NCBI GenBank assembly: GCA_947034885.2
Contig: OX344753.2
Span: 8,990,001 to 9,054,000, forward strand
Direction: 5' to 3'
Length of the DNA stretch: 64,000 bases
Source of the DNA: Thuidium tamariscinum
Lineage: Eukaryota > Streptophyta > Bryopsida > Hypnales > Thuidiaceae
The notes beneath the pieces were generated by a model that was given only the letters and a program-made list of their open reading frames with translations, did no database searches and was not told the origin of the DNA. Position numbers and translations under genes: made by a program. Below, piece after piece: positions 1 through 64,000 of the stretch (positions are counted from its first letter, which is position 1; each line of letters begins with the position of its first letter).

Positions 1-135
1 CTCCCTATTCTATTTTTATACTAGTTTCTAGCTACTTCCTATATTAGTCCTCTAACTAAATTCTATGGTTCCTTTTTACTAGTTCTATACTAATCTCTAG
101 ACTAATTCTATACTAATTCTATACTAATCCTATAT
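1..135. repeat. Degenerate CTAATTCTATA low-complexity repeat
   Basis: Repeated variants of TAGTTCTATACTAATC and TTCTATACTAATT run through this segment. It continues off the left edge, so its full extent is unknown. Confidence 0.6.
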
Positions 136-3100
136 TAGTTCCAAGAAAAAGTGTTCAAGGTTGGACCCCAGCTCCAACCTAGCAGACCCTGATACTCGTG
201 GCCTCCGATACCCTCTAGGGATTCACAATCTCTTGGGATTTCGCGGTCCCTCATAGGACTAGTTTAACCTCGTGAACAAAGAAGAGGGTAAAGAGGGTTT
301 CTACCTAATTACCAAAGCTAAACATCATAAGGGAGTCAAAGCTTTTTTGTCCCTCATGGGACTAGTTTAACCCTGTAAACAAAAGAAGAAAGAGAAGAGA
401 GTGGATACAATTTGCAATATACTTTCGAAGTCATCTCACTAGTCACCCCTCGGTTCCTCCCAAGTCTCTTCCACAACATCCTTCACTTGTTTCATAATAC
501 AAAAGGTGGCCTACCATCAATTAGTATAAGTTCCAATCAAACTTGGGGGGGTCTCAAGTCCCCAAGTGCAAACTACAAGTACCAAGAGTGCAACAACCCC
601 CCAAAACTATCAAAGGCTCTTTTGGCATAACAAGCCAAAGGAAATCTGGCATAACCCGAGCCCAATAGTACTCCTTCTTTAAATGGTGAGGAGTAAAAGA
701 GAGAGAGAATGAGAGGAGAATGCCGCCCCTTTTATACTCAAAAGAGAGCAACACTCACCCCTTAATCTACTAAGAAAAACTAGATAAGGGAATTTAGGCG
801 GTCCGTATATGTTTACCAATCCCAAATCTAACTATCCACTTAAGATCTACGTAATTTGAATTGAGAATTCAAATCCTCACCTAAACCTTACAAGAACTTG
901 CAAATCTACCTAATTTTACCTTCCCAAAATCTACAAGTTTTTACATGGGAATGGTTCCCATGTGTTCCCACCTACTTTTAGTTTCAATTTTGAAATTACT
1001 TACACCAAGCACTTGGAGCCACCTTTACTAACTTTTTGAGGTGGTACTTGCTTCCACATGTGCCCGTAGTTCCCCACGCGGTCCCTACACGTTCTCCACA
1101 GCCATTGGGGCCCAAATCCTCCAAATTAGCATTGGGGGCCTTAAACCCCATTTTCTCCTCCATGTGTTGTCCCCAAAAGGCTAACTTTTAGAGTTTAGCT
1201 CCCACTAGCAAACGGATTGTGCCATTGGATCAGTGAGGCCATAATTAGCATGAGGGAAATCCTCCACCCTTCAATCTATGTCCTAAATCTTAATGAAACC
1301 TAGTGTAAGCTAAGGTCAAAGTTGGGATAAATTTCCAACTTTTGGAGTTTGACTTTTTTGGACCCCAATCCTTCACTAAGCTCTTAAATAGATAGAGGGG
1401 GGTAGGAATAGGCCTAAAGTAAGCCTCAATACGATATTGTATGCCCCTGATATGCTGGTCAACTTTCAATACCGCCATTTAAATTGTCATTTGTTGAGGG
1501 ATGTCGCCGATTCGGGATCTTTCACCTATCAATTGGTCTTGAAACTTGGGGAAGCGCTCCGTTAGTGTGAAAACGCCTTGCCGGATTTTTAGTGGGATTT
1601 TACCGCACTTTGGGATATTCTTTTGAATTCCCACCCAAAGACTGTTGTAGTTGACCGCCTGGGAAAATATCCAAACTATCTTGGAAAATTCTCAAACTTT
1701 GGATGGGACCACCTATAGGATCCCCCACATGGATGCAAACTTGCATTCTCACTGCGTTCTCCTGGAATTAGGAAAATGCCCGGTACTTGCAATTCAAGGT
1801 TAGTATTTTGCCCGTATTCTCTTCAATACTATGGGGAGTGGGGGATCCTTCCTAGATTCCCCCATGAGGACTTCCTAACCTAGCTAAGGCCTTTTTAGGC
1901 TTCTTACCCTAAACCTACACATCACTATCAATTTAACGTCTATTTGACCAAGACAAGATCTTTTTTCGATACAAACTATCCTAAACCCCTTCTAATGACC
2001 AAATGGCATATTAGGATATGTAATGCCAATACCAGTTTAATACTCTTTTGTGGGTTTTACGGGCCTAACTACGCCTTGGATTGTATAGGAATCTAAAAAA
2101 AGAACCCGTGAGTCCTCGATGACAAATCGGGGGCTCACAATTGGATATTGGATTTTTGAAGACACAAAATTGGGTGAACCATTGGTGTTTTTTTTTCATT
2201 CTCTTTGATATAAAGTGTCATTGTAGGGCATGGCCTTCTTCTATGCATCATTGAATGATTTCTAGTCTTCTTATGGAGCACATGCTTAGAGTGGCCAACC
2301 TTGCATTGAACATGCAGCATGTCAATGCTATGGCATGTACAACATCTACACCCTAAATCCTAAGATCTATTCTATTTCATTGTCTAACATTTTGTAAAAT
2401 TTTTGAAATGCCTAAGAGATTTAATATAATAAATTTGTCACTACATGCTTCTTGTAACTCCTAAACATATGAAGTTGAATAATATCATGTATTCAAAAGC
2501 TATATGATAATATCAGTAGAAATTATTGAAAATAATGATTTCATATTTATAGAAAATACAATAAATCATATAAGAATATCTAAGGAAAAAATAAGTTATC
2601 TTGTAGAAAAGGAGAAACCATCATGAATTTATGAATTGATGGTGTTCTAACTAATCAATAGAAGTCATATCCTAAAATCCAATGACATCATCATTTGCAG
2701 TGCATAAATATTCTATTTTTCTAATAATTTGGTCTCGAATTTAGTAAATTCTTATTGAGAGTAATTAAAACCTTAGGCATCTTGAATAATTGTCTAATAT
2801 ATATTATTTATGTTTGGATCATATATCATCTTTTTTGAAGCCACACCTATTAACAACATGGTACATGGCAACATTCTAAAGAGTATTAATAACGAGATTA
2901 ATAACTTGTGCCAAAGTACTTGGTTTGTTGAAAAAGTGTCTTGAAGTTTCACTAGTAGCTACAAAATGACTTAGATGCTATCAATCTAACAAAGTAAAAA
3001 AACAAAAAAGCCTTATAAAGTATCAACTTGCAAGCTAGTCTTGCAAGATATATGGGTCATAACCTTGAATTGAAATTGAATCGTGAATTGAACGCTACAA

Positions 3101-3211
3101 AGAGCAAGTCATTAGCCAAGAACAACACAAGCTTGAATACAAGTACCAAATATCACATCAATTGTTTTCAACAAGTCACAATGGGAGACTTCATTGGTCA
3201 TATCAGCTTCT
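1..3211. other. Gene-free, repeat-rich intergenic region
   Basis: I see no convincing coding sequence here; open frames are short and lack recognisable domains. The first 135 bases are a degenerate low-complexity run built from variants of CTAATTCTATACTAAT. A phrase of about 40 bases beginning GTCCCTCATRGGACTAGTTT occurs twice, near 248 and 350. The 800-2100 stretch is richer in C than its surroundings and could be the remnant of a non-coding retroelement, but no LTR pair or protein domain is visible to prove it. Confidence 0.5.
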
Positions 3212-3214
3212 AAA
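3212..3214. repeat. Left 3-bp target site duplication (AAA) of CACTA element
   Basis: AAA immediately precedes the CACTA terminus and is repeated after the TAGTG terminus at 8746-8748. A 3-bp duplication is the hallmark of the CACTA (En/Spm) superfamily. AAA is a weak identifier in AT-rich DNA, but its position at both exact ends is supportive. Confidence 0.7.
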
Positions 3215-3242
3215 CACTAAAAAAAAACAGTGTTTTCCTTGT
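3215..3242 (+). repeat. Left TIR of the CACTA element
   Basis: The first 28 bases match the inverted right end at 8718-8745 at 23 of 28 positions, including the invariant CACTA. Confidence 0.85.
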
Positions 3243-6200
3243 ATGTTGTGTTTGATGTCCAACTATGTCAATGTAGACGTCTAAGTAGATCGTGTCAAAA
3301 TGAACATAAACAAGACATCCCAAAAAACACCTTGACATCAACATGTCAAGGGCGAGACATCCCAAAAAACATCAGTCAAGGAGGTTCTTAGAGAGTGCCA
3401 TGTAGCTGGAAATTTAGCGCCACATAGGCGTGGGCAGCCAACTAGGATTTTTTTTCATCCATCCAGTTTTTGTTGATGTCACATCTGCCACGTCAACTCA
3501 TTTGCGGGTCAAAATGGGGTGACGTGGTATGTTCAAATGGTGACATGGTAGATTTTTAAAAGCACATTTATTGTCTTCTGAGCTTTTGAGGGGTGTTTTC
3601 TATGATGTCTACAAAGACGTCTTTATGTCTCAAAAGACATCATTAGAGACATCTATGTGTTTCATATGCTGTTTATCTTTGTGCATGTGGTATAGTCAAG
3701 GACACAAATATATTGACATGTAATGTCCTGTGAGACTTCAACATTGTAGTAACAGATATGGTATTTAAGATATACACATTTATGGAGACATCAACATGGA
3801 CATTGAAATATCTTGCAATGTCAACTTTGATGGCATCATGAACGTCTATTAAAATGTTTAATACAAATCAAACAAACAAAATAATGTCACATTGGACATT
3901 TGTGTGATTAAATGCACAATTTAGCATGACACTAATATATCTAGTCACACATGTTCTACATAATGCACATGTATGTCATAATGTCTACTACAGCATATGT
4001 ACCAATACAAATATAATGTCCAACACAACATGCCATACACAATATACTATATATAATGTACCATACACCATACAAAATATACCATACATTGTACACCATA
4101 TAAATACATCATATATAATATGCGATACATTGTAATTCATATATATTGTATACCATATATGGTAACTATGTTGCATGGCTTGAAAAAACACTTATTATAT
4201 GAATATTTTGACATGAGAAGGCAAGATATTTATACTAATGGAGCGCTAGGAGGAAAGACAAACTATATGAGATTTGCCTAGTGTAGTAGGTTGTGGACCT
4301 TGTCTATTTGGACATCTCAAATGATGTCTCAATTGAAATTGCAGAAAATATCTTCATGTCTTAATTGATGTTTCAATTGACATCTCAATTGACACCTTAA
4401 AAACAATTTTAAGAGCCTCACATGGCAGCAAAGTGTGTTGACGTGGCACACTACAGGGTGCAAAACATATAAGATAACATCTTGCATTACCCATTACATG
4501 TTAGAACTTCTAGTGAATGTAATGAAAGCTTGGGGGAAGCACTCTCCGTTTTTTTAACTATAGCGTGCAAGGTGGTTTTAATTAACTTCTCTTAAAGTTA
4601 GACAATTTTAAAAAGTAAACTAGCACCACTAAAATGGAATATTTCAAATTATTTATAATGAAGGGTAGGTGATAATAGATAGCCTTATCTATTTTTTTTC
4701 TAAAATAGGATTTGCAAAAGGTCCTCCAAAATTTGAAGCTTTATGAACTATAATAAATTTGGATTTAAGAAACTAAGGGGCTAGATTCTATGAGTTGGGT
4801 TGGATTTCCTAAGTTATAGAGAGAAGTTAGGCTATCAATTTTATTGATAGTCGATGACAAGTGACAAGTAATCTACTCATTGGAAAAAAATTCTTCTTCC
4901 AAGTGAAATGGTATTGATGTGGGTAAGTTTCAATTTTGATGCAAATACTTAACAATATAGTACTAATGCAATACTGAACCAATATAGAAGAAGACAAGCA
5001 TAAATAAAATATTATAGCTACTACAAAATGAATATTGCCAAGTGGCCTAGTAAACAATACTGCAACTTGGATAATGAAAATTATATGTTTAAGTATTGCA
5101 AAATATCTTTAATTTGATATTGAAAGTATGATTTTTATGAATAGTTGCAGTAATGCACATTTGTAAAATAATTGTATAGAAGCAATGAATTTTTGATACT
5201 AAAACATACAAATTTTTTAAAAATATTGTCAAACAATTATACAATTGTAATACCACAAGTGTAAAATTGTTTAATTTAAGAAATTTTCATTATTATATTG
5301 CAATTGTCTACATTTTAGATTAAAAAAATTTGAAATGATTTCTTTTGTTGGTTCAAAGTCATTGTAGATGACACTCATTTGACTTCATCTTCATGCACTT
5401 TAGGATTTTTAATGGTTAGGATTTAGGATTTTGGTCAATTGTGTTGTACAATGACTTCTTATTTTGTTTGTTTTTGTGAATGTTTGTGTAATTTCTATGA
5501 CAAGGGCTCAAAAAACTACATAGTTTGTGTGAAATTGTGAATTTGACATTCTACTTTGTACATGTATAAACAATTTTTAAATATAAATTCTCTTTTGATC
5601 CTATAAGAATTGGTAAGAAATATGCAATCTTTCTTTAGTTATAATGAACATAGGGTACAAAAAATTGGTACAAATTTTTTTTTAATGAATGATAGGCAAT
5701 TGTAATTAGATTAATTTATAAATTTAGATAAAGATAGCTATATATAAGTTCACAAAATGTCTTGGGGAGATCACCCTTAGTTTTTTAAAAAGCTACATGA
5801 GTTAAAAGATAGAGTTCATTAAATTCAAAGAAAAAAAATTTTATATAATATGTAAGACTACTATAAGGTTTATGAAATGCTTTGCACTCTATTATATATA
5901 AATTAGGCTATGAAAAACATCATGTAATAGTAATTCTTATTAATAAATTAGCCTTAACAAATAAAAATTGTACAAATTTTTCATTGTATAATGAGTATAG
6001 ACTATAGATGTGGATAGATAATTTCATATAGATGACAAAATTGAATACAATCAAGCTTAAGGATTCTACGATGAAGGGGTGGTTCGTTATTATTTTGCCA
6101 TGGTACCAATTGTGTGCATAATTAAAAATTAAGTATAAATGTAAGACATTGATCATAATTAAATGATGAAAATTGCCTCATTCAACATGAATAGGGAGTT

Positions 6201-6694
6201 TACCTTAGTTGATTTAACAAATTAAAAATTGTACAATATGAAAACAAAATATATGGTTTACTTAACTTAAATCTTTGAAGTCATATATATTATGCACAAT
6301 CATATTGAATAGAATGTTTATAGGATAGTTTCAATGGAGATTCTGGAAGTATTTAGTATTAAACTTCTTCTTATTCTTTGAAGTTTAATAGATGTTTTAG
6401 AAGAAGAAAAGTCCAAATATCTAATTTTAGATGCATTGTTCAATTTTTTTAATTTCAATAATATAAAAAATTTATTGAACAAGTAAGGCAATGTCTAGAA
6501 AAACATTTAGTCCATTTGACCTTGTAAATTGGAAGATTACAATGTTTGAGGTGAGTATTTTCTTTGATTCCTACCAAACAAGGGCAATGAGTTTCAAGCC
6601 TTTTTAGATTAAAATTTTGTGACTATTCATGAGTATATGATGTTAGGTTCATTCATGAAAAATTTCAAAAGTAAATATAGAATTCAATGACACT

Positions 6695-6897
6695 AATATG
6701 TGAGCATAGAAGTGTGCAATGAGCCTTGAGCCTAAGTATAATACACTTATTGAAAGTATTTGTAACATAAATGCCTATAATATAGGTGTTTAGAATATAG
6801 ATACACTATAATTATTGAAGTGTCTATAATATAGACACCTATACTATAGGTAAATAGAATTCTAAGCTCATAGGCTCACACTTTCTATGCTCACATA
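6695..6897. mobile_element. Small MITE with ATGTGAGCATAG termini, copy 1 (nested in CACTA element)
   Basis: The ends are inverted: ATGTGAGCATAGAAGTGTG on the left and CACACTTTCTATGCTCACAT on the right. The AT-rich middle contains several TATAATATAGACACC-like stretches. A second copy lies at about 50442-50658. Its position inside the CACTA element means it inserted later or was carried with it. Confidence 0.7.
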
Positions 6898-8717
6898 CTA
6901 GCAACCATGATATGGAATTTAACTTATTTTAAATCAACCTATCATGAAAAGAGGTTAAATGCATTGGCAATACACTAGTCATTATTTGATGTTTTCTTGT
7001 GTAACGAAGAACTTTTTCATTTGAAATTCAAATTTAATAAAATTTGAAAAAACATTTGAAATATGTAAGAAAATTTGAAAAAACTTTAACATCATAGGTT
7101 GTAGAATAATAGAACTTGAAGTTAGAAGAAAATATATTTTTTTGAAGTTACCCCAATATAGTTAACAAAGTTTGACTTCTCATAGAATTTCAATTGAAAA
7201 CTAATTTCTTTTTAGACATTTGAATGCCATATTTTATTTTTTGTATATTTTTCAAATTTCAAAAGTCAATGAGTGTTTTTGCAAAAGATGTGCCAAAGAT
7301 ATCCAAATTGCCCAACCTATTGAAAAAAATTTAGGGGAGGATAACTTTGATTTGGATCCCTAGTTGGAAAAAATATATATTTTCACTTAAAGACATACAT
7401 ATTCACATCTTATGTCAAAATTTTATGAACATCCAATCAAATTCACTTCATAGGAACCTACCTAAATTTTCAATTGTTTGTTTAATGAACAATTGACCTT
7501 TAAAAGTTGAAAACTACCACTTTGTCAATGGCACTTAAATTAAATTGATTGTCGTTGATTTTATGGTATAAATCTTATACATATATGTAGTAGAAGGAAA
7601 AAAAATTGTAAAAAAAAGGTGGAGGTAGGAAAATATTCAGTACTTAAATTTTAAATGTAATATAGCCCTATTTTAAGACCTACAAGAATGAATTTATAGA
7701 AACTATAGGGTATTGGAAATATGCCCTTTGTAGCTTTTCATGTAAAAATACAGTCATCTTAAATACAAGAATTAAGGTAAATAGCCCCACATAAAATACC
7801 TTCTTAATTCAAGTGTATATCTTAAATTACAAGGAGTGATCTCCCTTTGCAAAATGTATAGGTTTATATAGCTCCCTTGTTAGAAGGACTTGAATGCATG
7901 TGATGTTTAAATATACCATGGAGTGCACCCTCTCAAAAATGAAAGACACATTGAATAGCATAAGGTAGGAGTTCACATTTACATGACATTGAACACTTTT
8001 TTACTCTTGAAGATGTCTTTTACAATGTCAAAAGGTTCCTATAAACGTCACTTGACCTATCCTATTGTATCCAAAATGTCTACATTCACATAGTGAAATC
8101 AACAACTATGTCTCTAATGATGTTATGTTCTCTCTAACAATGTCTTCAAGAACTTCCAAATGTCTTTTCAGACATCTATTGTAATGTCACAAAGTCTCTT
8201 AAGACATCATAAAATAAATATTGAATAAGTACAATTGCTGAACCCATGTGCCAAAAAAGCATACCATGTCAGCATTATCCTTTGCCACATTAGCATATTC
8301 CTTGCCACGTCAGCAAATTTTGATGTCATGTGCCACGTCACCTACCACGTCACCTCTTTTTTTTCCACAACTTGCCCATTTGTTGCCCATCTCCTTTTTT
8401 TTTTACCTCAGGGACAGCTTTTATTCAAAATTATAGTAATTTTTATAAAATTATCTATATTAAAAATGAGTCAACAAAGCTAACGTGGCAATTCATGTTA
8501 TTCTAGACACCCATTTCAACATTAAGATGTCTTTAGCAATGTCAAAGAAATTTTGGACATCAATGGTAGTACCATCTTGTTTTATTGTAATTCTCCACCT
8601 TCATGTCTAACATCCACAAATTTCCACTCTTGACATTCAAGTGCACTCTGTAACATGTAGACATCTATATGGACACCTATATGTTTAGTCATAGACATGT
8701 ATATGTCTTTGCCAGGC

Positions 8718-8745
8718 ACAAAAAAAACACGGTTTGTTTCTAGTG
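8718..8745 (-). repeat. Right TIR of the CACTA element
   Basis: Reverse complement begins CACTAGAAACAAACCGTG, aligned without gaps to the left TIR. The three bases that follow (8746-8748) are AAA, duplicating 3212-3214. Confidence 0.85.
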
Positions 8746-8748
8746 AAA

Positions 8749-9108
8749 CTAACTTTCCACATCATGAACTTTTGTAAGTGCTTTAGAATATCAATTAGCT
8801 AATTTCCATGCTTTTTTCCTAGAAAAATATTGTCATAAAACCTTCATCAATATCAAAAAATATTAAATCCAAAAAAGGTGAACAAAACATTGAATGCAAA
8901 TTGAAACTTATTGGAAAGCTCTCTATAGGGAGGGATTCATGGGCTTCGTTCTATGGCATTTGGACAAATAGTGTGAAAGTTATGGATTTCTAAGTTATTT
9001 TTTTGAATTAATTTATCTTTTACTTTGAAAACACGGGATTCCACTATCTTTTTCTTTGAGTTGATGGCATAGGACTACTTTAGTAGAAAGTGAAAATATA
9101 AGTCTTCT
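8749..9108. other. AT-rich spacer, nothing recognisable
   Basis: This is the sequence between the CACTA element and the next MITE-like element. It has no frame of note, and I see no RNA gene or repeat boundary in it. Confidence 0.5.
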
Positions 9109-10054
9109 TTAACCCCTAAAGGTTTTTGACTCTGTTTTCACCAAAAATGCTCCAAAATTGCCATTCCTAATACATGTGCAATTTTTTTTTAAAACACATT
9201 TTTGACTCATGTAACCATAGGATCTTGTATTAAAGTGGTTTGTAAATATGTGGAAAAAATTTCAGAAATTTCCACAGTGTAGATTGCAAGATATAAGCAT
9301 TTGAATTGACAAAAATTGTTTTTTTATCCTTGCAAAAATCCGGGCAGTTGCACTTCACAAGGTCACATTTGTGTGAAAAAATTTTCAAAATGGTAGTTAC
9401 TCTTTGAATTCATACTTCAATGCAAGTTGGCTACATTTTCAAAAAATTTCAAACCATTTGGAATTGTACAACATAATGAACATATAGGAAAAAATAACTA
9501 AGTAGAAAGAAGTAAAAAATGAGCCAAAATACTAAATTGTGAACATTTTATTCATGGAATTGAAAATTTTCAATCCCAATGGTTAAATTTTGTAATAAAA
9601 AATTTACATCTTCTATTTTTATTTTTTTCCAAAAATATGAAAAATTGAATTAAATGAAGAATTTCAAACTTTTTTTGTATTGTAGAGATTCTGTAACTGG
9701 CCGCAAACTACCCCAAACTCAAAATCTTCATAACTTTTGACTCATTGATCGGAATGGATTGATTCAAAGCTTCCTATGTTTGTATAAACCTAAAGAATCA
9801 ATTTGAATTTTCACTTTTAAAAATAAAGTTTTTTCAGCTGCCCGGGCTGCCCGCCGAGTAAAGAAAACAACATATCCTGCCATAACTTTTTAACCGTGAA
9901 GTCAAAAGTTATGGAAATTGTTGGGCCTTAAAGCTACTCCTTGGGCACACATTGTGTCAAAATTTCAAAGAAAAAAAATAAAAACTCCATCCGTAGTGAG
10001 TTGCCCAAAAAATTAATAATCTCAAAAAACGTTGTTCAAGGCTTTAGGGGTTAA
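9109..10054 (+). mobile_element. TTAA-flanked MITE-like element, full-length copy A (946 bp)
   Basis: The ends are TTAACCCCTAAAGG and GGCTTTAGGGGTTAA, an inverted pair. The same family is seen in opposite orientation at 50986-51937, sharing the internal phrase with CATAACTTTTAACC, TTGGGCCTTAAAGCTACTC and the CAGCTGCCCGGGCTGCC block. It encodes no protein. TTAA at both ends may be the target duplication (piggyBac-like) or part of the TIR, because it is palindromic. Confidence 0.78.
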
Positions 10055-10299
10055 TATAAGATGATGATTGATTGCTATAAATTCATTATTTTATTATTGT
10101 CATTGTTATTATATTCAATATCTACATTGTTGTTATTAATTTATTAGTTTATTCTTATTGTTGTTGTCATTAATATTATTCAAAGTCTAGGATTGTTGTT
10201 AGTTTGTGTTGCACCTTTTGGAAATTTGGTTGTTGTTCTTTTACCTATGTTGCAAGCGTGGTTGCAAGGGTTTGTTACCATGGCACAAACAAAGTTTGT
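10055..10299. other. AT-rich spacer
   Basis: The sequence is a run of TTATTATTGTTGTT-type low complexity leading into the helicase pseudogene. I recognise nothing else in it. Confidence 0.4.
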
Positions 10300-10890
10300 A
10301 GCCATGAAGGCAATTAGTGAGGTATATAAAAAATCTGAAGAAGAAACTAAAATTCATTTTATCTAGGCCATCATGTTTTCTAGGAATAAGATTGATAAAG
10401 ATGCAAATTACAAAAAAGCAAGAATATCGACTATAAAAACTATGCATGAGAAGCTACTAAAGGATTGAGAGTCTTTGCCAATATATGTGTACCAAAAGCA
10501 ACTCTTGGATGCAATCAAAGAACACCAAATCCTTGTGATAGAAGGGGAGACACGGTCTAGAAAAACCACACAAATTCCTCAATATCTTTATGAAGCTGGA
10601 TATAGCAAGCAAGGAAAGATTGATTGCACACAACCTCGAATGCGCTACAACTATAAGTGTCTCTACAAAAGTCCCCAAGAAATGGGAGTCAAACTTGGCC
10701 ATGAGGTTGGATACTCAATACAATTTGAGGACTATACATCAAACACTACAATGTTGAAGTATATGATTGATGGAAGGCTTTTACATGAGTTTTTAAATGA
10801 TAGACATCTTGCTAGCTATAGTGTTATGATAATTGATGAGGCACATGATTGGACATTGTCAACTGATATTTTACTTGGTTTAATTAAGGA
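10300..10890 (+). pseudogene. PRP2/DHX16-type DEAH-box RNA helicase pseudogene, 5' part
   Basis: Translation from 10475 gives a DEAH-box helicase N-terminal RecA domain beginning [14 protein letters not shown]. It has a damaged Walker A (GETRSRKTT instead of GETGSGKTT), then [12 protein letters not shown], a partly eroded TQPRR motif (TQPRMR), [28 protein letters not shown] and the DEAH box ([22 protein letters not shown]). Upstream, an in-frame TGA precedes ESLPIY, so the copy is already broken. The best match is the spliceosomal PRP2 family, which remodels the activated spliceosome before the first splicing step. The reading is uninterrupted by introns, which suggests a processed copy. It stops abruptly at the LIKD codons, where the 23-kb insertion begins; the rest of the protein continues at 33990. 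Confidence 0.9.
10883..10890. repeat. Left 8-bp target site duplication (ATTAAGGA) of the giant element
   Basis: ATTAAGGA lies directly before the CAGGG terminus and matches ATCAAGGA at 33990-33997 at 7 of 8 positions. Both copies encode the same helicase residues (IKD), which shows that the target sequence itself was duplicated. Confidence 0.88.
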
Positions 10891-10905
10891 CAGGGTTGTG
10901 CGGAC
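10891..10905 (+). repeat. Left TIR of the giant element
   Basis: CAGGGTTGTGCGGAC is an exact inverted match to 33975-33989. Identity ends at the sixteenth base, so the TIR is short. Confidence 0.9.
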
Positions 10906-12160
10906 TCTACGAATTTTGTAAAATTACGTCCAAAATCTGGACGTCCGGACGCAGCAGGCGCATCTGACGTTAGATAAAAACGACGGACGGCCTATTTACC
11001 ATGGCGAATGGCAGTTTTATCGATGAACGGGCTGTCAGACGACGAGGAATGCTGGTATGTGAGCAGGGAGCAGCGAGCGGGGAGCAGGGAGCAGGAAAAA
11101 GTGAGCATGGAGCAGGGATTTTAGGAAAAAAGACCTACCTAATCCTATTACCGTGGAAAAGGGTACCTAAAACCGTGTAATTAGTTTGTTCCAAAAATAT
11201 TAAATTTGAATTTTTTTCAATCCAATTCTAATCTAAAGCCATGGAATTTTGGAAGCTTAGATCTATAGCTATATGATATAAGCATTATGATCATGTAATT
11301 TCAAACATTTAAAGTTCTCTACAAGAGCAAAGAATAGAGATAAGAGAACCAAAATGATTTATTAAAGTTTAATTTATGAAATTTAAGAGACCCTATTACC
11401 GTATAATTTTCATAAAAATTTAATTTGTATTAAAACGGGCATGTAAAGCCGTGGATTGTTAAGGAAATTTGGATACCTAATAAAATGATGGTTTCTAGTT
11501 TTAATAAAAATAGAAGGAAATCTATGACCATGGATTTTTGTCATTTAAGACATTAGATTTTTTTGGGGCATTTAGAAGGCTAACATTGTTGAGAGATTAT
11601 CATGCTAGATTTTACTATATTTTTAATTAATTATTAATTTAAAAAAATCAGTTTTTTGTTTCATAACTTTCTGATTTTTTTTTTTTTTTTTTTTTCCTTC
11701 AAAAAATTCAGACTAGCAGTCGCTGGTTCATTGCACAGTGAACAGTTTTAGGGAAGAACCCTGAAATAGTTTCCTACGGAGCAAAAAAACATCTTATACT
11801 TATAATGGAAAGACCAAGTAGCTTAAAGAAATTGAATGAAAAACTATAATACTACAATACCACTCAAAAAAAGACATATATAGTTATGGCATAATATTGC
11901 AACCATTAAAGTTATAAGCAATTGTGAATCATTTAGAAACAAATCTTTTGTTGTTTAAATTCACACAATGAGAAATTGAATACTCACCAAGATAAGAAGA
12001 TACAATAAGTTTAAATATGTGGGTCACTTGGATATAGCATTCAACATTTAGAACACACAATCAAATGCCTGTATAATATATATATGATAAAGCAAATGCC
12101 ATAAAATTGGAGGGCAATTTAGAGTCACAATAGTGAAATACACTGAAAAATGAAAACCAC
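10906..12160. promoter_or_regulatory. Left subterminal region of the giant element
   Basis: Just inside the TIR is a CpG-rich patch (10929-11050) with GGACGTCCGGACG and GACGGACGGCC. It is followed by a GAGCAGGGAGCAGCGAGCGG-type tandem stretch (11058-11120) and then several copies of a short ACCGTGG/TTACCGTGG motif (about 11147, 11166, 11392 and 11451). The same motifs recur inverted near 26437-26545 and 26780-26850 on the right side. This arrangement is what one expects of subterminal transposase-binding sites. A 17-base T run lies near 11680. No coding sequence is seen. Confidence 0.55.
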
Positions 12161-12407
12161 TCAAAGACCACCACTAGAGCTACAGTCACTAGAGGTTGAA
12201 CCTTCAATCTCAAATTCCTCTCTTTGATCTGCCTCTATATCCAAGAACTCTTTTACCTTTGGATCATATCGAAGCTTTTGTCGATTCACTATTGGAGATG
12301 GAGCATCAACATATGCTTGAGCAATCCTCTCTGTATAAACCGGGAGAATGAAATTGAAAGGCGGACTCTGCTCATTTGCATCTTGTACTTGCTCTACTAC
12401 GGTGTCT
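12161..12407 (-). other. Last coding exon of the ParB/methyltransferase-like gene
   Basis: This exon encodes the C-terminal tail after the methyltransferase fold (PPFNFILPVYTERIAQAY, then a Ser-rich end SSDCSSSGGL and a TGA stop). The acceptor is ...TTGCAG and the phase fits the preceding exon at 12504-12702. I do not recognise a domain in the tail. Confidence 0.75.
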
Positions 12408-12503
12408 CTGCAAGACAAGAAAAAAAGGTTAGTAAAATACAATGTAATTCAAATATTCTTATAAAATGAAAAATGGTGACTTAACAAATGAATCACAACT
12501 TAC

Positions 12504-13060
12504 GCACAAGAGATGAATCGATTCTTCTTTGGCTTCTTTGTAGGTGGCTGATCAAGCGGTGGGGTAGTGGCTCTATCCTTGGTTGTAGAAATAGAGGCTG
12601 CAACAGGGGCAAATGGGGCAATCATAGCCTTGAAAATGAGAGGATCATCTTCTAATGCTAAGATGTGCCGTCCAGTCTCCAAACAAGCCTTGATGGATGA
12701 ACCTGTTGGAAAACAAAAAATATATGAATAAATTATGAAAAATCAGCTCCAAAGAATGATGAATAGAACTTAAAATTGTAGAAGAAAAAAAATACCTGTT
12801 GCAGCTTTGCAATCAAGGACAATATCTCCAGGCTTGCAAAATTGTAGGATGAGATCTCGCATAAAGGGTAAGTTCTTCTCACGTGGACCTCTCCATGGAA
12901 TTTTCTCATTCATAGAAAGGCTTTCAATATCCGTAAGATTGAAGAGAGCATCATTTTTCTCTAAAGGCTCACCATCATAAGAAGAATCACGGTTTTCTTG
13001 GAATGAAAACCGTGAAGGAATCTCCCGCCGAATAAACAATTGAATCCAAAATCGAACAGA
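12504..13060 (-). other. Exons carrying methyltransferase motifs X and I (SAM-binding)
   Basis: The two exons 12796-13060 and 12504-12702 join at a glycine codon inside the SAM-binding loop. The combined sequence reads GDIVLDCKAATGSSIKACL, then ETGRHILALEDDPLIFKAM. In active N4/N6 methylases the consensus is GDxVLDPFxGSGTT...A...GRxxxGxExD. Here PF becomes CK and GSGTT becomes ATGSS, so the fold is recognisable but SAM binding is doubtful. Motif I lying after motif IV is the beta-class permuted order. Confidence 0.75.
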
Positions 13061-14147
13061 CTGCAAACATTGAAAAGTTGAATATTAGAAAGAATTGTAT
13101 CTCAGAAATTACAATATCAAGAGAGCTACAGAAATTTCAAAAATCACAATGTCAAGGGAACTGCAAAAATTTCACAAATCACAATGTCAAATAAATCACC
13201 AAAACGAAGGACTTCAAAGTTTATTTTTGGATAGACTTTCTACAACTTCCTACAAACTACTCACAAACAAAAACTTACAATGTCAAAGAAAATTTCAGAA
13301 ACTACAATGTCAAGGAAATCGCAGATATTACAATGTTAAGGAAATTACAAAAATTTCACAAATCACAATGTCAAATAAATCACCAAAACGAAGGACTTCA
13401 AAGTTTATTTTAGGATAGACTTTCTACAACTTCCTACAAACTACTCACAAACTAAAACTTACAATATCAAAGAAAATTTCAGAAACTACAATGTCAAGGA
13501 AATCGCAGATATTACAATGTTAAGGAAGTTACAAAAATTTCACAAATCACAATGTCAAATAAATCACCAAAACGAAGGACTTCAAAGTTTATTTTTGGAT
13601 AGACTTTCTACAACTTCCTACAAACTACTCACAAACTAAAACTTACAATGTCAAAAGAAAATTTCAGAAACTACAATGTCAAGGAAATCACAGATATTAC
13701 AATGTTAAGGAAATTACAAAAATTTCACAAATCACAATGTCAAATAAATCACCAAAACGAAGGACTTCAAAGTTTATTTTTGGATAGACTTTCTACAACT
13801 TCCTACAAACTACTCACAAACTAAAACTTACAATGTCAAAAGAAAATTTCAGAAATTACAATGTCAAAGAAATTGCAGATATTACAATGTTAAGGAAATT
13901 ACAAAAATTTCAGAAATCACAATGTCAAAGAAATCACAAAAATGAAGGACTTCAAAGTTAAGGGTAGAGTAGACTTTCTATAAATTCCTACAAACTAAAA
14001 TGTACAATGTTAAAGGAAATTTTAGAAATCACAATGTCAAGGGAATTACAAAAATTTCAGAAATCACATGAATTTCAATGTCAAGGGAATTACAGAAAAT
14101 TTCAGAAATCACAATGTCAAAGAAGTCACATAAACTTTTTCATTTAC
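13061..14147. repeat. 184-bp higher-order tandem repeat filling an intron
   Basis: The phrase AACGAAGGACTTCAAAGTTT recurs near 13201, 13385, 13569 and 13754, with a diverged fifth copy at 13938, giving a period of 184-185 bp. Each unit is built from smaller ACAATGTCAAGGAAATTACA-type blocks related to the 35-bp array in another intron of the same gene. The whole array lies between coding exons at 12796-13060 and 14148-14495. Confidence 0.88.
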
Positions 14148-14495
14148 CGTTAATGATGGATCCCGTGCAGATGCAAGATGTAGCTCATTGATTCCCCACC
14201 AATCTTTGGCCAACTTCATGTCATACTGGTCGGCCAACTCATCAACTTCTTTTAGCAATCTTCGGTCATCACAATGTATGAGTAAGAGGGCACCATCATC
14301 ATGCAAATACATATCAGCCATCTCAAAGAGAGTCTCAACATAATTTTCTTTGCGCGCGTTCCACTCTGGAATTGAAGTTGAAAGACCTGGAACAGGTAGA
14401 TTCTCTGGAATGTCTGCAATGATCAAATCAAGTCCTGTATGCTTGTATTCTTTGCAAAAGTCGGATGTGACAGTACGATTGCGAGTAGCACTAAT
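14148..14495 (-). other. Exon with degenerate methyltransferase motif IV
   Basis: The 116-codon exon contains TGLDLIIADIPENLPVPG. The family would have a DPPY/NPPY-type tetrad after IIA; here it is DIPE. It continues with NYVETLFEMADMYLHDDGALLLIHCDDRRL, which fits the beta5 strand and helix of the methylase core (the ...LkpgG.l.v... region). The loss of the proline-rich catalytic tetrad suggests no methyl transfer, or a changed chemistry. Confidence 0.72.
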
Positions 14496-16324
14496 CTGCA
14501 CATTTCATACATGTAAAGTTAGAATTAAAACCTTCAAAGCAATGCCATAAAAGATGAAATGTTGGAATTAAGTTGAGAATACAATACCTTAGCTATAGTG
14601 TCATGCAACCTTATCCATCGAGGATCAGGGCCAGTGGACTCTTGTAAACTATTCAAGAGAGTGATGAGAGAAGTGCACTCTACAAAGACATGAAGAGAGT
14701 CTTTAGGCTCTATCATTGAAGAACTGGCTGAAGGGAACATGAATCGTTTCTTCTTTCGAATTCGATTACCAGTGGCATGAACAACATTCGATAAAGAAGA
14801 ATCTGGAGCAGCAAGTGCAAGGCCATCATCATGGCCTTGGTCTGACATGGGGGTAGTCTCATGACTCTGTGAAGGCGCGGCTACAAGCTCATTTGCTTGA
14901 GACTTCTGTCTTTCGGCTTCTTCTTTCTCTGCCTTCTCTTTCTCCGCCTTCTCTTTGGCCACCCTCTCTATCTCTTCCTTCTCCTTCTTTGTGAGCCGCT
15001 TTTTCTTTGGTGCCTTCTCTTGTGGTTGATTGACTTCTTCTGCATCGTCAGGGTCAAGAATAGCAAGTTGTCCACCATCAAAAGCTGTCCTCTCTGCAAC
15101 CTCTGAGTCAGGGGTGTAATTCCGATGACAATCAAGGTACCACCCTCCCGCTTCCAAATGTGTAGCTTTGAACTTCTTCAATTGCTCAAATGTAAACATA
15201 CAAAGATCAGAGTCTTTTTGCAACCAAGAAAGGAAAAAGGGTGGTACAGCTTCTGCTGAAATTGCATTTTTGGGAAGTAGAACCCGCATGAAGTACCTGA
15301 AGTCAAGGAGACAAATGTCATGATTGGCAAGTAATTCATGAATGAAAACAATAAGAACAAACAAAGCATTTTCATCAACTTTTAGAAGTAAAGGTAACAA
15401 ATAGGAACCAAAAATAAGAAACAATAGAAACTACATAATAAAATATTAAAGCAAGTAGATAAGTGCAATAGCATGATAGTACCTGTATACAATACGTCTC
15501 ACTGCACTCTCAGCTCCAGGGAACTCTTTAAATACAGACTTCTTTGTATAGAGTTTCTGATCTTTGTTTCCAAAGAACGAGATAAATGCTTTGTCCCAAA
15601 GCAAAATGCGCCAACTCTCCATATAATCAGAGGGCTTTCGAACACCTTGTATGGTCCAATCTACGACAATGTTTTCATCTTTGCAAATGTTTGTAACCAT
15701 CTTAACAACCGCCTCCTCCATCTATTAAAATGAAATGAAGAATGTTAAAAATACAATAAAATGAAATCATAATAAGTGCAAGAAAGAAATGATTTGCGGT
15801 CACAATACAATACCTCAGCCCAAAAAGATGCTTTATTGATCCAAGAATCCCAAAAGAGGTCTTTATCCTTGGACCCTGGAAAGCGATAAGATTGTCGAAC
15901 CGTCAAGGATGCATTCCACCACCTTAACCACCGTGCCTTGTGTTTTGCTTCAATGTTAGCGGTGGCAATTTTTTAAAGCTTTTCAATCGTCATTTCAGGA
16001 TTTGGATATTCACTGAAGTGTCTATCAATCTGAGCATATAAAAACATTTATATTAGATTGAAATGATGCAATGTATAGATAAATTCAGAGATTATAAGTT
16101 TAAACGGAATACAAATGAACTCATACCTCTTTGAGAAAATCATTTCCGTTCTTTGGATTTGCCACCGCTAGGTATTTGTCAAAGTCTTTGGCATGAACAG
16201 CCTTGACAAACTTGTCTGAGGCATTTTTCATTGCTTCCCAAATGCTTGGAGCAGTCCTCTCTTGGAGTGGTGTCCGCATCGTGTACTCTCGAGCTGCTTC
16301 ATCGGCGGCCAATGCAATCTCCCG

Positions 16325-17554
16325 CTACAATTGAAAATTACAAAAATTACTATGTCAAAGGAAATTTCAGGAATTACAATGTGAAAGAAATCATAGAATT
16401 GACAATGTTCATAGAATAACAAAAATTTCAGAAATTACAATGTCAAAGACACTACAGAAATTACAATGTCACAAGAATTACAAAAGATTTCAGAAATCAC
16501 AATGTCAAAGAAATCATATAAATAGAGGACTTCAAAATTTATTATAGAATAGACTTTCTATAAACTAAAACTTACAATGCCAAAGGAACTACAAAAATTT
16601 CAAAAATCACATTGTCTAGAGAACTACAAAAATTTCAGAAATCACACTATCAAGGGAACTACAACAATTTCAGAAATCACATTGTCAAGAAAACTACAAA
16701 AATCTTAGAAATCACATTGTCAAGGGAACTACAAAAATTTCAGAAATCACACTATCAAAGGAACTACAGAAATTTCAGAAATCACACTATCAAGGGAACT
16801 ACAAAAATTTCAGAAATCACATTGTCAAGGGAATTACAAAAATTTCAAAAATCACACTATCAATGGAACTACAAAAATTTCAGAAACCACACTATTAGGG
16901 AACTACAAAAATTTCAGAAATCACACTATCAAAGGAACTACAGAAATTTCAGAAATCACACTATCAAAGGAACTACAGAAATCTTAGGAATCACACTATC
17001 AAAGAAACTACAAAAATTTCAGAAATCACACTATCAAGGGAACTACAAAAATCTTAGGAATCACATTGTCAAGGGAACTACAAAAATTTCAAAAATCACA
17101 CTATCAAGGGAACTACAAAAATTTCAGAAACCACACTATCAAGGGAACTACAAAAATTTCAGAAATCACACTATCAAGGGAACTACAAAAAATTCAAAAA
17201 TCACACTATCAAGGGAACTACAAAAAATTCAGAAATCACACTATCAACGGAACTACAGAAATTTCAGAAATCACACTATCAAGGGAACTACAGAAATTTC
17301 AGAAATCACACAATCAAGGGAACTACAGAAATTTCAGAAATCACACTATCAAGGGAACTACAGAAATTTCAGAAACCACAAACTAAAACTTATAATGTCA
17401 AAAGAAATTTCAGAAATTACAATGTCAAAAAAATCACAGAAATTACAATGCTAAAGGATTGTCAAAGATATTACAATATCAAAAGAATGTCAAAGAAATT
17501 ACAGAAATGACATATAAATGTTGCAAGAAAAACAAATTGGAAATGTGATTGCAC
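16325..17554. repeat. 35-bp minisatellite array filling an intron
   Basis: From about 16600 to 17380 the sequence is a near-perfect tandem array of a 35-bp unit containing ATCACACTATCAAGGGAAC and TACAAAAATTTCAG, some 20 or more copies with few substitutions. Degenerate copies extend to both exon borders. The spurious 280-codon open frame on the plus strand here is a product of the repeat and not a gene. The array lies between exons 16127-16324 and 17555-17750. Confidence 0.92.
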
Positions 17555-17856
17555 CTTATACAAAAAGGAGATGAAGACATTGACTGTCAAAGAAAACCAA
17601 CTCGGTCTCATTGCCTTCACCTTCTCACAGTATTGGTACTCTTCAAGAGATATAAGGTCCTTGAAATCAGCAAGAGGTAAAACTCCAAAATTTCGAATTC
17701 GCCGCAATCGAGCTGGAATTGTACTCTTCACATGATCATGCTCAGTAGACCTACACATTATACAATGCATTTGCATGAGAATGAAATCAAATTTCATGGC
17801 AATGAATTCATATTTAGATTCTTCACAAATAAATTTAAATAGAATAAGAAACATAC

Positions 17857-18446
17857 CAGTTAATATCACTCATTGCATTTAGCAAGTTTGCCACTTGACC
17901 TCTTGGATCCAATATAATGCAATGAACTCGCCAATGCCAATCAAGTTCTGTAGGATGATAGTTGGTGATGTGTCGCATCCATGCCGAGACACGATGATTT
18001 CCATCCCACACATAAAACATCTTGCCTCTCAATTGGGCAAGGTCATCATCAGCCATCAACTCTTTCTCAAACTCCTCATTCACATGTTGCCAATGAGGAT
18101 TCCACCTTGCAATTTCTTCTTCAGTCACGTCCATAGTTTTTTCGAAATTGTTGTATGGTGATATATATAGAACCCGATCACCATCTCGATAGCCAGTCAT
18201 AAACTCACTCTCCAATCTCTGAACATCCATTTCACCAACCGGTCGAACCTCGTCCATAACAATCATTCAACAAAGAGGTATCTCAAGACGTGATCTAGAA
18301 ACTGGTTGGATACGCAATGTGTTGATGAGTCCTGTAGTGTCCACTTTAAGCTGTTTGCGATGGAGTTGCTCACTCTCCAATACACTTGTTACATCAGCTG
18401 GACATTCACATCTTGGTTCATCATCTTCAAGATCAATAGATGCAAC
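17857..18446 (-). other. Exon with ParB/Srx-like domain and first premature stop
   Basis: The exon reads LRIQPVSRSRLEIPLC, then TGA at 18267-18269, then MIVMDEVRPVGEMDVQRL. The frame is otherwise open for 196 codons. YVWDGNHRVSAWMRHI resembles the G-x-H-R box of ParB/sulfiredoxin-fold proteins, and the spacing from the VRPVGEMDVQRL helix fits that fold. The TGA could come from CGA by C-to-T change. The ATG directly after it could allow re-initiation, but this is speculative. Confidence 0.68.
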
Positions 18447-18702
18447 CTTCAAAAAAATGATAGATAAAATGGCATTAGAGAAGAGAGTGATTTACATTTA
18501 AAACTTGTTGTTTTGAATAATTGTACATACACAAAGTAATGGAAAGGACATGAAGTTGAGAACATGTAGAAATTTCATTTACCTCAACAATTGGAGGTGC
18601 AACTCTTCCCGTTTCTCCTGTAACAATTTTCTCACCATCATTGTTGTTCTCACCTTCTTCCTCCTCGACATATGTGATTTCAGTTTCTTCTTCTTCATTC
18701 AT

Positions 18703-19475
18703 CTGATTAGTTGAAATCATTGAAGAAAACTTGACATAAGTCCTCCATTATTTATAAATGAAGATGAAAGGAAAATGAACTCATTCTTGATTCTTGTTTA
18801 CAGCATCGTAATATACAAATAAGACAACACAAATACAACAACATTGACAACTGAATTCCTAAATAATCTCAAAGCTCTAAAAAATTTCCACAATGCATAT
18901 CCAATTTCGTTTGAATTGAAGTAAACGGCTAAAATCAGCTAAAATCAGCTAAAAACTCATTCTATTAGAAAACTAGAGAAGCTACAAAGAAATCATGAAA
19001 TGGCATCTCTTCTCAAAATTCAGCCTAAAGTAGTACAAGTTATGGACAGCCTCGTCAACGAGGACTATATGAGTTGAGTATAGTTCAAACCAAAACATTG
19101 GCATTGATCCAAAGAATGTGCAAATATTGTCCTTCAAAATTTTTTTGTTAAGAACAGCCCAACAATCTTAGCATTTTTCAATTAGATTCGAAGTTGTTTT
19201 GAGTGTCCTCGTCAACGAGGACTCCTCGAAATAGTCGTGTGTAATTCAATCTAACAATCTAAACAAAAAATGTATAATTTTAGGTTTTTTTGTCAATGAA
19301 GATTTCCCGAAAGGGCTGTAAACAAACCAATGTTGATTAGGGTAGCCGCCGTTTTGGGTATCCTCGTCAACGAGGACTCCTCAAAACTGTACGTCCCGTA
19401 ATTGCTGCCCCCCCCGAAAATGCACAAAACTTCGAACTAGAAATGACAGAGAAAAAATTAGAGGAGAAAACAAAC
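18703..19475. promoter_or_regulatory. First intron with repeated CCTCGTCAACGAGG palindromes
   Basis: The near-palindrome CCTCGTCAACGAGGA (6-bp arms around CA) occurs near 19051, 19209 and 19362, with a truncated fourth copy (CCTCGTCAACGAG) near 19594 in the 5' leader. The copies are about 155 bp apart in otherwise AT-rich DNA, suggesting a protein-binding site or a structured RNA element. Confidence 0.6.
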
Positions 19476-19553
19476 CTCAATGTCTGGCTGAGTGTCTTCT
19501 TGCGGTCCACGCGAAGCCACCGCCGACCGCTCTGCAAATTCTCCCTCTTCCAT

Positions 19554-19683
19554 CTGCAGCAACAATCGCCACAAATCGTAAGCAAAGAAGATGCCTCGTC
19601 AACGAGCGATCTTCCTCTGCGCCAAACCCTCAGCAACTTCGACGCACGGTTGGACTGGTTTGCAATGTTGGCCTCGGGGAAGG

Positions 19684-19714
<31 letters not shown>

Positions 19715-19740
19715 GAGTACAAAATTGGTAGATTTAGGTC
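19554..19740 (-). promoter_or_regulatory. GC-rich leader upstream of the first coding exon, ending in a 28-base homopolymer
   Basis: The sequence is GC-rich compared with its neighbours and carries CpGs. On the minus strand it reads into ...GCTGCAG and then the ATG at 19551-19553. That CTGCAG can also serve as a splice acceptor, so 19554 onward may be either a 5' UTR or an intron end. A plus-strand A run of about 28 bases lies near 19687-19716; read on minus it is a T tract. Confidence 0.5.
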
Positions 19741-20275
19741 AGCGCTTTATTTTGAATAGCAAATGTAATTTTGAGTAATTTGGTTTGAAATTTTTTTCAT
19801 ATGTAGATTATAACCTTACAGTTCACTCCAAATTTTTTCAGAATTTTTAGACTCACTACTGATTTTACAAAAATCGTCAAAGTTCACAAAAAAGTCCGCG
19901 GGCAAGATTTGCCTAAAAATCTTCCGATTCTGAAGATTTCAGACCAGGTTCCAATCTGCTGAAATCGTTTTTATGCCATAAAACATTCAATAACCATCCA
20001 ATTTTTATGTGCCATATACCGTTGGAATCGTCTTCTTAAAATACACGAGAAGGTCTTCCCTGTCAAATGCAGCTCTACCAAAAAAAAATTCATACTAATT
20101 CAACAAACAACCTAATCATTTTGGTATCTATTCTTCTATACTTTCAAGCATCTTCTGGCTTTGTTATGTAATGAACTAGTAAATAAGTACTTAACAAGTG
20201 TTCTTCTAAACAAATTCTCACTACATCTTATTTAAAACATCAACTTCAAATGATCAAATAATATGATATACTTAC

Positions 20276-20650
20276 CAAATCTTCTCTACTTTGGGCAGGT
20301 TCTTCGCTATCTTCGTCACTCTCGTCCTCGCTCTCGTCCTTACTCTGATCGTCTTCTTCGCCATGTATGTTGTCCTCATCTCTTTCAACCATAGATACTG
20401 GTTCTTCAATAATCTTATCAAGACATGAAATACCGTCACCAACTATGTCGGCCACTTCTTGGTCACCAAAATCAAGTGCTTTAGACGTCTCACCATAGCT
20501 ATGCTTTCCTCTACTTAAAATTTTGGCCCCTCTCATCTTAGCTCTTGATCTGGCCTTCGGAGTTGTGTAATATAGTTTGCGTCTTTTTCTCTTCTTTTTT
20601 ATCAACCTACTTGCAACCTGAGACTTAAGGATCTTGATTTCTTCAAGCAT
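20276..20650 (-). CDS. Possible upstream exon or small gene: basic then acidic, nuclear-protein-like
   Basis: This open stretch of 125 codons starts MLEEIKILKSQ directly after an AG and ends at a good donor (GATTTG then GTAAGT). It has a strong basic cluster (KKKRKRRK) near residue 18 and a long Asp/Glu/Ser tail (DDQSKDESEDESDEDSEE). Its phase allows splicing to the exon at 19476-19553 or to 18583-18702, so it could be an upstream exon of the ParB/methyltransferase-like gene. It could equally be a separate short gene. No enzymatic domain is recognised. Confidence 0.5.
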
Positions 20651-20699
20651 CTGATCTACCACACATACATTCCGAAACAAGCATCACAATAATACCGTC

Positions 20700-21850
20700 T
20701 CTATCACCTCCAAATTATCTATCATTCAACCCTACTAGCTGTAGACATAGTTCTAACAAACATTGAGTTTAATTTAAATAATGTTTTTAGCTATTCAAAG
20801 CCTTCAAAAATTGACAAAGGTGCATTATTCTCATCTCTCACAAATCTACAATCTTCTTTCACAACAAGAGTAAAAATCACCTACTGGATGCATAGCTACT
20901 GTAACACAAACTCAAAACGCTTTCAAGACCAAAGAAGTATTACAATGATGTCCTACAACTTTAATAAAGATGGTAAGCAAGATGTACTAACAAGAAAAAC
21001 TTAAACTCTCTGGCAACGGTAAATGACAATTGTACAAGTCTGAAGTTTATTCAAATTTTGAAATCTGACGGATCTGTTATTCTAAATGTTATTTCTTGTA
21101 TAAATACTCTATCAATCTTCTACTATAACGTAAACCTGCAGGTGGATTTGGCGCTCCCACTACTTAAATGTTTGTATTTCCTTTGATTCTTTGTTCCTGT
21201 TTCATACAAATGACGGCTACTTCTAATGTGGGCCACTTCAAACTAAAATCTTCACATATACTATATTTCATTTATTTTTTAATTCATAATTCATATTTAT
21301 TATTAAATTAATTAATGTTAGACATGTTTATTTTCAAAATCGGATCATCACTAATCTAACTATGTTGACCACTTTAAACCAACATCTTAACATATACTAT
21401 ATTTCATTTATTTTTTAATTCATAATTCATAATCATTATTAAATTAATTAACATGAGACATGTTTATTTTCATAATTAGATTTTTATTAATCTAATTAAT
21501 TTATTCAAGTTTATATTATTATTAATAAATTTGGTACTATGCTTTATTGTCTACTATATCAGTATGTCAGTATGTCACCATTAGGTGTTTTTAGTTTGCT
21601 TTTCTTTTCTAATGAGGTTCTTTTAAGGGATCAAGATTAATGTCACTTCTTGAACTCTTGTCAGAATTCATCATTGAGAAATTTTCAAACGATTTCCTAA
21701 CTATTGCTAAAGCCGTTGTAAACTACTTCATCATCATATTTGCTAACTACATATTTGTTTCCAGCACAATCTCTTTCTTTTCAATTCATTTCTTCTGAGT
21801 GCAGTATGGACGTAAATTAGAATGGTATCTTCATGAGACTTCAATCTTTA
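20700..21850. promoter_or_regulatory. Divergent promoter region between the two genes of the giant element
   Basis: The minus gene(s) end below 20680 and the plus transposase-like gene begins at 21855, leaving about 1.1 kb of AT-rich DNA. It includes a tandem duplication of about 136 bp (21226-21361 and 21362-21490) built around CATATACTATATTTCATT and ATTAAATTAATTAA. No clear TATA box can be singled out. Confidence 0.55.
21226..21490. repeat. Two-copy tandem duplication (about 136 bp) in the divergent promoter
   Basis: Both units share CATATACTATATTTCATTTA, then TTCATAATTCAT, then ATTAAATTAATTAA and AGACATGTTTATTTTCA in the same order. The second unit starts with GTTGACCACTTTAAACC, where the first has GGGCCACTTCAAACT. 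Confidence 0.8.
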
Positions 21851-21854
21851 AGCA

Positions 21855-24800
21855 ATGATAGACTTTACAGAGATGGCTATTGTAAGGGCGAATGGTGAAG
21901 GGATTCCAATAACGTTTCTAGTAGGCAAAGATGGATTTGCTGTGGTTTCTGCGTTTCGATTAAGTCTTAGGTTTCAGTTGAACGAGGACTCACTTTATAT
22001 TGATGAAGAGGTGTTCGATGATCATAGTGGAGACCTTACTCACACAATTGGTCAAGTCCCTGTTTCAGATGGTGCTGGTAGATTGTGGCATTTGAAGCCT
22101 GGTCAATTTAGGGTGTATGGATTGCGTGAATCTATTATGGTAACTTCTACGAGTGTTTTTACACCTCGTCAATCCTCTACGTCCTCTCGTGAAACACCTT
22201 TAACAACACGAGTTAAATTAGAGCCTGGTTTGAATGATGTCACCATTCTAAGTGATGATTCTGATGACAATTCTCCCAAGCAATTGCAAAGCTCTAAGAT
22301 TCGATGTCATGAGCCAACTTTACCAAGTTCTAGTACTTTGCCCAGTTCTAGTATATTGCCAAGCTCTAGTATTTTGCCCAATTCTAGTACTTTGCCCAGC
22401 TCGAGTACTTTACCCAGCTTAAGTACTTTGCCCAGCTCTAGTGCTTTGCCGAGTTCTTATGAGCCATTATTTGCCAATCCCTCTAGTAGCAACGAATCTA
22501 TTACATCTGTCATTGATTGTTTAAGAGAATTGCGTACACTGAAGGGATGTAGAAATGTCTTGAAAAAAATTGATTATGACACTATTACTATTCATAGAGT
22601 GAGCGTATTACCTCCAACTTTCAATGGAGATGTCATTTTTGAGTTTCCACCACTTACTACCTCCACTGCTCTATCTCAAGCTAAGCAAATGAGTGGGATG
22701 GATAAGCGGTATGATGGGCATGTCTGGTCTAAAACTATTACAACAAATATAACAAATACCATGGGATTATCATTCCGTACATCTTCATGTGTAGGACATC
22801 TTCAGTGCATCAATCCGGGCTGTGAGTTTCTTAGTCGTATTCATCGAACCAAGCCTGTCAATGAACTAGAATGGGAAGGGTTCACACCATCACTATTTGA
22901 AGTAAGAAGTGCACATCCTCAAGGATCAACACTTGTTTGTAAAATATGCAAGCAACCTCCATCCTGTATTGCTCGATGTTCTGCAAGGGTATATTATGTG
23001 TTTGGAAAACAGAACTTTTCTCGTGCATTTGTACATCTTGGCATTCATCAACATCCTGTCAAAGATGGTGAACTCAGAGACATCAAGGAGCGAACCCGTA
23101 TTCTTATTGGTGAACAAATGGAGAGAACACCAGTTGCGACAAACTCTTCAATTGTGTTGGAGGCTACAAAAGAACTTGTGGGAGAATTATTGCTACGTCC
23201 AGACGGAGTTCCAGTGAAGACCCTCAACATTGATGAACTTCTTCCAGTTCTTGACAAGTGCAAATATTTCAGCTCTCCAAATATTCGAAATGAGGTAACT
23301 TCATTCAAATACTTAAGGAGGTTTGGAGTTATGGATAGCATTACAAAATTGAGGGGTACAAGCTCTTGGGCATTTGTTCAAGAGAATAAATTTCCAGGTC
23401 AAGGATCGGATATGGATAAAGTTTTTGTCTTCAAAATGTCAGAAGTTGGACCCGGTAGTGGAGTAGACTTGGTCAAGCGAATGCAACCCGACGGTGACCT
23501 TCAGGATGCTTGGTTAATGTTTGATCATGTTAAACGTGTTAAAGGTTGGACTACCATGGCATGTCATGTCTACGACTCCATGTATTGTCGTGTTATGACT
23601 ATTGCTGTCTGTGATATGCAATCTGAAGACTGTGCTGCTCAAATTGTATTTTGGAAAAACTTGAATTCGGTTCTTGCAAGACATGGTGTATCTCACCTTA
23701 AATTCAAGGGATTTATGGCTGATAGTGCCCAAGCAAATTGGAATGTTGTGAGGACAATCTATGGATCAGGTGACATTCATGTTCCAATGGAAAACCAAGA
23801 AAGGACTTGTCTTTTCCATTGGACTCAATCAATGGAAAAGCATACAAAAGCTGATATTCGATCAAACTTACAAGATCAACATCGTTTGCTATGCAAACAA
23901 TACAAGAATGCTATTTCCTCTGAAGAATCAGAAACTCGATATCTTGCCATCAAAGCTTGGTGGTTATCATCTGGTGCTACGACAGAAGAAGGACTTCATC
24001 GATTGGAACTTTGGCTATCGTTCTGGCATTTCCGTTACCACCAATGGGGAAGATTTGAACAACTTGTAAGTATCTATTCTTCATCTATTCTATTTCAAAT
24101 ATCTATTTGTTTAAATCTATTTATAGCAAAAAATTCAAAATTTAATTTTATAACCATTACTAATCATTTGGACAATGTCAATTTGCAATTGTATGTATAG
24201 TATACATGATTTCACTACAATTCTTATAATTACTATAAATAGATCATCAAAGACAGTATGGGTTATTATTTATTGCATTATTAATCAAAAAAATTATATT
24301 AAATTAGAGACCAATAATCCTTGTCAACAAAGATCATGAGATTTGAATCTTCAATCATTTTATTTTTGTAACACTGAAAGTAGACATAATTTAGCATGTC
24401 TTGCCACTTCATCAACGACAATGACACAACTTAACCTCCTTTCCTAGTTTTTTGATAAAAAAATGACATGAACTAAAAAGGAGGTCTGTTTTCTTTGTCC
24501 TTGATGATAAAAAGTTTATTGTCTTTTCTTGATTCATATTATAATTTCCTTCTTATTTTGATTACTAGTTATACTATCAATATTAATAGTAATAATGTTA
24601 TACTTACAATACATTTATATTTTTTTCTAACAAAATTTTCATTTTTGATTTCATTGTCATTTCAAGATCTGAGTGAATCTGAGCTCGCGGAAATGCCTTC
24701 TTGCAATTTAGCCGAAACTGTCCATAACAAGTGGCTTCAACAATCTGGAAATCGAGGAAACGATTTATACATTGCCACTGTTGACGACTATGTAAGAGCC

Positions 24801-26135
24801 TTTATGCAAATGGTCAAGTATTATCAATATCTTAAAGGCGATCAAGCTGGAACAGGACCTGGAAAGGAAGAATTGTTACTCCGAGTTGCCCAACGATCAG
24901 CGCAACGATCGGGGAATCCAAAGGTGCTCACTGAAGCTATGTCCAACATTCCAGAAGTGAAAGAATTTCTCAATAGGGAGCCTTGTCTTGAAGGTGAAGA
25001 AGTGTTTGGATCACAAAAACGCAAGCCAGATATGCCATTGGGCTGTGAATATGATTCACACCGCCCGGACAAAGTGAATTTTTTTCATCCACGCATTCAA
25101 ATGAGGTCGAAGAGAGCCTCCACAGGCACTAAAAATTTGAATCCTATTATTGAAGATGTTATTCCAACTGCAGATACTGAGATGGAGGATCCGATGACAA
25201 CTGAGGGCAATTTAAGAGAAGGTTTTACTTACAGAGTTCCTCATGTGTCAGCAATTCAAGAGAGCAATTGTGATGAGTTTCAGTGGCACATTGCAAGGCT
25301 TCCTAAATCCTCAGCAAAGGCTTGCTTTGCCCTCCAAGCTATTTCGAAGAAGAAGTATACAGCAAGGATTGTCCAAAGCAATATTGCTACAGCAGCACCA
25401 ACGTATACAGGAATGATGACCAATTATAAGAAAAATCGAAATGAGCAAATGCAATTTTTCTTTTGCAATGATGACATTGAACGTTGTGTAAAGGGTACAA
25501 GTCGGAAGTGGGTGTTGTCAAGACCTAATGTCCCTGCCATATGGCCTGTCAAAATGGGTACCAATTTGTCAAAGCAAGAGATTTTGGCATTTGAAACTGC
25601 TGGCTTTCAGCTTCCACAACGTCAAGTTATTTCACCCCGAAGACTGTTTGGTGGAGAAGCAGGTTTAGATTTGGTCTCTACTTATCATGTTCCATGTATA
25701 CCAGATGAGCATCCAAAAATTCGGTCAGGGAAAACCATTCGTCGGAATCCAAAGGCACCAACAGTAAAACACGCGAACAATTGTGCATCTGCAATTACAC
25801 TGAAGGCATGCATTCGTCGGGTAACAATGGTTCCTCACCCTGGATTTGGTTGCATTGTTTGCCTTGACTCTGGATTGGAGCCAAAAATTGAACAATATAT
25901 GCTTACTATTTCATCATTTCCAGAGTGTTCATGTCCATACTTCAAAGAAATGGCTACAAAGTCATTAGGCAAGCGAGGACAATGGGCAAATTGTAAGCAT
26001 CTCTATTTTGTTTTTACAATCATTTGCAACCTTGAGTCAGCAATAGATGCCTTCATTCATGCCCCAAGTTTCAGTTTCAATGAAGTCAAGAAGATCCTTC
26101 TTAGTGGGATATTAAATCATTTAGCTCTAAGTTAG
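21855..26135 (+). CDS. Transposase-like protein: GCM/WRKY-type zinc finger, RNase H-like core, SWIM finger
   Basis: Two exons (21855-24069 and 24667-26135) give 1,227 residues with no internal stop. The donor AA|GTATCT was chosen because the earlier GTAAGT would put a stop after the junction; the acceptor is TTTCAAG. A low-complexity stretch of about eight LPSSS-type repeats lies near residues 155-202. A Cys/His finger of GCM/WRKY type follows (HLQCINPGCEF near 315, CKICKQPPSC near 360, HLGIHQH near 393). The RNase H-like core has candidate acidic residues in LMFDHVKRV (about 556) and FMADSAQANW (about 620), followed by a CLFHW (C-x2-H) motif near 651. A SWIM finger near 1159-1183 reads CSCPYF...CKH. 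This order is typical of MULE and KDZ-type transposases. It lies in a 23-kb TIR-flanked element, divergent from the methylase-like gene. The protein probably cuts and joins element ends in the nucleus. The start could also be the Met at 21873. Confidence 0.85.
24070..24666 (+). other. Intron of the transposase-like gene
   Basis: A 597-base AT-rich intron with GTATCT donor and TTTCAAG acceptor. The junction restores the frame as FEQLVNLSESELAEM. Confidence 0.65.
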
Positions 26136-27220
26136 ATTTTTTATTGCAAAATAGTATCAACTTTTGTACCTTCTGTACTCATCAATGTATATGTAGTGAG
26201 ACTAAAAGGGCCACTACTTCCATTTCACTTTCAGCATTGAGATTACTATATAATTTTTGTTGTTTTCCTTATACCTATGTTTTGCATTATGGTTTATTAT
26301 ATTCCATCATTGATATCATGTATTTGTACCTTCATTCTCTTCTAACCATTGTGTTTTGATTTTCATTTTTTAGTTTATAATTCAAATTCTCTCATTTCTT
26401 TTTGAAACAAAATACACAATCATCAATTCTAAAAATGTCCACGGTAATGGGTCTATTTGAGATTTATTATATGACACAAAAGCAATTCAATTCAACTCTC
26501 AACTTCTTTGGTTTTAAGACAATTTACTTCCACGGTCATAGGCACTGTAGTAGTGAAGTTACAATTTTGAATGGTATATATTTTGATTTTTACCTTTTTC
26601 ATCTGTTATTTTCGTCCATTGTCTTCTATTTTTGCATCCAACTTCATCCATTTTTTCCATCTACTTTCATCTATTTTTCATCTACTTTCATCTACTTTCA
26701 TCTACTTTCATCTACTTTCATCCATTTTTTCCATCCACTTTCATCCATTTTCATGCAACTTTATTTTTTTTCATCCCAAATCAATGCTCCCCGCTCACAA
26801 CTTGCTGCTCCCTGCTCCCCGCTCACCGCTCACCGCTCACGTACTAGCGACGTTGGTCAGACGACGAGTTTACTGGCGAGCGGGGAAGCGGGATGGATGG
26901 GGGCAGATGGATTTGCGCGGACGGCGGGCGGACGGTGGATATTTTGGTGGACGGCGGGAGGACGGCGGGTTTTTTGGCAGATGCAGTGTGGACGGGGCAT
27001 GTGTAGACGGATGGCACATTGGACAGGAGGACCGACAGGCAGATGGGACGGCGAACAAGTGGTCCATTGGCAGACGGGACGGCGGAATGGGCAGACAGCA
27101 AACAACGGACACCTTTTTATTTTTCAGGCCTCAACCTCGGGTCTTAGAGGGGCTTATAGTGTTCTTGAACATTCACATATTTTTGTGATTCAGGTTTGTG
27201 TACCTACAATGTCCTAAGTG
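26136..27220. other. Right arm of the giant element, proximal: simple repeats and a CpG-rich block
   Basis: After the transposase stop the sequence holds inverted copies of the left-arm motif (CCACGGTAATGGG at 26437 and CCACGGTCATAGG at 26531). A TTTCATCTAC tandem run (about 26655-26760) follows, then GCTCCCCGCTCACCGCTCAC repeats (26783-26850) mirroring the left arm. A CpG-rich block with GCGGACGGCGGGCGGACGG lies at about 26870-27115. Long overlapping open frames here are produced by the repeats and are not genes. Confidence 0.6.
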
Positions 27221-27585
27221 AATTTGGGAGATATGTTCAATTGTGACTAATGCCCTTTGGGGCATTAGTCACATTAGTCACAATTTAGTATATTCGCCAA
27301 AACTTTTAGATGGGCAACTAAAATTTTCTAAATTTTTTTATACATGCTTGACATGATGTAAGACACCTACTTGCAAATTCTCAAAATCAAAGGACACTTT
27401 TAGAATTTTATGCAATTTTTTGATGGATTTGGCTTACAACCCAAAAAGAAATAAAATTCGAGGTCACATGTCCAACTTCAAATGTCAATATACTCCATTC
27501 GGATGCATTGGAAGTATTTGGGGATTTTTAGAAAAAATTGAAATTGAGAAGGATAGGAATTTGGGAGATATGTTCAATTGTCGGA
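27221..27585 (+). repeat. ATTAGTCAC hairpin repeat unit, copy 1
   Basis: The phrase AATTTGGGAGATATGTTCAA occurs at both ends (27221 and 27557). Near the left end TGACTAATGCCC and GGGCATTAGTCA form a hairpin. Inverted partial copies lie at 31765-31970 and 31946-32325, sharing TTGCACAAAATTCTAAAAGT and CATGCCAAGCATGTATAAAA (or their complements). Confidence 0.7.
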
Positions 27586-27830
27586 CCTCCTTGGGTCGTC
27601 CGACGACAAACCCGTCCGCCTTGGAAATCGTCGGCCGGACCTGTTGTCCGACAGCCCCGCCGTCCATCTGCCCTTCCGATGTCCCTGTCCGCCCTGCTGA
27701 CTTTGCCGTCCGCCCTTCCGACCACCCAACGTCCGTCCTTCGGCCCTACCCGTCCACCCTGACGACCGAGTGCACGTCCGACAAAGGCATCCGCCCTGCC
27801 GACCGACTAACCTTCGCCGAAGACCACTCA
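27585..27830. repeat. CpG-rich block in the right arm (C-rich on plus)
   Basis: The block is full of CGTCCGCC/CCGTCC hexamer variants in sharply AT-rich surroundings. Comparable blocks lie at 26870-27115, 30640-30990 and 32935-33285. Open frames in these blocks are composition artefacts. Confidence 0.65.
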
Positions 27831-27936
27831 GATTTCAAGTCCAAACTCAACATTGGATTTCACAAGTGAAAACTTGACATTGGATTCCACAAGTCCAAAC
27901 TCAACATTGGGTTCCCCAAAAGTCATATTTAAAGCT

Positions 27937-28890
27937 TTAACCCTTAAAAGACCGTCAATATACTTTCACCAAAAGCGCTCCAAAAGACCAAAACTGCCAT
28001 TTCTAGTACAAGTATCAAAATTTTCGGAATTTTTTTGACATATCTGACCGTAGGATATTGTATTATATAGTATCAAAAGCATGTGGTAAAAATTTCAAAC
28101 ATTTCCACCGAGTGGATTGCAAGATATAAGCATTCAAATTAACTAAAATCATTTTTTTGACCCTACGAAAAGTAAGGCAGGTGTACTTCACAAGCTCACA
28201 TTTCTATGAAAAATGACCTAAATGGTAGTGCTTCTTTGTATTTGTTTTCCTAGACAAGTTGGGCACATGCTTGAAAATTTTCAAATCATTTGGAATAGTA
28301 CAACATATAGGAAAACAATAGTAAGTACGTAGGAGTAGAGAATCATTAAATATACTAAATTATTTACAGTTGAAATATGGAATTGAAAATTTCCAATCCC
28401 AAATTCCCAATGGTCAAAAATTTGAAATGTTGTAATAATGTATCTACATCCTACGATTTTATTTTTGTCCAAAAGTATTGGAAATTGGGTAAGATAAAGG
28501 ATTTCAAAGTTTATTTTAGAGTAGGAAATCCAAAACTGCCCAAAAATAGAAAATCCACATAACTTTTGACTCATTCATCAAAATGGAATGATTCAAAACT
28601 TCACGCGTATACAAAACTCTAAAAAATCAATTTGTGGAATTCTTGTCTATGAAAAAAGTGATTTTCTCCGATCTGCATGAAATGCCCAGTTACGAAAAAA
28701 AGTAATATATTAGGCTATAACTTTTGACTTGTATTTTCAAATGTCATGAAAATTTGTTGCATATGAAAGATCTTCCTTGCCCCCACATTCTATTCAAATT
28801 TCAGCGTCAAATATGAAAATCCCCACTCGTAGGTACCTGTCCAAAATTTCTATACATCCCAAAAAAACAGTGCGGTCTTTTAGGGGTTAA
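27937..28890. mobile_element. TTAA-flanked MITE-like element, copy nested in the giant element (954 bp)
   Basis: The ends are TTAACCCTTAAAAGACCGTC and GCGGTCTTTTAGGGGTTAA, inverted to each other. The internal sequence is related to 9109-10054 (ACAAGCTCACATTTCTATGA, and ATAACTTTTGACTC followed by a temperature-run of A/T). No protein is encoded. Confidence 0.75.
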
Positions 28891-29522
28891 AATGGGAAGC
28901 GTTGGAAAAAGCATCCAATGTTCAATGTATATGTGAAATTGAGTTTCATTCCGCACATTTAAAGAAAGTAAGTCCTAAACCCTACACCCTATCCGAATAG
29001 CATCGACGTCCACTTCTGTAGAGTGTAGACAAGCCCAAACCCTAAACCCAAGCTTCTTCATCATTTTTGCATTATGGGTGTCATATAAAATAATAAATAG
29101 TGAAAGTAAATTGATGAATGATCCAAGGATTCAACACATTATTAATTTAAAAAATGTATGCACCCTACTTTAATAGAGAAAACATATACTCTTTACGTAT
29201 TTCTAAATGCAAACCAGTAAGGGATAAAATTATTTGAAGTACACTCCTTCATATTCACATTCACTTACATTCAAATGAAAGATTCTATAATTTTTCACAT
29301 TTTCAAATCTTTTTTCAAGTATAATTGCATCATTTTCAAATTTGACTCATCCTCTTATGCAATCATGAATGTCATCATCTTCCAACTGTAGAATTGTAGA
29401 AAGTATGGTGATACATTTTTCTAATTTGCTTAGAAATTGAAATATTAGGCCCTTACAAGTTACAACTTGAGAGTTGAGAATGTCTTGCACTAAAACATGG
29501 TTATAAATCTCTCCCTTTATTG
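28891..29522. other. AT-rich stretch of the right arm, nothing recognised
   Basis: This part lies between two MITE-like elements. It has no frame over 60 codons with coding character and no visible repeat border. Confidence 0.4.
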
Positions 29523-30172
29523 TTAACCCCTAAAGGACCAAGGCCATTTTTTTGTTAAAACCACTCAGAACTACCATTTTTGCTGTGTTCACTGTAAGAA
29601 AACCAAAAAAATACTTTTCTTGGGATCTAACCGTAGGATCTTGTACTTTACTTATCTAGGATAATGTGGCAAAAATATCAAATGACTTTGACCACCATTC
29701 GTGGAATTTTTTGGAACTATGGAGTATGGACCTTGAATTAAAATTTTTGAAGGAATTTGAAGAACTTAGAACTGAGTTGAAAGTCTAAGACAAAAATTTC
29801 AAGAAAAATAGGCTTGATTTTCATTATTCAAAAAATAGTTAAATACAAGTAAGTCCAAGATTGAAAGAAAAACTAAATTATTAATAGCTCTAACATGGGA
29901 TTGAAACACAATAATCTCAATGGTGAGATTGTTCAAGCTATTTTCAACCCCCCGTCCCTTATTTTCAATATTTTGAGTTCATTGGATTATAACTGTTGTT
30001 CTTGGGCATCAATTGTGAAATAAATTACATTCCATGGAAGTTAATCAATTTTTTTATCTTCTAAAGAAGTTTGTAAAAACGAGGATCAAATTTGAAATTT
30101 CACCCGTCGGTACTAGCACAAATCACATGTTTCCCTTGAAGGGCCAAAAGTGAATGATCCTTTAGGATTCCA
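29523..30172. mobile_element. Degenerate TTAA-flanked MITE-like element
   Basis: The left end TTAACCCCTAAAGGACCAAG is canonical. The right end (ATGATCCTTTAGGATTCC) keeps the GGTCCTTTAGG core but has lost GGGGTTAA, so the right border is approximate. Confidence 0.55.
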
Positions 30173-30639
30173 ACTTTCAATTGGAATTCCATTAAATTTG
30201 AATATTCCTTTCTCATGGAAGGTGTGTTACTGTGCTTGGAACAATTTGAATCAGCTAAATTTCAACAATTGATATTGACAATTTCCAATATTTAAGACTA
30301 GTATCATTATAATTTCCTAGAATTACAAATTCTTTCAAAAGAAATTAATTTATGTCGAAATTGAAAAGATACTACGATAATATAAATCATTTCTCTCTAT
30401 CAAGTCCTAAAGTGAATTTTGGATACATATAATTTGAACATTGAAACCTAAAGTCATAGTTAATCCATAAAGTGTTCAAATTCCCCCAAATGCATGCAAA
30501 TTGCAAAGAGAATCTAGAATTTATTTTTTATTTTCGAGAAGATTCAATAGAAACTTAGATGGTTTCATAACCTAAACCAGTTTAAATTGCTTACTCAATG
30601 AATTTCAAGAATTCAAGTGTCAATGTAGGTCTTTCAGGG

Positions 30640-30990
30640 TTTCAGGCCCCCTGTCCGTCTGTCCGCTCTTCCGTCAGTGCCGTCTTCTGCCTGTCCGCTC
30701 GTCGATCCGTTGTTGTGTCCGCCCCTGACGAACGCCATCCCCGTCGTCCGTCCCTCGCTGCGTCCGCCTGCCATCGTTGTCCGTGCGATCCAACAGACGC
30801 CGATTTCAGTCCGCTGGATTCGGCCGTCCGCCTCGTTGCTATCGGATGGGCATCTGGCCGTTCGCCGCGGTCCGGCCATCGGAGAGCATAAAAAGCGGGG
30901 CGGATGGCTCATTTGGCCATAACTGTTTCCCTTCCGGAGTGGACGATCCAATGTCCGATTTTAATCTATGGCTCTATGCGCCCCTTCCGA
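30640..30990. repeat. CpG-rich block in the right arm (C-rich on plus)
   Basis: Dense GTCCGYYC motifs (TCCGTCTGTCCGC, CGTCCGTCCC, CCGTCCGCCTCG) set this block apart from AT-rich flanks. It resembles the blocks at 27585-27830 and, in reverse, 26870-27115 and 32935-33285. Confidence 0.65.
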
Positions 30991-31052
30991 CGTTGTGTGC
31001 AAATGGTTGTGCTTCATTAATCATTACTAAAATGCTTAACGAACTCTAGTTG

Positions 31053-31203
31053 AAGCGTTGGCAATTTCATTTCGTGTGTATTTGGAGCGCCCTTGCAAAG
31101 ACGGCCCGGAGAACGCGGGTGGTTTGGCACGCATCATCAATCGTTGGACCAATACTTGCAACTGGCCTATTCTCAATGAACACTTTCGGCGTTCGTATGA
31201 ATA
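31053..31203 (+). pseudogene. Possible captured exon fragment of unknown gene
   Basis: After an AG at 31049 there is a coding-like stretch ending in TAG. It reads VEALAISFRVYLERPC, then ENAGGLARIINRWTNT and CNWPILNEHFRRSYE. Amino-acid composition is balanced, unlike the repeat-born frames around it. I do not recognise the family. It may be a host gene fragment picked up by the element, or a decayed third element gene. Confidence 0.3.
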
Positions 31204-31764
31204 GATCGACATAGTATAGTAGCATACGTAAGTATAGAATGATATATGGTCTATGTTATAGAGAGAATGTACATGTGTAGCATATATAGTACGTAGTATG
31301 TATATGGAGCACCAATGTATGGCAACCCAAATGAAATCTAATATATTTTTTGAATTGCTCAAAGCATTTGAAAATTTTAGCTACTAATGTTTATGATCTT
31401 TGATACTTGATAGGCAAACGTATTCATGGGGGGGGAATGAGATCAATAGTATTTATTGTTGGTAGATGTTGTTGTGCATGTAGATACTTGATAAGGTTGT
31501 GTGACAATTTGCATGATGTACAAGGTCTAAGTAAGATAGAAATACCTATTAGCACCCTGACTTGTAATCTGAGTATGTTAGGGTGAACTTCAAGAGAGGT
31601 ATATATTTTGCAGAGGTGTACAAATGTTTCACAAATGAAATCCATCTCATCATCTCAAAAAATGCATAAGACATTCCAGAAAATTGTAAAAAAATCCTAA
31701 ATAAGCATACTAACGAATGAAATCAAACAAATCAAGTCTATATTTATTTAATTATTAGTAAGAA
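31204..31764. other. AT-rich stretch of the right arm
   Basis: No gene or repeat boundary is visible. A G run (GGGGGGG) lies near 31428. Confidence 0.35.
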
Positions 31765-32325
31765 GTTAAAACCATCAAAAAATTGCACAAAATTCTAAAA
31801 GTGTCCTTTGTTTTTGAAAATTTTCAAGTAGATGTCCCAAATCATGCCAAGCATGTATAAAAAAATTTAGAAAATTTTAGTTGCCCATGCAAAAGTTGAG
31901 GCGAATATACTAAATTGTGACTAATGTGACTAATGCCCTAAAAGAGCATTAGTCACATTAGTCACAATTGAACATATCTCCCAAATTTCTAGCCTTTCCT
32001 ATTTCAATTTTTTCTGAAAATCTCCAAATACTTCCAAAGCATCCTAATGAAGCATATTGACATCCGAAGTTGGACAAGTGACCTCGAATTTTATTTATTT
32101 TTGGGTTGTAAGTCAAAATCATCAAAAAATTGCACAAAATTCTAAAAGTGTCCTTTGCTTTTGAGAATTTGCAAGTAGGTGTCCTACATCATGCCAAGCA
32201 TGTATAAAAAAATTTAGAAAATTTCAATTGCCCATACAGAAGTTGTGGCGAATATACTAAATTGTGACTACTGTGACTAATGCCCCAAAGGGCATTAGTC
32301 ACAAATGACAAAATTCCTTTTACGG
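31765..32325 (-). repeat. ATTAGTCAC hairpin repeat units, copies 2 and 3 (inverted)
   Basis: Two partial copies of the unit at 27221-27585 lie back to back in reverse orientation. Both carry AAAAATTGCACAAAATTCTA and the hairpin arms CATTAGTCAC/GTGACTAATG (near 31920-31970 and 32265-32305). Confidence 0.7.
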
Positions 32326-32394
32326 GGCCCTGAAAAATTCATGGCAATTTTACCTAAAATCATGACATGGACAAATCATGATTCAAAAATGTCA

Positions 32395-32779
32395 TTAACC
32401 CCAAAAGGACCCCCCAAATGCACTTCAAAATACTAAATACTTGTCTCGAAAGGAATGTCAAAAATCAAAATCTTCATCATTAATTTTTTTTAAGAAAACC
32501 AACTTGTCGATATTTTTGTTAACTTGTTCAAGTAATCAAGTACATTGTTCCAAAATTTTATTGTGAATTTTCCCACCAATTGCAAGTTCAATGTGCCTAA
32601 AATTGCCCACTATCTCAATTGTACACTACTTGTACATGTTGCTTTTTGTAGCCTTCAGCAATGTACAAAGGGTGTACATTGTAGGGGGTGGGCGTTTTCA
32701 AAGCCCTATGCCCTTTCAACTTCAAAAATTCATAACTAATTCCACAAACTAAAAAAATATGAAACAACTTGGGGGTTAA
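32395..32779. mobile_element. Short TTAA-flanked MITE-like element (385 bp)
   Basis: The ends TTAACCCCAAAAGGACC and ACTTGGGGGTTAA are inverted and match the family termini loosely. The interior differs from the 950-bp copies, so this is a short or divergent subfamily member. Confidence 0.6.
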
Positions 32780-32934
32780 ATGCCAATTCTACTTGTCTTT
32801 CAAAGGCAATTTACTGGAAAATATTTTAAGATGTTTCACCTCCCCAAAATTCAGTTCCAGCTCTTAAATGATCAATTTATTGACTTATTACCTTACACGG
32901 TGAAAAGTTTAAAAAAAATTCACACATTCTCATT

Positions 32935-33285
32935 AGGGTCGATGCGGATGGTGAGTTCCAATCGTGGCGGACGCCGTCGGTCGGAGCGAACGGCGAGATG
33001 CAATTGCGGCGGACCGGATCGCGGTCGTGGCGAACGCCGTCAGTCGCAGCGGACGACGAGATGCGGTCGCTGCGGACGCGCACCGCGACCGCAGTCCAGC
33101 CGTCGAGAACAGCGGCCACAGTGATGCACTCCAATCCGGACAATGTGGGCCGCTAGATATGGCGGAGTGGCGGATGACAAGTCGCACGCTGGCGGTCAGG
33201 TCGGACGGTCGGTCGGACGGGAGCTCCGATGCCGACGGTTGGGGCGGACGGCCAGCGAAAAGCAAAGCCGTCCGCCTCCGTTTTT
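32935..33285. repeat. CpG-rich block in the right arm (G-rich on plus)
   Basis: Repeated GCGGACGNC, GGTCGGACGG and CGTGGCGAACGCCGTC motifs. Part is a duplication: CGGACGCCGTCGGTCGGAGC and GCGAACGCCGTCAGTCGCAG read in the same order about 70 bases apart. The overlapping frames have arginine-rich, low-information translations and are not credible genes. Confidence 0.6.
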
Positions 33286-33338
33286 ACTTGGCGGAAGAAT
33301 TTTTTTATCAAAGACAGGTAAATCACGAAAAATAAATG

Positions 33339-33918
33339 GTGATTGCATGAAACACTTGTACTACTGTATTGCATCGTGTTTTGTGGTGACTAGTTTTTTA
33401 GCCATAACTTTAACATTTTTATTTGTAAAAATTAGAAAAAACAAATTTAATGAAATCTAAAAATCGGCCATTTGAGAATACTTTTCGGTGATAAGGCTTG
33501 ACCAAGAAAATCACAAAAAAAATGATTTATATGTTTCAAAAAGCAAGTAGAAAGAAGGTCTCTTTGTGGACTTCTACACATCAAAAAAATGAGTATTTTT
33601 AAAATTCCTTTGGAGATAATCTATAAGCCTACTAATAGAATATCCACTCAAATATTCAGCTCAAAATTCGGTTTTTTGGGTTCTAAATAGTACTAAAAAC
33701 CCCACAATGTCAAAGTGTGACAAATTAACAAAATTGAATTTTAAATATCAAATGATTTTTTTAAATTTGTAAAAAATGAGGATAATAATGTGAGTCAAGA
33801 TATCTAAGAAGCGTTTTTTTATTTTGGGCACTTAGTTTTTTATTCAAAAGTTAGAGCCATCTTAAAGCGGTCAACCCAAAAAAACGCAACAAATAGTACA
33901 GGTGTTTCGTGCATTCAC
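33339..33918. mobile_element. Small TIR element (GTGATTGCATGAAACACTTG), copy 1, inside the giant element
   Basis: The left end GTGATTGCATGAAACACTTG pairs with the inverted right end CAGGTGTTTCGTGCATTCAC. A related copy with clear 8-bp target duplications is at 62244-62956. Here the flanks no longer match, so this copy is older or rearranged. No protein is encoded. Confidence 0.6.
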
Positions 33919-33974
33919 CCTGAAATGTCACAAGACATCCGCGGGGTGCCGGACATGGACGCGAACGTCAGGAT

Positions 33975-33989
33975 GTCCGCACAACCCTG
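33975..33989 (-). repeat. Right TIR of the giant element
   Basis: GTCCGCACAACCCTG is the exact reverse complement of 10891-10905. Confidence 0.9.
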
Positions 33990-33997
33990 ATCAAGGA
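33990..33997. repeat. Right 8-bp target site duplication (ATCAAGGA)
   Basis: This matches 10883-10890 (ATTAAGGA) at 7 of 8 bases and is immediately adjacent to the right TIR. Confidence 0.88.
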
Positions 33998-35412
33998 CCT
34001 TATGAAATCTTGACTAGATTTCAAGTTGATAATCTCAAGTGCAAGTTCTCATGCCCAAAAATTATGTGATTGTTTTGATGGAGCTCCAATTTTTCACATT
34101 CCAGGATGACAATTTCCTATAGATATTATATATACCAAAGCTTCAAAAGTTGATTTTGTACAAGAAACTATAGTACAAACTCTTGAGATTCATATGGAGC
34201 AACCACCTAGGGATGTTTTGGTATTTTTCACTGGTCCAGAGGAGATTGAAAGAGTAAAGAATTTGAAATACCATATACAATGTCTTGGCTCCAGAATAGC
34301 ACAAATGATTATTCACCCTTTTCATAGGAATCTCCCACTTGACATACAAGCAAAGATTTTTGAGAAAACACCAAAAGGTATCAGAAAGGTTGTGTTGGCT
34401 TTAAATATTGCAGAGACATCTTTGACTATTGATGATATTAAATATGTAGATGATTCTGGCTATTGTAAACAAAAAAGTTATAATCCTTGAACTAGTACTG
34501 AATCTATAGATATTGTTCATATATCTCAAGTAGTAGCCCAACAACATATAAGTCAAGCTAGGTATACATTGGGTGGAAAATGTTATCATCTATGTACTCC
34601 ATGGTCATTCCAAAACGAGATGGATAAGAACACAATTCTTGAGATCCAGAGGACAAATTTGGAAAAAGTTGTACTTTTGTTGAAGAATATGGGGATTTCA
34701 TGATATCTTGAACTTTGACTTTATGGACCATCCTCTAAGAGAGTCACTTGTAATGGCTTTAGAAGAGCTTTATGCATTAGGCGCATTGAATGATAAAAGA
34801 GAATTGACAAAGACAGGCAAACAAATGGCAAAATTTCCAATAGATCCAAAGTTGTCCAAGATGTTGGTTGCTTCTGATAAATACAAATGTGTGGAAGAGA
34901 TCATCACCATTTGTGACACACTATTTGTTGACAATTTCATTTTCTACCATTCTAAAGATGAACATCTTATACATGCTGATAATGCACGAATGAACTTCTA
35001 TGCAACGAACATTGGAGATCATATTATCTTGATGAAGGTTTATGATGCTTGGAAAGAAACAAACTATTCAACTGAGTGCGCACTATGAAGAAAGTTCATG
35101 CTATTAGGAACCAATTGAAAGGGCCTCTTAAAGAGGTAGAGATTGATGCTACTTCCAATCCCAATGAAGTAAATAACATACAAAATAACAGAAAGCCATT
35201 ACATCTAGATTTTTCTTTCACATTGCAAAACTTCAAAGGAATGGAAGCTACCATACAATAAATAACCATCAAATAGTGAACATACACCCAAGTTCAAGTC
35301 TCTTTCAAGTATTACCACCTAGGTGGATTTTATGCCATGAGTTGGTTATGACAACAAAGGAATATATGCAAGAAGTCATTGAAATCAAGTTGGAATGTAT
35401 AAGTTAAAGCAC
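33990..35412 (+). pseudogene. PRP2/DHX16-type DEAH-box helicase pseudogene, 3' part
   Basis: The sequence resumes at the repeated IKD codons (ATCAAGGA is the duplicated target) and continues with FKLIISSAS (motif III, SAT to SAS), then FDGAPIFHIPG. DVLVFFTGPEEIE follows (motif IV), then KVVLALNIAETSLTIDDIKY (motif V). Motif VI is destroyed: QQHISQAR instead of QRxGRxGR. The HA2/winged-helix region follows from 34708 (FDFMDHPLRESLVMALEEL, then ADNARMNFYATNIGDH and KVYDAWKETNYST). A short deletion shifts the frame at 35080, after which MKKVHAIRNQLKG and, in yet another frame, HPSSSLFQVLPPRWILCHE and MTTKEYMQEVIEIK can be read. At least four in-frame stops or frameshifts are present. The family normally drives spliceosome activation; this copy cannot. 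Confidence 0.9.
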
Positions 35413-36019
35413 ATTCATGAAGATGAGCTTAGTATTTAATTCTATTTTGCACTAAGATTCTTCTTCTTTGCCTTTTAATTATTGGCATAAGGTCTTCACT
35501 ATCAAAGGATGTGATTGATTTCTTGAAGATCATGTCCAAGTGGAATTAACATTGAAAAAAAATTCTTGAGATGTTATATTGTGTTGTGCATTATTAAAGT
35601 TTTATTGACTTTATCTCCTAAATACCTAAAGCACTAAATTTTGGTATTGACAAAACATTGAAAATAAATAAAAACTTATGAAAATACTATTTTCAGTACT
35701 TTGTATTTTTGAAAAAATCTTTTAGAAGTTTAGTCTTAGCATCAAAAATCCAATTTAAAAAATGAATGATTATGGATTTTCTATTCTACATTTTTTGCAA
35801 AGCTATCCATTGCAAGTCTTGAGTTTTTTTTGGTATGGAGGTATTTTAGAAATGAGCCTAAAATACACTATATATTGAAGAAAAATCATTTTAGAGTTCA
35901 TTTACAAAAATTTAAGAATAGCTAGATTTTGAATAGTTGTAAATTGATTGGAGTTATGCATATTATACCTTGTAAGCTTATATTGTTTTAGTCACCAATC
36001 AAACATTATAATCTAACTT
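35413..36019. other. AT-rich intergenic, nothing recognised
   Basis: This is the region after the helicase pseudogene. It shows no poly-A tract or target duplication that would prove retroposition. Confidence 0.4.
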
Positions 36020-36769
36020 TTAACCCCTAAAGCCCTGAGGTGTGTTTTTTGGCATTATAAATTTTTTAGGTAGCTCACTATGAATGGAGTTTTTATTTTT
36101 ATTCGTTGAAATATTTACTCAAGATGTGCCCAAGGAGTAGCTTTAAGGCCCAACAATTTTTGTAACTTTTGACTTTGTGGTTAAAAAGTTATGGCATGAT
36201 ATGTCATTTTCTTTACTCGGAGGGCAGCCCGGGCAGCTGAAAAAACTTCTTTAAAAAAACTTTTTTTTCAAAAGTGAAATTTCAAATTTATTCTTTAGGT
36301 TTCTCCAGACATGGGAAGCTTTATTTCATCCCATTTGGATAAAGGAATCAAAAGTTATGAGCAATTTTAGTTTGTGGGTAGGTATGGAATTTTTGAAAAC
36401 CATACCTACTCGCAAACTAAAATTGCTTATAACTTTTGATTCCTTTATCCAAATGGAATGAAACAAAGCTTCCTATGTCTATAAAAACCTAAAGAATAAA
36501 TTTGAAATTTCACTTTTGAAAAAAAAGGTTTTTTTTAAAGAAGTTTTTTCAGCTGCCCAGGATGCCCTCCTAGTAAAGAAAACGACATATCATGCCATAA
36601 CTTTCTAACCACAAAGTCAAAAGTTACGAAAACTGTTGGGCCTTAAAGCTACTCCTCGGGCACATCTTGTGTATAACTTTCAACAAAAAGAAATAAAAAA
36701 TCCATTTGTAGTGAGCTGCCCAAAAAATTTATAATGCCAAAAAACACACCTCAGGGCTTTAGGGGTTAA
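36020..36769. mobile_element. 750-bp fold-back element of the TTAA family
   Basis: The two halves are inverted copies of one another. The left arm runs 36020 to about 36380 and the right arm runs from about 36392 to 36769, around a short loop near GGAATTTTTGAAAACC. The ends TTAACCCCTAAAGCCCTGAG and CTCAGGGCTTTAGGGGTTAA are perfectly inverted over 20 bases, and AGGCCCAACA/TGTTGGGCCT and CAGCTGA/TCAGCTG blocks pair inside the arms. It looks like two right-hand ends of the 950-bp family joined head to head. Confidence 0.85.
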
Positions 36770-37195
36770 GTTATTTTTTATATTAACTTATAATTCTCTA
36801 ACTATTTTTACTTCATAAAGTAAACTTAAAAAATAGTATATAAAGACAAAAATGAGGATATTGTTGTGATGGAGAAGAAATACAATATGAATTTTATTTT
36901 AATAGTATTGAAGGTTGATTTCTAATTATGAGTTTTGTAGGTGAGAACAAAAATGCTAATGCAATAGCAAAGTTCTTTTTATTTAAAACAAATGTTGTTT
37001 AGAGATAAGGACTCTTGAAAGTTGATATTTTAAATTATAAAATGTATATATTTGAATAAATGATTGAAAATATACAAAGCACTATACAACTAAAAGTTGA
37101 ATACACTTCTAGACTGACTACAAACTTCACAATAAACTCACCTTGGATCATTTACAAAATGAAAGTGTGACCTTTTTTTCTATAACAAAAATGAT
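36770..37195. other. AT-rich spacer
   Basis: Nothing is recognised apart from A/T-rich low complexity. Confidence 0.4.
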
Positions 37196-37751
37196 TTAAC
37201 CCGTAAAGAATTGAGGCCATTTTTCTATCACAACCACTTAATTTTGTCAATTCTAGTGCATTCATCTATAAAAATCAGAAAACCATTTTTTTAGAATATA
37301 AGGATAGGATCTTGTACTTAACTTGTTTGAGATCATGTGGTAAAAATTTCATGAAGTTTGACCATACAGGTTGAAAGATACAAACAATCAAAGTTATTTT
37401 TTCAAAAAGATGCTAAAATTGCCTTGAAATACAATATTGTCTATGATTTTCTCATTACTAGTTTAAATAGAATGAATCAAAGCTTCAATCCTAAATAGAA
37501 AAATATATTCTTTTGGAAAAAAATGTTTTAATTTTAATTTTGTTTTTTTGCAAAATTTTTAATTGTGTTCAGTTTTGGACTTTTGTGTTATAATTTTTGC
37601 TCCTAGGTACCAATTGAAATAAAAATTGTATTTCAACACAGCTAATCAATTTTTTCTGTCTCATGCAAAGTTTCACCAAAAATTGAGGTCATAGAAACCT
37701 ACCTAAAATCCATTTTGTCTCCCAAGAGGACAATAATCCTTTTGGGGTTAA
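37196..37751. mobile_element. TTAA-flanked MITE-like element (556 bp)
   Basis: The ends TTAACCCGTAAAGAATTGAGG and AATCCTTTTGGGGTTAA are inverted with a few differences from the family consensus. The internal phrase AGGATCTTGTACTTAACTTG matches the degenerate element at 29523-30172. Confidence 0.65.
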
Positions 37752-39256
37752 AACCGAGGATAACACAATTTTATAATATATGCAACAAGTACGTGTTATG
37801 TGAGGCTTTATGTGAGGCTTCTTTTTAAGTCAATCCTCCAGTTCAATTACCACAGACACTGACACTCAGAGTTCACAAGTAAAGCAAATGAAAAAGACCC
37901 TTAACGCATCCCATCACTGACTTGCCGTTTACTAGTAAGTACTGTAGCCACATACGCGTAACTCAAAGGCCGAATGCAGGCAGTACGCTACGGTAGTCGC
38001 ATCTGCAATACGAAAACGGAGCCTCGTTAGGTTGCACGATTCCACTCGCAAAGACTGCTAAGCTTAACTCCCTTCCAGACTCACTTGGGATTCTTTTCGT
38101 ACTTTGTAAGTTAGCAGATTTGTTTCTTTTCAATTCTCAATTTTTTTCTTTCTTTCTTTCTTTCATTCTTGTATACAGACTCATCACAGAACATCGCTTC
38201 CGTCTGCGACAGTTGGGCGAACTCTGTCTTGTGGAGAGGGGTTGTTGGGTGTTTTCCCCCAAAAATTTCATTGAGTTGATCGAGTGAGGATTTAGTTTGA
38301 TTTCGTTGCGTTGCGACAAATGCTTTGTGATCAAGAGGGGGGAGGAGAAGAGTCGGATGGCGAGGTTTTTTCGTTTCTTGTGTGGAGTGGTGGAAAAAGG
38401 GAGGTTTGGGTGGTGGTGCAATCTGGAGCGGAGTTTCCAAGAATTGTGACGGCGGGGAGGAGGACGAGGGATGGGGTTTTGAAAGAGCAGCCACCGAAAG
38501 AGAGCGTCGCCTTGTTGCAGGTGAGAGTGAGAGAGAGAGAGAGAGAAAGAGGAGAGTTAGTTTTGTTTTTGGGTAATTTGCAGGAGGTTTGCTTTGTGGT
38601 TATCACCAAGTGCGATTCGTGGCAGGGACAACCCTTTTGTTTCGTTCTATTACAGTTGGCTCTGTTAAGGCAACCCATTCTCGGAATAAGAGTTTTTGTT
38701 TTAAGAAAAATGTTTGACGCGAGGAGTGGTCCTGCACATTGTTGATTTTGATTGTGGAATGCATTGTGATTGACTTCTTAAGAGATTGATAAGATAGAGG
38801 GTAGGTTCTTCGTCATGAACAGTAGGAGCTCTGGAGGAGTGGGTGTTAAAGATTAGATGTCGCAACAGTTTGTTTTTTGAAGCTTGATCTGATTACAGCT
38901 GTATTCATTGTAGCAGGCTTTACCTGATCCTGGCTTTAATGGTAAGTGGTAACCAACTTTGATGGGGTTTCAAATTTTTATACCAGTGGAATGGGGAGAT
39001 ATGACTGTTCTTGCATTGGGATTGTGTATTAAGCGAGTGCTCAATGAGCTTAGGTCCTCGATCATGGCCTGCAGCAGCGTGGCGTTCAAATTTACGGGAG
39101 TGTGCATTTTTTGTTCAAGAGTTGTGTGTGCTGTGTTTGAAGCGTAAACTCACTTATTTACTGGGCCACGACTTTGTCCAGATTGGAGCTTCATCTTTGG
39201 ATCAGTGGTGATCGCAAAAGAAGAAGAGCTGGCGGGAAACTCAGTTTGAAGTGGGG
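37752..39256 (+). promoter_or_regulatory. Promoter and 5' untranslated region of the B3 gene
   Basis: Base composition shifts to mixed GC near 37800. A CTTT run (38150-38165) and a GAGAGAGA run (38527-38545) are typical of plant 5' leaders. Several short frames overlap without domain matches. A transcript may start near 38100 and be spliced before 39200, but I cannot place the exons. No TATA box is convincing. Confidence 0.45.
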
Positions 39257-42200
39257 ATGGGGAAGGGTGGTGTTGAGGATGGAGCCTTTTATGAGGCGTG
39301 CTCAGAGTGCAGGGTCGTTTGTCAAACCACTCATGGGAAGGACTTGCCACACGCTGTGCCGAGGTTTTTCAAGACAATAGTCGAGCATTCTACGCCCTCA
39401 AGTACAAATTGTCATCTGGTTTGCTCCTGCGCTTTCCTACTTCCCCCAATTGTGAACGTTTTCAGTTAGCTTATTTTCCCTTTTCCCTCCTCTGATCCTC
39501 AGACGGGCGTATATGTTGCCATCTCAAAGAAATGCGGATCATCTTTCTTGAATGCCTCTGCTTCTGAAGTACCTGAAGTTTGCAAGCTGACTGAGCTCGG
39601 ACTTGCCTTGAAGCCTGATAAGAGTTTGGACTTGAAACCTTACAGAGCTTGTCCTTGATTAGGGCTGCTACATTGGCAACCCGAGCTTAAGTAACGGAAA
39701 ATTGAGCTTGCCATTGTGAGTTCTAGTTAATCGTAGGCCGAAACGTTCTTCACTTATAGCATACACCGATAGTAGTGTTAATTATCCTACCTTTTCTGAA
39801 GGATATCCAAGATGCGAGAACCCTTATTCTAATCACGATGTGCATGCGCTTGTGCAGCAAATACCTGCTTCTTTTATCAGACATCACATAGGCATGAACA
39901 AGAAACAGACGTTCGTCTTGGTAGGGACTCAGGGGTGCGAATGGGTCATGACTTTCAATACTATCGGGTTCAAAGCTGGTTGGAAGGAATTTTCAATTGC
40001 CTACGAATTGGAGACGGGAGATGGGATCGTGCTCAGCCTCGTTGCACCGAAGAGATTCTATGCGAACGTATTCGACAAATTTGGCATCGAGAAGTTTGAC
40101 ACGAAGCAGCCGAGGAATAGAATGGCTTCACCGACCAGTAAGGAAAACCAGGTCTCAAATTCCATGAATGGAGGTGGTTGTGCAGAGAATCAGTATACCC
40201 CCTTAGACTCCAATGGAACCCATCTTCACCGAGAGGGGAAATCCAATGGCACACAACATCATACTGCAGGCAACTCGGGGCAAAATGGGAGCCATGATAA
40301 CAGGATCGACAAGCACCATCTGTTCCCTAACAAACCAGTGGTAAGCAACAGCAAACCCTTAACCCCCATGCCACCTACGTTCCAAAGCGGGGGCATCATG
40401 TTGTTTTTAGCAGTTTTAAGTTCAAATGAAAACTCTTTTTTGGTCCAATCGTATTTTCATTTTGACCAACACATGCAAAGTTCTTCATTGATTTCCATGC
40501 TGTATAATTTTGTCCCAATTGAATTCTGTTATTTTGACAATATGATCACTTGAGTGAGTCATTTCTAACCATGAATCCTTGGTCCTTTAGGGTTTAACCT
40601 TTCTGCCCACTTAGGTTGCCCAAGTTTTGATTGTACTTGAGCATTGATCTTGTGATGCATATTAGGATCATGAGGCGGATCCTTCGAGCATGTGTCCATC
40701 ATCCGACGACTCCGAGGACTCGATGCAAGTACGCTTGGCGAAGGCTGTCCTAGCAAAGGCGAGGCAGAAGAAGTTGAAGAGGAAGATGAAGGCGAGCTGC
40801 ACCAGTACTCTTCAGGCAGTAGAGGGTACTAATACTGAAAGGGAAGGTACAATCGTGGGGGTTGAAGCATGCCAGAACGACGACAAGGCGGATGGGAGAA
40901 GTAATGTAGATCCAACTGACAGCCCACCAAGGAATGACGGAACTCCAGCATCAGTTGATGATGCTATGTTTGAGAATCCGTGCGAGGAGCTCAGACTTTT
41001 GACAGATATTCGCGCATCTTTGGTGGTTGGAGGCGGCACAGATGTGTTCAATGTGGAGGAAGTGAACAACCTCCAGGCTGAGTCCCAACCAGGAAAACTA
41101 CTGCAGGAGGAGGCTCCTCTTCCACAAACTGCAACTGCGGAGGGTGTTCCTTTAAGGGGAGTTGAGAGCGACGACCCAGCAGAGGATCAGCCTAGTCCTC
41201 GAAGAGGAGCTGAGAGCAACAACCCAGCAGAGGATCAGCAGCCTATTCCTCTAAGGGGAGCTGAGAGCAACAGCCCAGCTGGGGATCAGCCAATTCCTCT
41301 AGGGGGAGCTGAGAGCAAAAACCCAGCAGAGGAACGGCCTATTCCTCTATTCATACCAGGTTTGGTCAAGCCGGAACCTGATCTGAGTCCTCACCAAACG
41401 TCTGAAAACTGTAACCATTGTGGGTTAAGGAAAGACGTACCAAAACTTGATCGATCGCCCCCCCCGAAACCAGAACCTGTTACGACAGATAGCGCGGGTC
41501 TCGGTATCAGAACTCTAGAGGCCAGAAGCCCGAGTTTTTATGCTCCCCGTGTAACAGAGTTCCAGAAGCAGCGGGCACTGTCAATGGCCACGGAGCTTTC
41601 GAAAACCATCAAGAATCCCAATGCCCTTGTGGTTGGACGAGTCAGCATGTCCGAACCCAATGGCTGTGTAAGTTCGCTCTTCCTTCACCCCTAAAGGACC
41701 AAGAAGTCCAAATTGGGCCTAACGTTTTTCTAGCAACTTGGAGTAGATCAAATGGGAAAGTTCTTTTGTTCCAATTCATTTATTTTCTCACCTACACATG
41801 CACTGTTCTTCCTTGATTTTAAATTTCAATCTCATTTGACTTCTATTGTTTTCACAATATGATCTATTGAATTCGTCATTTTCAAATCATGAATCCCTGT
41901 TCCTTTTGGAGTTAAATCTGCTTTGTCCTATGAGTTTGCCCTGCTTCAGCTAGCATGAGTTGTCTTTTTAAGGAATGGCATATGCAGGTATTCATGTTAG
42001 CCTGATGCTTGGGGTTTCTCGATTGAACATCCATACGAATGTATTGATGGCCTGCTGCTGGACACTTCTTGATTCACTGAATCATCGTTCCTTCTTGTTG
42101 TGCAGTTCTTGTCAAATATGTGTTCCGAAATGCTGCCATCTGCTCCCACGGAGTTCACCTTGATGGACACGGAGGGCAACGCGCAAAGAGTGAATTGGAA

Positions 42201-43206
42201 ACCGAACCAGCGCATCATGAATGGTCCTGGGTGGAAAGACTTCGTGGGCTCCCACAACCTCCACGCCGACGATTTCTGGGTGATGGAGGTCGTTGACTCA
42301 TCCGATGAAAACGTCGTTGTCAAAGCCCACATCTTCCGCTCTCACGAAATGGAGAGATCGCTTGAGCAGCAACCTCCAGCAGTCCGGACAGCCCTAGTCC
42401 CAGCAGGTCCAGCCAAGACCCCTGCAGTCCCAGTTGCTCCGGTCCTGCTTCCTGTCCTAGGAACGCCGGCTCCCGTCTTAGGAACTGGAGCCAAGACCCG
42501 TTCGAGCAATCAGTTGCATAATTCTGTTGCTTCCCCTTCCAAAGCGAACAAGAGAACCAGAGCATCCAATATGGACGAATCTGCAGAACTAGCAGGGAGT
42601 CCAAGACTTTGTGCAACCAACACCACGGAGCATGACCGAGCGTTGCTAGAGCTGGCAAGGCCGTCTCCCATTAAAAGACCCAGAAGGGGGTCGTCCTCTT
42701 CTCCTTCAACACCACGAAGAGGAACAGACTCCACACCGACCTCAGGCACTGGGGAGGAACCAAGCCGAGCTGCCAAGCCTGCCAAGCCTGTCAGGAAAGT
42801 GAAGCAACAAGCATCTCGGCGACACAGCCTGTACACGCCCCATGCACAAAGGAAAGCCATGGCCGCCGAAGCAGCAGCAGCTACCACCAGAAGAGGAGGG
42901 GCTTCCCAAAGTGCTAGCAAGGCGCAGCTGCGGAGCAGGAGCACGACGGCGGCGGCGGACGAGCTGGCGGACAATCCGAAGCAGGTACGAACTCGAAACT
43001 CTCAGAAGACTCATTACAAAGTGTCCAAGGTGCTCGACCGCAGGAAGAGCTTGCAGGGGGTGGTGTTTTTGGTGGAGCTCTCAGACAGGGTGAGGCCCGA
43101 GAGTCTTCAGCAGAAGAGGATGAAGGCCCAGCAGGATGAGAAAGGGAGGTGGTGGGTGCCGCACCACCACTTCAACCATAATCTCTCCGCGTGTTATCTG
43201 GAATGA
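39257..43206 (+). CDS. Two-domain plant B3 transcription factor
   Basis: Four coding exons (39257-39418, 39858-40340, 40666-41667 and 42106-43206) join in phase 0 to give 915 residues. The N-terminus has a short Cys motif (CSECRVVC) with a following His, and then the first B3 domain spans exons 1-2: FFKTIVEHS, then LQIPASFIRHHIG, VLVGTQGCEWVMTF, AGWKEFSIAYELETGDGIV and FYANVFD (about residues 40-140). Exon 3 encodes a disordered acidic region with four copies of a GAESNxPAxDQPIPL-type repeat and ends in the start of a second B3 domain, completed in exon 4 (VVGRVSMSEP, then FTLMDTEGNAQRVNW, GPGWKDFVGSHNL and VVKAHIFR). A basic Ser/Pro-rich stretch and an unassigned conserved-looking C-terminus (VVFLVELSDRVRPES) follow. 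B3 domains bind DNA, so this is a nuclear transcription regulator of the REM or related B3 group. The ATG at 39257 is the first in frame. Confidence 0.85.
40341..40665 (+). other. B3 gene intron 2 with a nested MITE
   Basis: Donor GTAAGC and acceptor ATATTAG. It contains the 239-bp TTAA-family element at 40359-40597. Confidence 0.75.
40359..40597 (+). mobile_element. Short TTAA-flanked MITE in B3 intron 2 (239 bp)
   Basis: The ends TTAACCCCCATGCC and GGTCCTTTAGGGTTTAA are a loose inverted pair. The interior matches the element in the next intron (41684-41915): ACACATGCAAAGTTCTTC, then ATTTTGACAATATGATC and TAACCATGAATCC. Confidence 0.65.
41156..41350 (+). repeat. In-frame tandem repeat in the B3 coding region
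   Basis: Four successive units of about 57-60 bases with GAGAGCAACAACCCAGC-type cores encode GAESNNPAEDQPIPLRG variants, giving a Pro/Glu/Ser-rich linker before the second B3 domain. Confidence 0.8.
41684..41915 (+). mobile_element. Short TTAA-family MITE in B3 intron 3 (232 bp)
   Basis: The left end is TTCACCCCTAAAGGACC and the right end is TGTTCCTTTTGGAGTTAA. It lies in the intron 41668-42105 in the same orientation as the copy in the previous intron and shares its interior. Confidence 0.6.
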
Positions 43207-44466
43207 CCAACCAACCAACTGATCCTTAATGACCCTTCCTCACCAACCCCCACCTTTCTTCTTTGGAAAAGAAAGGGAAGGAGGTTTCTTTTGCAACGAA
43301 GAAAAAACAATCCTGCCTTTTCATAGCATGCTACTGTGAATATCTGGAACCTTTGCCCTCCTGGGATGATCATACTTCTTTTTAATTTTACACTCTTGTT
43401 GGGCCTGAGCTGAGGGACGTTATTATGACAGTTATTGTAATGTGAATATACAGAACTGTTTTGTGTAGTTAAATACTGCTATATTGGTTATGAGTACATG
43501 CATGTTGGTGTGTTGCTGTCAACTTGAACGCTGAGTGCTGGCATTCGCAGATTGCTCCTACTACCACTACTTCCACTTCTCTACTGTATCGAGTTCGCTG
43601 AGGAAAGTCTGAGCACGAGCACAACTTTCAATGCTTTCTGAAGACGCAGATCGATTCAGCAGCCAATAAATCATACGGAAGAGAATTGTCAAGTTCTTTA
43701 CATTCGAAGTAGCATAGTAAGGAGTCTGGTTTAACTTACCAGCATAACTGAAGTCTATTTTGCTTGATGTTCATGGAGCTTGCAGATGGCCCGGGAAGTA
43801 GGTTTCTGGACTCTCGCTAGATGTACGCACGAATTCTGGAAAACAAACGGATTTTGAAGCTGACGAGATGATTCCGTGAAGAACCTTGATTAAAGGCGGT
43901 CACGTCAAAATTCTACGATCGTATGAACACATCAAAATACTATAAGTGTATGAAATGTATGAAATTCATGTAGTACTGTACGTAAGAATACATCAAACAC
44001 CATGAGAATATGAGTGCATGAGGCTAATGAGAATACTTTAAACTCTATGAGCATATGAAGAGTGTATGTAATGAGAAAATATTATTAAGGGATGTCATCA
44101 CTCTGAAGACAACATATCATTGTTTAAATGAAAGGTTATCGGCCTCTGAATACCATCGATATGGAATTTCGAAGAACGACTGAGTTGATGTCAAAACTGC
44201 GCTGGGTGAACACTACTGGTCTTAGCTCACCAATTCTAGTTGGTCCCTTTCTGGGTTGAAGGATGATAAGAGTAAGAGGCAGACGTGAATCTAAAATTTA
44301 ACGTCTTCAGCACAAGAGAGCATCGAGGACACTAAATGTTTCTTTTCCCCAATCCTGATAGAAGTTCTGATGACCTTACTAGCTGATAACTATGGAGGGC
44401 TTTCGGTTTAAAAATTACAAATGAAAGTCCACTGCTTACACTGTCGAGCCTTCGTAGAAAGATATC
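43207..44466. other. 3' UTR of the B3 gene and spacer to the SDR gene
   Basis: The first 250 bases are probably 3' UTR (T/A-rich near 43380-43500). The convergent SDR gene ends at 44467. The rest has no recognisable element except a run of ATGAGAATA-type repeats near 43940-44060. Confidence 0.45.
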
Positions 44467-47278
44467 TCATTCCGGAGTCACATACGCCGAAGTTATCCCA
44501 CCATCAACAAGCAGGCTAGCGCCAGTCATATACGAGCTGTCACTTGATGCAAGGAAGAGGGCTGCCTTGGCCATCTCTACTGCCTCCCCAAAGCGACCCA
44601 TGGGGATATGAACGAGCCTCCTCTGTTTCTTCTCTTCGGTATCCAAAAATTTCATCAGAAGCTCCGTTCTCAAAGGTCCTGGACAAAGAGCGTTCACTCG
44701 TACTCCTTCTCTGGCATGAATTACAGCTAGTTCCCGTGTAAGTGCGAGTACTGCTCCTTTGCTAGCTGTGTAAGCAATTTGAGGGGTTGCTGCCCCCATG
44801 AATGCTACGAAGGACGCTGTATTAATCACCGAACCGCCTCCGGATCTGATTATGGCCGGAATTCCATACCTACAACGCCAAAAGAATTTAGGGATCTTGA
44901 AAGAAAGAATCCTCAATAATGGTACCCTGAACCTTGGGATTCTTGTTTTCCCATGTCATATGAGACTTGAGCTAAGAATTATCTCAACAGATCAGTAACG
45001 TAGTGCACCTAAAATCAAGTAAATTTGTCTCAATGTTTTAGGGTACACTATTTGGAACATTAACTAAGGGAAAGTAATAAATACCTGCATCCATAAATCA
45101 CGCCTTTAACATTGATAGCCAAAGTTCGGTCTATCACATCGTCAGGAGTGTTGATAACATTGTCATCTCCAGAGTCCATAATACCCGCATTGTTAAAAAT
45201 GACATGAAGCCCACCATAGACCTGTAGGAAGTTTGACATCCTTAGACAGTGCAAGCTGTAATACTTTGTCGACAACTAATCCACAATCAATTTCCTTAGT
45301 GAACATCCTTCTCAGAATATAATCAACTAAAACAATGTCTGTTCAAATTGAATTATTTAACGGTAGTTCATTTAACCTGGAGTCCACAAAGAAGCATAGG
45401 ACATAGGTAGTTGCAAGACGAGAAGCTTACACAATTAGTAACTAAGTGCACAATACGCCTAATAAGGCAAGATATACTCTATGATACGTTGAAAACCATT
45501 AGCCGTTCTCTAGAATAACTTTTTGGGTGAAAGAGATATAGTTGAGTTGAGCATCTCTCATTACCTCTTCGTTTTTTTCTATGGTTGGGTGGCGAGTTAC
45601 AATCTCACATCAATATATTTTTTCAACTTATAATTAAACTATCTCACCAACAAGAATCATATGGAATCCTGGCCTTCCAACAACACATTACAATGAAAAT
45701 TATTTACCTTCTCTGCTTTGGCAACCATGGCTGCGACGTCATCAGCAACAGAAACATCACCACCTACTGCAACTCCTTGGCCATTTAGCTCATGCATTGC
45801 ATCAACTGTTCGACAAGCAGCTGCTAAATTCCGATCAGACACAACCACAGAAGCTCCCTCCTGTGCGAACAACAATGCAGCATGCCGTCCAATTCCACTT
45901 CCGGCTCCTATATCCGTATGATTTGTAATTAGTGATTAACGTAAAAGCGTACACTTGTGTAGATTTATTTCGAAGAAACGGAACAAAGAACGAAGATGCT
46001 TTCAAGAGGGATCCAAAGGGGAGCACAGGTGCTTTCTTTGCCCTGAATTAGAAACAAATTAAGACTAAATTTATTCTAGTGAAAAATGCAATGTAAGTCA
46101 ATACATTAAAAAAAACAATTAGAAGACAATGTAGATTCTAGATGTTGTACATACACACCATTATCCAAGAAGGTCAAAAAGTAGGCCCGAGAGTAAAAAA
46201 AGAGGTAGTATATATTTTTTGTTACTGGCTTAACAAAACGGGTTTCTAAGACTCAAAAATTTGACTTCTGTAGATTCTCAACTTGTAAACTAAGTTGATG
46301 GTTGAGTAGGAAGCCAACCACTAACCCCATGGTCAATTGCTACAAATCTAATCAACAAAGCCAACTACAAACTTGAATAACTGCCTAAAAATTTCTTCGG
46401 GACACATTTGTACCTAGGAGTAGCAAGAAGCAAGAGGCAATACATTATGCCACCTTGAAAGTGATAAAAAAACTAGCTAGGTAAAAGAAGCTCATTCTCG
46501 ACAGTGAGGATCGGCTTGAAAGGAGAATAAAACTAACAATGAACTTCATGATGATTCGATGCATCATGTCAACAAAATGAACTGCTAACAAGCCTCAACG
46601 ACTTCCCCCAACACACCCCTGGATCATTGCCAAATAACGTTAAGACACCCCTATCTCATCCCCAGACAGTGCTTTGCGCTCGTCTCCTCCGCATTGACAA
46701 AAGTTCGATGCACAAATTGAAGTAAGCGGTGAAAGATAGGGCTAACACGCCGCCTCCCACCACTGCACTTCCTTCCTAGAACCCTCACAGATCGTTCTCT
46801 CCACGACGAAGGCAACCACCTCCACTTCCAAATTCACAAATCAATCACACTCTCCAAGCAATTCAAAAGCTAACAAGAGCTAACAAAATAAGCACAATCG
46901 GCGCACAAACCTGTAATAAGTGCCGTCTTCCAATAAGCTTCCCGGGACCACTGCCCCTCCTAGAACCCTCACAGACCGTTCTCTCTCCACGAAGGCAATC
47001 ACCTCCACTTCCAAATTCACAAATCAAACACACTCTTCAAGCAAATCAAAAGCTAACAAGAGTTAATAAAATAAGCACAATCGGCGTAATCACAAACCTG
47101 TAATAAGTGCCGTCTTTCCAATAAGCTTCCCGGGACCAAAGTGCTGTGGAACACGAGAGGGCGCTTCGTCATCACTACCACTACCACCAGAAGCAGAAGC
47201 AGCGGAGGAAGCGAAACTGCGTCGACTCCAATCCAGAGCACGGGCGCGGCGGCTAATGAAGCGCCCGATCATCGCCAT
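44467..47278 (-). CDS. Classical short-chain dehydrogenase/reductase with probable organelle presequence
   Basis: Four exons (plus-strand spans 47098-47278, 45708-45907, 45085-45221 and 44467-44869) join in frame to give 306 residues. The N-terminal 35 residues are rich in Arg, Ser and Ala with no acids until a later GSDDE stretch (MAMIGRFISRRARALDWSRR), which looks like a mitochondrial or plastid presequence. The Rossmann core follows: KTALITGAGSGIGRHAAL (TGxxxGIG cofactor motif, split by intron 1), GGDVSVADD, NNAG, NVKGVIYGCR, the catalytic Ser in GGSVINTAS, YTASK (Tyr and Lys), and a C-terminal VNALCPGPLRTELL and LLVDGGITSAY. The length fits the classical SDR family (about 250 residues plus the presequence). 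Substrate and cofactor cannot be read securely; plant SDRs of this type include xanthoxin dehydrogenase-like enzymes. All catalytic residues are present. Confidence 0.9.
46770..47140 (-). repeat. Tandem duplication (about 185 bp) across exon 1/intron 1 of the SDR gene
   Basis: The segment including the exon 1 end (AATAAGTGCCGTCTTTCCAA) and about 140 bases of intron is repeated, with the intron copy near 46912-46950 reading AATAAGTGCCGTCTTCCAAT (one base less). The flanking CCTCCACTTCCAAATTCACA occurs in both copies. The second copy includes a decoy splice donor. Confidence 0.85.
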
Positions 47279-50200
47279 AGCTGGGGAAACAGAGCGCTCT
47301 ACCCTTTTATTTACTATAACTGGAAAGTTTTGGGAGCGAAATCGGAATGCAATAAGAAATTGGCGGCGGCTTCGTTGTCGGCGGATTGAGGTGCGATCTG
47401 ATGGAGCGCGTTCTAACTTAGATGCGGATGCGAAGGGTGGAAAACGAGAAGGTTGTGCGCCGGAGGCTCTTTGCTGAACACTGCTATTGGAGAGCGCCTG
47501 GATGATTTTCCCCCCTGGATGATTTTCCCCCCTGGATGATATCCGTTTGTGGATGATGATGGTTTCAGTTGTTGGTCTTGGATGGTTTCTGTCCTTAAAA
47601 TTTAAGGTATTTTGGACAAAGGCTGACCTATTGTGGAAAACATTTGGATGCTCTATTTATTGAAAAAAGATTCTTCGTTTGTACCTTACCATCCAATCAT
47701 CTTTCTTCCTTTATTGCTCAATAGGAAAAAGTGCCAAAGCTAATCATAGTAAGTGAGTTTGTGAAACTGGAATGGGTCTTAATGAAAAATTTGCATTTAT
47801 ATTGAATAATATATTCATTTTTGAGAATTTCTTTTTTTGCATTGTTCTTCATCCTTATATTTGCACACATTGAGCTAGATATCACAAGTGTCGTGTAAAT
47901 AAAGATCGTAGCACACAACAGATCGAGTGCCATAACTAATACCAAATACGCAATCAAAAACTAAACAAGAATGCATAACAAATACACCTTCAAATTGAAT
48001 TTCCCACATCTTACATGTTGAAATGCTTAAATTATCCATTACAAATACTTCTACCTTATCTAGTGATCTTTGGATTATCTTTAGATTATATAAAGAGAAA
48101 AGGTAAAAAGAGACAATAAAATCATTTAAAAATATCTTAAATAGTAACATTTGAAATAAGTTGGTTTAGAATACCTATGATTTCTTGTGATAGATATAGT
48201 GTAGTTTGCCTTGTGGTGTTGCTACTATTACAACATTTATCTTCTTCTTTTTTTCATTATTTTGATTTGTCTTTGGTTTGCATGAGATTAGACAAAAATA
48301 ATCTTGAGGCATTACATCCTTAGTACTTTGGAACAATGGGGGATCTTCCTCGATGTACACTTTCACATTGAGGGGTCACCAACAATGCTAGCTACTATCT
48401 TGGAGTCCTAGTGGTTGTAGGTGGCACAAAGTTTTGTGAGTGGATTGGAATGGCATGAAGCCCTTTGCTATGGTAGTGAATTTATTTGAAATGCCTTGAT
48501 GTGTTTTAAAGTACTTCCTTTTACTTACAACTAATTATCTCTAAATATATCCCAAATCTTCTTTTCCTACCTAAATTTACGTTATGTTGCTTACAATTAA
48601 CAATGTCAACTTTGAGCTTTTGTAACTTCAAAATTCTATTTTCAAATGGTCTAAATTTTTTTGTACTACTTTAATATCTTGTGGAAAGATTAGATGAAAA
48701 TTCTGAAATTATTATAAACTATTGTCCATATGTAATAACTAAATTATTACAATTAACTTGTAAATTATTGTTCTTACTTCATGTCTTCTCTATTAATTGT
48801 TATAATCTCTATAACTAATTATAAACAAGGCCAAAATTCCTAAATTTTTATAGAATACTAATGAAGAGGTAAGTCATGTCTTCACTAAATTTCATAAATA
48901 TATAATGAAAAAACTCTAAGATATATCCCTTCAAATACCATTTCTTAGATTCAATAGATATTAGATATCCTTCACTTCAATGCTTTGTAACCATTGATTC
49001 ATAAACAATAAATGCTTCCAAATTTCTTGTACTAGTAATGTATATTGGTCAAAACAAACCCTCCAAATCCCAATTCAAATGGAAGTACCAATAATACACA
49101 ATAGCCACAATATTCAATATCAAAATAATTGAAGTCACCTATAATAGTTCGGAGAAAATGCAATCTTCATCTTCACTACTCAACAAACTTTGTTCACACC
49201 CTCTTTAGGTCTAAGAAGCTCAATGAAAAACAAAAAGGCTCATAAAATACTCTTAAGCAAATCCTAACCCTTGGCAACTTATTTAAACCTAACTTCTCTC
49301 TAATCCTAACTACCAACTCATTCATCCAACTAACTATCAGTTCACATCTATAGTAACCAACTAGAATATAAATAACACTAATACCATCCAAAACAAAACT
49401 TGATACTACACTTAAACTCAAACAAAGATAAATATCAATTTTAATCATAATTGGCCAATATTACAAGAATGGGGATCTCAATAGCTACCACAAGAAAAAA
49501 AATATGGCACAACACCAAAATTAATAGAGTTGATAGACCACATTGCCTCAAATGATTGTTGTACCTATATTCAATCATTTTTATTATGTCCCATACAAAA
49601 ATTCGTAAATTATAGCTTGTTACAAATCCCTTTTGTTTGGCCATGTACCATGTCAATGTTTCATTAGTTTGATCCACTATCATATTAGACTTACAATGTG
49701 ACGAAAAGAGGCAGTCAGTGTGATGTGCTTAATTTTCCTACCCCCCCCTCATCAGAAAAAATAGTAGCCGTTGGATTTGAATTAAAAAAATCCCAACCCC
49801 CTTCCAAGAAAAATCAACAACCGTCGGATATTGATATAGATACCACATACAAATACGGATACTGTATACGGATATTGATCACAAATACTAGTATTGAATA
49901 CATATATGATGAATACAAATACAATATACGGGTATACGAATATTGTAACCTGTATCCTCTATCCCATATCCTTTGTCTCCAACCCCACCCTCTGAGAATT
50001 ACAAGAGGGGGTGGGGGAGGAGGGATTTACAAATTAAAAAATATTTAGTATTTAATATTTAATATTTATATCAAATTGGGAGGGGAGGGGGCTTTAAAAT
50101 TTTAATATTTAAAATTTAATGTTTAAATCATTAAATCAGATTGGGAGGGGCTGAGGGGGAGGTGCTAGTTTATTTTTTTTAATTTTTAATTTTTAAATTT

Positions 50201-50441
50201 TTTGAGCTCATTGTGACACAGTTTGTTACGATGACAATGAGCTCAAAAGAGGCAGTCACTGCCTTACATAATACAAAAGAAAATAATAGGATTGAAAAAA
50301 ATAAATTAACCATCATTCTTTTGATGCCTAAACTATGTAAGTTCTTTAAAATGTGGTGGTTTTGCATGCAAAAGAATGGATTTGATCCTTTAATGTCACT
50401 TTAGGTTGTGGTTGAACAACCCCAATTTGGACAATGGTGCT
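47279..50441. other. SDR promoter side and AT-rich gene-free stretch
   Basis: The first 250 bases upstream of the SDR start (47279-47530) are GC-richer and end in a CTGGATGATTTTCCCCCC triplet repeat (47497-47540), likely promoter and leader. From 47550 to 50440 the sequence is AT-rich with no coding signal. A run of ATACGGATA-type low complexity lies near 49830-49960, and GGGAGGGG runs lie near 50010 and 50090-50165. Confidence 0.45.
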
Positions 50442-50658
50442 AGTATGTGAGCATGAAAGTGTGAGCATATGAGCCTTAAATATACAATATAAGTAGATAT
50501 CATGCAACCATTGAAGGTGCTTATGTTATAAACAACTATACTATAGGTATTTATAGTATATATGCACTATTATCATAGAAGGTTAGTATAATATAGACAC
50601 TTATATCATGGGGGTATAGTCTTCTAAGCTCTTAGGCTCACACTTCTAAGCTCACATA
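50442..50658. mobile_element. Small MITE with ATGTGAGCATG termini, copy 2
   Basis: The termini GTATGTGAGCATGAAAGTG and CACACTTCTAAGCTCACATA are inverted. The interior shares TATACTATAGGTATTTATAG-like blocks with the copy at about 6695-6897. Confidence 0.68.
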
Positions 50659-50985
50659 ATAGCAACCCTCCTATTTTACCTCAACAAATTCATCTTCATC
50701 AAATTAATAATGTGCTTTTGTTCTTGGTTATATTGAATCAACGATAATGTTTTAAACTATTTTAAAAGTTGAAAAGATCCGAAAGTTAGGTAAAAAACAA
50801 ATTATATAAAATGAATGTAAATAATGTTAGGTCGCATATTATTAAAAAAAATCACTATATACAAATTTATGAAGAATTCAATCACCTATGCAAAGATTAT
50901 AAAAATTCATATAAGATGATCTCTTCAATTAAAATTAGAATTAATTTGAAATGTTTTACATTTAATAAAAACAAATCTTTTTTTA

Positions 50986-51937
50986 TTAACCCCTAAACGC
51001 CCAAACTGCGTTTTTTGAAAACATAGCAATTTTGGGCAGCTCACTACGAATAGAATTTTTATTTTTTTTCTTTGAAATTTTCACACAACGTGTGTCCAAA
51101 GAGTAGCTTTAAGGCCCAACAATTTTCATAACTTTTGACAACATGAATAAAAAGTTATTGCATGATATGTGATTTCTTTTGCTCGGCGGGCAGCCCGGGC
51201 AGCTGAAAAAACTTCTTCAAAAATCACTTTTTTTAAAATTTGAAATTTGAAATTTGTTCTTTAGATTTTTATCTACTTGGAAAGCTTTTAATTATTCCAT
51301 TTTGATTTGTGAAATGAAAGTTATGGGAGTTTTAGTTTGAAGGTAGTTTGTGGGAAGTTATGGAATCTCTACTCCAAAATAAACTTTGAAGTCCATTATT
51401 TTACTCAATTATTAATATTTTTGAAAAAAAATAAACAAATTAGGTGAAGATTGTCTATTAAAACATTACAACCATTGGGATTGGAAATTTTCAATTTCAA
51501 AAATTAATTATTACTATTTTAATATTTTGATTCATTTTCTACCTCTTTCTACTTACTAATTTTTTTCTACATGTTGTACAACTCCAAATGATTTGAAATT
51601 TTTAAGGCATGTAGCTAACTTGACTAAAAGAATGAATCGAAAGAGTAACAACCATTTTGGACTTTTTTTCATACAAAAGTGAGCTACTGAAGTGCAGCTG
51701 CCCGGATTTTCGCAGGGACAAAAAAAGCATTTTTGACAATTCAAACACTATTATCTTGCAATCTATACGGTGGAAATTTCTGAAATTTTTTCCACATATT
51801 CTCAAACTAGTTTACTATAAGATCCTACGGTTACATTTGTCTTAAGATGTTTTAAAAAAAAGATTTTGGTGTTGTACTAGAAGTGGCAGTTTTGGAGTGT
51901 TTTTGGCAAAACATAGTCAAAGACATTTAGGGGTTAA
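50986..51937 (-). mobile_element. TTAA-flanked MITE-like element, full-length copy B (952 bp)
   Basis: The ends TTAACCCCTAAACGCCC and AGACATTTAGGGGTTAA are inverted. This is the reverse orientation of 9109-10054: GGCAGCTCACTACGAATAGA, TAGCTTTAAGGCCCAACAAT and GGGCAGCCCGGGCAGCTGAA are the complements of the matching blocks there. It encodes no protein. Confidence 0.8.
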
Positions 51938-52228
51938 TGAATAGATTGTTCTATGATACATGTATTAAAATTCATTTAATTAGTTTTTTAATGCTATTAT
52001 TGTCTTCAAAGAATATTCATTTCATATTTATAATTATATTTTTGGATTCTTTGTTAAAATGGCTAGAAGAATTTTCTACATTAAAATAAATTTTATCCCA
52101 TAAGATTGGATTGAAATACATTATAAGTGATGATAATCAAGACTATATAATATAGAAGTTGTGTACCCAAGTAGGAAATGGGACCCAAGACACTACTAAA
52201 ACATATAAAAATAATGCTTAATATTGTT

Positions 52229-52405
52229 AATTAATCCCTAAAGCCCTTTTATTTTTGGCAACATTAGTTTTTGGAGGCACTTTTATCAAGATTTTTTTTC
52301 AATATTAGCAATTGAGAATCATGGAATGAAGAATACACCTATGGACTCATAAATAGGATCATCTTTGACATGGTACCTTGGTGATAGGTCTCATCCTTTA
52401 GGATT
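52229..52405. mobile_element. Short TTAA-flanked MITE-like remnant
   Basis: The left end TTAATCCCTAAAGCCC and the right end TCATCCTTTAGGATTAAG have the family GGYYTTTAGGG core but are degraded. The borders are approximate. Confidence 0.4.
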
Positions 52406-52850
52406 AAGTTAGTTGCATGTTGAAATTAATTTGTCTGCAAGATTCCATTACTAGACTATTGATCAATTACTTGATTTTTGGGGGTCATCTTTTGTTTAGG
52501 CATCATCCTCAAAAATACATATGGATTTGTAACTTAGGGAAACATCACAAAGAAAACAAGGCAAGAGTGATTGGTTATTGTGTGATTGATTAAGGATGTG
52601 ACCGATAAGGTTAGAGTGAATTGGCCCCCTTGCTCAGCCACACCGAGTCATTCTAGGGGTACAAGTAAAAATAAAAGCCCCCTATTTTGTACCCAAATAA
52701 TCTATCTTATGCATCTCATATGACTAATTTGGGGCGTCTGATTGCAAATAGGAATTCAAAGTTTGCAAATTTTATCACGTGTGAAAATTAAAAAATTTCA
52801 GTGTTTTCCCGAGTGGCCAAGCAATGGGGTCAGTTCACCCTGAGCACTGA

Positions 52851-53407
52851 TTCAACCCTTTAGGGCCTAGCAAACCAATTTTGGTTCTTTTAAATTGAAT
52901 TTTGGGAATTGGAACACTCTCTTGGCCTTAGTTCCTCTTGGGGTACGAACAAGATATGAGGGCACGGGTATTCCGCTTCCAATGAGCCATTGGCCATCAA
53001 ATTTGGAGCAATGATGATTTGTCTATTGCAATTTGAAGTTGGAAATTTTAGAGTTCAAAATGCACTGTGGAACATGTTTCTCTATTGAATTTATTTGTGT
53101 ATAACTAAAGAGAGCATGTCAACTTCACCATAGTGTTCAATATAATGAACTCTATTTTCAATAAAAATTTCATGGAAAATTGAGCTTTTTTGTAATTATT
53201 ATGATTTTTCAAAGGCATAAACTTTAAAAAATCATATAAATTTCATTTTTTTCCAAAAATAAATTAAAAATCACATTAGATAGAATATATGAATTCTTAT
53301 TTGTAGAAAAATAATAATTTAAATTAAATTATAAAATTTTAATATGAAAATTTGATTCTAGAAGAATTCAAGAGGTTGCTTGGGGCTCCTTAGGCCCTAA
53401 AGGGTTA
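52851..53407. mobile_element. TTAA-type element with ACCCTTTAGGGCCTA termini (557 bp)
   Basis: The left end TTCAACCCTTTAGGGCCTAG pairs with the right end TTAGGCCCTAAAGGGTTAAG. The terminal 15-mer ACCCTTTAGGGCCTA differs from the GGGGTTAA family by its CCCTTTAGGG core, so it may be a distinct subfamily. It encodes no protein. Confidence 0.65.
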
Positions 53408-55599
53408 AGACCTAAGTGTAGCAGTTTTCACAAAAATCTACGTTCCCAAACCTTTTTGCTTTCTAGCTTAGTGACAACTTGAATGTGTTGTCCAAAGTCT
53501 GAGAGATTAATCCTTAAAAGATGGACCTACAACTACTGATTTCAAGCCTTGTTGTTCATCACTCAGTTTGTTGCCATTTTGGAAATACTTATATGTATGA
53601 AAAAATTTATTTTTATTTTTCAGAGACGAAATCATATGTCACCTTTACTTCTCCAAAAATTTAGATTTTTCTGAGGATAATTGATTTTTACAAGAATTTT
53701 TGAAGAGAAAGTGAAGAAAAATCACATCAAATAGAAAACTATTTAAAAAAATCTGAAAATTTCACTATGAGTGAACATTATAGTGACAAATATTATGGTG
53801 TAAATTCAATGTCTATGTCATTCTATAATTAGAATTCAATGGACATTGAAAATACAACCAAAGTTCAAAGTGCAATAAAATATTCAATATTACAAATTTT
53901 CCAAAATTTCAATTGGATTAGAAATTAGAGTAGATGAACTTCATTTCAGTAGTTGGCTTCAAACTCAAAAAATATCTTTTTGTATAGAAATTTCAGATTT
54001 TATTAGAGCAAGGAGTAGTAACTACTCAAAATACAATAAAATAGCAAATTTTGTCATCCATTTTTTTACTTACTTCTCAACTAAATGAAAACAAACACTA
54101 AATAGACTAAAAATTCAATTAGATACTAATGATAACTCAATTTGAAAGGTCAAAAAACAAAAAAAGGATGAAAAAATTGCTTCTCATTTCATTTGAGGAC
54201 CTTGGATTGTCATCCAAATGCCATCGAACGGCGTTGGTAGCAGTCCAAGGTTAAAATCCAACAACTCAGGATTGTGAAAAAGAATAGAATTAAGCTTAAC
54301 CTTAGAAAGATTTGACCTTATGTCCAAGGTAGTCATTGAAATGGTCCCATTATTGGACCAATAGGTGTATTTTTGTTTCTATAGTAATCAATGAAGGCAT
54401 ATATCGTACCCTTTTTTTCCTCAATATCTTTCAAAGCGCTAATTTCAGAAGGCTACATTCCCCCATGACCAAGATAGTAATCAAAATGTTCCAATTACTG
54501 AACCAATAGATATATTCTTTGTTTCTACAATTAACAAAAAAGTTATTCATTGGACCTTTAGGTTTGTAGCACCTTTATATAGTCAACCTTGGAAGGATGA
54601 CCTAGTTTCTATAGAAATCATTTTTTGGTATCATCTTAATCATTTGCTTTAAGAAAAACAAGAATACTTATTGGAGGTCAAACTATAGTGCGAGACCTCT
54701 TTTCACCACTTAAAATTCCAGTGATAAACATCTGCACTTCCAATATCAAGATTTCCATGTCCTATTTGACAATAAATTCATAGAAATGTATCAATTGCTT
54801 TGTCAATGAGAACATGTTGATTTGGCTATTTATTTGACAAAATTTTGTCAACCTTTTGTCACTTTTGAAAGAATTTGTCAACTTCTATTCCTTTATACCT
54901 TCCTTTGTTAGAGGGCCCATTGCTATGACACCTAATTAACAATAACCAAAGTGCCCTCTTTTTTTAAAAAGATAGAATGAAAAAATTGAATTTGTTTTGA
55001 ATTTGAATTTTCAAATATTGAATATAAAAGATAAAAAGAACATAGAATTTATCCTCCACTTTACTTAGCTCCATGAACCATTTATTTTCTATGGTTAGAA
55101 TGGAGAAGGAAAGCTCTTTCTATACACACAAAGGGTAGTAGGAGGTAGAACAAACCATGTGGTATATGTAATTTAGAAGTAAGAGCTTAACCGCTCATAG
55201 TTAAGTTTGAAATAGACATTTTGTCAAAACTAGAATTTCATACCTCATTTAGGCATAGTAGAATATCCTTCTCCAAAAAAACTTTGGACTTTGAAATGGT
55301 GATAAATCAAATCAAATCAAATCAAATTTCATTTTCAAAAACCCATTTGATATTTCAAGTCTCCAATCAAAAGTTATGGACAAATTTCAGAAAAGGAATG
55401 TTGTGCTTCATTAGTTTACCTTCTACTCTAGTCCTATCTAATTTTGGGTCAGTAATTGCAAATACGAATTCAAAACTTGCAAATCTTCTCATGGCGTGAA
55501 AGAAGAAGAATTCCCAGGGGCTTCTCGAGGAGATATGTTCACCCCGGGCCTATGTTTGGATATCCTGAATTGAAGCAAATGTTTAATTTCTTTCTCTTG
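53408..55599. other. AT-rich gene-free stretch
   Basis: I see no gene. An imperfect duplication of about 150 bases (near 54320-54410 and 54465-54545) shares CCAAGRTAGTMATYRAAATG and ACCAATAGRTRTATT. Inverted CCTTGGATTG/CAGTCCAAGG arms lie near 54202-54252. These are likely MITE remnants. Confidence 0.4.
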
Positions 55600-56188
55600 C
55601 ATTGAAAATGGCAGTTTTGAGTGGTTTTCGACCAAGAAGGAATGTGGCGAATTCTGCCACAAATATTTGCCGCGGATCGGACGCTCCTTCAGATGCTTTA
55701 GCGGACGCTGAGGTTTCGTCGCCTATAAATGGAGACTTTCGTTTTGGCACAGATGCAAATGCCGCCGAGCCCAACGTGGGGCGGCCTGGTGCCTGGTGGG
55801 CCGAGTAACGTTTTCCGGCGCATCCTATTAACAGCCCTGCTGCCTCCAAGGCTTTGCAAGTTTGCATTGATTTTTCAGATCTCACTTCTCCTGTGCAGTG
55901 GGCACAATACCCCATCATCAACATCTGTGCTTGTCGTATTAAGACTTAGAAGTATTGTGCTGGATTGTGGATGGTTCCTGGAGATCCGAGGATAGCTAGT
56001 AGTTTGTGTGGGTTTGGATTCTCAGTACCGTGGTGGTGGTCAGGAGTTTGAAGCCGACGGAAGAGATTGTTGCGAGATTCGTGCACCTCCCTGTTGCGAA
56101 GTCGAGGAATGAATGGCGGTTGAGCTTTGACGTGTGAAGTCGGTTTATTGTTGGCATTGCCTGTGTTGCAGAAGACGCTAGCTTCGTC
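55600..56188 (+). promoter_or_regulatory. GC-richer region upstream of the small membrane protein gene
   Basis: Composition is clearly GC-richer than its left neighbour. Short overlapping frames on both strands show no recognisable domain. It is best read as promoter and 5' UTR for the frame at 56189, though a small unidentified gene is possible. Confidence 0.4.
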
Positions 56189-56491
56189 ATGGCGAAATTC
56201 GACACGAGGGCCTTGATCATCATCATTCCGTTCGGAGTTGCCTTTCTTCTTGCGTTACTGGTCATCTTGAAACACAAGATTTACTTGTGGACCTTGAGGA
56301 ATGACGATACTGAGTCTGATACAGGAGCTAAGGTGGCCACGAGCAATCCTAAGAATGTCACCAATGGTGCCCGTCAATATCCTGCACCTACAGATCCGGA
56401 GCTTGGGAACAGAGGCGCTGAGTGGGAGTCGGATTCTGGTTTGATTGTGCCGTCGCCGAAAGGTGTCAGCCGAAAATCTTTCTGTGCATGA
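56189..56491 (+). CDS. Small single-pass membrane protein, unknown function
   Basis: The 100-residue frame starts MAKFDTRA. It has one strong hydrophobic segment (IIIIPFGVAFLLALLVIL, about residues 10-27), then a basic cap (KHK) and a polar, acidic tail (RNDDTESD). It resembles a type III or tail-signal-anchored plant membrane microprotein. No domain is recognised. It is convergent with another small single-pass frame at 57870-58166, with a 37-bp perfect inverted repeat between their 3' ends. Confidence 0.55.
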   Translation: MAKFDTRALIIIIPFGVAFLLALLVILKHKIYLWTLRNDDTESDTGAKVATSNPKNVTNGARQYPAPTDPELGNRGAEWESDSGLIVPSPKGVSRKSFCA

Positions 56492-56772
56492 TCTCGAAGC
56501 TCCTCCTAAACCACGACTGGGTTCGGCTATTGAGGTGGAGACCGCGACTTCCCTTCGTCATGTTTTGCTTGACCTGGGCTGCCTTCTCCTTCTTAGATCG
56601 TTTGCGATTTCCTGATGCCTTGCGCACCGATTGAGATTTAGCGGCGGCTGACCTGAGAAGATGTGGATTCTGCGCACCCAGAAAGGTTATGCTTCGCACT
56701 TCATCTCTAGAGGTTTTTGAACTTGCGTTATTTTATGATCAATAAGAGGAATTTTGGAAATTTACTTGATGG

Positions 56773-56809
56773 ACGTTTGAAGAATGTGTCGTCATCCCTG
56801 TTCGCATGC
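56773..56809 (+). repeat. 37-bp perfect inverted repeat, left arm
   Basis: The arm starting ACGTTTGAAGAATGTGTC is the exact reverse complement of 57394-57430. The arms are separated by 584 bases. Confidence 0.95.
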
Positions 56810-56867
56810 GAGGGCGCTGAAGATCAACTTAGATCTCGGGCTACCTAGCTTAGATGATCGTAGAATG

Positions 56868-57134
56868 TTAAGCGCGCCATTCGGGATTCTCGGGCCGAGG
56901 TTCCCGGCGGTATCGTAGAGGACTAGTATTAGAATCCATGTTTTCCTGTTGAAGATGGCCATGTAAACTATTCAATTTTCTTGAAATGAACTCATCCCGA
57001 TCTGAACAATGTCTTTGCAATGCTTGCTGAAATAGCGCATAATCCTGCAACAATGTGCATTGACGATGCCAGGACATTAGTTCTGGTGTGATACTAACTT
57101 GGTCGCAATACCATTCCGATCTCTGTTCTTCCAT
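56868..57134 (-). CDS. Possible 88-residue frame, unknown, inside the inverted-repeat loop
   Basis: An ATG-started frame with balanced composition (MEEQRSEWYCDQVS, then LQDYALFQQALQRHCSDRDE). It lies wholly inside the loop of the inverted repeat. It has no membrane segment, no known domain, and no conserved motif I can name. It could be chance. Confidence 0.25.
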   Translation of the reverse strand: MEEQRSEWYCDQVSITPELMSWHRQCTLLQDYALFQQALQRHCSDRDEFISRKLNSLHGHLQQENMDSNTSPLRYRREPRPENPEWRA

Positions 57135-57393
57135 TGATTTCTATTGCAACAGTTTGTATGCGCAGCACCTACTCGTATGCAATGCAATGTAACGGTCGCC
57201 CAGGCAAAGAGTGTCAAACAGGAAAATGTCACGATCGAGCAACGGCAATCAAACTACCTCTAATTCTTCGCAGTGTTAACATTACTCTCAAGGAACGCTC
57301 GAGAGACTCATACAAGGCAGAACTAGCAGAGCAGTGAAGGGGTAAGAAGTACTATTTGCAAATGAGGGGAAACTATGCACAAGCCACAGACCA

Positions 57394-57430
57394 GCATGCG
57401 AACAGGGATGACGACACATTCTTCAAACGT
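57394..57430 (-). repeat. 37-bp perfect inverted repeat, right arm
   Basis: GCATGCGAACAGGGATGACG and the bases that follow match the left arm on the opposite strand over all 37 bases. Confidence 0.95.
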
Positions 57431-57869
57431 AAAATTTTGGCCAGTTCATGGTACTGTACATGTTTGCAATGGACTGCCAATAAGGTTGTAAATTAAATTT
57501 GAAAGAGGGCTATTCTTGAACAAAACAATTCAAAGTCTTCACTAGTTTTTACATGGTCTCACCTGATGAATGGGCGGCGGGATCCGGTTTGGCCAGGCCC
57601 TTCAGTCTTACTAAGATCCCGCCTTCGCTAAATCCTTCGCTAAACTCGCACAGCTTTTTGTGGTCATCTCTATAATATCCTGGACATAGCCAAACCTACA
57701 TCGTTAACATCCACTCTACTTTCCTAGCATCCTCGAGCCCTCTGAACACGCAGCTTGTGAAAAAGCAGCCTCATAATTCAGATGCATGCTTCTAAAGTAA
57801 CTAATCACCTGACTCATATTGATCAACTGGGCTATAGCAAAACTTCGGCACTATGTCGCTACCTTCTTC

Positions 57870-58166
57870 TTAGCCGGCTCCTCGCGCGAGCATGGGCAGT
57901 GTGCCCGCTCCTCGTGACCATTCATCAGCAGGCAGTACACTGGAATCTTGTGAACTTCGAACATCCAAGCCATTCCCAGTCGCAAGCGTTCCAGGTTGTT
58001 GCGGCGGCTTTCTAACATATAGCTGAAATACAGTCGGGCTCCGTTCGTTGTCGTCATCCTGTGCACACTGCAGCCTTTCTTTGATCTTCACGTAACAGAT
58101 GGAAGAAAATAGAATTGCAAAAAAGAGGCACACAGGAACCAGAAACAAAATCAGATGAAGATTCAT
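57870..58166 (-). CDS. Small single-pass membrane protein, unknown function (second of a convergent pair)
   Basis: The 98-residue frame starts MNLHLILFLVPVCLFFAILF, a strong hydrophobic segment from the first residues, then CYVKIKERLQC with a basic cap and a DDDNER acidic patch. The layout (hydrophobic helix with a Pro, Lys cap, acidic cluster, polar tail) is shared with the frame at 56189-56491, although residue identity is low. No domain is recognised. Confidence 0.5.
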   Translation of the reverse strand: MNLHLILFLVPVCLFFAILFSSICYVKIKERLQCAQDDDNERSPTVFQLYVRKPPQQPGTLATGNGLDVRSSQDSSVLPADEWSRGAGTLPMLARGAG

Positions 58167-58279
58167 CCTAACGGATGCTCGCTGCTTGCCCTGGCTCCAC
58201 GCCTCAAGCTGTATTTGTGAACCCTAAATTCAAGAATATTGAGCTACTTACCTACTTCGCGATTATCAAAACAAACTGA

Positions 58280-58840
58280 AAAGTGCATTCGTGCCGTTGA
58301 ACGTGAGAAGCCTTTGAGCGAGCCTTGTGACATTTATTCTGCGAAGCCACCGAAATTTCGCTCAGACAAGTAGCGGATGTCCAAAGCCACGATTCATTTC
58401 AGGTGCAGAGAATCAATGTAAGCTTAATCAATTCAATGTCCGTCGAATGCGGCTCCGACAATTAGCCAGAGACTTGTACAGGATGTCCAAAGGCGAACTA
58501 ATTTCAGATATGGAGAATCAATGAAAGCTTAATGTATTGCAATGTCAGTGGAATCGAGTTGAAATTAGCAGATCTGCAGGGGGTCTTGGGATCCGATCCC
58601 CCTGCAATGTGAGGTTGAAAGCAACATTCTTGGGTCATGGAGACATACAGAATATATGCTTGGCGATATGGATCCAATTCGTGCCGTTGAACGTGAGAAA
58701 ACGCCTGCCATCGCCACCGGAAATCTCGAGGTCGCCAATTTCGAGGCTGCCAAATAGATCCCGTTTAGGGTTTGAACTCACCTACAGCGTCGCCACCAAC
58801 CTCCCCAAGCAAATCCCCATCAGCTTTTAAGTTAGTGCAC
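58280..58840. repeat. Internally duplicated GC-richer segment
   Basis: TTCGTGCCGTTGAACGTGAG occurs near 58288 and 58677. A longer stretch with GGATGTCCAAAGSCRA and GAGAATCAATGWAAGCTTAA occurs near 58376-58460 and again near 58474-58560. This looks like local tandem duplication. No clear gene is seen. Confidence 0.6.
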
Positions 58841-60340
58841 CTTCGCCCCCTCATGACAACATTTCTACAACGCTTCAGAATTAGGAATTAGGAGTTTGGT
58901 TTTTCAAAAAAATTTCCACATAAACACATGTGTGAGAAACAGCAAGTGCACTTAAATTTTTTTATTTTTTTTAACAAAGTATGAATTTGCTATGAATTTT
59001 TGAAGTGTTCATTGTATCATGACCCAAGAGAGTTTGTAGACTACCTCCAAACCAACAAGATCTGAATCCATAATGCTCATCACTACCTCATGTAGTCACA
59101 ATATTTTTTAACATCAAAGGCCTAAAAAGTCAATTCTTATAATAAATTTTACACTAAAAAGTTCAAAGTTCTTTATGAGTTTGCTTATCACTCCATCATT
59201 AACATTAAATCTCACATACTAAAAAACCCACAATGGGGTCATTTGATTGCAATAACATCATATTCATTAATTTGGGAGATCTGGAACCTCCCAAAATAAT
59301 ATTTTCCATTTCTACGGCTAAAAAATTAAGTATTATTCAATTAAATTTAAGTTGACGGAATCTCATTTTTTTAGGTGGAAATTATTAATTCCATTTGAAG
59401 GACAGTTTTGAGCACAAGAAGAAGAATAACCCTTGTCATAATTGACCATTGTGTATTAAGAGTCTATTGGAGATAGTTCTTATATTGAAGTCATGTAAGT
59501 ATAGGCAACAATCCTATCCTTGGATATATGATCAATATGAACCTGAAACCAATAATTAAATAGTGGCCCATTCTTATTAATATTTATAATTCTTGCAATG
59601 TCGATCATCCTATTGAGTTGAGGTACATTGCGAGAAGTTTGCACTACTGAGATTGATAGTTGATTGTGAGATTGGAGGTCTAAGTTCGATTCCCATTGAC
59701 TACCATCTTATTATGCTGTTGGCGCTATCATGATACTGAGCCAAACTTTGTACTTCAAATTTTGTACACACAAGTTTAAGTAATTTTTTAAGTCTTGAGT
59801 GAATACATTTGTACATAGTGAGTGTATCACACAAATTGTAGATGATAATGATAATGAACAACATTTTATATAAATGCAAATTTTTTATAAAATACCAATT
59901 CATTAGCTAAAGCGTTGATTGTAGGAGGCTACTCAAGGTTGTTCTGTCAGACAGCGCGACATCGCGACATCGAGACATCATGCAACGTCTAGTAAACCCT
60001 ATCCACAATGTCCAAAAAAGTCAAATTTACCTTTGACTTTTAAAAAAATTACCATGCGGTAAATAATGCCACCTAGATGCTAGTGCGGCAAAATTTAAGG
60101 CGCATGCAGGTATAGGGGTCTAGACGACTGCGGCTAGGCGACTGCGGATAGTGGACCATAGAAGGGGCCACCGCGCTAGGGGCAATTGCAAGTTCTAGGC
60201 AATCGTAGCTCATCCAAAGTTGCCCCATCCACATCCACGGTCGCCTTGTAGAGACTCAAGGTCGCCTTCAGCCGTAGTCGCTCTGGCTCCACCCGTGGTT
60301 GCTTCTAATTTACACACGCCCTAGATTTCATCTATACTCG
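58841..60340. other. AT-rich spacer grading into a GC-richer promoter-like stretch
   Basis: Up to about 59930 the sequence is AT-rich without genes. A tRNA B-box-like AGTTCGATTCC occurs at about 59684 but lacks a supporting cloverleaf. From 60060 to 60340 the sequence contains repeated GGTCGCC/GCGACTGCGG motifs. Confidence 0.4.
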
Positions 60341-60343
60341 CCC

Positions 60344-60700
60344 CTATAAAGCCGTTCTCCCACAAGGCATTGGTACCTTCATTCTCCATCGAGGCTCTTT
60401 GTCATGCATCCTTTATTGATTGCATGCATTAACTTCGGGTTGAATAATTACTTCTTTCTTCATTCATCTACATTTCGTTTTTGGTGTTTTCAACACCAAC
60501 TTATCTCATGGCTATAGAACAAACCGCACAAGTGCACCCCGTTGTTCTGCACAATGCACGGACCACTTATGCTACAAGAAAGTCTATCCTAGACAAAAAT
60601 CGGAAGCGCAAGGGCAACATTCATCGCAAGCAATTACACATGTTGAACAGTCTAAATTGCCCCATATTTAAAGGCTGGAGCAAGGAGTCTGAGCCATAGT
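60344..60700 (+). other. TATA-like promoter followed by a short unknown frame
   Basis: CCCCTATAAAGCC at 60342-60354 is a good TATA-box match. A 72-codon frame at 60481-60699 (MVFSTPTYLMAIEQTAQ, then RKSILDKNRKRKGN) lies about 130 bases downstream. It may be a fragment of a retroelement or an orphan gene; no domain is recognised. Confidence 0.3.
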
Positions 60701-61350
60701 CAATGCAAATATGCAAAGATTACATTGAATGGTGTCACATTGGGAAATTGTTTCCAGCCTAGCACCATCATCACAATCAACATACGAACAAGGCAAACTT
60801 GAAATATTGTGAAAATCCCGAGTCAAAACGAGCTATTATTGGAGAAAAAATTTGCACACTAAAGAGCCAACAAACATTGTCAATGTCATTGACTTCAAAC
60901 AATCATATAACTGTATAATTATATGACAAAATAATGAAAATCCTTTTTATCACAATTTAACAAGCAATTTGAACACGTTCACTTTCAACGATGCTAGCAT
61001 GGAAGCTTGCAACAATGAGTTTGTGAGGTGAGAGTCGTGAGTGTGAAATTTGTGAACTTAGAGCCTAAATAACATATTATTTTTCCATACTCCCCAAAAA
61101 ACAAATCCTATGAATTTGACACAAACATGTCATATGAAATTTCAACTCACAATTACTAAAAATTTGACTCTAAGACAAATTCTATTTCAACTTTCAAAAT
61201 TCAATGCATGGAATGCAATGGTTTGTACACTTTGTTTTTTGGAATAGAATTTTTTTATATATTCATCTATAGTATTACAAAATGAAAGGCTCACATTGTT
61301 GCCAACAATTTCTTTTAATCTCTACAATTTGCTTTCAACTAATGCATTCA
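60700..61350. other. AT-rich spacer before the kinase-like pseudogene
   Basis: Nothing is recognised besides low-complexity A/T runs. Confidence 0.35.
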
Positions 61351-62235
61351 TCACTACATGGGTGAATCATGCAATACAAATGTTGGAGGCTTCATGTACC
61401 ATGGAGGCCCCATAACCAAATTCACCACCTCGGTACATGTTGGTCTATCCTTTGGATCTTTATGTGTAAGTTGGCTCAGCTTCATAGCAAAATACCTACA
61501 CGCATCCATAGTTGTGAATGTCTCTTTTGTCAAAAGGGTCCATATCCCCAATCTTCATCACTTCCGCCAGCTTACCAATAGAGTATGAGTCTAACTACTT
61601 TGTATATCTATGTCTTGATTGCATAATTGGTATACTTGTATCAGAATCAGGAGGTTCAAATGTATAAAACAACTCTGGACCCACCATTGTCCATCTTGCT
61701 GCTTCTGTGTCTCTTCCTTGGTACGGTATCCATAATGCGATGGGGATTTTTTGTTTACACAACTTGTAATTCCAAAACCACAATGTTCATTATCTCATTT
61801 GAATAATCGATATAGTACAACAATACATTCCTCGGAGACAAGTCATTGAGTAGCACTGATGATTGGTGGATGAGTTAAGTCACATATACCAAGGTCCATA
61901 CCAATTTTGTCTTGTGTCTTTGAAAAACACTAACTTCTTTTGTTTCTCTCCAAGAAGTTGTCTAATTTGATGCACTTCATGCCATTTAATAGTCTATGGC
62001 ACCAGCTTATCTACATTCAACAATTCATCCAAATGACCTCCATTCCACCACAATGTATATGCTTCCATGGTAATTGAGTTCAAGGCAAAAATCTTAATTA
62101 GGCTTGCATGATTTAAGGGGCATGCCGGGGCTTCTACGGACCGTTCCACCCATTGATCACGCAAGTCCTTGGTTTTTGGCATTTTCCCCACAAGAGCAAT
62201 ATTTGTTGGGATGGTATCTAGACGTGAAATGCGAA

Positions 62236-62243
62236 CCTTGCGA
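62236..62243. repeat. Left 8-bp target duplication (CCTTGCGA)
   Basis: This matches CCTTGCGC at 62957-62964 at 7 of 8 bases and directly borders the TIR element in the kinase-like pseudogene. Confidence 0.8.
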
Positions 62244-62956
62244 GTCGTTGCAAGAAACACTTACCAGTTTTGGCTCAAAATGGCCTATTTTCATGAGTCC
62301 TGTGACTTTTGGAATACTTTTTTTTGAATAAAATAAAATATGGATAATTTGAAGAGCAATGAAAATATTATGTCTTTTAAAATTCAGACCTAAGAAAATT
62401 GACCTCTAAAAGTTATGCACAAAAAAAGGACAATGGAAAATACAATGAAAATAGACACTTTTTTCTTTGATTTTTTAAAAATAGTAAAAAAATTCAAAAA
62501 AACACAAAAAAATTTTAAAAACTTAAATATTCTTCTTTTCCAATAAATTTCATCTTCAAAAAAATATTTAGTGTTTTGTACAAGTGTACCTTAGTAGAGC
62601 ACTTTGAGCACATGTGGAAGTTGGACAGTTTAATATTTTCAAAAATTATTTTTAGAGATTGTGTAACTATTCTATAGGTCTAAGCATGCCAATTTTCAGC
62701 TCAAAATTTTCTTTTTTGGGTCAAAAATAGGACTAAAACCCCCAAAAATGGCCAAAGTAGACACCCAATCAGGGGCAATTTAAAAATAGTAAAATAATTT
62801 TGAAAAAATTGAAAAAATTACACAACATGTAAAACTTTTTTGTGCACCTTCATTCCAAATTTCAAGTCAAAAAAAAAGATGAAAAAGTTATGAGCAAAAA
62901 ACTACTTGGTCAAGGTCAAGGGGACAAAAAAAAGGACAAGTGTTTCTTGCAATCAC
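62244..62956. mobile_element. Small TIR element (GTGATTGCAAGAAACACTT), copy 2 (713 bp)
   Basis: The inverted ends GTCGTTGCAAGAAACACTT and AAGTGTTTCTTGCAATCAC pair over 19 bases with 2 differences. An 8-bp target duplication (7/8) flanks it. Its interior is AT-rich with no protein. A related element lies at 33339-33918. The 8-bp duplication suggests a hAT- or MULE-related family. Confidence 0.8.
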
Positions 62957-63709
62957 CCTTGCGCACCTTTCCATGGCCACCTTCGTAAGAAAAACCACCA
63001 AGTGGATCAACCTTTGTCGTGGATAGAATCTTTATCATACTCAATCTACCATCTCTTGCAAATGTTGCCTTCACAACGTCATTTTTCTACTTAAAACCCC
63101 TTGATCCAAGCTTTGACAATTTCTTGGTTGCAGTATGCCACCACTCCATCTTCGTACAAAATTCCTTTGCTTCTTCATCTTCCACTCGTCCTATCACTAG
63201 TGCACGGAGCTCTATCACCAATTTCTTGGTATTAAAAGTTACCGATTGAATAGTGTCAGTCATCTAATCACAAAATCTAGAATTGTATGTTAAGTCCACG
63301 TCTTTGAAGTCCTCTGATTCGTAGCACTTGCTTAAAATTCAAGCCTCCAAATCCCTTGCCAACTTCTCAATGCCTATCCCAGGGTCCCTCAAATAGTTTG
63401 CCTCCAAAAATTTCACACCTTTTCCAACGTACTATTGAAGGCATACTTCATATAACTTGAAGGAGAATATGTTGGATCTTTATCATGAGCAGACTTGGAC
63501 TTTTTTTTCTTGGCTTGAGCTGCACTCCCTATTGTGTCGCTTGTAAATATAGGCACTTGAAAGTGTTGTGTATCATCTAAATCCCAAAGGGATTTCCACC
63601 TCAAGGTGCTGGTATCCTCTATGGGATTAGGCATTTGCAACTGTAATAGATTATCTTTATTCCAAATACTTTTGTGCCTCGCCTTGCTACCTTCTATTGA
63701 GTTTGACAT

Positions 63710-64000
63710 TGCGTATATTTGAAAGCCTCACCCTAACTTTGAGGAATTTTACAGATCAAATGACAAAGACTCCCCTCATAAATTGAATAAAGGACCCTGA
63801 CCCATGGGCACACATTCAGCCACTCCAAGGCGGGTGAAAGACAATGCGTAAGGCCAAAGAAAGATAGTGAATGCAAGAATGGAGACCACTTAAATACCCA
63901 AAGTCGCCCCACGCGCGTGTGAGTCCAAGAGCGACGACGTGTGGTGTGACCTCGGGTTGATAGGGCGACCACAAGTAACCTGACGTGAATTTAGGGGCGA
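63710..64000 (-). promoter_or_regulatory. Upstream region of the kinase-like pseudogene
   Basis: GC-richer sequence upstream of the pseudogene start. On the minus strand GGGTATTTAAGTGG (about 63890-63905) is TATA-like, preceded by CpG-rich GGGGCGACTTTG. It fits a fossil promoter. The region runs off the window edge. Confidence 0.35.

Follow-up and report, generated by a model that had tools for sequence, protein, structure and literature searches.

The window analysed is a stretch of 64,000 nucleotides from the moss Thuidium tamariscinum. Its interval 10891-33989 consists of two nested transposons, as revealed by comparison of copies within the source genome: INNER, of 15,812 bp, lies inside OUTER, of approximately 7.28 kb. 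OUTER in turn interrupts a DEAH-helicase pseudogene, and INNER carries the two genes of interest, a long transposase and a partner gene resembling ParB proteins and DNA methylases (Table 1).

Table 1. Features of the nested insertion, in window coordinates
Feature	Position	Strand	Remark
DEAH-helicase pseudogene, 5′ part	10469..10890	+	Target of OUTER
OUTER target duplication, left copy ATTAAGGA	10883..10890		8-bp duplications in 17/22 other paired copies
OUTER left TIR CAGGGTTGTGCGGAC, 15 bp	10891..10905	+	115 exact occurrences in source genome, reversed control 0
OUTER left segment	10891..11043		Matches OUTER copies L148, L149
INNER target duplication, left copy GTCAGACGAC	11034..11043		Identical to right copy
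INNER element, 15,812 bp, GAGGAATGCTGG...CTAGCGACGTTG	11044..26855		Homology edges and 10-bp duplications
INNER subterminal inverted repeat, left arm with GAGC[AG]GG heptamers	11051..11121	+	71 nt, 80%
ParB/N6-N4-methylase-like partner gene, predicted 13 GT-AG exons, in phase	12161..20650	-	Two in-frame stops in window copy
Partner exon, motif I position: DCKAATG	12796..13060	-	
Partner exon, motif IV position: ADIPEN in place of DPPY	14148..14495	-	Position and non-significant DpnA sub-alignment
Partner exon with second in-frame stop	15814..16029	-	
Partner exon with ParB-like domain (DGNHR), one in-frame stop	17857..18446	-	PHROG ParB-like E=0.049 only
Transposase exon 1, 737 aa, Cys/His-rich region	21855..24065	+	Candidate D557 (23523), D623 (23721)
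Transposase exon 2, 483 aa + stop	24684..26135	+	Candidate E748 (24714), SWIM-like CxC...CxH (25926-26000); splice acceptor not certain to the base
INNER subterminal inverted repeat, right arm	26778..26848	-	Pairs with left arm
INNER target duplication, right copy GTCAGACGAC	26856..26865		Identical to left copy
OUTER right segment	26866..33989		No gene recognised; GTCCG/CGGAC-rich
OUTER right TIR, 15 bp	33975..33989	-	Exact inverted match of left TIR
OUTER target duplication, right copy ATCAAGGA	33990..33997		One mismatch vs left copy
DEAH-helicase pseudogene, 3′ part	33998..34490	+	Target of OUTER

As the first-pass annotation had proposed, the helicase pseudogene reads across the insertion: its frame continues through the OUTER site (13 residues across it), with stops further on. 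When the flanks were joined into 300 bases, positions 1-292 matched at 77% an insertion-free paralogue, C5:381192-381474, which represents the uninterrupted, empty site. The annotation had also described exact TIRs and an 8-bp target duplication. The 15-bp TIRs are indeed perfect, whereas the flanks, ATTAAGGA and ATCAAGGA, differ by one mismatch. Further copies possess 8-bp flanks of their own, with duplications of at most one mismatch in 17 of 22 TIR pairs (13 of them exact) and none within that limit in the other 5; the window was left out of the 22, as was a 1,330-bp pair candidate in L006 with 3 mismatches in its right end and unlike flanks. Of 462 cross-pairs of flanks, none has one mismatch or fewer and 5 have no more than two.

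No gene was recognised in OUTER's own ~7.28 kb, and no transposase was seen in the window copy. The GTCCG sequence occurs 38 times in OUTER DNA, compared with a mean of 6.0 and a maximum of 13 in 200 shuffles, and only 4 times in INNER; given this distribution, the idea that the clusters are binding sites of the INNER transposase was dropped. When hAT dimerisation domains were sought (150 of 714 candidates listed), 7 of the 100 listed TIRs had one no more than 25 kb away on the inward side and 0 on the outward side, with random places giving a mean of 1.04 and a maximum of 5. One of these seven (C6:19821005) is contradicted, as the element there is only 765 bp long, and no hAT domain lay inside a duplication-verified OUTER copy among the matches listed. 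It may be that OUTER is mobilised in trans by a hAT-type transposase.

The boundaries of INNER are defined by its copies. A probe starting at 10891 gave 42 match rows outside the window; 33 of these start between probe positions 149 and 154 (window ~11044), and 0 start earlier. A second probe, covering the opposite side, gave 46 such rows, of which 27 stop at position 655-660 (window ~26855) and 0 extend beyond. The OUTER copies L148 and L149 match up to 11043 and then continue with the DNA after 26866. In L149, which is without INNER, the sequence is continuous and gapless across the junction, making it an empty site of INNER; L148 is also an empty site, beside a 31-base deletion. Of 19 INNER copies, the window's among them and none from the B or A2 families, 16 have an exact 10-bp duplication, 17 have one within one mismatch, and 3 lack an exact one. 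Cross-pairing of the flanks (n=342) gave 0 exact matches, the closest pair having 3 mismatches. Two stacked transposition events are the probable origin of the locus. In the first, OUTER, with its 15-bp TIRs and CGGAC-rich interior, would have landed in the helicase pseudogene and duplicated 8 bp; in the second, the 15.8-kb INNER with its two-gene module would have landed in OUTER and duplicated 10 bp.

The terminal 7 bp of INNER's two ends are unmatched. The GAGC[AG]GG heptamer is found 5 times in the left 200 bp, 3 times inverted in the right 200 bp and 0 times between. Unequal terminal 7 bp, a fixed 10-bp duplication and a transposase unseen by current profiles are the marks of the INNER lineage proposed below. 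Rfam (gathering threshold) and tRNA searches gave 0 matches.

The INNER transposase comprises 1,220 aa in an open frame in the window, and blocks of its first exon are conserved in the relatives L038, L150, L151 and L154. The candidate acidic residues D557-D623-E748 are spaced 66 and 125 residues apart, and the SWIM-like CxC...CxH pattern is common to the window transposase, L154 and L151. Pfam SWIM reaches E=2.8 in L150 and has no match in the window protein. In profile searches, no library recognises the transposase at threshold, and MULE/Transposase_mut profiles match neither the window protein nor L038, L150 and L151 at E<=10; L154 matches PF00872 (Transposase_mut) at E=0.038, short of the cut-off. 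AlphaFold modelled the transposase core and the partner's ParB-like domain poorly (mean pLDDT 41 and 45, respectively), and comparison of the models through Foldseek gave no meaningful match. Searches of PDB sequences with the transposase and with a ParB profile returned nothing credible, and those of viral contigs and plasmids with the transposase exons, methylase and ParB part found no relative. A single transposase relative, L154, came from a prokaryote collection; its 4.1-kb contig, assigned to a cyanobacterial MAG, is presumably plant contamination. The protein is conserved, with a dN/dS of 0.069 between two B copies.

The partner gene model is predicted from the sequence, and its first three exons are less certain. 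The joined domain matches PF01555, a beta-class N6/N4 methylase domain, with E=1.5e-7 and 32.1 bits against a cut-off of 26.7, and PHROG DNA methyltransferases match with E down to 5.1e-8; the motif IV position falls outside the significant Pfam match. The ParB label denotes a DGNHR motif, spotted by eye, together with a weak PHROG ParB-like match (E=0.049 in the window, 0.43 in one of three relatives, none in the other two), and the domain has no Pfam or NCBIfam match.

Active DNA methylases are marked by DPP[YWF] and by the glycines of motif I. At the motif IV position, DPP[YWF] occurs in 0 of 30 A-family and 0 of 2 B-family loci. Of the 30 A-family loci, 26 have DIPEN and 4 have single-residue variants, counts that are not independent because these loci are nearly identical to one another. 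The two B-family loci have DMPKG and DMPEG. The leading D is retained by 29 of the 30 A-family loci and by both B-family loci. Motif I is of DCKA type (DCKAATG) in the 19 A-family loci where it was found and of DCTA type (DCTASTG) in the 2 B-family loci, and DpnA carries DPPY at the place corresponding to motif IV in a non-significant sub-alignment. These non-canonical motifs, in the 30 A-family and 2 B-family copies read, suggest that the partner may be a conserved pseudo-methylase. Its dN/dS is 0.10-0.18 in four pairs with computable, near-saturated dS. With two in-frame stops in its partner gene, the window copy may not be self-sufficient.

The pairing of a SWIM-bearing transposase with a ParB/DNA-methylase-like gene, already noted in the first-pass annotation, is confirmed with the SWIM as a SWIM-like motif, and both genes are located in INNER. 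The partner lies on the strand opposite the transposase within one element, an arrangement that recurs in copies. Among the matches listed, a divergent partner lies upstream of the transposase (<=20 kb) in all 30 close copies, 9 of the 18 intermediate ones and 10 of the 12 distant ones, the distant class having transposases 46-48% identical. From the 150 listed ParB places alone, the respective values are 30/30, 9/18 and 2/12. In the controls, ParB places downstream of the transposase gave 0, 1 and 0 (among the matches listed), and random places gave means of 0.16, 0.09 and 0.07 pairings.

It is tentatively proposed that INNER represents an undescribed plant DNA transposon lineage whose transposase needs a ParB-like pseudo-methylase, kept catalytically dead through diversification in mosses. 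The long SWIM-type, putatively DDE transposase would bind the GAGC[AG]GG subterminal repeats and cut and paste the element via a 10-bp stagger. The partner, transcribed divergently, may bind element DNA through its ParB-like domain. Given its retention in diverged families despite the non-canonical catalytic motifs read so far, it could act as a non-catalytic cofactor in DNA binding, assembly or anti-silencing. INNER belongs to a land-plant transposon family with many copies, some intact transposase frames and a bacterial-type methylase-like protein tied to the transposase. A gene retained with seemingly dead methylase motifs raises the question, testable in moss, whether such methylase-like proteins serve transposons in DNA binding or anti-silencing and not through enzymatic activity.

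The first-pass annotation had interpreted the whole interval as a single 23-kb transposon bounded by CAGGGTTGTGCGGAC and carrying the transposase and methylase-like gene as cargo. Perfect TIRs, a near-perfect 8-bp duplication at the borders and the genes inside would fit such an element, and one more TIR pair is spaced 23,063 bp apart, though without a matching duplication and with its contents unread. However, module copies begin at ~11044 and end at 26855 with their own 10-bp duplications, module-free OUTER copies run across the junction, and none of four 20-30-kb OUTER copies with exact duplications has a transposase match inside (among the matches listed). A single element, contradicted by homology edges, 10-bp duplications and empty sites, was rejected as extremely improbable. 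Transposition and the outer borders stand, but the two genes belong to the separate 15.8-kb INNER and not to the element with the 15-mer ends. As this case shows, a nested insertion can mimic a single giant transposon with cargo, and comparing copies is what tells them apart. Membership of INNER in the KDZ (Kyakuja-Dileera-Zisupton) superfamily is also distinctly unlikely. Pfam includes a KDZ transposase model, and neither a KDZ profile nor any Pfam transposase family appears among the matches at E<=10; the weak match in a relative is to Mutator Transposase_mut. INNER shares its giant size, very long transposase and accessory gene with KDZ elements (PMC12477816), but its duplication is fixed at 10 bp, against 8 bp in Zisupton (PMC12730594).

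Alternatively, the partner could have an unusual but functional active site and mark the DNA of its own transposon by methylating adenine N6 or cytosine N4, a role proposed for algal relatives in passages of PMC12477816. The PF01555 score above gathering and the retained leading D of motif IV agree with this, but none of the 32 loci read has DPPY, motif I is altered to DCKAATG or DCTASTG, and the (non-significant) DpnA sub-alignment places DPPY at the corresponding site; such activity is considered unlikely. It has also been weighed that the partner is a passenger, captured from the host or from a microbe and irrelevant to transposition: giant algal transposons often carry additional genes whose use is unknown (PMC12477816), and the window partner is broken yet still there. 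This is very improbable in view of the identical divergent arrangement in families whose transposases are so diverged, the protein-level constraint seen in dN/dS and the 150 ParB-like loci scored of 579 candidates. A non-catalytic cofactor is the preferred reading of the partner.

In MULE/IS256 elements, the target duplication is about 8-11 bp and the DDE spacing is comparable with that of the INNER candidates. INNER resembles them in its DDE candidates, its 10-bp duplication, which is inside this range, and the subthreshold Transposase_mut match in L154; its SWIM-like motif may be a further likeness. It differs in the lack of a MULE or Transposase_mut profile match in the window protein, the unmatched terminal 7 bp and the presence of a partner gene. 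These hints would lean towards Mutator/IS256 kinship and away from KDZ. The ends of hAT elements are of CAGGG type, as are those of OUTER, and its 8-bp duplication is a further likeness; the window copy differs in that no transposase was seen in it, and the link to hAT domains is statistical.

Passages of PMC12477816, which cites Iyer 2011 and Petroll 2025, describe the giant element Sola1-1_Ec32 of Ectocarpus, in which ParB-like and N4C/N6A methylase domains are combined in one 1,104-aa protein encoded opposite to the transposase, cite green and red algal cases of ParB-methylase accessory genes, and report giant EnSpm elements with accessory genes in red algae. INNER is also giant, and its partner model of ~1,260 codons likewise joins a methylase domain to a putative ParB-like one on the strand opposite the transposase. 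The analogy with algal giant transposons drawn in the first-pass annotation holds for the partner gene (PMC12477816); a KDZ link is not supported. The carrier in those passages is Sola-1, whereas INNER has a SWIM-type transposase and a 10-bp duplication and resides in a land plant with many paired copies. Its partner has non-canonical catalytic motifs in the A- and B-family copies read. No land-plant element of this kind was noticed among the open-licence papers listed, and the words moss, land plants and ParB are absent from the main text of a 2025 survey of eukaryotic adenine methylation (PMC12695648). Relative to these sources, ParB-methylase accessory genes in algal transposons are already known, and the land-plant version with a SWIM-type transposase is new.

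The 23-kb stretch that the first-pass annotation read as a single transposon consists of two insertions, one nested in the other, with their order, ends and duplications established as follows. The outer transposon is bounded by an exact 15-mer at both ends, with ATTAAGGA and ATCAAGGA immediately outside. When the flanks are joined with the duplication kept once, a helicase reading frame spans the junction, and an insertion-free helicase paralogue lies at C5:381192-381474 (77% over 1-292 of 300). The source genome (363 Mb in 19 contigs, nearly all of it in the eleven contigs C1-C11), where the window spans C5:8990001-9054000, holds 115 exact occurrences of the 15-mer, with 100 places listed, and none of the reversed control. 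Ends were paired with neighbours by coordinates, and flanks were read for 22 pairs, 0.5-65 kb apart, excluding the window. Of the 22, 17 show an 8-bp duplication that is exact (13 pairs) or has a single mismatch, against 0 of 462 cross-pairs, five of which came within two mismatches. The five pairs lacking such a duplication have apparent lengths of 9.4, 23.1, 26.5, 35.7 and 65 kb; among them is the pair spaced 23,063 bp, the nearest to the window spacing. Outside the 22 stand a doubtful 1,330-bp pair in locus L006 with unlike flanks and a 53.8-kb pair joining L006 to L106, with flanks that agree except at a single base. The annotation had taken a lack of other copies, or of duplications at these borders in such copies, as grounds for refutation; on these counts the borders therefore stand.

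Features of the window
Feature	Position	Remark
Terminal 15-mers of the outer transposon	10891-10905; 33975-33989	exact
Inner element	11044-26855	15,812 bp
Transposase, two exons	21855-24065; 24684-26135	1,220 aa, stop-free
18-bp coding repeat (LPSSST)	22317-22450	in the transposase
Partner gene model		minus strand; 13 exons, GT-AG borders, in phase; 1,260 codons including final stop and two in-frame stops
185-bp tandem array and 35-bp minisatellite	13146-13997 and 16581-17380	in introns of the partner model
345-bp inverted unit	27237-27581; 31964-32308	outer DNA, 91%
~960-bp repeat family	9105-10065; 50975-51941	both sides of the element, 78%
~960-bp repeat family	27988-28890	inside the outer transposon, more diverged (69%)
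~960-bp repeat family, mutually inverted pieces	35996-36769	
Two B3-domain frames and a short-chain dehydrogenase frame	39720-43203 and 44467-44955	probably host plant genes

The transposase and methylase-like gene are, contrary to the annotation's proposal, not cargo of the element with 15-bp termini; they lie in a separate element with its own edges and duplications. With a left-edge probe of 2.1 kb from 10891 (40 of 405 candidates scored), 33 of the 42 rows listed besides the window start at probe position 149-154, corresponding to window ~11044, and no row starts before that point; identity in the long rows is mostly 96-99%, and 88-90% in a few. With the right-edge probe (26200-26890; 40 of 111 candidates scored), 27 of the 46 rows listed besides the window finish at 655-660, or window ~26855, the others being shorter and none extending beyond. 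The ends were read in 18 copies with both edges listed, plus the window. These start with GAGGAATGCT and finish with GAC[AG]TT followed by G, or by A in one copy. Their 10-bp flanks (GTCAGACGAC in the window) match exactly in 16 of the 19 and with at most one mismatch in 17, against three mismatches in the nearest of 342 cross-pairs; on the same edges, duplications of 8, 9 or 11 bp are exact in no copy and 12 bp in one. Two copies of the outer transposon are without the insert: L149 aligns gap-free over the junction, and L148 has a deletion of 31 bases at that place. GAGC[AG]GG heptamers occur five and three times in the 200 bp at the two inner ends and nowhere in the 15.4 kb between.

Without the inner element and one duplication copy, the outer DNA amounts to 7,277 bp. 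GTCCG/CGGAC clusters sit here (38, against a shuffle mean of 6.0 and a largest value of 13 in 200), the inner element having 4. The 345-bp unit is amplified in other outer copies into arrays with ~346-bp spacing. Four elements of the outer type, 20-30 kb long and flanked by exact 8-bp duplications (C4:9826645-9848857, C4:11214378-11240675, C5:27766714-27796233 and C11:12355955-12376094) contain no inner-type transposase among the matches listed. Using 150 of 714 candidate hAT places among the matches listed, a hAT dimerisation domain was found within 25 kb inward of 7 of 100 listed termini and outward of none (random control: mean 1.04, maximum 5 in 500 sets). A link to a hAT transposase is only suggested, because one of the seven termini belongs to the 765-bp element L099, of which the domain cannot be its own gene.

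For the inner transposase, the exact acceptor of exon 2 was selected to keep phase. Among the matches listed (61 scored out of 1,052 candidates, with split hits joined), relatives can be grouped by identity into three classes, of 30 loci at 92% or above, window included, 18 at 56-70% and 12 at 46-48%, with exon-1 matches free of internal stops in 9 of these 12. Where full-length exon-1 frames are free of stops, they measure 776-788 aa, and copies vary in length at the 18-bp coding repeat. Values of dN/dS are 0.069 between two copies of the B family and 0.110 between the window and the relative L154, whose transposase is 51-53% identical with both exons open. L154 is contig CADCWO010000080.1, filed under an uncultured cyanobacterial MAG; as it encodes a plant-type transposase, that bin is probably contaminated. 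DHVK, FMADSA, ETVHN[KR]W and, towards the C terminus, CxC...CxH are among the conserved blocks, and D557, D623 and E748 are candidate catalytic acids. With E allowed up to 10, the window protein matched no Pfam transposase profile; the strongest hint was Transposase_mut in L154 (E=0.038). Contig C11 (17.5 Mb, ~4.8% of the genome) carries 9 of 18 intermediate, 5 of 12 distant and 1 of 30 close loci among the matches listed, and could be a sex chromosome, or a chromosome of another sort that is rich in repeats and does not recombine.

The methylase part of the partner matches PF01555 (E=1.5e-7, residues 51-224 of the piece), with the motif IV position preceding the match; the motif was placed by position and a non-significant DpnA sub-alignment (DPPY opposite DIPE). 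It reads DIPEN in 26 of 30 near-identical A-family loci, window included, the others having NIPEN, DILEN, DISEN and DIPKN; two B-family loci have DMPKG and DMPEG, with DCTASTG and DCTATTG. The ParB-like part has no Pfam match, and the sole PHROG match of the window's domain is a ParB-like family, weak at E=0.049. In the genome, 150 of 579 candidate ParB-like loci were scored, with identity of 38-46% in 118. Around this domain, 14 A-family copies that are stop-free within the match have an open frame of 218-252 aa, against 143 aa in the window; thus the window's stop is not general among copies. Partner dN/dS is 0.10-0.18 in four pairs with near-saturated dS, the remaining pairs yielding no dS. 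In 20 copies, the exons on either side of the 185-bp array lie 0.8 to 2.9 kb apart.

The two genes are coupled across diverged families. The 20 kb upstream of the transposase hold a divergent ParB or methylase match in 30/30, 9/18 and 10/12 loci of the three classes, from close to distant, a count that is not blind, as its 68 methylase and 44 ParB places among the matches listed were partly picked for closeness. Recounting with all 150 listed ParB places alone gave 30/30, 9/18 and 2/12 upstream and divergent; downstream, with both strands counted, the numbers were 0, 1 and 0 (random control: means 0.16, 0.09 and 0.07, maxima 2, 3 and 2 in 500 sets). The transposase would be a DDE enzyme cutting with a 10-bp stagger and recognising the heptamers near both inner ends, and the partner a DNA-binding pseudo-methylase acting as cofactor. 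If the partner is needed, the window copy, whose partner is broken, would rely on other copies.

The giant transposon Sola1-1_Ec32 of the alga Ectocarpus carries, on the strand opposite its transposase, a gene for a 1,104-aa protein that joins a ParB-like to an N4C/N6A methylase domain (PMC12477816), and the partner is classed here as a variant of this already known kind. KDZ elements are described as giant, with long transposases (PMC12477816), and the target duplication of Zisupton is given as 8 bp (PMC12730594), whereas that of the inner element is 10 bp. The inner transposase is set outside MULE and KDZ, and most likely works like the Mutator transposase.
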